64,000 nucleotides of DNA. Origin: Labia minor (lineage: Eukaryota > Arthropoda > Insecta > Dermaptera > Spongiphoridae). Numbering within the stretch: position 1 is the first letter of the stretch; each line of letters opens with the position of its first letter. Position numbers and translations under genes: made by a program. This document shows positions 1 to 64,000 of this stretch, one piece after another. The stretch lies in the NCBI GenBank assembly GCA_963082975.1, contig OY720344.1:7737580-7801579 (forward strand), in the 5' to 3' direction. The notes below the pieces were generated by a model that saw only the letters and a list, made by a program, of their open reading frames with translations, had not been told where the DNA came from and did not search any database.

Positions 1-7
1 AATTAGT

Positions 8-117
8 TAATTAATTTTCTAGGGATCTCTCAAATAAAACGCTTGCATTTAAATTAAAAATGGTGACAAAATTAAACGGCAAGCGTTTTATTTGAGAGAT
101 CCCTAGAAAATTAATTA
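8..117. mobile_element. short hairpin MITE
   Basis: Two perfect inverted arms of about 38 bp (9-46 and 79-116) enclose a loop of about 32 nt. The arms contain CTAGGGATCTCTCAAATAAA and its complement. There is no coding potential, and the size and perfect pairing suggest a very small, recent non-autonomous DNA element. The outer edge reads GTTAATT on the left and GGTAATT on the right, like the GGTAATT ends of the FB elements elsewhere in this window. No target duplication can be tested because the left flank is cut by the window edge. A pre-miRNA-like hairpin is the alternative. Confidence 0.75.
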
Positions 118-1185
118 CCCCATCATGAAGAAGAATATACTTATTGAGGCTAAGAAAAAAATTATTTTCTAGTTTTTAGTGCATTTATAAATAAAACACT
201 GTAACTTAATTTTTTTTTTAATTATTTATTTTTTCAATTATCCAGTCAAGTGACTGTGAGTACTTCTCAACTCCACATACACACACAAATAAACACCTAC
301 ACACTTCTTTCTCTTCTCATTATTACTATATATACTTAACTATATATAATTATAAATAAATTAATGAATATTTTACAAAATAGGATTTTTATTTTAATTC
401 ATTATTATAAATAATAAATAAATTTAAGGTTTGAAAAACAAACAAACAATATTTAAATATCTATTTACGATATTTATTTCATAATTCTCGTTAGTCATTT
501 CATATGATTAAGTATATAATTTACATGAGAATTGGGATTAACATGAATATTGTTCCTACTGAAATAGTTATAAAATAAATACTAATATATATATAAATAA
601 TTCTTAAACTTTAATTAATTCAATTCGTAGTAATATTATTAGAAGTTAGGAGAAAAGTTATACATTTTATTAGAGGTAATGTTCACTACAGATTTTTTTC
701 ACTCTTCATTCTGTCAATTATTATCACATTATTATTAAAAATCTTCAAAATTTCATAATCTACTTAAAAAGAAACCAAATTGTATTTAATTTACCTAATT
801 TCTGAGAAAAATCAATAAAGTCTTTTTTTTAAATATTTGTTATCCAAAGATACAATACAAAAGAGAGACAACCATTTTGTAGCGTATCTTTCTTCCTCTC
901 CAACAGTTGAACAATAAAAATCTTTTTTGATTTTATTATTCTATTATCCACATTGAATTGCATCATAAAAAACTCACTGATTGTGTTCACATCTTTACGA
1001 ATAAATTAACTTAATAGATCATTAACAGAAAAAAGCACTCATCAGATTTTCACGGTTTTTAATCATGTAATCACAAAAAATAAATAAATAAACAACTAAA
1101 TATACAATTAAACATTTTATATACGAGTATACATTTATTTATATTTTTAAATAAATAAATATGTACCATATATTATATAAATATG
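118..1185. other. AT-rich non-coding DNA
   Basis: Low-complexity A/T-rich sequence with short homopolymers and TA runs. I see no gene, RNA or element in it. Confidence 0.6.
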
Positions 1186-1465
1186 AAAGCGCCATTGGGT
1201 GTGTGGGTAGTGAACCTGCCTCACATTCACATGGTCCCGGGTTCAAGTCCTGGGCCTGGAAAGGGAATTTCCCTAGCTGGGGTCTATGTGACGGAGTCAA
1301 CCCAGCCTCTGGGAACAACATTGGGGAAAAACTATTTGATAGTGCCTCCGATCAAGAAAATCAAGGTAAAGGTTGAGAGGACCCGTTCTACTGATCATAG
1401 AACACCTCATTGAAATAAACGGCTTGATAGGCGTTGTCCTTGCGTAGGTCAGGGTTTTTTTTTAT
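1186..1465 (+). mobile_element. tRNA-derived SINE, copy 1
   Basis: The head is tRNA-related: GGTTCAAGTCC at 1240-1250 matches the RNA polymerase III B box, and CCGGG/CCTGG around it can form the T-arm stem. The body carries GGAATTTCCCTAGCTGGGG and, further on, CTACTGATCATAGAACACC. It ends with GCGTTGTCCTTGCGTAGG followed by a T-rich tract. The same order is seen at 2929 and 22001, which defines a family of about 270 bp. The A box is poorly preserved. Short reading frames across it are an artefact of its higher GC content. It would be mobilised by a LINE reverse transcriptase supplied elsewhere. Confidence 0.85.
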
Positions 1466-2928
1466 TTTTATTATATAAATATAGTGTTAGTGTACGATAG
1501 TAGTGTATTTGAGTAATGTATTTGAGTTATTCAAAACTTATTCAAAATCAAAAAAAAATCCAATATCTATTATAACTTTTAATTTTCTATTTCTGTTCAA
1601 TACATTAATTTTCCTAATAAAATCTTGTAAATTTTAAATTGTCTTATTTTATATTATCATGTAATGGAATTTGTTTTAATCATTTTATATTTTATATATG
1701 TATAAATAAAAAAATGTAATAATTATGAAATAATTGTAGGAATATTCACGTTTAAAAAAGAAAAATAAAGAAAAAAAAATGAATGATTAATATTTCCATC
1801 AGATTCTTAAATTAATTATAATTATTAAATAATTAAATACATAAAAACTATTAAGTAAATGAATAATTATTTATTAATATATCAAATGAAACAATAAGGA
1901 TTAAAAAGATATATTATTTTTCATTTTCTTAAAACACAAAATAAATAAGAAAAAAAAGAATAGAAATTAAATTCTCGTCACGAACTTTTCGACCTTGATT
2001 GATTTTTCTACTATTATCGAGTCAAAATGAAATATAGATTTTTTTTTAAGTTTAAACTCTTTTTCTGGCAATCGGACAATTAGGAAAGAGGAAAGGAAGA
2101 AGGGTTAAGTGGTGGAGGTTAAGGTGGATACTAGTTGAGGGTTTTTTTTTCTATTATTTAAAATATAAAATTATCGTGCCTTTTTAAAGTATAAATTTAT
2201 TATCATTTAGTGAGTGAGTTTTTTTTTTGTCAACTTTAGAGATAACAATAATCATATAGTAGAAGTCGGTTGTTTTTCATAAATTATAGGTAATATAAAA
2301 GGGGAGATGTCGATTTTGTCTATTTTTTTTTTTTTTTTTTTGATTTCAAAGGATATTATTTTGAAAATTGAACATTTTAATCTAAAAATATTGAAAATTT
2401 ATCACTTTTTAAAAACAATATTAGTACAATTTTTACCAATTACTTTGTTATAATGATTTAATACAAAAGTTTTTCATAAATACACCTTAAATAGAATTTA
2501 ATTTTTTTTTTTCATCTGAATTTTTAACATACTTAATATACTTAATATACTTAATCAAATTGAATTGAATTTGTTTATGATATAATATAATATTATATTG
2601 TATAAGATAATAATATTATATATTGTAAAATTCAAATTGTTTTAATATTTTGTTGAAATAATTAGATTTAAGTATTTGTTATTAATTTATTGAGTGAAAT
2701 AAAGTTGACAAAAAAATAATAATTTCACTAAACAATTTTGATTGAACTCTTTTGGATGTCCAATTCAGCGCCCTATAATATACCATCTATATGACCAAGA
2801 TTCATTATCCAATTTGTGTGAAATCTTGTCACCAGCTTTTAGGAATATACCATTCTCATTTATTGTAATTCCATGATTTACTAATATTCCATATCACATC
2901 AATTTCTTTTCCCAAAATCTTTCGGTCA
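1466..2928. other. AT-rich non-coding DNA
   Basis: A/T-rich filler with poly-T runs (T-run near 2321-2341) and TA-rich tracts around 2580-2630. No feature recognised. Confidence 0.6.
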
Positions 2929-3197
2929 ATGCCCCACAGGGTGAAAGGCAGCGTAGCTGGCTCACATTCTCGTGGTCCCGAGTTCAAGTCCCGGGCCTGT
3001 CAAGAGAATTTCTCTAGCTGGGGTTTATGGGACGGAGTCAACCCAGCCTCTGGGATCAAAATTTGGAAGTTACTTGATAAAAAGTAGCGCCTCCGATCAA
3101 GAAAATCAAGGTAAAGGTTGATAGGACCCGTTCTACTGATCATAGGACACCTCATTGATATAATTGATTTGATAGGCGTTGTCCTTGCGTAGGACGT
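2929..3197 (+). mobile_element. tRNA-derived SINE, copy 2
   Basis: This is the best preserved member. The tRNA-like head contains GCAGCGTAGCTGGCTCAC, a plausible A-box region, and AGTTCAAGTCC (2981-2991, B box with one change). The body repeats the CTCTAGCTGGGGTTTATGGG and CAACCCAGCCTCTGGGA blocks of copy 1. The tail is again GCGTTGTCCTTGCGTAGGAC. The flanks are unrelated to those of the other copies, so this is dispersed retroposition and not local duplication. Confidence 0.87.
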
Positions 3198-3464
3198 ACA
3201 TATGTCAGAGGAAAAAAAAATAATTTCGATGACTAAATAGAAATATTAGGGAAGTTATTTTGTATATATTATGCACACATTTTTAATTTGTTCAAATATA
3301 CTAATATATTATACATTGAGTATTAGTAATACTTTACTTGTGTGAAAAATATCAATAAAAATCAAAATATAAGAATATATATCAGGAAAATAAAATATTT
3401 TTCAATTTAAAAAAATTGATGTAATTTATTAAAAAGTTTTATTCTATTTTACTCATGATAATTA

Positions 3465-3502
<38 letters not shown>

Positions 3503-3507
3503 CAATG

Positions 3508-3541
<34 letters not shown>

Positions 3542-4307
3542 GATAAAACAATTTTTGAGGTGTTGAATGGTGAATATTCTTCTCTGATTTCTTCACTGAT
3601 TATTTCCGCTAATTATTTCAGGTAACCTCTCAATTAAAATGAAAATGACTGGGTGGATCATTAAAACTAGATCTATTTTCATTGAATTTTTTTCTTCTTC
3701 TTCCATAGAAGATTACTTTTCAATTGTCAGTCATCTTAATAGGTATATTTTTATAATATATATATTTTTATCTCTACGATCTCGTATCTTCAATCGCGAA
3801 CGAAGATATTAAATAATTTAATTTTTTTTTTAAACTATTGTTTTTCCTACAAATAATTTCATGATAATAAATATTATATTTTTCTATTATAGTTATTAAA
3901 ATTTATACCAAATTATAATTTAATTGAATATTTTTTTTTTCATAATAAGTAATTGAAAGAGATTATGATATGAATAATAAATGGGTGATGTGGGTGGATT
4001 GTGGGTGTCTAGTTGACTAATAAATAAATGTTGCTGGCATGCCAATGGGCTAACAACACGGAGAAAAAACATCATCTAACTTTTGTTACACCCTTACTAG
4101 AAAAGTTTATCGGGTACGGTAGATAGATGATAGTTGACGTAGTCATGCCATGTTAATAATAATAACAGATATCTAAAGATCTTTTCGGTTAAGCAACATG
4201 AAAAAGAATGGATGAGAATGGTTTATATATCCCAATATATAGAAGTTTTTTTTTTAATCAATTAAATAAATTTTAATATTTATGTATTATATCTTTATAC
4301 AAATATA
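3198..4307. other. AT-rich DNA with a compound microsatellite
   Basis: AT-rich sequence. An (AT)n run at about 3467-3500 is followed by (ATGT)n at about 3505-3537. The segment 3960-4200 is slightly less AT-rich (CATGCCAATGGGCTAACAAC) but nothing coding is recognised. Confidence 0.6.
3467..3537. repeat. (AT)n-(ATGT)n microsatellite
   Basis: An uninterrupted AT dinucleotide run changes, after AGCA, into about eight ATGT units. Confidence 0.9.
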
Positions 4308-4917
4308 ATAAGCTGGAGAGTCTCCACTCGACCATCTCGCAAATTTGAATTGGATTAAATAACATAATATATTATATTATAATTTAAATTTAATTAATAA
4401 TCAATTATTAATGAAAATTAATAAATATATATTTATTAAACCAGCGCATGTTTGTCTCTTTGTTGATGGCACCACGTCACGTGTTGGCGCGTGAGATTTG
4501 CAGTGTTAAAAAATTAATTCAGGTACTTTCAGCGATTCAATCAAGCTGAAATTCTATATATAGCAGTTTTATACAATTATTAATCACGTGAAAAACTATC
4601 AAACCTATATCTTTATTTTTACGGGCACTTTAGAGGAAAAAAAATAAAAACATTGTAAGTAATGACCCACTTTCGGTTGAGCTACATTTCTCAAAAGATG
4701 ATAGAAAACTACGAATTTTGAATAATGCCCATGTACAAAATTTCATGATTCTAGCTCAAATCGTTTTTGCATAATATGATCTACATATACTCACACAGAA
4801 AGAGACATTTTTCTCAACCTTAGTGAAAATGACTCAGGGACCTTCAAAACGTATAAAAACATCAAAATCTCGACATCAAAAATTTTCACAATACTATCTC
4901 TGGCGAGATAGTAAAAA
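4308..4917 (-). mobile_element. HEL-A Helentron-like element, copy 1
   Basis: Full-length member, defined here for the family. In its own sense it starts TTTTACTATCTCGCC with a small 5' hairpin (ACTATCTC/GAGATAGT). It then has CACTAAGGTTGAGAAAAATG, a (TG)n-type microsatellite (decayed here), and GAGCTAGAATCATGAAATTT. Later come TCAACTTTTGAGAAATGTAG and a GC-rich box with CACGTGACGTGGTGCC. Near the 3' end lies the inverse of the 5' motif (GCGAGAT..GTCGAG), then the hairpin GTGGAGACTCTCCAGCTTA. A 5' motif inverted before a 3' terminal hairpin is the known layout of Helentron-derived HINE/DINE-1 elements. Membership is inferred from structure; no Rep/helicase is present. Confidence 0.8.
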
Positions 4918-5836
4918 TATTAGAATATTATGAATCTTTCAAAAGACCTATAAGAATTCAATTTAAAATAAAAACATCATATAAATAATTCAAAATTTAT
5001 TACTTTTCAAGAGTAAAAGAAAATTGAATATACATACATTTATGGATTATAATTGATTTAATGAGTCATATAATAAAAATAAAATCTAACTTATAATAAT
5101 ATTATAAGGTGTGTGTGTAATTTATGAAACAATATTGGCCAAAATTTAAAATTTAAATTTATTTATTACTTATAGACAAATATTTTGTCTTTTAATTAAC
5201 GATACGTTAATCAACATGACAATCTTTTTCGCCGCTTTCCATTTTCTACATTTTTTTTTTTTTTTTTTTATAAAATTTATCTTTAAATTTGGATGGATGA
5301 ATGAATAAACCAATGATTTTATTTTTATTTTGATAATATTCTAGTACTTAGTTATATTTGAATGATTTTATTATTTATATTTTGCACAAAATAAATTATT
5401 ATATTATTATTAAGTTTAAGTGAATGGTTGAATTGCATATGATTACCCTGTGAGTTTGATATTTCAACCGGAAATATAAACTAACCCTTTTGTGTCGACC
5501 CAAAATCATTAATGTAGTGTAGCCTTTCTCTCTCTCTCTCTCTTTTTTTTGATACTAATCGGACCGTTTAGAACATAAATGCGTACCCATGCTTGTCTTC
5601 TTTCTCTGTTTTGTTCACACACCACATCATCATCAACCGTTTTTTTTTTTTTTTTGTTTTATTTTTGTTTTATTTTTGTTTATATTCTTATGTTTTACAA
5701 AAACATGAAAATGTGGCTAATCTTATTATATGAATTATTTAATAAAATGAATAAAAAAATAAATAAATAATTAATTTGTTGTAAGTTTTAAATTGAAAAA
5801 TATCAATATTATTATACTATTCTGATGCAAAATGTA

Positions 5837-5873
<37 letters not shown>

Positions 5874-8005
5874 TGAAAATGAAATTAGAAACTTTTAGTA
5901 TTAATTATTATTATTATTGAAGGAAATTAATAAATCATTTAATAAAATTATAAATATAATAATAAACGGTTACTTTGATATCAAAATCATAGATTTATTT
6001 TTTAATTTATTTATTGATTTTTGTTTTTCGTTTTTTTTTTTTTAATAATTAATTATTAACCCTACACTGCTCAATTTGAACTATTAAACAATTGAAATAG
6101 TAGATCTAGCGTTATATAAGAATTTATTAAATAGGGTTATGTATTTTGATTGTCAATTTTATTTTGAAATTTTTATTTATAAAAATTGAACCCATACGAA
6201 TAAAAGATAGCAACCTTCTTTTCTTATAATAGAAAAAAACATTTTCAAAAAACAAAAAACAAAAAAAAAAATTGGATTTTTTGTTCTGCTAAAATCTCTC
6301 AATTTGTATTCTCAAATAATAAAATCAATCTATTTTTTTTTTAAATAAATTCAATATCATAATAGAAATTTTAAAATTTAAAGTTAAAATGTTGAAAAGT
6401 ATAATAGATAAATAGAAGTTATATAACTAAGCGATATCTTTGTAAATAACAAAAAAAAAAAAAAATTAATCATTAAACATACACAAAGACCCCCCCCCCC
6501 CCATATATATATATATAAATACATTGGTATATGTACATAATTATAATTATTCAATTAATACTAAAATTATTCTATTTTTAATTTAAAGTTAAATAAAATG
6601 TACATATTTTACAGTTTTGTAAATTATATAATATATACATTTTTTATAATTTATTATTCCTTATTATACGATTAATTTTTTAAAAGAAAAAACAAAAATA
6701 ATATAAAAATATTTAAAAAATAATTTTTAATTTTATAATAATTAAACATTTAAAAATTAATGATAAAATTTTAAAAAATAAAAGAAACTGAATAATTTTT
6801 TCCTTTTTCTATATGATCTTAAAAAACAAATGATGTACTTTTATTAAATTAATATTAAACTGGTATCATGATGTTATTGTTTTCTTTTCTTTTTTTTTTT
6901 TTTTTTTTAAATATTTAAATTAAAGTTTTTTTTTTGTCTATTTTCTAAACGTTTTCAATTCGCCTCGCCTTCCAAGTGGTCAACGTTTATCTTCTGGATA
7001 AACATCACTTTAGATTCTTTTAGTTTTTTTTTTTGTTAACAACTCTTGGTCAATTTTATTCCATTATAAATTTACCCTCACGGTAAACTAAAAAGAGGAA
7101 ATCTGGACATCTGGTCTTCGGAACTTTATCTCCCTTTTCACCTACCCCCTATTTTTTCAAAAAATCAAACTGATGCCTTTTGCGTCTCCTCATGCCTCCC
7201 CCAATTCCGCCGGATGAATAATCAAAAATGGTTTAACATATCAAACATTTATATATATAATCAAATAATCATTTGAAATAATGAAACAATTTCACATTTT
7301 TGCAATATCTTTTTTTATTCACTTTCCGTTACTAGAAATATATTATTTTTCGGATGAAAGCTCCATTTTACTTTTCATATTACAAAAACATTTCTCATCA
7401 ACTTACTTATATATAATAATTTAAAGGGAAAGAACCTGAAATTTCCTTCCGAGACTATATAAATAATGATTATCATAAAAGTATAATTATAAAAATATTT
7501 TTTTAATATTAAAAATTTGAAAAAAAAAATTATTAGCAATCATACTTTGAAAATGATTAAAATATTTTATAATTAATATATATATATAAATTTAAAAGTA
7601 CTTATTAGAATAGATAAAATACTAGAGTTTATTTCATTTAAAATTTACAACTTTCACTGAAAATATATTTTAAAGCAAGAACTATTCGATTTTGAAATTT
7701 TTTTCTTTCTAGTATTTTTACTGTGATTTTTTAATATAGCTTATCTGATCAAATTTATAAAATTTGTTAATAACTGGTTACAAATTCATGTCAAATGATC
7801 GAAACTGATTTTCGACAAATTTAAATTTCCGGTTCTTTTGTTAAATATATCAACTAATTTACTTTTATAAAAATTTCTGAAAAAAAAAACTAGTGAAATC
7901 AACTAATTAATATTAATAGTAATATCTTTTTACTAACTGAAAATAATAAAATCAATATTTTATTTAAAAATAAAAAGAATATAAACCAACCATATAATGA
8001 TGTTG

Positions 8006-8036
<31 letters not shown>

Positions 8037-9049
8037 TAATAATAATTAATAATAATCTTACAGGATGAGTCGAGAAGAATGGATTAATATTCAGGAATCA
8101 ATTGAACATATCAATTGAAAATATCAAAAATTTAATTACATATGAATTTATGTGTTTTATTATTAATTAAATAAGTGTATGTAGTTTATTTAATACTCAT
8201 AATTTATTCAATTTATGTGAAATTAAATAAAATAAATGTAAAAGTAGAATTGAAAATGTTTTAATCATACTATAATAATCAATGAATGAAGATATTATGC
8301 ACAATCAAGACATTTTTTTAATGATAATAATTTAATATCATATTAAAATACTTAATTAAAGAGAGTTTATTTTTAGTTTGCTAAAAAATGTTATAAAGAT
8401 GCAAAGTATATTCAGTTGTTCAATTTCTATATATGATATATAATAATTTTCTTACTTTATACTCATTTTATATTTTATAACCACTTACATAATTCGTTAA
8501 ATTATAATAAAAAAAAGTATGTTAATTTTTTATATTATTTATTTTCCTCTGAGCATTTCACTCTAGTAATATTGTAGTTTAGCCAGTTCTTCTCGACTTG
8601 CCTTGAATATAAATATAATAATAATAAAATATAAATTAAAATGTTTATTTAAATATTTTTTTATAAATATTTTATTAATAATAATTAATATTATTAATTT
8701 AATATTGATGATCCTAATCGGGTTGTAATGTTGATATTGAACTTGCAAATTATTTACTAATACCTAAATATCTACTTATTATAAATAAAAATAAATATCT
8801 ATATTATTTGGAAATTATTAGAATCGTTGTCTATCATTCTAATAGAGAGAGAGAGAGAGGGAAATTGTGATTCATCGTTTACTAAACATAAGGCCATTAA
8901 CCTGTTGTAATTAATAATAATAATAAGAAGAAGATGAAGAAAAAGAATAATTGGAAAAAGAATGGCAAGAGGTGATTTTTGGAATAAGAGTTGATAGGGG
9001 CGAGGGGTGGTTATTTCGAATAAACTAAAAGAGAGGTATTTTCTTTTTT
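4918..9049. other. long AT-rich stretch with SSRs
   Basis: Four kilobases of A/T-rich DNA without a recognisable gene or transposon. It holds a CT run near 5529-5543, (TTA)n at 5841-5869, a C14 tract at 6490-6503, AT runs, and (AAT)n at about 7999-8043. The segment 6958-7215 is less AT-rich (CGCCTCGCCTTCCAAGTGGT) and unique within the window. The GA run at about 8845-8860 precedes a purine-rich stretch. Short frames here are chance openings. Confidence 0.6.
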
Positions 9050-9412
9050 CTTTTTTTTTTCGGAAAAGCCTCACCTCTATGACTTTTGACTATTGATGAG
9101 GATGATCTGCATTTTTTCTCCTTCATCTCTTTCTCGGGGTAATTTGTTTAAGAAAAGGCATTTTTTGGGCGGTGCCCCCGCGGCAGAAGAGGCCAGGTGT
9201 TGGTTAAGGACCCCGGGGGCCTAAAGGACATCCATGTGTATATGCAAACGAGCAGCCTAAAACCGGTACCCTCTCCTCTCCTCTCCACTACCTTTCCCAC
9301 TCATATGCATATGTTGGTTGTTCCTGCTGCTCCTGCTGCTGTTGCTGCTGATGGGAAAAACTCTTTACATTTAGCCCTTCAAGAGAATTTTTCTTCACAG
9401 CTACACCCAAAA
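9050..9412. other. unique less AT-rich island
   Basis: A block of markedly higher GC than its surroundings, with CCCCCGCGGCAGAAGAGGCC and GACCCCGGGGGCC, a TCCTC run and a (CTG)n-like run at 9322-9350. A 94-codon frame opens at 9197, but its start has no support and it runs into the duplicated AT-rich segment, so I do not call a gene. It could be a conserved regulatory element or an exon of a gene extending outside the window. Confidence 0.4.
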
Positions 9413-9723
9413 AAAGGGTTAATTTTATTATTTAAATATATATACATTGAAATTCATCCATTGAATAAATTCAAAACATGATTTTAACGGATTATTACAG
9501 AATACAGAAACTGTTAAAATGTATGTTAAAAAATTTCAGTTGAATCCAGAATTCAAATACAAATACAAATAGATTAATTGAAAGAATCTTGCAAATTTTT
9601 TTATAAAATTAGCTGCTACAAATAATAATATTATTTTTTTAATTACAATAAAATAATAATATATTTATTTGTATACGTGTATATTCTTATGTATTAAATA
9701 GAAGGAAAAATTTTAAAATTAAA
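9413..9723. repeat. duplicated segment DUP, copy 1
   Basis: About 310 bp nearly identical to 16453-16784. Shared landmarks in order are ACATTGAAATTCATCCATTG, CAGAATACAGAAACTGTTAA, AATCTTGCAAATTTTTTTAT and TGTATACGTGTATATTCTTA. In both places a HEL-A copy follows directly and in the same orientation, so the duplicated unit includes the element. Left of 9413 the two loci differ. Confidence 0.9.
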
Positions 9724-10053
9724 ATAAGCTGGAGTGTCTCCACTCGACTATCTCGCAAATTTGAATTGGATTAAATAACAAAATATATTATATTTAAATT
9801 AAATTTAATTAATTATAAATTATAAATTAAAATAAATAAATAATATTTATTAAACCAGCGCATGTTTGGCTCTTTGTTGATGGCACAACGTCACGTTCTG
9901 GCGCGTGAGATATGCAGAGTTAAAAAATTCCGGCACTTTCAGCAATCCAATCAATCTGATATTCTATATATAGCAGTTTTATACAATTTCTAATCATATG
10001 AAAAACTATCAAACATTTTTCTTTATTTTTACGGTCTAGCGAGATAGTAAAAA
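9724..10053 (-). mobile_element. HEL-A, copy 2 (internally deleted)
   Basis: Both ends are present: the 3' hairpin side (AGCTGGAGTGTCTCCACTCG) at the left and GCGAGATAGTAAAAA at the right. The inside is cut to 330 bp. The deletion runs from just after TTTACGGTC to the 5' motif, removing the microsatellite, the ATGAAATTTGGTA core and the CACTAAGGTTGAG block. The ends alone may suffice for mobility, but a deletion after insertion is equally possible. Confidence 0.85.
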
Positions 10054-10349
10054 TGTTCAATTTAATGAAAATGAAATATCTGAAATTCATTAAAAATTTT
10101 TTTTTTCATATTTTTCAATTCATATTTAAATTCAAATAAAAAAAGAATAATAATCCTTTATAAAAATATATTTTTTCAATGATGTAGATAAAGAAAAATA
10201 AAAATAATATAAATTTATAAAAAAAATTTAATATTTGTTGTTAAATTGAATAATAATAATCATAATAAAATGATAATTTATTAATAGAATTTGAATATAG
10301 GTAGGTAGGTAGGTAGGTAGGTAGGTAGATTGAGAAGAATTCTTTGTAA

Positions 10350-10380
<31 letters not shown>

Positions 10381-11431
10381 TGATAAAGAATTGGAGTTTC
10401 TATTTACGAAGAGATGGCTTCCCACGACATTTTCGTTGAAAGAATGAATCAATTAGGGCCGTATGCAAACGAAAGAAGGGCCCACCTTATGCATACATTA
10501 AGGGTCTGCCGGTCCTGTCAATAGTCAATGCTAAACCATTCTCACACATATTGATGCCATTGATGGCTATTATAATGCAAAATACTTCCTTAAACAGGGC
10601 ACAGGTACACTTTACTTGCATACAGGTAGTGATTTGCATCTCAGCAATGGGGTCGAACGATATACGAACCCTTTTCTTACACTTACACTTACACACATAC
10701 ACACACTATAGATTGAGAGGGAAAATGAAAGAATTAAAACTATTCAATAGATATTCAACCACAATTTCCTATTTAAATATGATAAGACATTCTACCATCA
10801 ATAGATTATTTTTATATCTTTTCTAAAGAATTTTTTTTCTCCTTTCTATTTCCATTCCTTTTGATAGATTTCTTTTTCAAATGTAAAGTTTATAATAAAT
10901 ACAAAGCGTTTATATCAGAGTATTTTAATATTCACAAACAAAATTGATAAGTTGATTTTGGATCAAAGAAATTTAAAATATATTGTAATAAGTTACTTAT
11001 ATATTTCTAAATAGTTCATAAAATAAATATAATAATTATCTCTCTTTAAAACCATTTTCTTTTATTTCTCTTGATATAAATTTAATATATATATGTTTTT
11101 TTTACTTTTCAAGCCCTGAGAATGTAAAATTAAAGAATTTGATTGACTACGAGATTTTAGAAATTCGCTTGTTGTGTTGTGTTAAAATATTATAAATTGA
11201 TTATAAATCTCTTTTTGGCTAAAATAATGATATCATTTTTTTTATTATAAATTTTATAAATTGACTTAAAATTAAAACATTTTAATGGTAGATATTTAAT
11301 ATTTTTCTTTGTTTTATTTAGATTTTTTTCTGAATTCAATTCTTATACGACATGAATATATAATAATAATTAATATCTAATAAAAGCCGGCAACGCCACC
11401 TATATTTATTGCATAAAAATATAAAATTCTC
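10054..11431. other. AT-rich DNA with a less AT-rich island
   Basis: Holds (GTAG)n at 10300-10328, (TTA)n at about 10349-10380 and an island at 10390-10720. The island is unique here (GGGCCGTATGCAAACGAAAG, GCCCACCTTATGCATACATT). It has three ATGCAAA/ATGCATA-type words, suggesting a regulatory rather than coding role. Overlapping frames on both strands do not agree on one reading. A stub GCCGGCAACGCC at 11388-11399 resembles the 3' part of HEL-B, probably an older fragment. Confidence 0.5.
10300..10380. repeat. (GTAG)n and (TTA)n microsatellites
   Basis: About seven GTAG units, a short spacer, then about eleven ATT units. Confidence 0.9.
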
Positions 11432-12035
11432 TTTTTACTGACCGACGCTAGTAAGGGAGGTATTGTTTTTACACCAAATTTCACATGTGAATATTTTTAC
11501 ATATCTCCACGAATCATGCATTTTCTTAACAGAAAAAAGTATTTTTAGCATGATGTCTGTCCTTCCGTCCGTCCGTCTGTGCGTCTGTCCGTCCGTATAG
11601 ATGTGTTCAGCCTGAACGGCTCAACGGATTTTGATAAAATTTAGTATATTTACTTAATGCATCAGTAGGATGAATGGATCAACTTTTGGTGCAAATCCGG
11701 AAACCGGAAGTGGTAGTATTAGCGATCGACGATAGGAAGGGAAGGGTTATTTTCGCACCAAATTTCACATGAGCCGATATTGTACATATCTCCACAAATC
11801 ATGCACTTTGTATTGTAACGAGAAAAATCATCTTCCAGCAATTCATGACGTCACAGCCTGGTCTTACATATATATTATAAATAAAATAAAATTAAAAATA
11901 TTTATGTTATATCATATCTGTTTTTTATTGCATTAATAGATACATTTAAATTATTTGAAATTGTTTCTGTAACTGGAAATTAATTTATTTCAAACCGTCT
12001 GTCGGTTCTCTGCCTGGCCACAGGTCAACTTATTT
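11432..12035 (+). mobile_element. HEL-B Helentron-like element, copy 1
   Basis: Defined here for the family. It starts TTTTACTGACCGACGCTAG (family form TTTTACCGACCGACGATAG), then has ACACCAAATTTCACATGTG, AAAGTATTTTTAGCATGATG and a (GTCC)n-type microsatellite. The core follows: GCCTGAACGGCTCAACGGAT, TGATAAAATTTAGTATATTT, ATCAACTTTTGGTGCAAATC and AAACCGGAAGTGGTAG. Near the 3' end the 5' motif returns inverted (CCGTCTGTCGGT), followed by a hairpin (CCTGGCCACAGG) and CAACTTATTT. Inverse motif plus terminal hairpin plus microsatellite is the Helentron/HINE layout. Non-autonomous. Confidence 0.85.
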
Positions 12036-13161
12036 TTTGTTATATTCTTAAATTAATATTATAATAATATATGATATAATAGGAACAATGAAATAATACT
12101 GATATACTAATATATTATTTTTATTATTATTATTATCACGTAATCCAAATCTAGTTATATTATAAATGTAAAAAATACAAAAAAAAAAAAAATTTTCAAT
12201 GAACCAGAAGAGTAAAATGAACGACGATATCCATATTTAAAAGTCGGCCCTCCTTGTTTTCTTTTAAATTATAACGGCATATATGTAGTAGATAGATGTT
12301 ATAACTGGATTCACATATCCGTAAGAGATTCTTCAATGAATGTGTGGAGGGGGAGGTAGAAAAAGAAAGAGAGAGAGAGAAAGGATTGTGTCATCCATTC
12401 TGTTCTATTATTCTAAAACTAATCTAAGATATCTTTTTTTTTAAGTTTAAAGTGATTCCATATTATATTTGTTGCATATACCGTCCGATTGATTAGTGGA
12501 TAAGAAGAATAAATAAAAAAAAAATAATAAATCAATTAAAAGATAGGAATTAAGTAAGTAACGATTATTATTATTTAAAATAAGTATTTCTTATATTTTT
12601 ATTTTTTTAAAGTTTTATTTTCTTATTAAAATATATATAATAAATCGTTAAATAAAGTTATTATTCATCTCATTTCATTAAAACAAAAATATTTGGACTA
12701 AAATTTAAAAAAAAATAAAAAAATAAATTCAAAAGTTTTTGGCCATAGCAACCAACCACATTCTTCTAACTGTTTCTATCTTGAGTCAGTTTTATCCAAC
12801 TTTTTCCAATTAACTCAAGAATGTATATAATTCTTTTTTTTTTACAATCTGTATTTTTTCTTTTTAAATTCCTACAATTAATCAATATTTATAAGAATTT
12901 CACTATTTATAACAAAAAAATAGATATTAAATAAATTAGAAGAATAATATTAAAAATTATAATGAATAAATATTTAAATAAATATATTTCAATAGATACG
13001 AAGGTATCACTCGGACGATTCACTAATAGAGATATATAATATAGGATGCAAAATGCGTGGCCAAACGCGCTAATCACAGTCAAATTCAGAGAATAAAATC
13101 ACTGGTGATATTTTTGTTCGTTGTTGAGAAATTCTACACCAAAGTTTTCAATATCAATTTT
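12036..13161. other. AT-rich non-coding DNA
   Basis: A/T-rich, with a GA-rich run at 12358-12383 and a small less AT-rich patch at 13010-13080 (AATGCGTGGCCAAACGCG). Nothing identified. Confidence 0.55.
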
Positions 13162-13602
13162 AGTAATTATTCAAGTAAACGCATTTTCGTGGATTTGGAT
13201 AATACTTAAGTTTGACAGATTAGTTATGAACGTCGAAATGTCCGATTATGTGATGTTTTATTGATTAATTCACTAATTATTCACGTATTACCTAATTTTT
13301 GGTTTTTATAAGTTCGGTTTGGATATAGGCAAATTATTTAATTAATTTTTTAGTTTTCATAAATCCAAACCGAACTTATAAAAACAGAAAATTAGTGCGC
13401 CCTCTGGTAGACAAACGGATAAGCTATGCTAACTAAATAGAATATCAATGGATTTATATGCAAATTTTAATAATTTTTATCTAGTGAACTAGAAGAGGCC
13501 CAAAAAAATTTCATATGAAAAGTTTATTTAGAATTACAAAAAGGAACCCACTTATAAAGTATTATCCAAATCCACGAAAATGCGTTTACTTGAATAATTA
13601 CC
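13162..13602. mobile_element. FB-A: fold-back hAT-like element
   Basis: A 441-bp palindromic element flanked by the 8-bp direct repeat TCAATTTT (13154-13161 and 13603-13610), the size left by hAT transposases. The two ends match each other perfectly over about 40 bp, in the form (A/G)GTAATTATTCAAGTAAACG running on through CATTTTCGTGGATTTGG. A second inner palindrome sits around 13300-13385 (AAGTTCGGTTTGGATATAGG). The interior shares ATTCACTAATTATTCAC, GATTTATATGCAAATTTTAA and AATTAGTGCGCCCTCTGG-type blocks with FB-B, FB-C and FB-D. The outermost segment of about 22 nt is not shared with them. No coding capacity. Confidence 0.85.
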
Positions 13603-14129
13603 TCAATTTTTGTCTAATTATATATTTGCACACGTAATTATTGAAATATATATATAAATTTGTATTTGTATTTTCAAATTATTTAATTTGTATTAATATA
13701 TTCTTGATTTTTATTAATTTATTAAAGTTAATAATTTATTTTAATTTTTTCAATAAATTTGATAAATAGATTTATTAAAAATTTTTAATTATTAAGTATT
13801 TCTTTAAAAATTATACGAGATATTTTCGAATAAAATACTTATAGATAAACTTTAGTGATATAAATATTTATTTAAACGATTTCAATTATTAATTGTAAAA
13901 TTGTAAAATATATTTGATATGTATATTTAATTAATAGTAAAAATATTATAACATACTTGTTCTAATAAAGAAATTTTGATATAAAATAACACATAATTTG
14001 AAACTTATTTCAAATATCTTACAAAAATTGTCTTAACAATTTAGAATAAATTTATGTGACATAGAAATAGTTAGTTACACAATTTTCTATTATTTTTTTT
14101 TATATTAGTAGATAATTTAATAATAATAT
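13603..14129. other. AT-rich non-coding DNA
   Basis: Very A/T-rich after the FB-A target duplication; nothing recognised. Confidence 0.6.
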
Positions 14130-14665
14130 CACATAAATTATCACTTTTTGAGAATTCAGTGCCCCAATGGAAAGACGGTTTGGCGAATGAGTCTTTAGCT
14201 AAACCAAGGCAAAATGTAAGCAAGCCAGGAGACGTATTGGTTTTATTCGGTAGTCCGTTTATCGGGGTTAGGAACTTTTTTATTTTCAAGGTGGTGGAGA
14301 TCGTTATTCTGTTAAATGGGAGTCCGTCACAAAGGTGATAAATCGCTTTTTTCCCCAACACTAAACAAAAAAAATCTTATCCTTTGGAAATAACTTACCA
14401 TTTTTAATTATTTACAAGTATATAGTAAAGAATTGGTTTGTTTGATGGAGACAAATCTAATAGATGCATCTCATGTCATCGAACTCACTGTCAGTAGTAC
14501 TTCAACTTTATTTGGCAGCGTTGACGCGTTCTTTGGATAATTTTGAAGAAGAGAATATAAATGAACGGTTGAATGCATATGATTTCTGTAATCAAGAACT
14601 TTCAAGTACCATTTCGCCAAAAACAGTTGTTAAAAAATTTGTTAATAGAAAATTATTTATATTTT
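14130..14665. other. unidentified moderately complex block
   Basis: Less AT-rich and free of simple repeats. Three frames stay open here: plus about 14140-14340 (includes SVPQWKDGLANESLAKPRQN), minus 14361-14071, and plus 14464-14667. None matches a family I know, the plus and minus frames overlap, and no clean splice pattern joins them. It could be a decayed transposon body, an old pseudogene, or one or two exons. I do not assign a product. Confidence 0.3.
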
Positions 14666-14815
14666 AAAATAATTTTAAGGCTATAATTCGAAGTTGTAAA
14701 GGGCGGATTGTTTTACATATATAACATAATATATACGTACAATATAATATATAATAAATTTAGTAATTAAATATTTAGTAATTAAAAAGAAGAAAAAAAG
14801 TAAATATAGGTAGTG

Positions 14816-15060
14816 CAGAGTGATTCTCAACCTTTTTGTTTTTTACCGCGGCACACATTTAACGATTTAAAAATTTGGCGGCACACAAAGAAAAAGATAA
14901 GTGTACCATATTGAAAAAGGTGGTCCAAAAACGGGTTACGTTTTTTTTTTTAGAACCAAATTGAAAAAATTTAGAAAAAAAAATTGAAGAGCCTCGTAAT
15001 CACGCGGCACACTTTGAAAATCTCGCGGCACACAAGATTACTTATTTACTAAGAACCCTA
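14816..15060. mobile_element. hAT (Charlie-type) MITE remnant
   Basis: The left end reads CAGAGTGATTCTCAACCTTT, and the interior has GCGGCACACA-type words three times (near 14851, 14880 and 15005, plus 15026). CAGNGRTTCTCAA ends with GCGGCACAC inside are typical of hAT-Charlie elements. The right end is degraded (TAAGAACCCTAAAT), so the exact boundary and target duplication are uncertain. Confidence 0.65.
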
Positions 15061-16167
15061 AATACTTCTTAATGTATTAAATCCAAGTATTTGATAAAAT
15101 CAAATGAAAATTGAAATTTTTAATATAAAAAAAAAAAAAAAAAATTAAAAGGAAATAACGTAATAAGTGTTAATAATTACTATGTCCAAATGATAATGTT
15201 AATATGCAAAAAAGAAAAATAAGCAATTTTGACGACAAGAAAATTGGCTAAATTTCACCGATTGACAAATAATTTATAAATAATTTATAAAGTAGATGTT
15301 AGTGTGTGTGTGTGTGTGTGTGGTATTAAATCTCTTCAATAGCAGATGGAAAAGAAGGAGGAGGAGGAGGAGGAGGAGGATTTCTATTTGTAGACTGAAA
15401 TGGACAACTTCCTTTACCAGGTGTCTGTCTCATCCATCCCAATTGGAGGCATCCAATATGCAAAACCTTCGTTGTTTAAAATTCCATTGGGAAACGTCAA
15501 TTCCGCCTGCACCACCATCGGATCATATTAATAAGTGAAGGCTCCGCCCTCGTCAAGCGGAGGGCGGCTATCTATCTGGGGTGTGGGTTGGCAAGAGGAG
15601 GGATGACACCGAATATCTCGTATATATGTATTCATACAAGGATAACTTCTTTACAAAATTCGAACCGGTGAAGATTTTAATAGATTTCAAAATGTAAATG
15701 AAAAAAAAAAAAAAATACATTTTCATTTTTATATTTAATCGAAAAATTTTTTTTAAGGAAATGAGAAAAAAATATCTATAAAAGAAAAAAAATCAATATG
15801 CCATACTTAATAAGATATCGGTTCAATTTACTGTTAATAAAAAAATAAATACACAGTTTACTTATTAATAAATAAATAAATAAATAAATAATAATAATAA
15901 TTAAACAAGTTGACAATATTGGAATTATTAAAATTTTAAAGAATGAAATTTATTTATTTGAAAGAGAATGTATGATGTATGTATGAGAATGATGAATGCT
16001 ATTCAATGTATGAAATTATAAGTTGTTCAATATATATATATTATCTTTTATATTCATATCATTTAATTTAGTGTAATTTAGCATCAGTGACTAAATGAAT
16101 CACTAAATATTTAATCCTATTAAACGACTATTTTTTTTAAAAAAAAAAAAAAAAATCTTTATAATAC
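15061..16167. other. AT-rich DNA, SSRs and a small island
   Basis: Contains (TG)n at 15302-15321, (GGA)n at 15357-15380, and an island at 15380-15610 with CGCCCTCGTCAAGCGGAGGG that can form a short hairpin. The 80-codon frame through it consists of the microsatellite plus unique sequence, so no gene is called. The remainder is A/T-rich, with (AATA)n around 15860-15890. Confidence 0.5.
15302..15380. repeat. (TG)n and (GGA)n microsatellites
   Basis: A TG dinucleotide run, then about 35 bases of unique sequence, then about eight AGG units. Confidence 0.9.
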
Positions 16168-16403
16168 AGGAGAATCGAAAAAGGTGGACGGGATTTCGAT
16201 GAGTAATAAAAACCGTAATACAAATGGTAGAATATTTATTTATATATCAAAAGACACAGAAAATCTTGAACATTTTTATGTACTCCCGCCACGTGTTTTG
16301 AAGCATTACAGGAGTCACAGTTGTAATGGTTGCGTAAATTATTTCTTTCAGATGCTGAAGATCGACGAATTTTTTCCGCATAAACGATAGCTCCAAAAGA
16401 AAA

Positions 16404-16449
16404 AATCTCGACTATCTCGCAAATTTGAATTGGATTAAATAACATATTA
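16404..16449 (-). mobile_element. HEL-A 3' end fragment
   Basis: About 46 bp reading TCTCGACTATCTCGCAAATT and continuing to GGATTAAATAACAT, the inner 3' end of HEL-A without its terminal hairpin. It lies just before segment DUP, on the downstream side of the HEL-A at 16785. Confidence 0.8.
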
Positions 16450-16452
16450 TAA

Positions 16453-16784
16453 AGGGGTTAATATTATATTATTTAAATAATTATATATACATTGAAATTC
16501 ATCCATTGAATAAATTCAAAACATAATTTTAACGGATTATTACAGAATACAGAAACTGTTAAAATGTATGTTAAAATTTCAGTTGAATCCAGAATTCAAA
16601 TACAAATACAAATAGATTAATTGAAAGAATCTTGCAAATTTTTTTATAAAATATAAAAATAGCTACTAGTTAGCTGCTACAAATAATAATATTATTTTTT
16701 TAATTACAATAAAATTATAGTATATTTATTTGTATACGTGTATATTCTTATGTATTAAATAGAATGAAAAATTTTAAAATTAAA
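16453..16784. repeat. duplicated segment DUP, copy 2
   Basis: Near-identical to 9413-9723, with small indels such as an added AAAATAGCTACTAGTTAG stretch. It again joins directly to a HEL-A 3' end. Confidence 0.9.
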
Positions 16785-17272
16785 ATAAGCTGGAGTGTCT
16801 CCACTCGACTATCTCGCAATTTGAATTGGATTAAATAACATAATATTTTATATTTAAATTAAATTTAATTAATTATAAATTATAAATTAAAATTAATAAA
16901 TAATATTTATTAAACCAGCGCATGTTTGGCGCTTAGTTGATGGCACCACGTCTCGTGCTGGAGCGTGAGATATGCAGTGTTAAAAAAATCTGGAACTTTC
17001 AGCAACCCAATCAATCTGATATTATATATATAGCAGTTTTCTAATCATATGAAAAACTATCAAACATTTTTCTTTATTTTTACGGTCACTTTAGAGGAAA
17101 CAAAATCAAAACGTTTTAAATAATGACCCTCTTTCGGTTGAACTACATTTCTCAAAAGTTGATAGAAAACTACGAATTTGGAATAATGCCCGTATACCAA
17201 ATTTCATTATTCTTGCTCAAACCGTTTTTGCGTAATCTTGTCTACATACATACCCACACACACACACAAACC
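16785..17272 (-). mobile_element. HEL-A, copy 3 (5' truncated at the microsatellite)
   Basis: The 3' hairpin side and core are intact through ACCGTTTTTGCGTAATCTTG and the (CA)n tract. The copy then stops: the CACTAAGGTTGAG block and the 5' motif are missing and unrelated sequence follows. Confidence 0.88.
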
Positions 17273-17453
17273 TGTTGTTGAGAGCATCTTGGACGATTAG
17301 GCCATAATGACATTTAGCCCAATGGCTTCGGATAAATGCTACTCAAAATATTTATAATGCTATTCAATCTCTCGTTAATTTCGTGTTAATGACGTGTTTA
17401 TTTTTCGAATAGTTATACACAATAAATTCCCGTCCCCCTTTTTCGATGACCAT

Positions 17454-19111
17454 GTATAAAAAAAAATGAACATATACAAATTAAAAATAAACAATTTCAA
17501 TAAATTCAATTTCTTTCTTTTTTTTTTGCTTTGTATTACAGACACATTTCAAAAAATAAATTAATAAATAACTAAATGTCAATTTTATGCAATTGTCTAA
17601 TCAAATCATCTTCTATAATGATTCACAAAAAAAAAAAAAAAAAAATTTTCTTCAATTTTCTCTCCCCTTTTTTACAATTTATTTATTTATTTAAAATATA
17701 TAAAAGATAGACCATCAAACGATTGAAATTGAAAATTTATTAAAAGTTTATTTATTAGAATGATTTTTAAGATTTCCGATGAATCTCATTTCCAGTATCT
17801 ACATCATAAAAATAAGATAAATGTAAAGATCTAAACATGACTAAATAGCCTAAGCAACCACAACGTTTCGGTGATATCATTAGACCATTCTTCTTTTGAA
17901 AATAGATAACGAGTGTCTATTATCCTGTGTCATGTTAAAAGAAGTTTTCTTTCCAAAAATAGAAGAGGAGGACATGAATGCCATTTAAATAATTGACTTG
18001 ACATATCGTCAACGTAATCATCGGTCATTTTCACATTGTTTTGGTGGTTTTAGTTTTTTTTTTTTTTCAAATTCCGACAAATGACGGCGTATGGCAATAA
18101 ACTTTTACCTCCAAATACATTCAGCTATTAATAATATTTTAATTAATTTATTAAAGGAAAAAAAAAAAAATTAAAATATCCGTTGTATTTAGATGGCTTG
18201 AGCATCATCACTACCCCCCCCCCCATCCATTCACATCAACACCCTTCTTCACTTTTCAAAATTCAAGTTTGATAATTGCTCTTACAAGCATTTGAATGTT
18301 CGTTTCAATTTTTTTTTTTTTTTTTTTTTTTTGTTTCCTTCTCTTTCTCTGTTGCTCTGTTGTTCCCTTCATGAAGAGCGTTTGATAAGATATATAATAA
18401 AAAAAAAAAAAAAAAAAGAAAAGATGATCCCATTTGGAAATTTGAATGCGCGTTGTTTGAAATCGGAGCCGGGCAGTAAGCAAATGTACGGGCATCCTGG
18501 GGTGGACGCACGTAAGTAGACCCATTCCCACCACCTAAAAAAAGGCACCCCTCGCTCTTTATATGCAAATACAATTGACAACCCTTAAAAAAATTAATTT
18601 AATTAACAAAAAAAAAAAAAAACGCAAAAAATGTATCAGAACAATCACGGATATGGTTTTTTTTTGCAATTTTTTTTTTTTGTTTCGAACAGATGTGAAT
18701 TATATTGAAGGAACAATAGAAATACTTTTTTTTTAATAGGCAAAAAAAAACTTATTCTCTCTGTCTCTATCCGTTTATAATAAGATTAATTGTCTATGTA
18801 TATATTTCAGCAACTCAAATGGCCTTAGTGACTTTTCGAACCCTTTCAGGACACAGATTTTTTTTTTTTACTTTTGCATCTTTATTAGTTTTTTTTCGGT
18901 ATGTTATTCAAATGAAGCATCTGGTATAAGAATCATTTCATTTGTTACACTTTTCTACTTGATGTGATACGATTGAATATAGTAGTATATTTATAATAAG
19001 CAAAATTATACTTATAATAATAAATTTGATATTAACTAGAATTCGAGTACTTTTTTTTTTTCTTAAAGCTTTCTCTATAATTTATAAAACGTATTATAAA
19101 ATGAAATAATA
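17454..19111. other. AT-rich DNA with two islands
   Basis: Poly-A and poly-T rich. Island 17830-18060 (AACCACAACGTTTCGGTGAT) and island 18410-18565 are less AT-rich. The second holds GGGGTGGACGCACGTAAG, with a GTAAG splice-donor-like word, and TATATGCAAATACAATTGAC. Pairs of long T and A runs (18309-18332, 18399-18417) flank it. Several short frames on both strands exist only because of the homopolymers. Confidence 0.5.
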
Positions 19112-19610
19112 CTAGCTGCTCAGAGCGCCTTCGGTGCTCTTCACAGCTAGACGGGGGCTCCGCCCCTTGTACCCCCGAGTGGTACATAGTATTTGGTTGA
19201 AAGTAGTAAAAGGTTTTCATCCATTTTGTTTCAATCATTATATTACATAAAACATTCATTTCTTTTTGTGTTCTTATTTAAAATATATTTTAAATTAATC
19301 AGTAAATTAATTATATATTAGCGGACCAGTGTGAGAGCCCTCACACGCAAAGAAATTGAAACGCATAAGATTGAAAAATATTATAAGATATAAGAGGCAC
19401 TGGATGTGACGTCACAAATGACGTCAAAAATAATAAAAAGTAAGAAAAAAATTATTTTTTCACTTTTCTCAAAAAGTATTTATTGTTTTCCAATGAATTT
19501 CACGCTATTAATAGATTAGCCCGAGGGCTATCAAATGGCATTGGAATGGCCCAAATTGCATAAGTCGTTTAGGATGAGTATGGGATAGAACTGTCTTTTA
19601 AATATATAGA
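19112..19610 (-). mobile_element. non-autonomous Helitron with intact ends
   Basis: In its own sense the element begins TCTATATATTTAAAAGACAG directly after a host A. It ends with a hairpin (GAGCACCGAAGGCGCTC, stem with one mismatch), seven bases, then CTAG followed by host T. These are the textbook Helitron ends: TC at 5', hairpin then CTRR at 3', inserted between A and T, no target duplication. The 499-bp interior has a second GC-rich inverted repeat (GGGGGTACAAGGGGCGGAGC region) and a pair of TGACGTCA palindromes at 19407-19414 and 19419-19426. There is no Rep/helicase. Only one copy occurs in the window. Confidence 0.82.
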
Positions 19611-20014
19611 TAGTATAATAGTATAACATATATAATAAAATTTTCCGCTTTTTTTCCTTCTTTCCAATTCTTTTTTTAAACAAACAAATTAATTATTAAT
19701 GTTTGAATTACTTAATTTTTATTTTTTAAATTATACCTATATATATCCATTTTTTTTTTTGACTCAGTCGTTACAATTTGATAATTGAAAAAAAGAATTA
19801 TGAACGAATATCGAAAAAAAAATTAAAATTAATTGTCTTCTATACAATATCTTAATAAATTTAGTAGAATAAATTATTATAAATAAAAGAATATATATAT
19901 GTTGTATAAAAATTTTTATTTTATATATTTATTTTTTGTTATTTAAATTTGATGAATCAATTTAAATTGCTATTATCAATATTACCAATCCATATAAAAA
20001 TAAGTATAATATTA
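19611..20014. other. AT-rich non-coding DNA
   Basis: Low-complexity A/T sequence; nothing recognised. Confidence 0.6.
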
Positions 20015-20279
20015 AGGTGACCAACCGTTCTCCATTAGGGAGGACAGTCCTCCATTTGTAAGCTCTGTCTTCCTAACTGTCCTCCTTTTTGATATCTGTC
20101 CCGTTTTTAGAAATATTTAGGACATTTCGTACTTTTTTTCAAAATTTTTTCAATTTATCTCTAAAAAAAGCTCAACCGTTTTCTGGACTAAGCTTTTGAT
20201 AATTTCAGAATTTTTTTCAATTTGGTTCTAAAAAAAAGGTAAAATGTCCTGATTTGGTGTTTTCAAAAAATGGTTACCT
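20015..20279. mobile_element. hAT-like MITE (AGGTGACCA ends)
   Basis: Ends read AGGTGACCA and TGGTTACCT (9 bp, one mismatch). The flanks TAATATTA (20007-20014) and TAATAATA (20280-20287) agree at 7 of 8 positions, fitting a hAT-type 8-bp target duplication. The interior has repeated GGACAGTCCTCC, CTGTCCTCC and CTGTCCCG words. Non-coding, 265 bp. Confidence 0.6.
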
Positions 20280-20332
20280 TAATAATATCCATGATGTGAT
20301 AAATACTCAGTAGTATGTATTGTAATGATAAG

Positions 20333-20640
20333 TACCTGGTTCACTGAGTCGCCTTTAAAATAATTTAAAAGAACATAAATTAAAAAAATGTAGTCATAAA
20401 GCATACCCTTGAACGTATGTATTAATGCACTGAAAGACAGAAAAGTATGTCCTGTGGATATAACAAATATATATTTAGTAATTTAATTTTATTTATATTT
20501 ATAAAATATTTTGTATTTAAGGAAGCCTTGTCTGATAATTTTTCCCGAGGCTGAAACCAATACAGATCGATTTTTCTTTATAAAAATAATCTAAAGTGTG
20601 ACTTTCAAAAAAATCTTTCGAGCGGCTTAATATTTCAAAC
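20333..20640 (-). mobile_element. HEL-C element, copy 2
   Basis: The reverse complement follows 58451-58870 in order: GAAATATTAAGCCGCTCGAA, AGAAAAATCGATCTGTATTG, GGTTTCAGCCTCGGGAAAAA, CTTCCTTAAATACAAA, CAGTGCATTAATACATACG, and finally ATTATTTTAAAGG with GAACCAGGTAC. It shares the TATTGGTTT..CCTCGGGAAAAATCATC word with HEL-B, so it is a relative or derivative. The 3' palindrome seen in the other copy is eroded. Confidence 0.7.
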
Positions 20641-20710
20641 ATACAAATAAATATACAATTTTTGCTAGTATAATAAGATAAGATACATTATTATAAAAAA
20701 GTTCTAATCT

Positions 20711-21376
20711 TTTTTTACCGACCGACGATAGTAAGGGAGGTATTGTTTTCACACCAAATTTCACATGTGGAGATTTTTACATATCTCCACGAATCATGAA
20801 TTTTCTTAACAGAAAAAAGTATTTTTAGCATGATGTCTGTCCGTCCGTCTGTCCGTCCGTCCGTCCGTCCGTCTGTCCGTCCGTATAGATTTGTACAGCC
20901 TGAACGGCTTAACGGATTTTGATGAAATTTGGTATATTTACTTAATGCATCAGTGGGATGAATTGATCAACTTTTGGTGCAAATCCGGAAACCGGAAGTG
21001 GTAGTATTAGCGATCGACGATAAGAAGGGAAGGGTTATTTTCGCACCAAATTTCACATAAGGAGATTTTTTTACATATCACCACGAATGTATTGGTTTTA
21101 TCCTCGGGAAAAATCATCTTCATTATGTTTTTCTTAATTTAAAATTATATGACGTCACCCAGCCCTTCACAGCCTCGGGTAACGCCGGCAACGCCGGCTA
21201 CTTCAGCTATATATTATAAATAAAATAAAATTAAAAATATTTATGTTATATCCATATCTGTTTTTTATTACATTAATAGATATATTAAAATTATTTGAAA
21301 TTGTTTCTGTGTAGCTGGAAATTAATTTATTTCAAACCGTCGGTCGGTTCGGACCTGGCCACAGGTCAACTTATTT
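20711..21376 (+). mobile_element. HEL-B, copy 2
   Basis: Full length: TTTTACCGACCGACGATAG at the start, a long (GTCC/GTCT)n microsatellite (20837-20884), the complete core, then CCGTCGGTCGGTTCGGACC and the GACCTGGCCACAGGTC hairpin with AACTTATTTT. It carries an extra GTAACGCCGGCAACGCCGGC stretch (21178-21198), with a TGACGTCA at 21150-21157. Confidence 0.92.
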
Positions 21377-22000
21377 TCTTTCATTTTTAAACGGTCGTTC
21401 ACTTATCAAATAGTGGTAGACTTGAAACATTGGACAAGAAATTTATAATATTAGAATCTGAACAAAAATTGATAACATTAGTTATTCAAACGACAACCAA
21501 AAAAAGTTGATTGTCGTCTTCTTTGTTTTATTTTTTAGTATTTTTTATTTATTTATTTTTTTTTATCTCACCCTTTATACTTTTTTTATTCTTTTTATTA
21601 TTAATTTTTTTTTAACCCATTGTAAAACAAAAGCTCGCCTTTCGCTTTTGTCGCCAGCCCTTCGTGGTCCACACTATAGTTTCATCCCTTTTGCGCCTTT
21701 GTTCTTCTGTTTCCAGAGGAGGGTTTGGTTTGTATTAATAATCTCACTCTAAAAGCATTTATACATCTCTCACTCCTCACTTCGTTTGTCTGTCTGTCTG
21801 TCTATAATCAAGCTATTGTTTTCTAAACACAAAATATTGTTGGTAGTGTTTGTTCTGATTGTTACTCTCACGAAATTTAAAAAGTGAAGCAAAATAATCA
21901 CCTCCATTAGAATTTCATTTACACATTTAATGAAATCTAATTTAAAAAAAATCACAATTGATTGGAAAATATTTTCCTATTTAAATTTATAATTTGTGAA
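21377..22000. other. AT-rich DNA
   Basis: T-rich frame at 21507-21752 is compositional. Less AT-rich patch 21625-21720 (CGCTTTTGTCGCCAGCCCTT). No gene called. Confidence 0.5.
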
Positions 22001-22216
22001 TCAACGCATGTGTGTCTCTCATCTTCGTGATCTCGGGTTCAAGTCCCGGGACTGGCAAGAAAATTTCTCTAGTTAGACTTAATGGAACGAAGTCTATCCA
22101 ACATTGGAATCATAATTTGGAAACTATTTGATATATAATTAGCACATTTAATCAAGAAAATCCGTTCTACTGATCATACAACACCATTAACCATTGTTCT
22201 TTTGTAGAATGTACAG
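22001..22216 (+). mobile_element. tRNA-derived SINE, copy 3 (degraded)
   Basis: B box GGTTCAAGTCC at 22036-22046 with CTCGG/CCCGG around it, then AAATTTCTCTAGTTAGACTT and CCGTTCTACTGATCATAC as in copies 1 and 2. The CCCAGCCTCTGGG block and the last part are eroded, which suggests an older insertion. Confidence 0.78.
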
Positions 22217-22620
22217 AACTATATTATATGTATTTATTTAGGATAATTTTATTATTAATCAATTGTAAAAAAATCATTTAACAAATTTCATTCATTCAAT
22301 TAGTCAAATATTAATCCAAAATTTAATTCTAAATTTTTTCTCTATTTATTTTTTTATTTTTAACTTTAATTATTTAGTATACACAATTAATATAAACATT
22401 GAAAATAAGATAACATAAGATAAGATAATATAGAGTAATAACTAATTCATATTCTTAATTTTTCTTTTCATATAATTACTGGCTGACATCCTTTTTTTTT
22501 AGATCGTTATGCCGAATTTTTTTTTCAAATTTTGTTAAGTTGCTAGCCATGTTCAGCCATAAAAATTGAGAATAAATAAAACCGACAAAAGTTTGCGAAT
22601 GTTTGAACAAAAATAAAATT
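22217..22620. other. AT-rich DNA
   Basis: A/T-rich spacer; nothing recognised. Confidence 0.6.
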
Positions 22621-22870
22621 GTAATGATGCTTTATCCTCTTTATTCACCAGACATAGTCACTTTTAATTTATTTCCGTTTCCTGAAAAAAAAGAAAATCT
22701 TAACCGGGGTTTCTTTAGAATAAATGAAATTATTTTTTGAATAAAATATAATGTGGATTATTTTTCAAAAAGGATAACATTAACATTTATTAATTTTCAT
22801 TTATATCGAGAAATATGTAAATGAATAGGTTGTGGATACTTTTTAAACGTAATGTTTGTATTGATATTTG
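22621..22870 (+). pseudogene. mariner transposase remnant
   Basis: Frame starting at 22625 reads MMLYPLYSPDIVTFNLFPFP, aligning with the PPYSPDLAPxDFxLFP signature that carries the third catalytic aspartate of mariner transposases. The expected D after the proline is changed (IVTFN). It ends at a stop after FRINEII. A downstream NRLWILFKRNVCI stretch may be the decayed C-terminus. No terminal repeats found. An old, dead copy. Confidence 0.5.
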
Positions 22871-24609
22871 TATCAAATAAAGGATATATTATTATTATTA
22901 TTATTATATGTAATTACATATTTCAATTGAAGTGTACAGGTTTATATATAATTCCACATTTTATTTATTTATTTTATATGTATTTTTATTTAAATTGTTT
23001 TTTATATTTTTTCAGAGGTCTTTGCCCTTTATTTTTGAATTATACCTACAATATAGATAGATAGATTAGAATCAATAGTAAATATTTGCCAAGTTCAATA
23101 ATAAAAGTCGAAATTGAATTTGTGTATTCTTTACATGTTATTATTTATTTATTTATTTATTTTTATTTATCGAAAGGTGTTTGGCAGTAGCGGTTTTTCA
23201 AAAGTCAAAAAAATTCTCTTTCAACTCAATTCAATTGGATGGAAATAATTTAATTTTTTTTTTCTTATTTATTTCTTCTTAAATTGGATGAAGAGTTGGT
23301 TTGTAATTTTTTCTTCACCCACTTCATTCACCATTTAAGTAAAAATTCCATTCTATCTACATTTAAATGTGTATATGTGTGTGTGTGTGTAGATCTTACT
23401 TTCTCTCTCTTTATCACTCAAGTAATAAATTATTACTAAGATATTAAATCATTTTGACTCTCTTTCTCTCTCTATTTCATTTTTTTTTTTTTTTTTACTT
23501 TTTAAACTGGATTTTGAAATAAAATTAACGCCTCACTTTGTTCGCCATCTTCTATCCTCTTGTTATGTCAAACGCCCTTTCTCTCTCTTTCTCTCTCTCT
23601 CTCATATACTCATTCACTTACTCACTCCTCATTCTTTTACTTTTGATGCTGATGATGAATGTCAATTAAAAGAATGCTTAGAAATGTGTTGGAAATGTGT
23701 TGGTTAGAGCAATCCAGGTACGCCACAAGCTTCGGTAATCATTGGGCTCCATTGTATGCTAATGGAATACACTCCATACTAGGAATAATCTATTATTATT
23801 ATTATTATTATTATTATTATCTCCTTTTTCTACTTTTCTATCAACTCTACTTCATTTATTCATTAGTAATTTTTTTTTTGTTCTTTCGTTATTTAAAAAA
23901 AAAAATATGTAACCAGATAAAATATAAATATTTTTGTATCAATTATGTAAAGAAATTTGATTTTATGTAATATTTATGTGTATACATTTCTATAGGTGTA
24001 GTTTTGATTTGTTTCATGTTAGAATCGCTATTCTAGTGTTTTATTTTCATAACTTTTATTTAAATTAACATTTAATATATAATGAGAAAGAAACATTTAT
24101 TCATTTTTTTTCTAATGTATTATCAAATGTATTTATTCACATAGTTTTTTTTTTTCAGGTAGTTAGATAGAAATTTATTAAATATCATATATTTTACATT
24201 CACACACATATACATTTATTTTATTATTATATTAGGAATTTATTATAATGTAATAATAATAAAAACATATCTAACAAAATAAAATGACAATTTCTTTAAG
24301 GAAAATGTATACAAATGTAAGTATTTTTAAATTTCATGAAAAGTTTTATAATAATATCAACTTTATTGAAATAAAGGTGTTAGAGTGAAGAATAATGAAT
24401 GAATTTATCTATTCTAGTGTATTTATTGTGAATAAAAAGAAAAGATAATAATTCATGTATATACATATACAAACTCAATTGAAAAAACTAAATAATATAA
24501 ATAAATCAATATTGAAGGTGATATTGAATCTTTCAAATAATATTAAATAATATTATTTGTGTGATGAATTATTTTTTCAGTTTTTTTCTTAATAATTCTC
24601 CTGAAAATA
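22871..24609. other. AT-rich DNA with SSRs and a small island
   Basis: (TTA)n at 22889-22907, (TG)n at 23370-23391, CT runs at 23400-23412 and 23576-23602, and (TTA)n at 23790-23820. Patch 23014-23045 (TCAGAGGTCTTTGCCC) faintly recalls the LINE-like tail at 37590. Island 23525-23790 is less AT-rich and unique (GCTTCGGTAATCATTGGGCT). No gene is called. Confidence 0.5.
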
Positions 24610-25199
24610 AAATAAGCTGGACTGTCTCTACTCGACTATCTCGCAGTTTGAATTGGATTAAATAACATATATTAAGTTAAATTAAATTAAATTAATTAAA
24701 TTATAAATTAAAATTAATAGATAATATTTATTAAACCAGCGCATGTTTGGCTCTTTGTTGATGGCACCACGTCACGTGTTGGCGCGTGAAATTTGCAGTG
24801 TTAAAAAATTAATTTTGGTACTTTTAGGGATTCAATCAAGCTGAAATTCTATATATAGCTGTTTTATACGATTTTTAATCATGAGAAAAATTGTCAAACA
24901 TATATCTTTATTTTTACGGTTACTTTAGAAGAAAAAAAATCAAAACGTCGTAGGTAATGACCCTCTTCCCATTGAGCTACATTTCTCAAAAGTTGATAGG
25001 AAAACTACAAATTTTGACTAATGCCCGTGTACCAAATTTCATATTTTTAGCTCAAACCGCTTTTGCATAATCTTGTCTACATACATACACACACACAGAC
25101 ATTTTTCTCAACCTTAGTGAAAATTATTCAGGAACCTTTGAAACGTATAAAAACATCAAAATCTCGAAATCGAAATTTTCGTGGCGAGATAGTAAAAAT
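24610..25199 (-). mobile_element. HEL-A, copy 4
   Basis: Near full length, from AATAAGCTGGACTGTCTCTA (3' side) to GGCGAGATAGTAAAAA (5' side), with a short (CA)n at 25086-25097 and both the ATGAAATTTGG-type core and the CACTAAGGTTGAG block. The 5' hairpin arm is partly lost (GTGGCGAGAT). Confidence 0.9.
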
Positions 25200-25956
25200 A
25201 TCCCATAATAGAGAGAAAGAGAAACATACGTCATATGTACATTAGAATTGTTTAATTTGTTTATGTTGAGATAACTGTAAGAAGACCATGCTATTGTTTT
25301 TTTTGATAAATAAAGATATTATATTCCAATTTAAGTTAAAAAAAGTCAAATAAGGTTGTAAATCATTTCAAATGAGAGAAGAGGAAAAAAAAAGATTTTT
25401 TTTTTTTTTTATTGGAATTGAAAATTTCCCTTTTAGGGATTGATTGTAGGGGTCATAGAGTCTCATCTTGTTTAGGTCATCGCGGTCAAAGAACATCTAA
25501 ACAAGGCTGTTGGCCATTCTTTGATATGTCGAGTTGAGTTGGGGTGGGGCAGGGTGGAGGGGGATAAAGCATTATCACAGCATGCTAGTTTTCTATAGAC
25601 CTAAAAGGCTAGCAAAGCAAACAAAGCAAAGGTAGGAGGACTGTCTCTGGAATACAAATGGCGAAATCGCATAGAGAGCATAAATGGCGAATGCCATCCA
25701 TGGATTGAGAGAGAGAGAGAGAGAGATGGGTTGTTTGTCTTAGAGAAAGACTAGCGGACGTGCTCAGTGTAACTAATCACTAGCACAACAACAACAACAA
25801 CAACAACAACAACAGAAGCAACCACCAATAGATACGACAATTCAAACTAAAGAATTGGATAAATAAATGCTTACAAAAAAGAAGAGACATACAATATGTA
25901 AAATAATTCTTAAAAGATATGGTACACATAAACTGCATAACTGCAAATGAAAAAAT
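25200..25956. other. unique island 25430-25760 and (CAA)n
   Basis: The centre is clearly less AT-rich than the surroundings and not repeated in the window. It has CATCGCGGTCAAAGAACATC, GGGGTGGGGCAGGGTGGAGG, two CAAATGGCG/TAAATGGCG words (25657, 25680) and GGCTAGCAAAGCAAACAAAG. A GA run lies at 25708-25725 and (CAA)n at 25784-25815. No open frame of note. It behaves like a non-coding conserved or regulatory block, but this cannot be shown from one sequence. Confidence 0.4.
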
Positions 25957-26441
25957 TAGCTGGAGTGTCTCCACTTGACTATCTCTCAAATTGAATTCGA
26001 TTAAATAACATAATATATTATATTTAAATTAAATTTAATTAATTATAAATTATAAATAATAAATATTAAACCAGAGCATGTTTGGCTTTTTGTTGATGGC
26101 ACCACGTCACGTGATGGCGCGTGAGATTTGCTGTGTTAAAAAATTAATTCTGGTACTTTCAGCGATTCAATAAAGCTGAAATTCTATATATAGCAGTTTT
26201 ATACAATTATTAATCATGTGGAAAAATTATCAAACATATATCTTTATTTTTACTTCACTTTAGAGGAAAAAAAATCAAAACATTGTAAGTAATGATCCTC
26301 TTCCGGTTGAGCTACATTTCTCAAAAGTTGATAGAAAACTACTAATTTTGAATAATGCTCATGTACCAAATTTCATCATTCTAGCTCAAACCGTTTTTGC
26401 GTAATCTTGGTTACATACATACACACACACACACACACAAT
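25957..26441 (-). mobile_element. HEL-A, copy 5 (5' truncated at the microsatellite)
   Basis: The 3' end TTAGCTGGAGTGTCTCCACT and core are intact up to the (CA)n at 26420-26440, where homology ends. The missing 5' part resembles the inverted fragment at 26977. Confidence 0.88.
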
Positions 26442-26976
26442 TGCAATACAAATAAAATAAATTAAAAAATATTTTCATGTAATAAAATAAAATTTAAAAA
26501 AATCAAACTCTTGTATAACTATATAACATATAACTATTTATATATAAATAACAATTATTTTCTTAAAAATAAATTTATATAATATAATTATATATGATAT
26601 ATATAATTAAACTTGTTTTTCCATATTATTGATATTTAATATTATTATTTAACTATAGAAGAGTGATTTGGGTTGCATAAGTTACAGGATACGATTAAGA
26701 TAATTTTATTAAATTAATTGAATATACAGTTTAATTTCTTCTTTATGAATAATTATTCCTATTTCTTATATTTGATTTTTTTTATTGTTTCATATTTTAT
26801 ATATACTATCTATTAATAAAAGTGCAAATTTAATAATTTGTTTAAATTTTAAATATGCATTTGATTGTTAAGTAAATGTTAATATTTAAAAATAAATTAA
26901 AGAAGATTAATAATTATAGTCATTCAATTATCTAAATATGATTAAATATATTTATTATGAATACAATTATTTCTTG
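26442..26976. other. AT-rich spacer
   Basis: A/T-rich sequence between two HEL-A pieces of opposite orientation; nothing recognised. Confidence 0.6.
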
Positions 26977-27080
26977 TTACTATCTCGTAAGAGATCACGA
27001 AAATTTTCGATGTTGAAATTTTGATGTTTTTATACGTTTTGAAGGTTTCTGAATCATTTTCACTAAGGTTGAGTAAAACG
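26977..27080 (+). mobile_element. HEL-A 5' end fragment
   Basis: Starts TTACTATCTCGTAAGAGAT, continues with ATCACGAAAATTTTCGATGT and the GTTTTTATACGTTTTGAAGG and CACTAAGGTTGAG blocks, and stops just where the microsatellite would begin. Confidence 0.85.
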
Positions 27081-27289
27081 GTGCTTACATTTATTTTGAT
27101 CAGTGACATCAATTGGATAAGTATCAATGCAAACAAACTTACTATTAAATTCGATGGTTTTGACATTTCCCTACATAAAATAACATTTTTAATTTGGTAT
27201 GATTGAGTTTTTCAGTGTAATATATAGTCGCTAATCATAGAACACTAAAAATTGAATTTTGGATATTTATAACTCTTGATTGACGTTGA
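27081..27289. other. unassigned sequence
   Basis: Moderately AT-rich; may include the 5' part of the adjoining mariner remnant, but no signature is visible. Confidence 0.4.
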
Positions 27290-27560
27290 AAAGTGAATCT
27301 ACTACGAGCGCAAATGTCTGCCGATGTCAATTAAACAAATTGAACAACGACCACATGTTGCAAGAGATGTGAAAGACACACTGTTGCAACCGGAATAGGA
27401 AGTTCTGCCACACCCAGCATACTCAACAGACATAGTGCCTCTGATAACCAATTGTTCAAGCCGATACGGTATGGTTTGACTGGTACACGGTTTTGAGATG
27501 CTGAAGTGCGAAAATGGATCGATAACTGGATCACTGCTTAACACGGTATCGCCATGTTTA
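27290..27560 (+). pseudogene. mariner transposase remnant (mauritiana/mellifera-like)
   Basis: Read across frames, the plus strand gives EQRPHVARDVKDTLLQPE, a stop, then EVLPHPAYSTDIVPLI, and after a frameshift EVRKWIDNWITA. These match, in order, the second-aspartate region (DNARPHVA...), the PPYSPDIAPSD third-aspartate block and the ...VxxWIDSWIA C-terminal segment of mariner transposases. The first expected D is replaced (EQRPH), YSPD reads YSTD, and there are stops and at least one indel, so it is dead. Open frames on the opposite strand are shadows. Confidence 0.75.
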
Positions 27561-29925
27561 TGTTTTGATATATTGTATTTATATATTGTACCAATTTTTC
27601 TGAATTTTTAATTTCGAAAAATCAGAATACATGCAACCATGTACTCTTATGTAGGTATTGGTATAAATAATTTCGAATTTTATCCAAAAATTCAAATTAA
27701 TGCTAAATAATTCCTGAAACTAGTTTTCGTTCACTAACATTACATGCATTACATGATCTATTTCTTTCATATTTCTAAGTTCAAATCAGTTATATATAGG
27801 ATCTTTTATAGGTATATTCCATTTTAATATATATATACGTATGAATATACGTACAATATTGGTATATAGAGAATATTATTAATAATTTAACTTTGTTTTC
27901 TTAAATTATAATTAATTTTTAAAAAGTCATAACTATTATATTATATAATGTTTAAAAAATGTTTATTCATTATTTGAAATGGTCAAAATAATTTTCTAAT
28001 TACAAAAATCAATACTAGATATTATTAAAAAATGTCAAATATAATTTCTATTGATTCTACTTTATTTAAATTTTCAAATACAAAAACAATACTTATTGTA
28101 GTTATTTTCTTTATCTCCTCTGTTTCTCTTTCGTTTTTCCTCTTTCCTTTTTCTTTCATAATTTTTAAAGATTTTTTAATAACATGTAACATAAAACTTA
28201 AAGTTTATTTCAATTAGAAAAAAAAAAAAATTTTAAATAAAAGTTGTAAATCTTATAAATTTTTTTCAATGTAAAAATCGTTTAATTTGCAATCAAGATA
28301 AATTTATTAGTTACGACTGATCGTAAATTAAGTAAAAAACAAATGAACATTAAAGTTTCTCTTTCTCTCTCTCTCTTTCTACCCTTACTATAACATAAAA
28401 TTGTTGTTTTTTTCTTCTTTATATATATATATTATATATATATAATAAAAATTTTCTCCCAAAAATCCTAAATTTTAGGATTTTGTCGTTTTTTTTTTAA
28501 AAAATGATCAGGAAATAAATGATATTAAAATTATAAATATTTTGTTTTTTAATATTATATTTTTAGAATTATTAATTTTAAATAAGTTTAAGTAATTAGA
28601 AAAACAACAAAAAGTAAATTCAAATCATACAATTAAATATTAAATACTAATATGAATCTATAAAATAATAAATTAAAAAAAAAAAATAATTAAAATATAT
28701 AAAATAAATATTAACAAATGTTAAAATAATAATGTGTACTCAACTTAAAAATATGTATAATAATAAAAAAAAATTTGTTTTTTTTTATTTGGAAATTAGA
28801 TTATAAAAGTTTATTTTTATATTTTTGTTCCTTGTTTTTTATTTTTTTAAACAATTTTTAAATTTAATTTTAATTCATATCTTAATGAGATTTATTGAAA
28901 AATTGAAATTTTACTTTATTAATTATATTATTTGGTAATATACTAGACAAGTAAAATAGAAAAATAGATTTTTTCCCTTGAAATAATTTTATCATAACTA
29001 TAAGATTTTTTGTTTATTTTCTTATTCAGGAATACTTTAAACACTTTGGATATTTGTCTTGGATTTTGTTTATGTTTTGTCTTTTGTTTTTTAATGTTTC
29101 TCGTGGCTTTTGTTTATTTGCGATATCTTGATTATACTTTGATTACGATAAACGAAGACGGATGGATATCGTTGTAAACAATAAGATAGCAATCTGATTG
29201 AATCGTAATTGAATTGAATTTTGAAAAGATGTGTCTTTTTATTTTTATTGAATGAAGTTTATACTCTACCATCATAAAATCAATTGATTTATTTTATAAA
29301 TAATAATTTTATTTTATTTAATATAGTTATGTATTTATTTATATATCTACATTATTTTTATCTATAAAATTTTACAGATTGGCAAATATTAATTACATTT
29401 AGAATTTGAAATAAAATTAAAATATTATAAAGGAAAAAAATTAAAAATACAATATTTAATTCTATTGTTTATGAAAATGAATGCTATTTTAGTTATTTAT
29501 TCTAAAATTTTGTGAAAAACACGAGACAATATTTTTTTTTGTTTTAAATAAGTAAATAAAAAAAAAACTCAAGCTTGAAATAGTATCTGTTCTGTGTATC
29601 TTTTATGCCTGTTCTAAAGTAATTAAATCTTATTGTCATTTGTGTCTTGCCATCTCATCAGATACACAAGTCAGTTTTTTATTTTTTTTTTATTTTTATT
29701 TTTCATTTAAATTTTAAAGAAATAACTAATAATCAAGAAAAAAAATTAATAATATAATAATAATAATAAAATAAATGAATAAATGAAATTATATTTTTTT
29801 TAATTATTATGATTTATATTTATCAAAGTATTTTTCATTAAGAAATGTGCTTACTAGAATTATTTTAAAAATAATCATAATTTTATAATTTTAAAGGTTT
29901 AATCCAAGTCCGATTCAGATAACTG
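27561..29925. other. long AT-rich stretch
   Basis: Extremely A/T-rich. It includes AT runs at 28423-28445, a CT run at 28360-28378 and an inverted pair AATCCTAAATTTTAGGATT at 28462-28480. No gene or element recognised. Confidence 0.6.
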
Positions 29926-30589
29926 TTTTTTTTACTATCTCGCCAGAGATAGTATTGCGATCACGAAAATTTTCGATGTTGAGATTTTGATGTTTTTATA
30001 CGTTTTGAAGGTTCCTGAATCATTTTCACTAAGGTTGAGAAAAATGTCTGTGTGTGTGTGTGTATGTGTGTGTGTATGTGTGAGTGTATGTGTGTATGTG
30101 TGTATGTGTGTGTGTATGTATGTAGGCAAGATTACGCAAAAACGGTTTGAGCTAGAATGATGAAATTTGGTACATGGACATTATTCAAAATTCATAGTTT
30201 TCTATCAACTTTTGAGAAATGTAGCTCAACCGGAAGAGGGTCATTACCTACAACGTTTTGATTTTTTTTCCTCTAAAGTGACCGTAAAAATAAAGATATA
30301 TGTTTGAAAATTTTTCACATGATTAATAATTGTATAAAACTGCTATATATAGAATTTCAGCTTGATTGATTCGCTGAAAATACCGGAATTAATTTTTTAA
30401 CACTGCAAATCTCACGCGCCAACACGTGACGTGGTGCCATCAACAAAAAGCCAAACATGCGCTGGTTTAATATTATTATTTATTATTTATAATTTATAAT
30501 TAATTAAATTTAATTTAAATATGATATATTATGTTAATTAATCCAATTCAAATTGCGAGATAGTCGAGTGGAGACACTCCAGCTAATTT
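29926..30589 (+). mobile_element. HEL-A, copy 6 (best full-length copy)
   Basis: All landmarks are present: TTTTACTATCTCGCC with the complete 5' hairpin (GAGATAGT), TATTGCGATCACGAAAATTT, CACTAAGGTTGAGAAAAATG, and a long (TG/TATG)n (30048-30123). Then come GATTACGCAAAAACGGTTTG, ATGAAATTTGGTACATGG, AACCGGAAGAGGGTCATTAC and the ACGTGACGTGGTGCC box. At the 3' end are GCGAGATAGTCGAG and GTGGAGACACTCCAGCTAA. The minus frame across the microsatellite is not a gene. Confidence 0.93.
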
Positions 30590-32037
30590 AAAAAACATCT
30601 GTTGAAAAGTATTTGATCATTTTCCGTGATATTGGAAAAGAATAAACTTATCTCTGAGAGAATTGGACAAAGACAAAATTGTAATCATTATTTAGTCTTT
30701 AAATAACACTTCAAACCAAATCCCGTTTAACTTTTTTACTAATGCCATATAAATATAAAGAGAGTCTTAAAGGGTTAAAGATGACATTAAATATATTTCG
30801 GGAATTGAAATAAATATAGAATGTTTAAATGTATAAAGTAAGCTTTAGCTTTTCAACATCTTATAATTAGGAGAGCCCCTATCAAGTCGGGTCGGTTGTC
30901 GTCTGAACGGGGTAGATGTGTTATATGATCAGTACATCAGCCTTTATCTTAATTTTCTTAATTCCCTAACCCACTTGTCAGGCCTGCGATTTTCAGGTTC
31001 ATAAGTTTGAAAGGTATGTGAGCTCACTCCCAGGTTACATTGGGGTTTTATATCAATAATTTATATACTACATAAAAATAAAATTATGAATTTTAAATAA
31101 TTTGATTTTTTTATTATTTTTAATCTTTGAGGATAAAAAAAAATACAAAAAATATAAAAATTTCTGGATAATATTAATGATAAAAAATTTTTAAAAAAAT
31201 ACAAATTTTATATAATTGAATTTACTTTTTTTTTTGTTTAAAGTACTGAAAGTACTTAAAGTACTGTATTTTAATAAAACGATTTAAGTATATTTCTATA
31301 GGTATTTAATATACCATCATATAATATCTTATATAAAAATCATCGTTTCTTTTTTAATATTTTTTTTTTATTTTTTTATTTTTACGCGTAGTGTATTTTT
31401 ATCCATTACCTTTGGACCTATCGAATTTATAATCATAAATTTGACTGACAGTAAGAATGTCTCTATATTTGTGTGAAAGATTTTTTTTAAAAGCATCATA
31501 TATATTCAATCACTATCTTATCTACTCTCTCTGTCTCTTTCTCTCTCTCTCTCCTTCTTCTTCTTCTTCTCTTCTCATAAATACAGATATACATCCTTTC
31601 CTCTTTCTCTCTCCTTTAAAGTTAAAAAATAAACTCGACAAACATTCATGGTTGAGGGATTTGGAAGATTTTTATCAAAAAGAAACCAAAAAAAAAAAAA
31701 AAGTATAAGGCTTTTTAGATATCGTCTCAGCACGTTATATTAAAATACAAGATTTTCTTTCTTTAACCGTCACAGGAAATAAATATTAGGATATTAATTT
31801 CATTTTGACACGAATTCTGAACTGATATTTCGTTGTGTTTATCTCACTACTTGGATTAATTTATTATTTTAACGAGTCATAAATATTTCGGTAGATGAAT
31901 CTTAAGAAGTATCAAATCCAAAGTATCTCGTTTAATTCTATTATATTAATAAGTTTTTATGTTTTTTAAAAATTCATAATGGATGAATTTTGACAAATTT
32001 CATTATAAAATAACTATTATTGTGTGTATGTGTAAAA
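30590..32037. other. AT-rich DNA with a unique patch
   Basis: Patch 30868-31045 is less AT-rich (CTATCAAGTCGGGTCGGTTG, CACTTGTCAGGCCTGCGATT) and unassigned. CT-rich run at 31530-31575. The 83-codon frame at 31457 is pyrimidine-run driven. No gene. Confidence 0.5.
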
Positions 32038-32849
32038 GGTCTATTAAAAAAAAGTGAATTTTGAATATTCGAGAGCTGTGTACATTCGATTATTGAAAGT
32101 TTTTTTTTTGTTATACTGGTACAGATATGTTTCTCATATGTTGATATTATCAGACATTTTGGATTAGTAGTTTATTTTTGACAACTGAAAAAGTTATTCA
32201 CCCTTTTGTGTGTTCTTCGATGTTTTACTTAATAAATATGTACTAAAGAATCTGTATTAGATTTTGCGTTAAAAATGGAATAAAGTCCTCCAACGCACTT
32301 AAAATGTTGACTGTGGCATTCGGCGAGTCCACTTGTCTCCAAAAAATGTTTATAAGTAGTATAAAATATGAAGGTTTTGCTCACTGATTTCTTGGACTAC
32401 AATGGCGTGGTGCATCATGAGTTCTTGCCAACAGGTCGTACTGTTAATAAGGAATACTACAAGGAAGTTATGCAACGTTAGCGTGAAGCAATACGGCTGA
32501 AATGATCGGAATTGGGCAAAGACAAATCATGGATTCTGCACCAGCTCACACATCATTGCTTGTTCGTGGTTTTTTGTCAAAAAACAACACGATAATCATA
32601 CCTCAACCACCGTATTCACCAGATTTGGCTCCCTGTGACTTTTTCCTATTCCCAAAACTGAAGAGACCAATGAATGGAAAGCTTTTCGCCACAATAATGT
32701 CGGAATCGAAGAAAAGCGCATTTCAGAAGTGCTTCAACGATTGGAAGAAGCGTTGACAGTGCATATATCTGATTATTATTATTATTTGAAGTAGGCAAAA
32801 TGAATATTGATAAATACTTTTCGAAATTATTCAAAATTCATCTTTTTAG
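32038..32849 (+). mobile_element. mariner element, copy 1 (defective)
   Basis: Outer inverted repeats AAAGTGAATTTTGAATATTC (left) and GAATAATTTCGAAAAGTATT (right end in outward sense) match those at 47651-48510. The coding strand is plus. Readable segments are KVLLTDFLDYNGVVHHEFLP (with the second-domain VVHHEF motif), RGFLSKNNTIIIPQPPYSPD and FLFPKLKRPMNGKLFATI. They end with SKKSAFQKCFNDWKKR and a stop. The HDN catalytic block is damaged (reads SAPAH where HDNAPAH is expected), an in-frame stop precedes it, and the N-terminal DNA-binding part is missing or unreadable. At 812 bp it is shorter than intact mariners (about 1.3 kb). Confidence 0.85.
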
Positions 32850-33482
32850 CATTTTAAAACATATTCAGTATTTTTTTGTTTTCTTTATTTTTAATTTAAA
32901 AATAATATAAATGTTTAATGATTTTAATTTATTTTTTTTTTCAATTAATTAATATTTGTAAGTGTTTCAATTCTTTTTATTTTTTTTTATTTTTTTAAAT
33001 CTATCTAACCAATAAGTCTTGTAATATTATGTTTTCAATTTGATTATATAAAAGAGATGTCTGTTTTTTAGAGAGAGAGAGCACTAATTTCTCTTCCGGC
33101 AAGATAAATCTTCATTCAGATTCTACTCAATTTCAGGACAGGTCAAAGGTGTACCGCTAATGCTACTACACGTACCTACCACCGGGTTTGGCTTGTCAAG
33201 GTTGAGGTCAAGGGCCATTGACTTGGGCCACACGCTTACCTGTCTCCCCCCCCTCCATTTTATTTTTTTATTTCTATTTTCAAAATATTCTAAGTACTTC
33301 AAATCTAATCATTATTTTTTTTTAAAGAGTTTTCAAAAGCAGGTTAATATTTGGATTCTTTTCAATAAATAACGACGGATTGATTTTGTAAATTGCAAAT
33401 TTGCTTACACGTAGGCAGGTATTTAATTTAAAACCAAAATAAAGGAGATCTTAAATTATTAAAGCTTTGGTGGTTGTTTTTA
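32850..33482. other. AT-rich DNA with a small island
   Basis: Island 33070-33260 is less AT-rich (GTACCTACCACCGGGTTTGG). The 70-codon frame starting at 33160 quickly becomes T-rich, so no gene is called. Confidence 0.5.
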
Positions 33483-33615
33483 TTTATAACGGAATTTTGT
33501 AAATTAAACCAAATATTGCTACTTCTGCATTCGAAACGTATATTTTTGTATTTTTTGAATAAATTTACAATAACAAATATCAATATGTGGTTTAATTTAC
33601 AAAATTCCGTTATAA
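33483..33615. mobile_element. 133-bp palindromic MITE
   Basis: Perfect inverted arms of about 28 bp, TTTATAACGGAATTTTGTAA at the left and TTACAAAATTCCGTTATAAA at the right, around a short loop. A direct repeat AAAGGAGATCTTA occurs at about 33442-33454 and 33613-33625, just outside the arms. Confidence 0.75.
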
Positions 33616-35409
33616 AGGAGATCTTATTTTTATTATTATCTTATTTATTCATTAGTTACTGTTTCATTTAGAAATCAAAATTAATCTATATATATATATA
33701 TATTATTTTTAATAAAAAAAAAAAAAAAATTCTAAACTTAAAATTAAAATTTTGTTGAACTTTTTTTTATTCCTTTGTTTCTATCCCCATTTATTTTATT
33801 TATTTATTTATTTTTTTTTCTGCATAATCATTTAAGTAGTATGAGATATATAATATATTCTATAAATATATCGGTAAACACGTACATGTAATAAGTATCA
33901 GGTTTTATTAGTATTTTCATTTTAAAAAAATAATAAGAGTTATATTTCTTAAGTTGAAGCAAAATATGAAAAGAATCAACGGAATTCTCTTTTATTAGTC
34001 CCGAATAGAAAGGCCAATTAGCTCTGGGATCCCGAAGCAGGTTTTTCTTTCTCTTTCTTCATTAAAGAGTTGATGCTTGGTGGAAGGGGATGATGGTGGG
34101 AAGGTTAAGGGGAGTTTGAGAGGACGCGACTAGAAGGTAGAAGAGGTGGAAGAGGAGGAGGTGGGGGGGGGGGTGAAAAAACTACCGAGACCTGTCCGCC
34201 TTGCTGGGCCTTGCATGACCACATCCTATCGAAAACGAAACCTACAATGGAGGCCCATTCGTATATATATATATAATATCTAAATGACCCTTTCACCTCC
34301 CAATCCGGAAAATAACTATTCGATTTTATCAGATTAGGAGATTTTTATGTTTCTATTTTTTTTTCCTTTTTTTTTCTTTATCTATTATATACCTACTAAA
34401 ATATTTTTTTTTTAATCGTATTCGAAGAAATAAACATAGAATAATGTAATATTACATGGTATATCGAATTTTCATTGTAGGTAAATACATTCTACATGTG
34501 ATTATTTTCCATATATTATATGAAATAATAATTCTCTATCCTAAAAACAATAATATAAACCTAATATATTTCCAAAACTTGTATTTGAAAATAAAAATTT
34601 ATTTTATTTATTAATTTTGAATTTGTAATAAAAATCAATAAAGTTTATTAACAAAAAAAAAAAATAAATAAATAAATAATTTTTATAAAATAATTAATAA
34701 TTCATTTTAATTTCTCAAAATATATTCTAAAAAAATTTTTCGAAAATTTCCAAGACAATAGAATATATTCTAAAACAATATAATATATATTATCATTTAA
34801 TAAAATTTTTCAATTTATTATTAAATAATGATTTTTTTTATTGTAATTTTTGCATACACGATATTATATTATATCAAATTATAATTTTATAATTATTATT
34901 ATTATTAGGTACATATTATTTAAATAAAATAATTTTATGTATAAATAAGGGGATTAAAGATATTTCCCATATATGTAGTTTATAAAAAAAAAAATTTTTT
35001 TTTTTTATTTTTTTTTAATTTAGACGACAAAATGATCTCTTTTGTGATCATGATCTCTATCAAATGGGACGGAAGAGAGTGTTTTTCCCTTAAATCAGAT
35101 AAAGACTAGAAAATTTGATATATTAGAATATCTGGTTAATGGAGTTAATGGATTTAATTTCAACCTTCTAAGATTAATATCTTTTTATTATAATAGAGTA
35201 TATTGTAATTTAAATAAAGGAAATTATAATATTTATGGAAAGTGAAAAAAAAAACATTTTTGTTTTAAATATTTTTAATATCTAAGAATTTTAAAATTTG
35301 ATTTTTTTAAGTATATTCATTTAATTTTTAAATTTATTTTTTTAAATAACATTTCATTAAATAATTTAATTTTTGTATACTTGTAATGAAAAATAAGCAT
35401 CTTCTTTAC
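33616..35409. other. AT-rich DNA with a purine-rich island
   Basis: Island 33995-34310 is less AT-rich: GGAAGGTTAAGGGGAGTTTG, a GGA-rich run and G10 at 34161-34170, and GCCTTGCTGGGCCTTGCATG. A minus-strand 63-codon frame with a proline run reflects the GGA repeat. The rest is A/T filler. Confidence 0.5.
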
Positions 35410-35665
35410 CAGAGGTTCTTTTCTTGATTGTGGCTCTCTAAATAATCGGATTTTTTCAGGCTCCCACAATACATTCAATTTTTATATAAATTTTTACTCT
35501 CTTAGAAAATTGGAAAACTTTTCTTCCCTCCATTGGAAATGTTCCAGAGCATAATAATCTGACCTTTTTTTTTAGAACCAAAAATTTCAAGTATTATAAA
35601 ATTTTTCCGCGGCTCTCTTATGACGGCATCGCGGGGAACCGCGGCTCACAGTGTGGGAACCACTG
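35410..35665. mobile_element. hAT (Charlie-type) MITE
   Basis: Left end CAGAGGTTCTTTTCTTGATT; right end in outward sense CAGTGGTTCCCACACTGTGA. Inner GGCTC and CGCGGCTC words face each other. Flanks TTCTTTAC (35402-35409) and TTCTATAC (35666-35673) match at 7 of 8, a hAT-type target duplication. It is 256 bp and non-coding. The CAGNGGTTC ends match the hAT-Charlie convention. Confidence 0.75.
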
Positions 35666-37587
35666 TTCTATACTACTATGAACAATGTATGTATTTATAT
35701 ATTTTTTTCATTTATAAATATTTTAAAATAAATTCATAATTTTACAATTTAAAATTTTCTATTCATTTTCATTATCTGTCAATTAGAATATTAATAAATA
35801 AATAAATAAATATATAATGAATATTAAAAGTCCGTAATAATAAAAGTGAATGTTTAATGTGCAAACATGTGATGGAATTAATCTAAATAGAGTCATCGAT
35901 AGCGTTGTACTGTCGCATAAAATATCTAACCACTTAGGAGGTAACCATCTGCTTTTTTTTTCTTTTTTTTTTTTTTTTTTTTTAATACCCACATAAGCCG
36001 GGTGACCAACAGCTGTCTTTTATATATATAAATATGTACTAGTTGAAAGAAAGAGAGTATGACCAATTGCAAGGGGAATATGTCCAATCAGCAAAAGGAA
36101 TAAAGAAAAATAGTCAGTAGGTATATACATCAGCACCTGTTAACGCTAATCCAATGAGCCAGTGAGTGAGTGCCCTTTGTTTGTATGTATCTATGTATGT
36201 ATGTATGTATGTATGTATGTATGTGTACTATATGTATATATTTATATAGTTACAAGAGTGAGTGAGAGAGAGAGAGAAAGTGATTATCCATTTCCACCTG
36301 CTTAGATTAGTTTTTATGTCTTTTCAAGAAAACTAACATAACATTGTTCAAATGTCCATTTACTTGTGCTTACACGCCATCACCACTTTCCACCACTAAT
36401 TTATCTTCCTCATCACCACAACTTCTTCATCTTCCTTCCTCTTTTATTCAATAAAAAAATTCGTATTTTCACATAAAATACAATTTTTATTTATTGAAAT
36501 AAAAAAAAAATAATTGTAAGTATGATTAAATATAATTATAATTTTATTTTAATTTAAGAAAAAAATAATAAAAACTTATTTATTTATTTATTATATTATT
36601 AAAAATAAATAATTATCTAATTATACATTCACATATGATGTTCATTTTTTTTTTTTTTTAATTTATCTTATTAATTTATCTAATAATTTATTATTATTAT
36701 ATAAAAATTTATAATTTATTTATCTATCTATAATAATTGTATGTATTTTAATTTACATGTGTAGATTAGGTTGTAGACTTTTAGGGGCATATAGAAAATA
36801 AAATAATATGAAAATATTTTAATGTCATTTCCAAATTGAATGGTGACAACCATTCAAATTATTGATTGACATATAAAATAAAATTAAAATCTATTCATTA
36901 TCATAAATTTTTATCGATCAAACTGTTTAGAAAATTAGTTATTTCTTCGTCTCCGATCCTTATACATAGTATTAACGGTTCTTTATTTTAGCAGTATCAA
37001 GTTGGTTGTTCACTACATTTCTTTAATCTTGGATGGTAGTACACATTAGTATATGTAATAAATATCCTTACAATTGGATAAACAGAAACGAAGATTATTC
37101 TCCTTCTCCCCTCGTTTCATTACAACACCCCGTTAATTATTTCCTGATAAAAATGTATGAAAGTACGAATAAATCCCCAAAACAACAACAGCAACAACAT
37201 TAACTTTGGTTTATTTAGTTGACTGTGTAACAATCAATGTAATCAATAGCAAAAATTAATATTAGGGCATAAAAAAAATAATCGAGATATTAAATGACAA
37301 AAATTTATTCACAAAGAACTTTTTTAATTTGTCATAATGGTTAATTACATTTGAAGATTTTATATAAAACAAAAAAAATAAACAAAATAACAAAATATGT
37401 AATCCTAAAAAGAAGAACTAATTTAATAAAAAATGTAAATTTTTCATAATCCACTACTTCAACTTTTAATTTTAATTTATTTTTTTTTTAAATCGACTTT
37501 TATTAGAGTTGGTCATTATTATCTTTTATTAATATTTTGTTAAATTCATTATAATTAAATTCATTAATTATTAATTATTATGTATTT
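35666..37587. other. AT-rich DNA, SSRs and a small island
   Basis: A T19 run near 35964-35982. GGGTGACCAACAGCTGTC at 36000 recalls hAT ends like those at 20015 but has no partner. (ATGT)n at 36183-36222 and a GA run at 36264-36277. Island 36290-36450 is less AT-rich and CA/CT-rich. No gene. Confidence 0.5.
36183..36222. repeat. (ATGT)n microsatellite
   Basis: About nine ATGT units. Confidence 0.9.
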
Positions 37588-37705
37588 AGATTTGGAAGAG
37601 GCCTATGCCCTAAGGGGCCGGGTTAAACAATTTTAAAAAATTATAAATGTAAATATTGTAAAAATATGTATAAATGAACCATAATAAAGGCTATAAATAA
37701 ATAAT
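37588..37705 (+). mobile_element. possible LINE 3' tail
   Basis: GAAGAGGCCTATGCCCTAAG, then AATAAAGGCTATAAATAAAT. A GAGGCCTATGCCC block followed shortly by AATA(A)GGCT and an A-rich end resembles the 3' untranslated end of several insect non-LTR retrotransposons. No reverse transcriptase is present, and only this fragment is seen. Confidence 0.45.
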
Positions 37706-39881
37706 TAAATCGAGATTTCAAAACTATCGATTATAAAAATTTTGAACTATGTATGGTAGATATCAGTTCTATAACGTTCATTATGTAGAAAATAATTTAA
37801 ATTTGTATTACTTTTTATTTTGATCTAAATACATTAAAAAATATTAAAAATAATTTTATTAAAAAAGTTATCAGTATTTGATCAAAAGTAGTGATCAAAA
37901 TCAAAACTATATTTTATTATATTTATTTATAATTTTATTAAATATATAACTTTATAGGGTACATATTAATACAATTTCATTTTCATTTATACTTAGTTTA
38001 TTTATATATAAATAAATTAATTAATAAAATAATAAAAAAATAAATGTATTTTTATATAAATAAATTTTCATAATTATTAAAATAAAATATTTTATTTTAT
38101 TGAGTGATGATTGAGGTTAATTATCGAGGGATGTAATGATTACACATAAATGTATTTATTATTCATTATTTATTAATGTATTTATCCTTATTTTACGTAG
38201 AGAATATTATAGATTATATTTTAAAATAAAATATAAGTAATGTGACATTTTCATATTATTTTATAATATAATAAAATTAAAATGAATATAAAAATAAAAC
38301 AAAAATTAATATCATCTTAAGATTACAAATCAATACTTTTTAAATAGAATTGAAATATTGATATTTAATCATTTCATTTAAATGAATCTCCTATATTTTA
38401 CAATATCGAAACGAATTTAAAAATCATGGTAAAAAAAAAATATGAAAAATTATTGTTTTTTTTTTCAATTTTCTAAAATATAAATATTAATTTCAATAAA
38501 TAAAAAAAATAATCAGGTAATAAATTCTACTTACTAATCCATATCCAAATAAGTACTATATACTATACTATACTATTTAATATGATAAATTAATACTCCT
38601 ATTACACATAATAGTTATTTATTTATTTGAAATGATATATTTTTCCTTGTTTTTAATTAACTTTTAAAATTTTATGCTTTAGCAAGCGATAATAGAAAAA
38701 TAATGTTTATAAAATATACAAATTTAATAATAATAATTATAATAATAACTTTTAAAATATTATTATTAAATATATCGAAAGTTGTTTAATATAAATTCCA
38801 ATTTATTTAAATATAGAAATTTTATCAAATAATATTTAAGTATATTATATTTTCTCTCAATGATTTTTTGCATATATTTATTTTAAAAAGTGATTAGTAA
38901 ATTCTTTTTCAAAATATTTTCGTTAGCTAATCCTATTCCATTAGTGCAAAATATGTTTTTATGTTAAATATAGAAAGAAGGTCATTTGGGGTATTGTGTT
39001 TCAGGGGCGTTGCTCCAACTCTAACATAAGTTGACAGCCATACTCGTGTGTTCTGGAAAAATAACAACATAAATTTGTTAGCAAATTTTACATATGTAAT
39101 TTTCTTAGTCACTAGATACTAAATGATATTTTATAAGTGTAGAAAGAATGAAAATACAAAAATTATTCTTTAGTAAGTAATAAAAAAAAAAAAACTTTGT
39201 TATATAAAATATGAATTTAAATTTAATTAATTGAAAATAATTGAAAAATTACTCGTACGATTGGAAGTTTTTAGAGAATTTACAATATTTCAAGCAATTC
39301 TTACCTTAACTCTATCTCCCTCCCCCCTCCTCCTCCTCCTCCTTCCATAAACCAATATATTTGAAGCTTTTATTCAACAAGTATTAAATATCAATTTTTT
39401 TATTATTAAAATAATATTGAAAATGAAATTATTCCCATATTATATTTATCAAAATATAACTAAACTTAAATTTTCTCAATAAATAACAAAAATAATGTTT
39501 GTTTTAATACCTCATATTCTTGACGCTCTTGGGAAATACTATATTTAAAGTAGACAGTTATAAAAGAATATATAATTTAAGAATTCATTTTTTTTACGAA
39601 TTTCAATTATTTATAATAATGTATTGCAAATTAAATTTATAAAAATTCTACTTAGCATTACACAATGGTACATATATGTACGAGTAAGTATATACCTATT
39701 CAATTAATAAAAAGAAAAAAAATTCATTTCTTTCGTTGTGTAATTATCCTTGAATAATATTTTATACTTAATTGTTTTGAAAAAATTAAAAAAAAAACGT
39801 CTGTCCTTTCGTAAATTATTCATTAGTCAGAGATTTTTCTATACTTTTACTTTACCATTATTTAATATATCATAAACCTAT
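37706..39881. other. long AT-rich stretch
   Basis: Very A/T-rich. Small less AT-rich patch 38985-39060 (GGGGCGTTGCTCCAACTCTA) and a CCTCCT run at 39324-39342. Nothing recognised. Confidence 0.6.
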
Positions 39882-40502
39882 ATTTTTACCGACCGAAGAT
39901 AGTAAGGGAGGTATTGTTTTCACACCAAATTTCACATGTGGAGATTTTTACATATCTCCACGAATCATGCATTTTCTTAACAGAAAAAAGTATTTTTAGC
40001 ATGATGTCTGTCCGTCTGTCCGTCCGTCCGTATAGATGTGTACAGCCTGAACGGCTTAACGGATTTTGATGAAATTTGGTATATTTACTTAATGCATCAG
40101 TGGGATGAATTGATCAACTTTTGGTGCAAATCCGGAAACCGGAAGTGGTAGTATTAGCGATCGACGATAAGAAGGGAGGGGTTATTTTCGCACCAAATTT
40201 CACATAAGGAGATTTTTTTACATATCACCACGAATGTATTGGTTTTATCCTCGGGAAAAATCATCTTCATTATGTTTTTCTTAATTTAAAATTATATGAC
40301 GTCACCCAGCCCTTCATGACGTCGGCTACTTCAGCTATATATTATAAATAAAATAAAATTAAAAATATTTATGTTCTATGCCTATCTGTTTTTTATTACA
40401 TTAATAGATATATTAAAATTATTTGAAATTGTTTCTGTTGCTGGAAATTAATTTATTTCAAACCGTCGGTCGGTTCGGACCTGGCCACAGGTCAACTTAT
40501 TT
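39882..40502 (+). mobile_element. HEL-B, copy 3
   Basis: Full length, with a short (GTCC)n (40007-40031), TGACGTCA at 40297-40304 and TGACGTCG at 40317-40324. Complete end: CCGTCGGTCGGTTCGGACC, hairpin, AACTTATTT. The 5' motif has one change (GACCGAAG). Confidence 0.93.
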
Positions 40503-40620
40503 ATATATATTATATATATAAATCTCATGTCGCGATGTTAAGCCAAAATAAATACAAAAATTGAATGAAATTATATATAAATAAAACTATTACACAGAGA
40601 CTTTAACAAAACCTATTACT

Positions 40621-40872
40621 CAGTGGTGTATTGGGAGGGGAACGCGGTGGAACGACGTTCCCTTACCTTTTTTCAGAACCTTTTTTCATGTCCCGACAAC
40701 TCCCACTTAAATCTACTGTTAGAATTTCTTTTATTGTGTTCGTTAATATTTTATATAGTAAGAATAAGAAAAAATAAAAACTTATATGGAAAAAAATAGT
40801 TTGCTGAAAATAGGACTTTTTTTTGCTCCCACTATGCGTTCTTTTACTTCTTGTTTTACCAATACATTACTG
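40621..40872. mobile_element. hAT MITE family M, copy 1
   Basis: Starts CAGTGGTGTATTGGGAGG and ends CCAATACATTACTG, flanked by a perfect 8-bp duplication CTATTACT (40613-40620 and 40873-40880). It is 252 bp and has GGAACGACGTTCCCTTACC inside, a near-palindrome. A second copy is at 57178. End sequence and duplication length fit hAT. Confidence 0.9.
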
Positions 40873-42099
40873 CTATTACTCCAGAAGTATAGGGTCCTAC
40901 AGTACTATTAGCTGCTAGTTATATATAAATATTATTATAATTATTTAATTATAATATAAATAAATATTAAAAACTGTACCTGTTATGTCACATTTATATG
41001 AAATATCTATGTTCATTAGCTTTTTTTTAATTAAAATATATAATAACAGGTGTCAATATAAATATTCAAATGATTCAAGGTGGCTTTGGAAAATATTACA
41101 TACAATTAGATGAATACTATTATTATTAGTATTATTATTAACATATACTATATATTTATTCTATAAGTATATATAAGATGTTTTGTTAAAAGCAATCTCT
41201 CTTTTTCTTTAATTAATATTCATTTTAAATATTAATTACAGAATATTATATTTAAAATAAAATAAAATTAATTGAAATGTTAACTTTAACAATAAATTGA
41301 ATAATTCAAATGATAATTTTTGTATTTATTGTTCAACATGCATTGATAGGTTCATTGAACAGATGCAGAACTTATTTATTAATATTTTTAATATTATTTT
41401 AATATTCTTGAAACAACATACATCAGTTCGTAAAGAATAATTTTTTATTATATAAAATAAAAATTAATTAAATTCAATATCACTAAAAATTAAAAAAAAA
41501 TTAATTTATTGAATAAAAAATTATAATTTGTTTTTCTTCATAAACCAATTAATTAGATCTGGAGTGTTATTGAATATCATTATTTCTATTCTATATGAAT
41601 ATACAATGTAGGTTATTGTGAATCTAAAAGATGTATAAATATTATTATCATAAAAACTGTCAAAGAAAAAAAGCAATTCTAAAATATATATCAAAAAATA
41701 AATTATTGTTTTTACTTCTAATTTATCTAATTTGAAATTTAAAACAATTAATAAATTATTTGAATTATATTATATAACTCTTTTTTTTAATACCTAAATT
41801 TTAAATTAAAAATTATTATGTTCTATGACAATATTGTAATTAACATTACATTGTATCTGTCTTTTAATTGATTTAATTATCAAACTTTAAACTTATTTAA
41901 TTACTTTAACTAACTGCAATAAAGTAACTAATTAAATAATAATAATAATAATATTACTAATTATAAGACGTTATATATTTATATATATAATAAATGTTGA
42001 TTTGATTACAGATAAGAATTTAATTTCTTTTTTTCACATTTTTCAGTTTTCAAATTGAAATATACACATTTTAATATACTGTATAAAATTGATTTATAT
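40873..42099. other. AT-rich non-coding DNA
   Basis: A/T-rich; nothing recognised. Confidence 0.6.
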
Positions 42100-43170
42100 A
42101 TATAAGATTAGGGGATACCGGGAAGATTGTGGAAAAGGGGACACAATGTACAACCCGATTTCTCAGATTCTTCTTTACATTTTCGAACACGATGAGTATT
42201 TTAGAGATTCTGTAAAAACACTCAAAGACAATTCCAAAAAAAACTAATTTTTGCTATTTTTTAAGATCAGAACGTAAGCAATAATTCAAAAAGTATTATT
42301 TATTTATTTTTTACATCTAGTTACGGTACAAGATTGGTGTTTAAGCTAGTATTTGACTGTAATTAGGTAGGCACTTGGGGAGACACTGTAAACTTGACCA
42401 AAGACTTTGCACCTTTAGTGTTGGAAATTTTGTATTTTCTGCTATTATATATTTATGATTAAATTTTTGTGTAACGACACTTGCTTTGGAAAACAGGTAA
42501 AATTGGTTAGTTAATTTACTTTGGAGAGGGAAGGAGTCATAAACAATACTCTATAGAAAATTTACATATTTCTGTATAAATTTGTTTGCATAAAATGAAG
42601 AACACGTACAAAATATAATTACCTACCTATCTGGTCAAAATTTTTGGAAAAAATTGACTTTACAAACCCAACACTTTGATCAAGCAAACACATCCCCTCT
42701 TTAAGAAATAAGAGACGGATTTAATAACGAACGAATGAAATGTTCTTGAGAGGGGTATGAAAGGCGAAATCTGGAGAAATAAAAATTTTTACTCCAAATT
42801 GGGTCGGCAAATGTGCAAGGAACTTCTCGAAATTACTGGATTGTTGAACTTGCCCCAGGAACAAATCCTGCCCATCTGAAGTTCAAGATAGTGTTATCTA
42901 TTGTATGATTTCTATAAATGTACATTTTCTTTAAAATAATCTCTCTAATCATCACTTGGGGAGAAATAGGATATTTTCCCGCTCGATATAAAAATGGATG
43001 TCGGCAACAAACGGGTTTTCCTTAAGACGTTTAAAAAATCTTGGATAAACTTTAATCTTCAGGCTATCTATTGACATATTGAAAAATGTTCTAGTGCTTA
43101 TAGTGGCTGAGAAAAAAATTGATAAACAAAAATTATTCAGGATCTCCCCACCCTTCCCTATATATTAATT
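42100..43170. other. unidentified 1-kb block, possible old DNA transposon
   Basis: Clearly more complex than its flanks. GGGATACCGGGAAGATTGTG near the left edge and, in outward sense, TAGGGAAGGGTGGGGAGATC at the right edge could be decayed inverted ends. ACTTGGGGAGA occurs at 42373 and again at about 42954. No frame of useful length, and no known signature. Superfamily unknown. Confidence 0.35.
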
Positions 43171-43479
43171 TTGTCTTAGTTGTACTTATAAATATATATA
43201 AATTTAAAGTTCCCGCATTTTAAATTAATTAGTTAATCAACATTTTAACACTTATTTATAATAATATTCATAAGTTGCAAACTTGACTAATCTAATATGT
43301 AACTAATTAGTTTTAATTCAACAATTACTATAAGAGAATTACATTAAAGTATATTAAAATTGCTGTTATCAAAAGATTTCGAATAAACAACTTATTACTC
43401 TATTCTAACCTTGTTTGGGGAAGACAAATCTGAATTCGTATATAATTTTGATAGAACTTGTTCTAATAAACTAACATTG
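43171..43479. other. AT-rich spacer
   Basis: Nothing recognised. Confidence 0.55.
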
Positions 43480-44007
43480 TGTAATAGTTTACAAACCGGG
43501 AATCTTAAGGGATTTGGATGAAACTTTGCCAGCCGATTCCTTTTCTAATTATAAATAATCTTTCCTAATGCAATATTTCTCGGATTATTCTAGTTTTTGA
43601 GATAAAAATTATTAAAATTTGCATATAAATCTATTGACATTCTATTTAGCTACCATGTTTTATTTATTTTGCCAGCAGAGGGCTTCATTAATTTTTTGTC
43701 TTTCAGTTCGTTTGACTATATGAAAATTAAAAAAATAATTAATTAAATAATTTTCCTATATCCAAACCGAATCAAAAAAGCGAAAATAAGTGAATAAGTG
43801 AATAATTAGTGAATTAGGCAATAAAACATTACTAAATTGCTGCTCATTCATAACTAGTTTATATACAAATTTTAATAAGTTTTATCTCGTAAGCTAGAAA
43901 AGACCGAGAAATATTGCATAAAGAAAGTTTTTTTGGAATTAAAAAAGGAATCCACTGACAAAGTTTCATCCAAATCCCTGAAGCTTCCCGGTTTGTAAAC
44001 AATTACC
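43480..44007. mobile_element. FB-B: fold-back hAT-like element
   Basis: Ends are GTAATAGTTTACAAACCGGG (left) and, outward from the right, GGTAATTGTTTACAAACCGG; both run into GGGATTTGGATGAAACTTTG. About 45 of 50 end bases match between its own two ends. Interior blocks are shared with FB-A, C and D, including ATTTCTCGG, GATAAAAATTATTAAAATTT and GCAGAGGGCTTCATTAATTT. The target duplication is unclear: CTTGTTYT occurs just right and about 17 bp left of the end. 528 bp, non-coding. Confidence 0.8.
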
Positions 44008-44049
44008 TTGTTTTAGTAAATGTATAAAGTTGTTTTATTTGTATAATTA

Positions 44050-44087
<38 letters not shown>

Positions 44088-45375
44088 CGGTGTATATCAA
44101 AACACTATATTCATCTACACATCTCTCTCTAAATAATTATATTATAATATTTTAACTGGATTTAGATAGCAATAAAATAGAAATTGATCTTATAATAATT
44201 TTTGTGAAACTTCTTGTGATTTATATTCGTAGATTCTTTTTTTTTTGCTCATAAAAGAGAAAGATTGAGAGAAAAAAAGGTTTTTTTCGTAAATTTCTAA
44301 TCAAGTCGTATGTTTCCAAGACACGTGACGAGAATTGAGGGAAAGATGGTTGAGAAAATTTAACACCACATAGCTATATTTCTTCTTCAATGAGGGGGAG
44401 GGGGAAGTCAAAAAAAAAATCAAAAATGACATTTTTGTAGTTGTTGTTTTCTTTTTTATAAGTTAAATGAAAGTGAAGAAATAATAGAAAATGAGACAGA
44501 ATGGGGGGGGGGGGGGGTGAGGGGGAGGATGTGAGCGGAAGTGACGTCGTGACAGCAACAGCATCTCTCTACTGCACTTCCTCGCAGGAGAGTGACTAGC
44601 GTGAGAAAATAAACCATGAACTCATATCTCGAACCTACTCGATAGACATTACAGGGCATGTAATATTAAACACTTGGGCCTTGTTATGAGGGCAGACACT
44701 GAAACTATCATACAACCAATAAACATCACACATCAATTTAGATTGAATTTAAATCATTAAAAAATATTATAATACAATGAATAATATATAATATAATAAA
44801 TATATGTTAGACAATAAATAAAAATAAAAACGAATAATTTTTTTTTCATATTAGTGATTTAGATGTTATGTATTTTCTCTAGAAATTCAGAGGGTGAGAT
44901 GATAATAAAGACATACTAAAAGAAAAATAAACTGAGAGAGAGAGAGAGAAGGAAAATCAGATTAAAAACAAATTAATAATTCACTTCAATTAGTTCAAGT
45001 TTGTTTTCGGTTTCCACTTGTTGAATGAATAAAACCGTTGTCTAATATTTTAAAGTTGGTTGGTTTATTTAGAGGAATTTAAATAAAAACATTTTTTTTC
45101 TTCTATCCAATCAATGAATAGTAGAATTCTTTTGATTAAAAAAAATATATCGACAATCTATCTAGTGTAAAATTATTTTTAAATAAAATGAGAAAATAGA
45201 ATTATACCTATCTACTAATAATTTTTAAAAATCGAAATCAATTTATCAATCAATTACATAAGAATAAAAAAAAATCAGAAAAAATAAATGGTTTATATAA
45301 AAAATCAGTAGATTTTTTTCTGATGCAACACTGCCTCTGTCATCACTATACCATTTATAAATAAATTACAATATA
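44008..45375. other. AT-rich DNA, (AT)n, unique island
   Basis: (AT)n at 44052-44083. Island 44230-44700 is less AT-rich with a G15 run at 44502-44518 and GAAGTGACGTCGTGACAGCA. The 67-codon minus frame through it is driven by the G run. A GA run lies at 44935-44950. No gene. Confidence 0.5.
44502..44518. repeat. G homopolymer
   Basis: About 15 consecutive G followed by TGAGGGGGAGG. Possible G-quadruplex former and a likely assembly error point. Confidence 0.85.
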
Positions 45376-45930
45376 CGAAGTGTGTCTAAAAAGTTCGGTA
45401 ATGATATGGTAAAAACATAAAAAGAGAATGTAAATTGTAAATATCTTTATTAACCTTCAAAATACTCTCCACTTGCCACAACACACTTCTGACAACGTTC
45501 GTATAACGCTTGAAAACTGTTGGAGAAGTCTTGATGTGGAATCGTTCTCAGAGTAGCCGTCACAACGTTCAGGCCGGCAATCCACAAGCAGGACACCAGA
45601 AAACACTACTTACTGTGTTTTTGCTAATACCCAATTCTTCGGATATTTGTCTCAGAGTCAATCGCCGATCTTTTGTTAGCATCTCTCGTACACGTTCAGT
45701 GTTTTCTGGTGTCCTGCTTGTGGATTGCCGGCCTGAACGTTGTGACGGCTACTCTGAGAACGATTCCACATCAAGACTTGTCCATCAGTTTTCAAGCGTT
45801 ATACGAACGTTGTCAGAAGTGTGTTGTGGCAAGTGGATAGTATTTTGAAGGTTAATAAAATTATTTACAATTTACATTCTCTTTTTATGTTTTTACCATA
45901 CCATTCACCCAACTTTTTAGACACACCTCG
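45376..45930. mobile_element. palindromic mariner 1
   Basis: A 555-bp fold-back element between TA runs. The arms 45376-45607 and 45698-45930 are near-perfect inverted copies. Each arm begins GTGTGTCTAAAAAGTT and, read inward on the antisense, encodes the transposase tail KCVVASGEYFEG and stop (the right arm has VESI). Each ends with the SGRPSTSRTPENT linker seen on the minus strand. The 90-bp loop encodes, on the minus strand, EMLTKDRRLTLRQISEELGI, the second helix-turn-helix of the mariner DNA-binding domain. The catalytic domain is gone. The plus frame 45510-45848 is antisense of this and not a gene. Confidence 0.9.
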
Positions 45931-45958
45931 TATATATATATATATATATTCTTATTTG

Positions 45959-46415
45959 GGTAATTGTTCAGTCTAACCGATGTATCATGGATTTGGATAA
46001 AATTTTACCAGTGGATTCCTTTTTTGATTCCAAACAAACTTTTCTTAAGCAGAATGTGACGGTCGCTTCTAGTTACGAGATAAAAATTATTAAAATTTGC
46101 ATATAAACTAGTTATGAATGAGCAGCCATTTAATTTTTTATTGACTAATTCACTATTAATTAATTTTTTAATTTTGAATTGTACTTATAAAAACAGAAAA
46201 TTAGTGAAGCCCTCTAGTGGTCAAATAATAAAACATGGCAGCTAAATAGAACATCAATGGATTTATATGCAAACTTTACTAATTTTTATCTCGTAAACTA
46301 GATGCGACCGCCACATTCTACTTAAGGAAAGTTTGTTTAGAATCAAAAAAGGAATCCACTGGAAAATTTGTATTTATCCAAATTCATGATACATCGGTTA
46401 GACTGAACAATTACC
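45959..46415. mobile_element. FB-C: fold-back hAT-like element
   Basis: Perfect 8-bp target duplication CTTATTTG (45951-45958 and 46416-46423). Both ends begin GGTAATTGTTCAGTCTAACC and continue GATGTATCATGGATTTGG (one mismatch in the right copy). Interior shared with the other FB members: AACTAGTTATGAATGAGCAG, AGTGAAGCCCTCTAGTGG and GGATTTATATGCAAACTTTA. 457 bp, non-coding, about 20 bp from palindromic mariner 1. Confidence 0.9.
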
Positions 46416-47530
46416 CTTATTTGATAAAATAGTTTAATCGTATTAAATATTCGTAAAATAATTAAAGGATAAATGAAAGTACAAAAGTGATTAAAGCAAT
46501 CAAAATCACAATAACTAAAAAAAAAAATAAAAATAAAATATTAATTAAATATGGTCATATATATATTTAAGAATATACGTATATATATCATTCCCTTTTG
46601 TAATTAATGAAGATTGGATAAGATAGGAAATGATCTCTTCATTTAATATATCAATAAATAGAAAAAAAAGGGCATCTATGTATTTCATTGCTAGAGCTTC
46701 GTTAATTCTCTAAGGCCAATGGAAGGGATTATGACTGGATTCATTGGCAAAATCACATTATATGTATTTTTCAAAATTATTAATGAAAAATAATAATAAT
46801 CTTTGAACAAAATAATATAATCAATGCTCGAATAAAACATTTATTTTCACAATATAAATTCAATATTATAATTAAATACTGAATAAGCTTTGTACTCTTC
46901 GCTCTGTCTACTTTTATAAAAATTTTCAACTTTTTAAATTAATATAAATTTAAGTATTGAAGTTTATGTTTAAAATTATCAACATTTTCAATTAAAAATG
47001 TTATAGTTTTTATAAGATCCATTAATTTTATGGAAAATGTATTCGAATAAAAAAAAAGAAAAGAAATGAGTTGAAAAATAAAAACAAGAATTAATTTTGA
47101 AAGAGTTTCTTTAACAAGAATGCAGTTTAAATGTAACGATGAGCTCATCTTGCTGGAGGTTATATTTCTCTATCTAAATAGTATCAGTTGCGTTGAATCA
47201 TCATCATTCGTTATATATAATTTCGTCATCAAGTCAATTTAATCATAGTGACATTTCGCATAAATGACTTTAATTAAATGCTTAAAAAAACGAGTCTGCG
47301 CTTGCCTTTAGTTAATATTAATAATAATTTGATCTGAAGTGTATTTATTACATTTATGACCATTTAAGTAAAATTTTAAAAATTTTGTGTCTCTCTCTCT
47401 CTCTTCTCTCTTCTTTATCCCCGAGTCTAATTGATATTTGCATCAATCAATTAAAACGAAACAATTTAAAATTGTAATACATGCTAACAAAGAAGAATAG
47501 TAGAAAAATAAAAAATTGAAATTAGTTTAA
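46416..47530. other. AT-rich non-coding DNA
   Basis: A/T-rich; patch 46668-46750 slightly less so. CT run at 47391-47410. Nothing recognised. Confidence 0.6.
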
Positions 47531-47543
47531 TATATATTATATA

Positions 47544-47620
47544 CAGGGTGTCCCAAAATGAAAGAGCAGTTTGTCTGTAATACGAAATTGAAATCTGCTC
47601 TTTCATTCTGGGACACCCTG
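47544..47620. mobile_element. 77-bp palindromic MITE (CAGGGTGTCCCA ends)
   Basis: Left arm CAGGGTGTCCCAAAATGAAA and right arm TTTCATTCTGGGACACCCTG pair with one mismatch; the loop is about 25 nt. The palindrome continues into TATATAATA flanks, so TA target sites are likely. CAGGGTGTCCCA ends are common among Tc1/mariner-type elements. Confidence 0.85.
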
Positions 47621-47650
47621 TATATAATATATACATACACACACACACAC

Positions 47651-48510
47651 TAGGTTTGTTCAAAAGGTGAATTTTGAATTATTTCGAAAAGTATTTATTT
47701 ATTCATCAATATCCATTTTGTCCCTTTCAAAGTAATTCCCCTTAGATATAATGAACTTATGCCAGCGCTTCTTCCAATCGTCGAAGCACTTTTGAAATGC
47801 GCTTTTCGGTATTGCCATCAGCTCGTTCTTCGATTCTGACTTTATCTCATCCATTTTGCCAAAACGCTCCTTTCATCGGTCTATTCAGTTTTGGGAATAG
47901 GAACAAGTCACAGAGAGCCAAATCTGGTGAATACGGTAAGCATCATTACGGTGATGTTTTTGGCTAAAAAGTCACGAACTAGAAATGATGTCTGAGATGG
48001 TGCATTATCCATGATGTGTTTTTTCACAATTGCGATTGTTTGAGTCGTATTGATTCACGCAAACGATGCTTTGTAGTATTCCATATTTACACTACATTTG
48101 TTCGTAAGAACTCATGATGCACCACGCCAAACAGTGAGCAAAACCTTCACATTTGATCGAAATTGGCGTGCTTTTTTAAAACGCTTGTACCACTTATAAA
48201 CATTTTTTGAGACAAAGTAGACTCGCTGAATGACACACTCAACATTTTAAGTTCGTTGGAGCACTTTATTCAATTTGTGCCCCAAAATTTAATACAGAAT
48301 CATTGATCCATTTTTTTAAGTAAAAAATCGAAGAACACACAAAAACATGACTAACTCTTTCAGTTGTCAAAAACAAACTACTAATCCAAAATGGCTTATA
48401 ATGTCAACATTTGAGAAATATATGTGTACCAACATAACAAAAAAAATTCGATAATCGAATGTATACACCCCGCGAAAATTCAAAATTCACCTATTCTTTT
48501 GGTCAGACTA
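47651..48510 (-). mobile_element. mariner element, copy 2 (defective)
   Basis: Ends TAGGTTTGTTCAAAAGGTGA and, outward from the right, TAGTCTGACCAAAAGAATAG, both followed by GTGAATTTTGAAT. Read on the minus strand, the C-terminal part is well preserved: SKNELMAIPKSAFQKCFDDW, KKRWHKFIISKGNYFERD, then a stop near the end. Upstream, LPYSPDLALCDLFLFPKLNR holds the third-aspartate block, and FGVVHHEFL the VVHHEF motif. Several stops and indels interrupt it. It shows the C-terminus lost in copy 1. 860 bp, so internally deleted or lacking most of the N-terminal domain. Confidence 0.85.
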
Positions 48511-50249
48511 TTTTGAATGATTTTTTAAGATATCCATAAATATTTACTATTTATTTTACTATAGACAAATTCAAATTCAAATTTCTCCACAAATACAGAT
48601 CGTAGTGCCACTACTAAATTAGCTCATTCGAAAGGTGACACTGTATACATTGGATAGAGTATCAAAACATTGAATTTGGTTTAGTAGTTGGAAAGTTATT
48701 TGCGTTTTGCGTTTGAGAAAAATAATGAAAAAATGTATTATATTTTGCAATATTAATGTACTTATATGTGTGTGAATATATCTTTCCAATATACGAGTAT
48801 AATATATGTATTACTTATATATTTATTTAGGAAGTATGAATGAAGAGAGGAGAAGGTAAAAGACATGATTTTTCATTTAATTAAGGTGAGGAATAGTTAA
48901 GTTAGCCCACATAATGGAAGGCATGGTATCTTCTAAAGTAAATACAGATATCTCTTTTACAATAGAAGAATCTACTCATTAATTTAATCATTTATGTTTA
49001 GAAAACTTGAATTTGTTTCTAAAATTGTTTAATTTCAAGTAAATCATGTTTAAATTTTTTTATACTTTTGGATTTTAATTTAATTTTAATTAATTTATTT
49101 TTTAAAATATTTTAAGTACAATTTATTTTAAAAATTCTTCTTAATAGCTGGTATAACATGATTCAGATATTTCTGTTTGTTTTCTAATTCACTATTTTTT
49201 TTCTTCTTCCGCCCTCCGCCTACAGTGGCTTCTTTATCTCTCTCTCTCTCTCTCTCCTCACACACTTACCAATGAAAACTGAGAAATCGTTACTTGTTGT
49301 ACAAATCCTTTTGATAGGCCTATAAATTTAGTAGATTAACTGTCAGAAGAGTTGAAGGTCATTGGAGGCAGGTGATGGTTACATCTGGCAAAAGAAGTTC
49401 GAAGAAGGAGGGAGGAGGAGGTAAATAAATGATGTAATAGATAAATTCTCATCCATAACCCTTTTTAAGGTGTAGTACGTGAAAGGTCATCATCGTCATT
49501 AAAAATGGTCTCAGGGTACTTTCTTCTTGGTGAATTTTTCGTGCTAATCGCAAAAGGCAGGCAGTAAATGAGCGAGGTAGGCAGGCAATCAGCCAGCGAG
49601 CCAGGCAGGCTTTGTCCGTGTGCCAACTCAGGTGACATAATAGGTATGCGACACACCTATTGGCCCATCGACATGCATACCTGAATAGAAAAGACGGGGC
49701 TGCCAAGCAGGAAACGCTCCGAGTGAATGGATGAATTATAATCAAAACCCCTCGAAGCAGTCAAGGTCCTCATTCCAAGTGTGTAGGCTGGACCCACGAG
49801 TGTAAAGGGAAGCCCACTCGTTCACTGATCGGCCCTAATCAACCACAATTTAAAATAAATTTCCCTCTCTTACACCCAAACATTCAGAATAATAATAATA
49901 ATAATATATAATGCAACAACGGAAGATGAGATACTCTATCCAATTACCAATAAATACCATTCAACTAACTAATAAAGAGAAATAAATAAATAAATAAATA
50001 TTAACTTAAAATTAAGTTTTATTATTTATTTATTTTTTTACTTTAAAATTTAAAAACTAAAAATATACGTATGGAATGGTATTTTTCAATTATCTTCTCA
50101 CATTGATATATAATTTTCATTTTTTTTTTAATTCAACTTTATTTATATTAATACTTTAACATAATTAAGTAATTATTTATAAAGTTCTTTTGTCATAATA
50201 TTATGTTTTTATTTTGATATAAATTTTTAGTTAATTTTTCGTTTTTTTG
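48511..50249. other. AT-rich DNA with unique island 49190-49860
   Basis: The island is the largest less AT-rich unique block in the window: CCGCCCTCCGCCTACAGTGG, GGCAGGCAATCAGCCAGCGA with repeated (A)GGCAGGC, CCTCGAAGCAGTCAAGGTCC, and a CT run at 49236-49256. Two overlapping minus frames (98 and 63 codons) disagree and carry no known domain. It could be a conserved non-coding element or include an exon; no gene is called. Confidence 0.4.
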
Positions 50250-50815
50250 TTTTTACTATCTCGCCTGAGATAGTATTGCGATCATGAAAATTTTCGATGT
50301 TGAGATTTTGATGTTTTTATACGTTTTGAAGGTTCCTGAATCATTTTCACTAAGGTTGAGAAAAATGTCTGTGTGTGTGTGTGTGTGTGTATGTAACCAA
50401 GATTACGGAAAAACGGTTTGAGCTAGAATGATGAAATTTGGTATTCAAAATTCGTACTTTTCTCTCAACTTTTGAGAAATTTAGCTCAACCGGAAGAGGG
50501 TCATTATTTACCACGTTTTGATTTTTTTTCCTCTAAAGCAGTGCTCTAAAGTGACCGTAAAAATAAAGATAATTTTGATAATTTTTCACATGATTAAAAA
50601 TTGTATAAAACTGCTATATATAGAATTTCCGCTTGATTAAATCGCTGAAATTACCAGAATTAATTTTTTAACACTGCAAACACGTGACGTGGTGCCATCA
50701 ACAAAAAGCCAAACACGCTCTGATTTAATAAATATTATTTATTAATTTTAATTTATAATTTATAGTTAATTAAATTTAATTTAAATATAATATATTATGT
50801 TATTTAATCCAATTC
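50250..50815 (+). mobile_element. HEL-A, copy 7 (3' end lost)
   Basis: Starts TTTTACTATCTCGCCTGAGA and keeps a (TG)n at 50371-50390 and the whole core through ATGTTATTTAATCCAATT. It breaks off before GCGAGATAGTCGAG and the hairpin. A short insertion GCAGTGCTCTAAA near 50538 duplicates the CTCTAAAG word. Confidence 0.9.
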
Positions 50816-50890
50816 TCAAAGATTCCAGATTTTTCCATTTTAGTTAATAATCATGACAACTATGGTACTTCTATTCATATAAGTACAACG

Positions 50891-50938
<48 letters not shown>
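50816..50938. repeat. (AT)n microsatellite
   Basis: Pure AT run from about 50892 to 50938 directly abutting the mariner end, consistent with mariner's TA target choice. Confidence 0.8.
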
Positions 50939-50939
<1 letters not shown>

Positions 50940-51015
50940 TAGGTTGGTGCATATGAAATGTCGTATTCTTAAGTGATTGTATAAAACTGTATATCTTTCT
51001 TCAAAAGCTGTTTAT

Positions 51016-51243
51016 TCAATCAAAGTATGCTCCATTCGCTTCAATACACTTCTCCCAACGAGATTTTAAAGCGTAGATGCCTGTCTTAAAAAAATTTTGA
51101 TCTTTAGAATTAATAAACTCTGATATCGAGTTTTTTAGACTGTCTTCATTTTCATGGTGTTTGCCTCTTAAAAACAGCTCTAAATGCTTGAAAAAATGAA
51201 AATCGGTCGGCGAGAGATCCGGTGAATATGGTGGATGCTGCAA
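51016..51243 (-). pseudogene. mariner transposase C-terminus, left arm
   Basis: Reads QHPPYSPDLSPTDFHFFKHL, which includes the third catalytic aspartate (SPTD), then FLRGKHHENEDSLKNS, and ends SRWEKCIEANGAYFD and stop. It is the inverted twin of the right arm. Alone it lacks the first two catalytic aspartates and cannot be a working enzyme. Confidence 0.9.
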
Positions 51244-51506
51244 AACTTCATATTCCAGTTCGTTCAGTTTCGAAATTGTTTTATGCGATGTGTGCGGCCG
51301 AGCGTTGTACTGGCAGTACTTTTAAGTTAAAAATTGTACTCCCATCGCTTGTGAATCGGCATGGCCCGCTACTACTCCATGACAACGCTCGGCATCTCAT
51401 CAATGTACTGGCAGTACTTTTCGGCCGAAAAGTACTGCCAGTACAACGCTCGGCCGCACACATCGCATAAAACAGTTCGTTCAGTTTCGAAATTGTTTTA
51501 TGCGAT

Positions 51507-51932
51507 GTGTGCGGCCGAGCGTTGTCATGGAGTAGTAGCGGGCCATGCCGATTCACAAGCGATGGGAGTACAATTTTTAACTTATCGTGCATCTCATCAA
51601 TGTACTGGCAGTACTTTTCGGCCGAAAAGTACTGCCAGTACAACGCTCGGCCGCACACATCGCATAAAACAATTTCGAAACTGAACGAACTGGAATATGA
51701 AGTTTTGCAGCATCCACCATATTCACCGGATCTCTCGCCGACCGATTTTCATTTTTTCAAGCATTTAGAGCTGTTTTTAAGAGGCAAACACCATGAAAAT
51801 GAAGACAGTCTAAAAAACTCGATATCAGAGTTTATTAATTCTAAAGACCAAAATTTTTTTAAGACAGGCATCTACGCTTTAAAATCTCGTTGGGAGAAGT
51901 GTATTGAAGCGAATGGAGCATACTTTGATTGA
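51507..51932 (+). pseudogene. mariner transposase C-terminal half, right arm
   Basis: A frame of 141 codons. Its first 30 or so codons are out-of-phase or antisense mosaic. From YWQYFSAEKYCQYNARPHTS onward it is genuine transposase, but the stretch carrying the second aspartate (LLLHDN) is skipped at an internal join. It continues with TISKLNELEYEVLQHPPYS through to the AYFD end. In the unbroken version on the minus strand the spacing from HDN aspartate to SPTD aspartate is 34 residues, the DD34D mariner signature. Defective. Confidence 0.85.
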
Positions 51933-52013
51933 ATAAACAGCTTTTGAAGAAAGATATACAGTTTTATACAATCACTTAAGAATACGACATTTCATATGCA
52001 CCAACTCTACCTA

Positions 52014-52769
52014 TATATATCCAATGAAAAATTAGATTAATTATTTTTTATTTTAATATCTATGCACAAAAAAAAAAATAAATAGCAAACGGATGCAATG
52101 AATATAAAAATTAATTAACCAAAAAAACAACAGATTTTTTTACATTTAAATTTAATTTTCTCTCAAAGGGAGGACAAAAGTGATAAATTTATCTAAATAT
52201 ATACATTTATTAGTTAGCATAAAGAAATGATTACAGTCAAATGATTAGTCACAAATATATACGTCTAAGATATTATAAAGAAAGGCAAATAAAATAGAAA
52301 GGAAATCGTTTAAAATTTTTTTTTTACTTTCAGTTTAATTATAAACTACATATAGTATGTGTCTTTCTCATTATAATTATTCTTTAGTTAAATGAACAAA
52401 TTAGTTATATTTAAAATTTAATTATTTTTTAAATTTTTATATATTTTAAACAAATGTTAAAATAAATATTGAATCCTAATGAAAGAGAAAATTCCAAGTT
52501 AAATAATAATAATAATAATTAATAATCCACATCATTAGAAAGGTCCTAATGCTATGAAGAATTTGAAATAAGGGTGTTGTGGGTCAGGTTGAAGTCCTTC
52601 TCCGCCTCCCCTTTGAGCCTAATCTCAATAAAAAAAATGAGAAATAAAAAAATGATAGCTAAAAGTGCGCAAGTGCTGCGAAGTGTGCAAAGATTCATAA
52701 TTTATATTATGCCAACTTTGCATCAGAGCCACCAGCTTTCAAGATTATTTTTTAAATCAATTATATTTT
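52014..52769. other. AT-rich DNA
   Basis: A/T-rich; patch 52570-52745 is less AT-rich (GTCAGGTTGAAGTCCTTCTC), with a 66-codon frame that I cannot support as a gene. Confidence 0.5.
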
Positions 52770-53295
52770 TGTAATTGTTCAGATTAGTTGTCATGTCATG
52801 GATTTGGATGAAACTTTGCTAGTCGACTTCTTTTTTAATTCCGAAGAAACTTTCTTTATACAATATTTCTCGGTCTTTTCTTGTTTACGAGATAAAAATT
52901 ATTAACGTTTAACAGATAAATTAATGAAAGCCCAATTGAGCAGCCATTAAGTAATGATTTATTGTCTAATTCACTAATGATTCACTTATTCACTAATTTT
53001 AGATTTTTTTCAGTTCGGTTTAGATATAGGGAAATCATTTAATTTTTCTATATCTAACCCGAACTGAAAAAAAAAACAAACAAAAAATTAGTGGAGCCTT
53101 CTGCTGGTAAAATTAATAAAACATGGTAACTAAATAGAATTACAATGAATTTATATGCAAATTTTAATTTTTATTCCATAAACTAGAAGCGACCCGGAAA
53201 AATTGCATAACGAAAGTTTTTTTGGAATTAACAAAGAATCCACTGTTAAATTTTTTTACAAATCCATGACATCATAACTAATCTGAACAATTACT
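52770..53295. mobile_element. FB-D: fold-back hAT-like element
   Basis: Both ends begin GTAATTGTTCAGATTAGTT, then ATGTCATGGATTTG. The central palindrome TTCAGTTCGGTTTAGATATA / TATATCTAACCCGAACTGAA is the clearest of the family. Flanks TATATTTT and ATTATTTT agree at 6 of 8. Interior shared: ATTTCTCGGTCTTTTCTTGT, ATTGAGCAGCCATTAAGTAA and AGTGGAGCCTTCTGCTGG. 526 bp, non-coding. Confidence 0.85.
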
Positions 53296-53429
53296 ATTAT
53301 TTTATTTAAATACAAAATTAATTTCAGTTTTTTAATGGCTCCTTCTTCTATAGAAATAATATACACCTATAAAGAATAAGAATTTCAATATTTTTAAATT
53401 TATGTTATTTTTTCTTTTTTGATACATTA

Positions 53430-53462
<33 letters not shown>

Positions 53463-54896
53463 CATAAATGTTTATTTAATTCTCTTTCTCTATTTCTCTC
53501 TTTAGTTTTATATATAAATATATTATTTTTTTTTAATAAAATCAATAAATAGTACAATTAAAATTATTCAATAAATGAATTATATATGCTCGTATTATAA
53601 TTAATAAATTCAAACGTGTTAGTAAATTGGTGAAAGTTGTTAAACAACTGATAATCGATTATATTGTCTCAATAGATTAAAATTATTATTAACTAGAATG
53701 AATATATCTTTATATATATATATAAGAGTTGAGCTTGAAGTAGTGAGATTGAAAGTTGTTGCCCTTGATTGGTACTTACTTCTCTTTTGTTCATTGGCTC
53801 TGAATCTAAAAATAGTCACTTGTACCTCACCCCACGTTTTATTCCTCTGTTCCTACCCCCACCCTTAACCTCATTCTGTTCCCTCAGACTATTAACTTAT
53901 TTCTTGCTATTTCAAATAATTTGAAATAATTACAAAAAAAAGAAATAATTATATAATAAAATTTCACTGAGATATGGACAATTCCTTGACACTATCACTT
54001 AAATTTTCCTAAAGAATTCGTAAACAAAGACTCAGTAGTATTAATTAAAGTAGTATCAAAGTATTAATTTTATATTCATTCTCGGAAATTTTTTACTTAA
54101 AATATAGTAGTAATTAATAATTGAGCATCCAAACTAAAAATAAAAACCAAAATAATATAATTTAGTTATTTTTTAATTCAAATTTTAAAAATAGATTATA
54201 TACTTTATAATGTAAAATATATATAATCTCTCTTTCTATATTTTTACTTTTATTCTACCAAAAGTAGAAATAAAAATATAAATCTATTTGAAAAAAATAA
54301 ATATTTTCTAATTTAAGAATTTAAAAGAGTGAATGAAATATAGAAAAAACAAAAATTAATAATAATAAACGTTGTTATATTATTATTATACTTATACCTA
54401 TTATCTTGTTAGAAGAAAAAAATCGTTTTTTTATTCCTGTCTTCTTTTTTTCACTCCCCTCGATTTGTTAATGGATCAGAAATGGAATCAATAATTCAAT
54501 GTCAAAATCTTAAAATGTTGAAATCCCAGTACAAATACACACAAGACAACATCATAGAATAATGATAATAATGTTACGATAATAATCATCATAATGACGA
54601 TAGATCTGTTGGGGTTTAGAAAAATGAAGGATGCCAAAAATACATTGAGAGCTTTGTTAGTTTTTTTTTTTATATATATAAATTTTGTTTTTTTTTTAAT
54701 ATTAATGATAAATATCCCAAATACGCCCAACAAGAGAAAAACGCCATTAAATTTCCATCTGGGCTCTTGGCCGTCCAAATTGGAAAGAAAAAGTGCCACC
54801 AGTGGGGTAAAATGACATAAAGAGAAAAAAATTACATCTCCTACCCTCTCATTCTCTCTTATGTTTCTTTTCTTTCGTTTCATATATATATATATA

Positions 54897-54931
<35 letters not shown>

Positions 54932-55213
54932 AAATAAAATAATATTCCCTTTAATATCAATTTTCCAATAATATATATTGGAATACCTGATAGTTTTAAT
55001 TTATCTTAGATCACTATATATTTAGTAATAAATATTTAGTAAAGTTGATAGTAAAAATGAGATAGATTAGATTAACAAGTCAAAAAACAAAAAAATTATA
55101 CTTTTAGGAAATCCATTTTGTTCTCATTTGAAGGGGAAAATATTTAGATGATACACACACACACACAACATAATGGTATTTGAATTTATCAAGTATTTCA
55201 TATATACATATAT
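53296..55213. other. AT-rich DNA with SSRs
   Basis: (ATT)n at 53430-53462, AT runs at 53711-53723 and 54882-54927, and (CA)n at 55153-55166. Patch 53740-53890 is less AT-rich. Region 54590-54830 has opposite-strand overlapping frames (131 and 73 codons), largely T/A-run driven. No gene is called. Confidence 0.5.
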
Positions 55214-56530
55214 AGGGTAAAGCATACAGTCGTTGGCCCCCTTAAATAACTCCTAGCAGTCTTTAATTCATATCCTTTTTTTTTTTTTGAAAATATGTTT
55301 ATTGAGCCAAATTACAAATAATTATATTTACAAAAAAGCTTATCCCTAAACACATGGGATATACAGATTAACAATAATTAAAAAAACAAATATATAACAA
55401 AATTGTGCAATATAGCACATTCATTGTTAAACTAAATATTACAAAATATAATGTATTTAGAATCTAAAATTATTAGATTATTTCCTTTTCCTTTTTTACC
55501 GATCGACGATAGTAAGGGAGGTATTGTTTTCACACCAAATTTCACATGAAGAGATTTTCTACATATCTCCACGAATCATGCATTTTCTTAACAGAAAAAA
55601 GTATTTTTAGCATGATGTCTGTCCGTCCGTCCGTATAGATGTGTACAGCCTGAACGGCTCAACGGATTTTGATGAAATTTGGTATATTTACTTAATGCAT
55701 CAGTGGGATGAATTGATCAACTTTCCGGAAACCCGAAGTGGTAGTATTAGCGATCGACGATAGGAAGGGAAGGGTTATTTTCGCACCAAATTTCACATAA
55801 GGAGATTTTTTACATATCACCACGAATCATGCACTTTGTATTGGTTTTATTCTCGAGAAAAATCAATTTTATTAGTTTTTGTCTTAATTTAAAATTATAT
55901 GACGTCATTAAGCCATTTATGACGTCACAGCCTGGTCTTACCTATATATTATATATAAAATAAAATTAAAAATATTTATTTTATATCCATATCTGTTTTT
56001 TATTACATTAATAGATATATTAAAATTATTTGAAATTGTTTCTGTAGCTGGAAATTAATTTATTTCAAACCGTCGGTCGGTTCGGACCTGGCCACATTTA
56101 AATTTATATTGATTATACAATTAATGATAAAATGAATGAAATGAAATGAAATTTTATTCAGGAAAATATATAAAAAAAACCTGAAGACTATTTAATGCAT
56201 ATCTGGGCAAATTGAGGAACAATCTATGTCAAATTAGGTTTGCAGAACATAGTTACTATGAGCATTTTGATCAATAAAAAAAAATCATTTTCTCATGTCA
56301 TTTTCAATAAACAACACCTTTTTAAAAAAAAATCCTAAAAACTACAGTTATTGGCCCCCCGTTATAGTTATTGGCCTACGTATTCTATAGTGATTATACA
56401 ACCATACAACAAATGATTACAGAACCATAGTTAATAGCCCAATTTTTAAAATAAAAATCTCTTATAATTTGTGTTTTAGTGATAGGGGGCCAATGACTGC
56501 CTCGGGGCCAACGACTGTATACTTTACCCT
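55214..56530. mobile_element. TIR element with AGTYRTTGGCCCC repeats, HEL-B nested inside
   Basis: Terminal inverted repeats AGGGTAAAGCATACAGTCG, continuing TTGGCCCC (one mismatch between ends), lie between TATA flanks, suggesting TA-type insertion. Further copies of the inner word follow: ACAGTTATTGGCCCCCC (56344), TATAGTTATTGGCCTA (56363), AGTTAATAGCCC (56429, decayed), and GGGGGCCAATGACTGC in reverse (56487) beside the right end. Such subterminal repeats usually bind the element's transposase. Removing the nested HEL-B leaves about 710 bp with no long frame. Superfamily not determined. Confidence 0.78.
55493..56097 (+). mobile_element. HEL-B, copy 4 (3' hairpin cut)
   Basis: The 5' end reads TTTTACCGATCGACGATAG; short (GTCC)n at 55619-55636; TGACGTCA twice (55910-55917 and 55930-55937). 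The 3' part reaches CCGTCGGTCGGTTCGGACC and CTGGCCACA, then stops: the second hairpin arm and AACTTATT are missing. A 10-bp gap in the core removes TTGGTGCAAATC. It lies inside the TIR element 55214-56530 and so is the younger insertion. Confidence 0.92.
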
Positions 56531-57177
56531 ATATATAAATGATTAAAAAAAATAAGTTGTGTGCTTTATGTTTTTTATAATAATATTTATAAGTAATCCT
56601 TTTAATTTCAAAATATTCTTAATTAAATCGTGAATGAACAATCATGCATTTATTTACTTGTGTATATATAATTCATTTATCATTTGATATATATATATAT
56701 TATATTAAAATATTTCCATTTGTTTTTTTGTTTAATTTTGGTTAAATTAATTAATTATTTTTAAATAAAAATGTATTTATTTTAATTTTACAGTATAATG
56801 TATATTTCATAATAATATAAAATGATTTATCCGTGGTTATAATGATAGATTATATAAAGATAAATTATATATTTAAACGTATTTTAAATAATAATAATAA
56901 TAATAATACGCGCGAATTTAATGATTTAAGAAATACTGATAAAAAAATATTTGATAGGTTGTAGAGTAGAATTATTAAAAAGAAAAAGAACAGAAATTTA
57001 CATTTATTGATATTTTTTGTTAATGACATTTATGATTGATTATTTATGTTTTCCTAACGATGATTTTTTTTTAAACTAATTAAAAAATTGAAATTTTTCT
57101 ATTAAATCAGAATATATATTCAAATTATATTCTGTTGACTGGGAAATAAATACTACTTAAATTTAATATATTGTAAT
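56531..57177. other. AT-rich non-coding DNA
   Basis: A/T-rich with (AAT)n at 56888-56909 and CGCGCG at 56910. Nothing recognised. Confidence 0.6.
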
Positions 57178-57446
57178 CAGTGGTGTATTGGGAGGGGAAC
57201 GCGGGGGAACGACGTTCCCTTACCTTTTTTCTCAGTATTGGAACGCGTTCCAGTACTTTTTCATATCCCAACTACTCCCACTTAAATCTACTTATAGAAT
57301 TTCTTTTTTGTATTGTAAATATTTTGTATAGTAATAATAAGAAAAAAATAAAAACTTTTATGGAAAAAAATAGTTTACTGAAAATAGGACTTATTTTTGC
57401 TTCCACTATGCGTTCCCTTACTTCTTATTTTACCAATACATCACTC
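57178..57446. mobile_element. hAT MITE family M, copy 2
   Basis: Starts CAGTGGTGTATTGGGAGG and ends CCAATACATCACTC. Flanks ATTGTAAT (57170-57177) and ATTCTAAT (57447-57454) match at 7 of 8. The interior matches copy 1 at 40621 throughout, with an extra CTCAGTATTGGAACGCGTTC insertion at 57230-57251. The 107-codon frame over it is not a gene. Confidence 0.9.
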
Positions 57447-58450
57447 ATTCTAATCAATTGTGTATTTTTTTTCCTCCCAAATTATATTATATACAATTCT
57501 TAATAAGTAGGAATAATATATTTTCTGGTAATCATTCGTTATAATCCGATGAATTTATTTAATATATTCATCGGATGGAAATTAGACACGCATTAAACAG
57601 TCAACTGTAACGAATATCTGATTGATTGAAATGATTTTTCAATTGATTTCCAAATCAGATACACACAGGTTGATTGGTTCTGGTTAAAAGATTTCTTGTC
57701 TTCTTTTTTCTCCTTCAATTACATTTTTTTTTTTCTTTTTCATATTTATTTAGAAAATGATCCTTTGATAGTGGCATTCAATAAGAGGAGGAGAATGAAG
57801 GGCGTATGTAGGGAAGGGGGAAGGTGGAGGGAGACAAAAACCCTGGAAAAGCGGCTTATGTGATTGAGAGAGTCAACACCGCAAAAACGGTTGGCGAAAA
57901 AAAGGGGTCCATCATACGATCGACAAATCCCCAAAAGGGTCAATTTATCAAAATTCCGATTTGGGAATTACGACGAGAAAGATGATGGTTGGTGGTGGGG
58001 TAATCATAAATAAATAAAGACAGACAGACTGTCAAGGTTATGTTTGAATAAATCTTTGTCTCTCCCCCCTCCCCCTCCACACAATGTTTTTTTTGGGAAT
58101 GATATATATATATATATATATATATAATAGATTTTTATAGCCCTTTTGGAATATAATTAAGAGATAGGCCCTTTTCCTTTGACAGCAAAACTGTCAGTAA
58201 AGATAAATAACAAAATAGATAATATAATGCTTCATAGGAATATTTATCTTTTGTCGGGGTTAAGCATTTATTATTATTATTACTATTATTATTAACACCT
58301 TTTTTAATAAACAAATTATGCAAACTATTTATTTATTTTATTAAAAAAAACTAATTAGAATGTGTTTTATACTGAACAATTATTATCTTATATTATTATA
58401 CTATCAAAAATTATATATTTATATATATATACCAATATATTTGTATTTTT
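57447..58450. other. AT-rich DNA with unique island 57740-58080
   Basis: The island has GGAAGGGGGAAGGTGGAGGG, GTCAACACCGCAAAAACGGT and CCATCATACGATCGACAAAT. It is unique in the window; the minus frame of 65 codons has no domain. (AT)n at 58100-58126 and (ATT)n at 58269-58292. Confidence 0.45.
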
Positions 58451-58870
58451 GAAATATTAAACTGCTCGAAATTTTTTTTGAAATTCACACTATTTATAAA
58501 GAAAAATCGATCTATATTGGTTTCAGCCTCGGGAAAAATCATCTTTGTTAGTTTTTTCTTAATTTAAAATAGAGATTTTAATAATAAAAAAATTACACCG
58601 GGCAACGCCGTACAGCGCTTCCTTAAATACAAAAAATATAAATAAAGTAAATTTAAAAATATTTATTTTAATAATATATTGTAATCAAATTACGAAATAT
58701 ATATTATGTTATATCCACAAGCCATACTTTTCAGTGCATTAATACATACGATTAAAGAGTGTATGTTTTATTACTATTTATTGTAAATAATAATCTTAGT
58801 CTTAAATATTCATAGTGTATAAGGAATAATTATTTTAAAGTACCGAGCCGAGGCTCGGTAAACCAGGTTC
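58451..58870 (+). mobile_element. HEL-C element, copy 1
   Basis: Starts GAAATATTAAACTGCTCGAA, then has GGTTTCAGCCTCGGGAAAAA, a word shared with HEL-B (GGTTTTATCCTCGGGAAAAA), then CACCGGGCAACGCCGTACAG and CAGTGCATTAATACATACG. It ends with the perfect palindrome TACCGAGCCGAGGCTCGGTA and AACCAGGTTC. A 3' hairpin and shared blocks suggest a HEL-B-related rolling-circle element; no microsatellite is present. The same order occurs reversed at 20333-20640. Confidence 0.7.
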
Positions 58871-59596
58871 TATTCCTAATATTATATAAAGTTGGTTCAT
58901 TTAAGTGATAACTAATTTGATATTAATAGATAGAAATAAATATTTTAAAAATGTTCAATTCAAATTAAATTTGTATTAATTCTAATGATTTAATTTATAG
59001 TGTAAAATAAAAATTTGGTTATAATTAATGTTTATCAAAAAAAAAAAAAAAAATGGATTTATTATCTTATATATATAAAAAAAATTCTCTCTAATTTTCT
59101 AGAAAATTCTCTTAAGTATTAGATTAAAAAAAAATATATTTAATTTTTGTTGACTTGGGGCGGAGTCTCAAATAAAGGGTGGGAGGGGAGAAGAGGATTG
59201 AGTGTATATAGGAGGTGTGTAGAATTAAATTATGTGAGATTTATAACTCGTAAAGAACTATTAAATATTTGATTAGTGATAAGTTAGTATGTTAATAAAC
59301 ATTAGAAGAGAAAAAGAGAAACTTATACTGAGCCTTAATTTATTAGGTTACTATGGTTTAACGAGAATATACGAGTATATAGTAAGTAGGTATATTAATA
59401 ATAAAATGTGACTAGTATTTTTTTTTTATTTTTTTTTAACGATTTTCTAAATAATATATATATATATGAATGATGTATTTAATCTATTTTCTTATAAAAT
59501 AATTAAATGGCTTTGAATATATTAATAGATATTTAATTATTTATTAATATAATATTTTATTATTCACTTGCTATAAGTATAATAAATAATTTTTTC
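58871..59596. other. AT-rich DNA
   Basis: A/T-rich with a G-rich patch at 59156-59220 (GGGTGGGAGGGGAGAAGAGG). Nothing recognised. Confidence 0.55.
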
Positions 59597-60271
59597 TTTT
59601 TACCGACCGACGATAGTAAGGGAGGTATTGTTTTCACACCAAATTTCACATGTGGAGATTTTTACATATCTCCACGAATCATGCATTTTCTAAACAGAAA
59701 AAAGTATTTTTAGCATGATGTCTGTCCGTCCGTCTGTCCGTCTGTCCGTCTGTCCGTCCGTCTGTCCGTCTGTCCGTCTGTCCGTCCGTATAGATGTGTA
59801 CAGCCTGAACGGCTCAACCGATTTTGATGAAATTTGGTATATTTACTTAATGCATCAGTGGGATGAATTGATCAACTTTTGGTGCAAATCCGGAAACCGG
59901 AAGTGGTAGTATTAGCGATCGACGATAGGAAGGAAAGGGTTATTTTCACACCAAAGAAGATTTTTTTATATATTACCACGAATCATACACTTTGTATTGG
60001 TTTTATCCTCGGGAAAATCATATTTATTAGTTTTTTCTTGATTTAAAATTATATGACGTCATCCAGGCATTCATGACATCACAGCCTGGTCTTGCATATA
60101 TATTATAAATAAAATAAAATTAAAAATGTTTTATTTATTATTTATGTATCCATATCTGTTTTTTATTACATTAATAGATATATTAAAATTATTTGAAATT
60201 GTTTCTGTAGCTGGAAATTAATTTATTTCAAACAGTCGGTCGGTTCGGACCTGGCCACAGGTCAACTTATT
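59597..60271 (+). mobile_element. HEL-B, copy 5
   Basis: Full length with the longest microsatellite of the family (GTCC/GTCT, 59720-59789) and TGACGTCA at 60054-60061. The inverse motif has one change (CAGTCGGTCGGT); the hairpin is complete, ending AACTTATTT. The frame MMSVRPSVRLSVCPSV is the translated microsatellite and not a gene. HEL-A copy 8 follows without a spacer. Confidence 0.93.
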
Positions 60272-60843
60272 TACTATTGCGATCACAAAAAATTTCGATG
60301 TTGAGATTTTGATGTTTTTATACGTTTTGAAGGTTCCTGAATCATTTTCACTAAGGTTGAGAAAAATAACTGTGTGTGTGTGTATGTATGTAGACAAGAT
60401 TACGCAAAAACAGTTTGAGCTAGAATCATGAAATTTGGTACATGGGCATTATTCAAAATTCGTAGTTTTCTATCAACTTTTAAGAAATGTAGCTGAACCG
60501 GAAGAGGATCATTGCTTACAACGTTTTGATTTTTTTTCTTCTAAAGTGACCGTAAAAATAAAGATATATGTTTGATAATTTTTCACATGATTAAAAATTG
60601 TATAAAACTGCTATATATATAATTTCAGCTTGATTGAATCGCTGAAATTAATTTTTTAACACTGTAAATCTCACGGGCCAACACGTGACGTGGTGCCATC
60701 AACCAAGAGCCAAATATGCGCTGGTTTAATAAATATTAATTTATGATTTATAATGAATTAAATTTAATTTAAATATAATCTATTATGTTATTTAATCCAT
60801 TTCAAATTGCAAGATAGTCGAGTGGAGACACTCCACCTAATTT
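60272..60843 (+). mobile_element. HEL-A, copy 8 (joined to HEL-B)
   Basis: Starts TTACTATTGCGATCACAAAA: relative to the family the word CTCGCCAGAGATAGTA is deleted between two ACTAT/AGTAT words, removing the 5' hairpin. The rest is complete: (TG)n at 60371-60392, core, GTGACGTGGTGCC box, CAAGATAGTCGAG and GTGGAGACACTCCACCTAA. The GTCTGTGTG word before the repeat reads AACTGTGTG here. Confidence 0.92.
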
Positions 60844-61914
60844 TAATAATAAATTTGTGTATTTGGTTTTCTTGTAATTCTTTTTGATAAATATTTATTT
60901 ATTTATTTATTGTATTAAAAATATAATAGTAGTGGTAATATTACTAAAAAAAAAAAATAAATAAATTTACTAATGAAGAGATTTTTAGGAATGTGACCAA
61001 ATCAATAGACATACGTCGGTATTAAGGTTGTATATAATAGAAAAAGATATTATAGGATGTTTAAAAAAATATATAAAAAGTAATTAAAAAGTAAACTATT
61101 AATTTGTAAATTTCATTTACTTATTTAAATGAATCCAGCGTATCCTATAAATATTTTTTCCTTTTCATTCATGAAAAAATGACTCAACTAAATATTTGAT
61201 TGGTTACAAATGATGAAGTAAATTTAGTATATTTTACACTTTAAAAAAGGGGAAAATCATTAAAAAATTACCAAAAGAAAACAATCAATTAATTCAATTC
61301 AAAAACCTTTATCTTTATTTTTCAAATTTAAAATAATTTTCAAATAATAAAAGATTGCATATATACTTATATTTTTTTCATTTTAATTTTTTTTTTAATA
61401 CTTGCATCTTAGTGAATTTGAAATGACCAATAAATAATTATATAACTTTAGACATTCAAGTGTTATGCTTAAATTTATTCTTTATAAATATTTTTTTTTT
61501 TCAGCATTCTATTGTAAAAATTCATAGGTATTTGTATAATATATTTTACATATTTTATATTCTCTTTAGTAAGTTTAAAATTAATATAATTGCATTATAT
61601 ATATATATATATATATATTAATCTTAGGTAATAAAAAGAAAAAAAATAATAATTTCGCCCACACATGATGAAAATTTCATATTATCTATAATTATAGTAT
61701 ATATGTAAATAAATTCATTAAATATTAGTATAATTCACGGAGCATAAACTTTTAACTAATGAATGCTTCTTCTATATTTTTTTATAATGTTATTTAATCT
61801 TAAAAGAATAATATTTCAGAAAATTAAGATTTAAAAAGATAGGAATATATATATATATATCTAATGATATAAAAAATGATGTGATATGTAAGGTATAAAA
61901 TTTTCTAAAGAGAA
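60844..61914. other. AT-rich non-coding DNA
   Basis: A/T-rich, (AT)n at 61598-61618 and 61847-61860. Nothing recognised. Confidence 0.6.
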
Positions 61915-62422
61915 AATAAGCTGGAGTGTCTCCACTCGACTATCTCGCAAATTTGAATTGGATTAATTAACATATATTATATTTAAATTAAATTTACTTA
62001 ATTATAAATTATAATAATATTTATTAAATCAGCGCATGTTTGGCTCTATGTTAAAAAATTAATTCCGGTACTTTCAGCGATTCAATCAAGCTGAAATTCT
62101 ATATATAGCAGTTTTATACAATTATTAATCATGTGAAAAATTATCAAATATATATATCTTTATTTTTACGGTCACTTTAGAGGAAAACAATCAAAACGTT
62201 GTAAGTAATGACCCTTTTCCGGTCGAGCTACATTTCTCAAAAGTTGATAGAAAACTACAAATTTTGAATAATGCCCGTAGTATACCAAATTTCATGATTC
62301 TAGCTCAAACCGTTTTTGCATAATCTTGTCTACATACACAGACAGAGACATTTTTATCAACCTTAGTGAAAAAATGACTCAGACACCTTCAAAACGTATA
62401 AATAATGGCGAGATAGTAAAAA
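61915..62422 (-). mobile_element. HEL-A, copy 9 (internal gaps)
   Basis: Both ends are present (AATAAGCTGGAGTGTCTCCA and GGCGAGATAGTAAAAA). Two internal losses: the GTTGATGGCACCACGTCACG box near 62050 and the segment between CGTATAAA and the 5' motif near 62402. The microsatellite is nearly gone (ACACAGACAGAGAC). Confidence 0.9.
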
Positions 62423-63092
62423 ATCAAATAGAAGATTTACATGTATAGTATATAAAAAATTAACTTTGAATTAAGTAAGTACATACTTACAATCTCCGTT
62501 AATAATGGAATAAAAAAAAATATCAATGATAAAAGATATACCTACAATATTTTAAAAAATTACATTTTATTTTATTTGTATACCATATATATATAATATT
62601 TAAAGTATTCAACTTTTTTTCAAAGAAAAGTGTTATTTTTTTTAATTTTTAATATAAATTATAATTAAAAGTTTTAATTTACTTAATTTTTAATTTTTTA
62701 TATTTCTTTATCCTCTGATGGTAGAATTAATTACTCACATATATCTATATAATATTAAAAAGAGTTTTTTTGTTTTACGTTTTTTTTATAACGATATTTT
62801 TCAAGAAATTACTTAATTGAAAAAATTATAGATAAAAAAAAACTTTATTTGAAGATTATAGTTCTTATTTTAGAGAAAATATATGCATACCTAAGAAAAA
62901 ATGTTAATGTTAATAATTATTTTAATTTTTTAATTTTCATAATTATATATATAAAAAATATATATAAGATAAACATTTGTGATAATATTTGTATATTTAG
63001 TTTTACAATCTATAAACTATTCAGATGTTAACTGACAAAATTTTAATTTATAGTTCCTCAAAATATAAGTTGGTATTTGTTTTATACTTTTG
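62423..63092. other. AT-rich non-coding DNA
   Basis: A/T-rich; the 60-codon frame at 62849 is compositional. Nothing recognised. Confidence 0.6.
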
Positions 63093-63175
63093 AAACGAGA
63101 TTCGTTAGAACAATTTTCATAAACAAAAAAAAATACGGGAGAAAATCAAAGTCCGTTTACAAACATATTAGGAAA
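63093..63175. repeat. direct repeat DR, copy 1
   Basis: AAACGAGATTCGTTAG, ACAATTTTC, then AATACGGGAGAAAATCAAAG and TCCGTTTACAAACATATTAG. Repeated at 63312. Confidence 0.9.
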
Positions 63176-63311
63176 AAAATGTAAAAAAAATTGCAAACTT
63201 GAAACTTAAAGAAATATAAAAATAAACATTCATTTTTTTATCATATAATTATTAATTTTTTAATTTTTATCACTTACTCTAATTAATTTATATTTTCCAT
63301 TTCATCCGATC

Positions 63312-63403
63312 AAACGAGATTCGTTAGGAAAACAATTTTGTTTTTTTGTTTGTACAAAAAATACGGGAGAAAATTAAAGTCCGTTTACAAACATATTAGG
63401 AAA
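63312..63403. repeat. direct repeat DR, copy 2
   Basis: Same order as copy 1, with an extra T-rich stretch (TTTTGTTTTTTTGTTTG) in the middle. HEL-B begins immediately after ATTAGGAAA. Confidence 0.9.
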
Positions 63404-64000
63404 TAAGTTGACCTGTGGCCAGGTCCGAACCGCCCGACGGTTTGAAGTAAATTAATTTCCAGCTACAGAAACAATTTCAAATAATTTTAATATATCTATT
63501 AATGTAATAAAAAACAGATATGGATACATAAATAATAAATATAAACATTTTTAATTTTTTTTTATTTATAATATATATGCAAGACCAAGCTGTGACTTCA
63601 TGAATGGCTGGATGACGTCATATAATTTTAAATTAATAAAAAACTAATAAAGATGAGGATAAAACCAATACAAAGTGCATAATTCGTGGTGATATGTAAA
63701 AAATCTTCTCATGTGAAATTTGGTGTAAAAATAACCCTTACCTTCCTATCGTCGATCGCTAATACTACCACTTCCGGTTTCCGGATTTGCACCAAAAGTT
63801 GATCAATTCATCATACTGATGCATTAAGTAAATATACCAAATTTCATCAAAATCCGTTGAGCCGTTCAGGCTGTACACATCTATACGGACGGATGGACAG
63901 ACAGACGGACAAACGGACGGACGGACGGACAGACATCATGCTAAAAATACTTTTTTCTGTTAAGAAAATGCATGATTCGTGGAGATATGTAAAAATCTCC
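63404..64000 (-). mobile_element. HEL-B, copy 6 (runs off the window)
   Basis: In plus reading it starts AATAAGTTGACCTGTGGCCA, the 3' hairpin reversed, then CGAACCGCCCGACGGTTTG, TGACGTCA at 63613-63620, the core and the microsatellite (GGAC)n at about 63889-63933. It is cut by the window end at GGAGATATGTAAAAATCTCC, roughly 60 bp short of its 5' end. Confidence 0.93.

What the first reader, a model, noticed from the sequence alone, without database searches (positions are those of the whole stretch)
13162..53295. FB elements carry a private but mirrored ~22-nt segment at both ends
FB-A, B, C and D share the outermost GGTAATT and the interior from GGATTTGGAT onward, but the 22-23 nt between differ in each: ATTCAAGTAAACGC.. 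(A), GTTTACAAACCGGG.. (B), GTTCAGTCTAACCG.. (C), GTTCAGATTAGTTA.. (D; partly like C). Within each element the left and right versions agree almost perfectly. Length is constant while sequence is copy-specific, like a barcode written twice. Separate evolution of the two ends would not keep them matched, so either each copy's ends are copied from one another (hairpin-mediated correction) or each represents a lineage that changed its end recognition.
Basis: partly seen in the sequence, partly recalled or inferred. Interest (0 to 1): 0.85.

Follow-up and report, generated by a model that had tools for sequence, protein, structure and literature searches.

The report
Transposon subfamilies with swapped end-recognition segments
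The four look-alike mobile elements belong to ordinary transposon subfamilies, each with many copies that carry the same matched end segment; the odd part is that this short segment has changed far more between subfamilies than the DNA on either side of it.

Summary
The four elements are real: inverted-repeat DNA transposons of 441-528 bp without room for a transposase. A and C have perfect 8-bp target duplications. Within each, the two ends match (85-100% over a 13-nt core) while different elements do not (mean 28%).

"Private" is wrong. The genome (604 Mb) holds 2,751 exact matches to the end pattern. Of 84 sampled ends, 72 fall into three clusters. Element A's apparently unique end has 901 matches with up to 3 mismatches. 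Ends match mainly by subfamily: identity 0.867 within a copy, 0.832 between copies of one subfamily, 0.454 between subfamilies. T1/T2 chimeras: 2, against about 30 expected.

Two points survive. (1) Between subfamily consensuses the 23-nt segment differs 4-10 times more densely than the inner arm (14 of 15 pairs), yet within subfamilies it decays at an ordinary rate. That points to turnover in the source elements, probably of the transposase-recognition site. (2) A modest within-copy excess exists: 21 shared derived sites against 7.6 expected, as occasional end-to-end copying would leave.

The transposase was not found, so recognition turnover is inferred.

The parts
13162..13602 (-). element A (441 bp, end type TA), alpha arm largely deleted; 8-bp target duplication TCAATTTT at 13154-13161 and 13603-13610. 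Strand is that of the alpha-to-beta reading relative to B; orientation is a convention only
13169..13190 (+). A, left end segment (22 nt)
   Evidence: identical to the right one; 901 matches genome-wide to the 37-nt end with up to 3 mismatches
13574..13595 (-). A, right end segment (22 nt)
43480..44007 (-). element B (528 bp, end type T1); no recognisable target duplication
43487..43509 (+). B, left end segment (23 nt)
   Evidence: 21 of 23 equal to the right one
43978..44000 (-). B, right end segment (23 nt)
   Evidence: exact segment also at L013 and L068
45959..46415 (+). element C (457 bp, end type T2); 8-bp target duplication CTTATTTG at 45951-45958 and 46416-46423
45966..45988 (+). C, left end segment (23 nt)
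   Evidence: identical to the right one
46386..46408 (-). C, right end segment (23 nt)
52770..53295 (+). element D (526 bp, end type T3); flanks TATATTTT / ATTATTTT match at 6 of 8
52777..52799 (+). D, left end segment (23 nt)
   Evidence: 21 of 23 equal to the right one
53266..53288 (-). D, right end segment (23 nt)

Best explanation
The FB elements are copies of one high-copy, non-autonomous DNA transposon family: about 140-nt inverted arms, a unique interior of some 200 nt with a small central palindrome, and 8-bp target duplications. The family has split into subfamilies, each spread from source elements whose two ends were alike. Shown: recurrent end types, same type at both ends, end type tracking interior ancestry, and a sharply bounded segment (positions 8-30) that differs 4-10 times more densely between subfamily consensuses than the adjoining arm while decaying at an ordinary rate within subfamilies. 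Inferred: positions 1-7 are the cleavage end, the variable segment is the site that the transposase's DNA-binding domain recognises, different subfamilies are moved by transposases of different specificity, and both ends must carry the same site to be mobilised. Inferred with partial evidence: a change at one end reaches the other by occasional copying between the inverted arms.
For: Recurrent types: 41, 19 and 12 of 84 ends in three clusters, then 3, 2 and 7 singletons, one of the singletons (A) having 901 genome-wide matches. Same type at both ends: 56 of 60 elements; of the other 4, three have a right end that matches no type well (0.43-0.52) and one is between the two close types T1 and T1b. 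Genome-wide, exact cores, one length class: 41 T1/T1, 22 T2/T2, 2 T1/T2, about 30 expected by random pairing. End type on the interior tree: 11 changes, minimum 8, shuffled mean 26.0, 0 of 200 as low. Local turnover: for example T1/T3 13 of 23 against 6 of 107, T1/T2 12 of 23 against 11 of 107, outer 7 identical. No local mutation hotspot: derived cells per site within subfamilies 0.085 in the segment, 0.061 at 31-60, 0.088 at 61-85, 0.134 at 86-110. A 147-bp copy, L080, with a perfect 8-bp duplication, keeps only about 31 nt of the end on one side, which suggests the end proper is that short. End-to-end copying: shared derived sites 21 against 7.6 expected at 8-30, 14 against 5.5 at 31-60, 23 against 13.8 at 86-110.
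Against: No transposase was linked to the family: the 20 PF12762 loci, 12 PF05699 loci and one intact hAT pair that could be read show no FB ends; P-element flanks could not be fetched and the MULE search did not complete. Copies with different ends were not shown to need different transposases. Types were defined by the segment itself and ends that matched no type were dropped, which flatters the same-type identity of the segment. The shared-site excess is not smooth (61-85 not significant, p 0.12; none at 111-137) and reaches significance in T1 and T2 only (T3 p 0.30; T1b and T4 not tested alone), so small sub-subfamilies could produce part of it. T3 and T4 are not separated on the interior tree. 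T1/T1b shows no excess in the segment (3 of 23 against 8 of 107, p 0.41).
Confidence: 0.68

Rival explanations
1. Each copy carries its own barcode, written at one end and copied to the other after insertion (hairpin-mediated correction in every copy).
For: Within the window, four elements show four matched segments. A within-subfamily excess of shared derived sites exists.
Against: The segments recur genome-wide. Within-copy identity exceeds that between copies of one subfamily only slightly (0.867 against 0.832); by type the excess is significant in T1 and T2 only (permutation p 0.0002, 0.036; T1b 0.48, T3 0.33, T4 1.0).
Confidence: 0.04
2. The segment is a spacer free of constraint, or a mutation hotspot, that simply drifts faster.
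For: It is the most divergent stretch between subfamilies.
Against: Within subfamilies it does not decay faster than its neighbours (0.085 derived cells per site against 0.061-0.134), although the sample is biased towards ends that still match a type. A free spacer mutating at the same rate should differ between subfamilies about as much as the inner arm (4-15%), not 22-65%, and would not stay matched at the two ends.
Confidence: 0.08
3. Interiors and inner arms are homogenised between subfamilies by ectopic gene conversion, while the diverged outermost ends escape, so that the arms look too similar rather than the ends too different.
For: T3 looks mosaic: its alpha-arm consensus is nearest T1 (101 of 107) and its beta arm nearest T4 beta (101 of 107), with identical outer 40 nt. 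Galileo in Drosophila mojavensis shows exchange among copies (PMC3573991, passages).
Against: End type mostly tracks the interior tree. T3 copies are heterogeneous: 3 of 6 alpha arms carry the T1 base at site 41, 24 of 82 T3 ends genome-wide do, and the 3 T3 elements listed with both ends carry A at both.
Confidence: 0.2

Closest known systems
Galileo (P superfamily, Drosophila), a foldback-like DNA transposon with subfamilies
   Same: Long inverted repeats, subfamilies told apart by their ends, near-identical ends within a copy (98-100% stated), rare chimeric copies (12 of 170) (PMC3573991, passages seen).
   Different: Galileo arms can exceed 1 kb and it makes 7-bp duplications; here arms are about 140 nt, duplications 8 bp, and the divergence is concentrated in one 23-nt stretch. 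No P-type transposase was tied to this family (11 P matches, flanks not read).
MITEs / short non-autonomous inverted-repeat DNA transposons
   Same: Short, no transposase, high copy number, inverted ends, fixed-length target duplication, subfamilies.
   Different: Usually the ends are the conserved part and the interior varies (recalled, not from a call); here the interior and inner arm are shared and part of the end varies.
Two-part transposon ends: outer cleavage part and inner binding part (recalled; described for bacterial insertion sequences)
   Same: A conserved outermost stretch followed by a family-specific stretch would give this pattern. PMC5771124 (passages) states only that the IS3-family HTH motif recognises the inverted repeats and the DDE domain catalyses.
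   Different: Binding and cleavage were not tested here.

Membership tests
Non-autonomous inverted-repeat DNA transposon (MITE / foldback-like) | inverted terminal repeats | tested here: met
   alpha and beta arm consensuses identical over 1-137 in T1, two differences over 1-137 in T2
Non-autonomous inverted-repeat DNA transposon (MITE / foldback-like) | target-site duplication of fixed length | tested here: met
   8 bp perfect in A and C; 30 of 56 fetched elements match at 7 or 8 of 8, best of three offsets, no shuffled control
Non-autonomous inverted-repeat DNA transposon (MITE / foldback-like) | many copies, no transposase gene | tested here: met
   2,751 exact ends; 60 elements of 216-1284 bp, most near 500; none of the three window ORFs of 150 aa or more lies in an FB element
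hAT superfamily | 8-bp target duplication | tested here: met
   as above; shared with other superfamilies (recalled)
hAT superfamily | ends of hAT type (YARNG-like start, recalled) | tested here: not met
   ends start (G/A/T)GTAATT
hAT superfamily | hAT transposase flanked by these ends | tested here: inconclusive
   12 loci cut out of 150 scored (3604 candidates) show none; the two loci of an intact 868/865-aa ORF have no exact GGTAATT or GGATTTGGAT
Merlin (IS1595-like) | IS1595-type transposase flanked by these ends | tested here: inconclusive
   56 PF12762 matches, 20 loci read by a loose end pattern and by eye, none continues into an FB arm
P superfamily / Galileo | P-type transposase flanked by these ends | not tested
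   11 PF12017 matches, loci could not be cut out
Mutator-like | MULE transposase flanked by these ends | not tested
   search PF10551 did not complete

The most novel reading that the evidence does not exclude
The 23-nt segment is a fast-changing molecular lock: source elements repeatedly change the sequence that a transposase must recognise, perhaps to escape exploitation by their own non-autonomous copies or a host repressor, and the change is written to both ends by copying between the inverted arms, while the cleavage end and the rest of the arm stay put.
Probability: 0.3. Interest if true: 0.7.

Novelty: new variant of a known kind. Interest (0 to 1): 0.42.

Why it matters
If the segment is the recognition site, one genome holds at least six end types on almost the same transposon arm (recognition sites swapped within a common scaffold). 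That gives natural material for asking how transposase specificity changes while both ends stay compatible, and whether transposons diverge to escape their own parasites. It also corrects a tempting misreading: four copies in one window looked like individual barcodes because each came from a different subfamily.

Tried and rejected
Private barcodes: rejected by recurrent segments. Reassortment of ends onto foreign interiors: a first interior tree (42 rows, 15 changes) had a starred clade with four end types; two searches showed the signal came from an inverted central loop in four of its five members, and without the loop the types follow the tree better (11 changes, 45 rows). CTCF-like motif as a functional core: 17 exact core matches across 60 elements, but its columns are about as conserved as the interior (0.80 against 0.77). 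Long autonomous element: the 3.87-kb L109 has matching ends but reads as an FB copy with two nested insertions (by eye); L110 and L111 showed no second end. Relatives elsewhere: exact patterns found nothing in viral contigs or genome contigs. Print: the four typed end or arm strings occur in 89 papers, of which 20 listings were seen, none with a transposon title; searches gave listings only, apart from the passages of PMC3573991 and PMC5771124. One search failed on an argument. Sample limits: of the 100 rows listed I took 85 loci and fetched 80; 24 of these 80 had no second end by my method, two of which (L026, L080) are short copies seen later and one (L009) is the nested L109.
Full report
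WHAT IS THERE. The window (G+C 25.4%; position G000:C1:7737580-7801579 of a 604-Mb, 71-contig genome) holds four related elements: A 13162-13602, B 43480-44007, C 45959-46415, D 52770-53295. They align along their whole length once B is reversed. Each has two inverted arms, a unique alpha side, a unique beta side and a small central palindrome. A has lost most of its alpha arm. A and C have perfect 8-bp target duplications; D's flanks match at 6 of 8, B's do not match. The organism was not identified; mariner-like fragments in the window suggest an animal (by eye).

IS THE OBSERVATION RIGHT? In the window, yes. The 13-nt core is 0.85-1.0 identical between the ends of one element and 0.28 on average between elements; the inner arm shows no such contrast.

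IS IT PRIVATE? No. The pattern GGTAATT-20 to 25-GGATTTGGAT has 1322+1429 exact matches, none for the reversed control. Of the 100 rows listed I made 85 loci and fetched 80. Single-linkage clustering of 84 ends (80 plus 4 of the window) gave 41, 19, 12, 3, 2 and 7 singletons (the 12 merge T3 and T4). A was one singleton, yet its 37-nt end has 901 matches genome-wide with up to 3 mismatches, 79 of the rows listed besides the window's own being exact.

DO COPIES MATCH BEYOND THEIR SUBFAMILY? Sixty elements had both ends located (56 fetched, 4 of the window); 24 fetched loci had no second end by my method. Both ends were nearest the same type in 56 of 60; three of the others have a right end resembling no type, and one lies between T1 and T1b. 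Types TA, T7, T9 and T10 were defined from single elements, so their agreement is partly built in. Region by region (53 elements), the segment is 0.867 identical within a copy, 0.832 between copies of one type, 0.454 between types; positions 31-60 give 0.874, 0.865, 0.827. Most of the match is therefore subfamily membership. Random re-pairing within a type gives p 0.0002 for T1 and 0.036 for T2, but 0.48, 0.33 and 1.0 for T1b, T3 and T4. Derived substitutions shared by both ends: 21 against 7.6 at 8-30 (p 0.0005), 14 against 5.5 at 31-60 (0.001), 10 against 6.9 at 61-85 (0.12), 23 against 13.8 at 86-110 (0.005), 10 against 11.9 at 111-137 (0.74). A single mutation hits one end, so shared derived bases suggest copying between ends, in the copy or in its source; small sub-subfamilies would look the same.

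CHIMERAS. With exact cores and one 31-wide length class, the genome holds 41 T1/T1 elements, 22 T2/T2 and 2 T1/T2. Random pairing of 84 T1 and 46 T2 ends would give about 30. Segmental duplicates were not removed (two T1 rows on C10 look identical).

END TYPE AND ANCESTRY. A first interior tree needed 15 changes and had a supported clade mixing four end types. That signal came from an inverted central loop, found in L028 (T2), L042 (T10), L043 and L044 (T1): 4 of 42 decidable elements, 5 undecided. Without the loop the tree of 45 elements needs 11 changes (minimum 8, shuffled mean 26.0, 0 of 200 as low); few branches are well supported, T3 and T4 are not separated. So end types are mostly lineages.

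THE REMAINING ODDITY. Between subfamily consensuses the outer 7 nt are identical, the 23-nt segment differs at 5-15 positions, and the inner arm (31-137) at 4-16 of 107. The ratio of densities is 4.1-10.1 in 14 of 15 pairs (Fisher p 9e-3 to 8e-9, pairs not independent, not corrected) and 1.7 for T1/T1b (p 0.41). Within subfamilies the segment is not a hotspot: 0.085 derived cells per site against 0.061, 0.088, 0.134 and 0.100 in the four stretches inward. Ends that matched no type were dropped and one end of each fetched locus had exact anchors, so that comparison is favourable to the segment. The simplest reading is that the source elements changed there under selection.

HOW IT PROBABLY WORKS. 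Inferred: positions 1-7 are the cleavage end, 8-30 the specific binding site, and each subfamily is moved by a transposase that fits its ends; ends must match to be moved, which removes unmatched variants. L080, a 147-bp copy with a perfect 8-bp duplication, keeps only about 31 nt of the end on one side, which fits a short functional end if it moved after the deletion. Copying between the arms probably helps both ends change together: T1 alpha and beta consensuses are identical over 1-137, and the T3 consensus shows T1-like bases in the inner alpha arm, T4-like bases in the beta arm, and identical outer 40 nt. Against a clean T3 story: only 3 of 6 alpha arms carry the T1 base at site 41, 24 of 82 T3 ends genome-wide do, and the three T3 elements listed with both ends have A at both.

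WHAT WAS NOT FOUND. No transposase. PF12762 gave 56 matches (20 loci read), PF05699 150 scored of 3604 candidates (12 loci read, plus one intact pair), none with FB ends. PF12017 gave 11 matches whose flanks could not be fetched; PF10551 did not complete. A narrow search for A-type ends that continue otherwise than into GGATTT found one, an FB copy with a 2-nt insertion (L112).

KNOWN RELATIVES. Galileo of Drosophila mojavensis has subfamilies, ends 98-100% identical within a copy and 12 chimeric copies of 170 (PMC3573991, passages). The present family resembles it in that. The concentration of change in one bounded stretch of the end is what I did not find described, in the searches, which are few and cover open-licence papers only.

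VERDICT. The finding is mostly explained by ordinary subfamilies, with a bounded fast-changing end segment that deserves a follow-up.

Noticed in passing
50931-52017: A mariner-like stretch forms a palindrome with 393-nt arms, 98% complementary, 301 nt apart; the frames read as rearranged pieces of one transposase.
   Followed up: no
45400-45905: Palindrome with 208-nt arms, 97% complementary, 90 nt apart, some 50 bases before element C.
   Followed up: no
16780-17268, 24610-26439, 29967-30592, 50288-50815: A second dispersed repeat family with many direct and inverted pieces at 77-95%.
   Followed up: no
FB interior, beta side (e.g. within 46190-46230 of C): A CTCF-like core (motif recalled) occurs exactly 17 times across 60 elements; it is no better conserved than the interior around it.
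   Followed up: partly
L028, L042, L043, L044: The central loop of the element is inverted relative to 38 other copies, with different end types, so probably more than once.
   Followed up: partly
L026, L112: Duplicated ends: L026 has a partial second copy of its right end, L112 two A-type ends 177 bases apart in the same direction.
   Followed up: no
L080: A 147-bp copy with a perfect 8-bp duplication lies beside a sequence that reads like an exon of a Myb/SNAPc-type gene (by eye, not searched).
   Followed up: no
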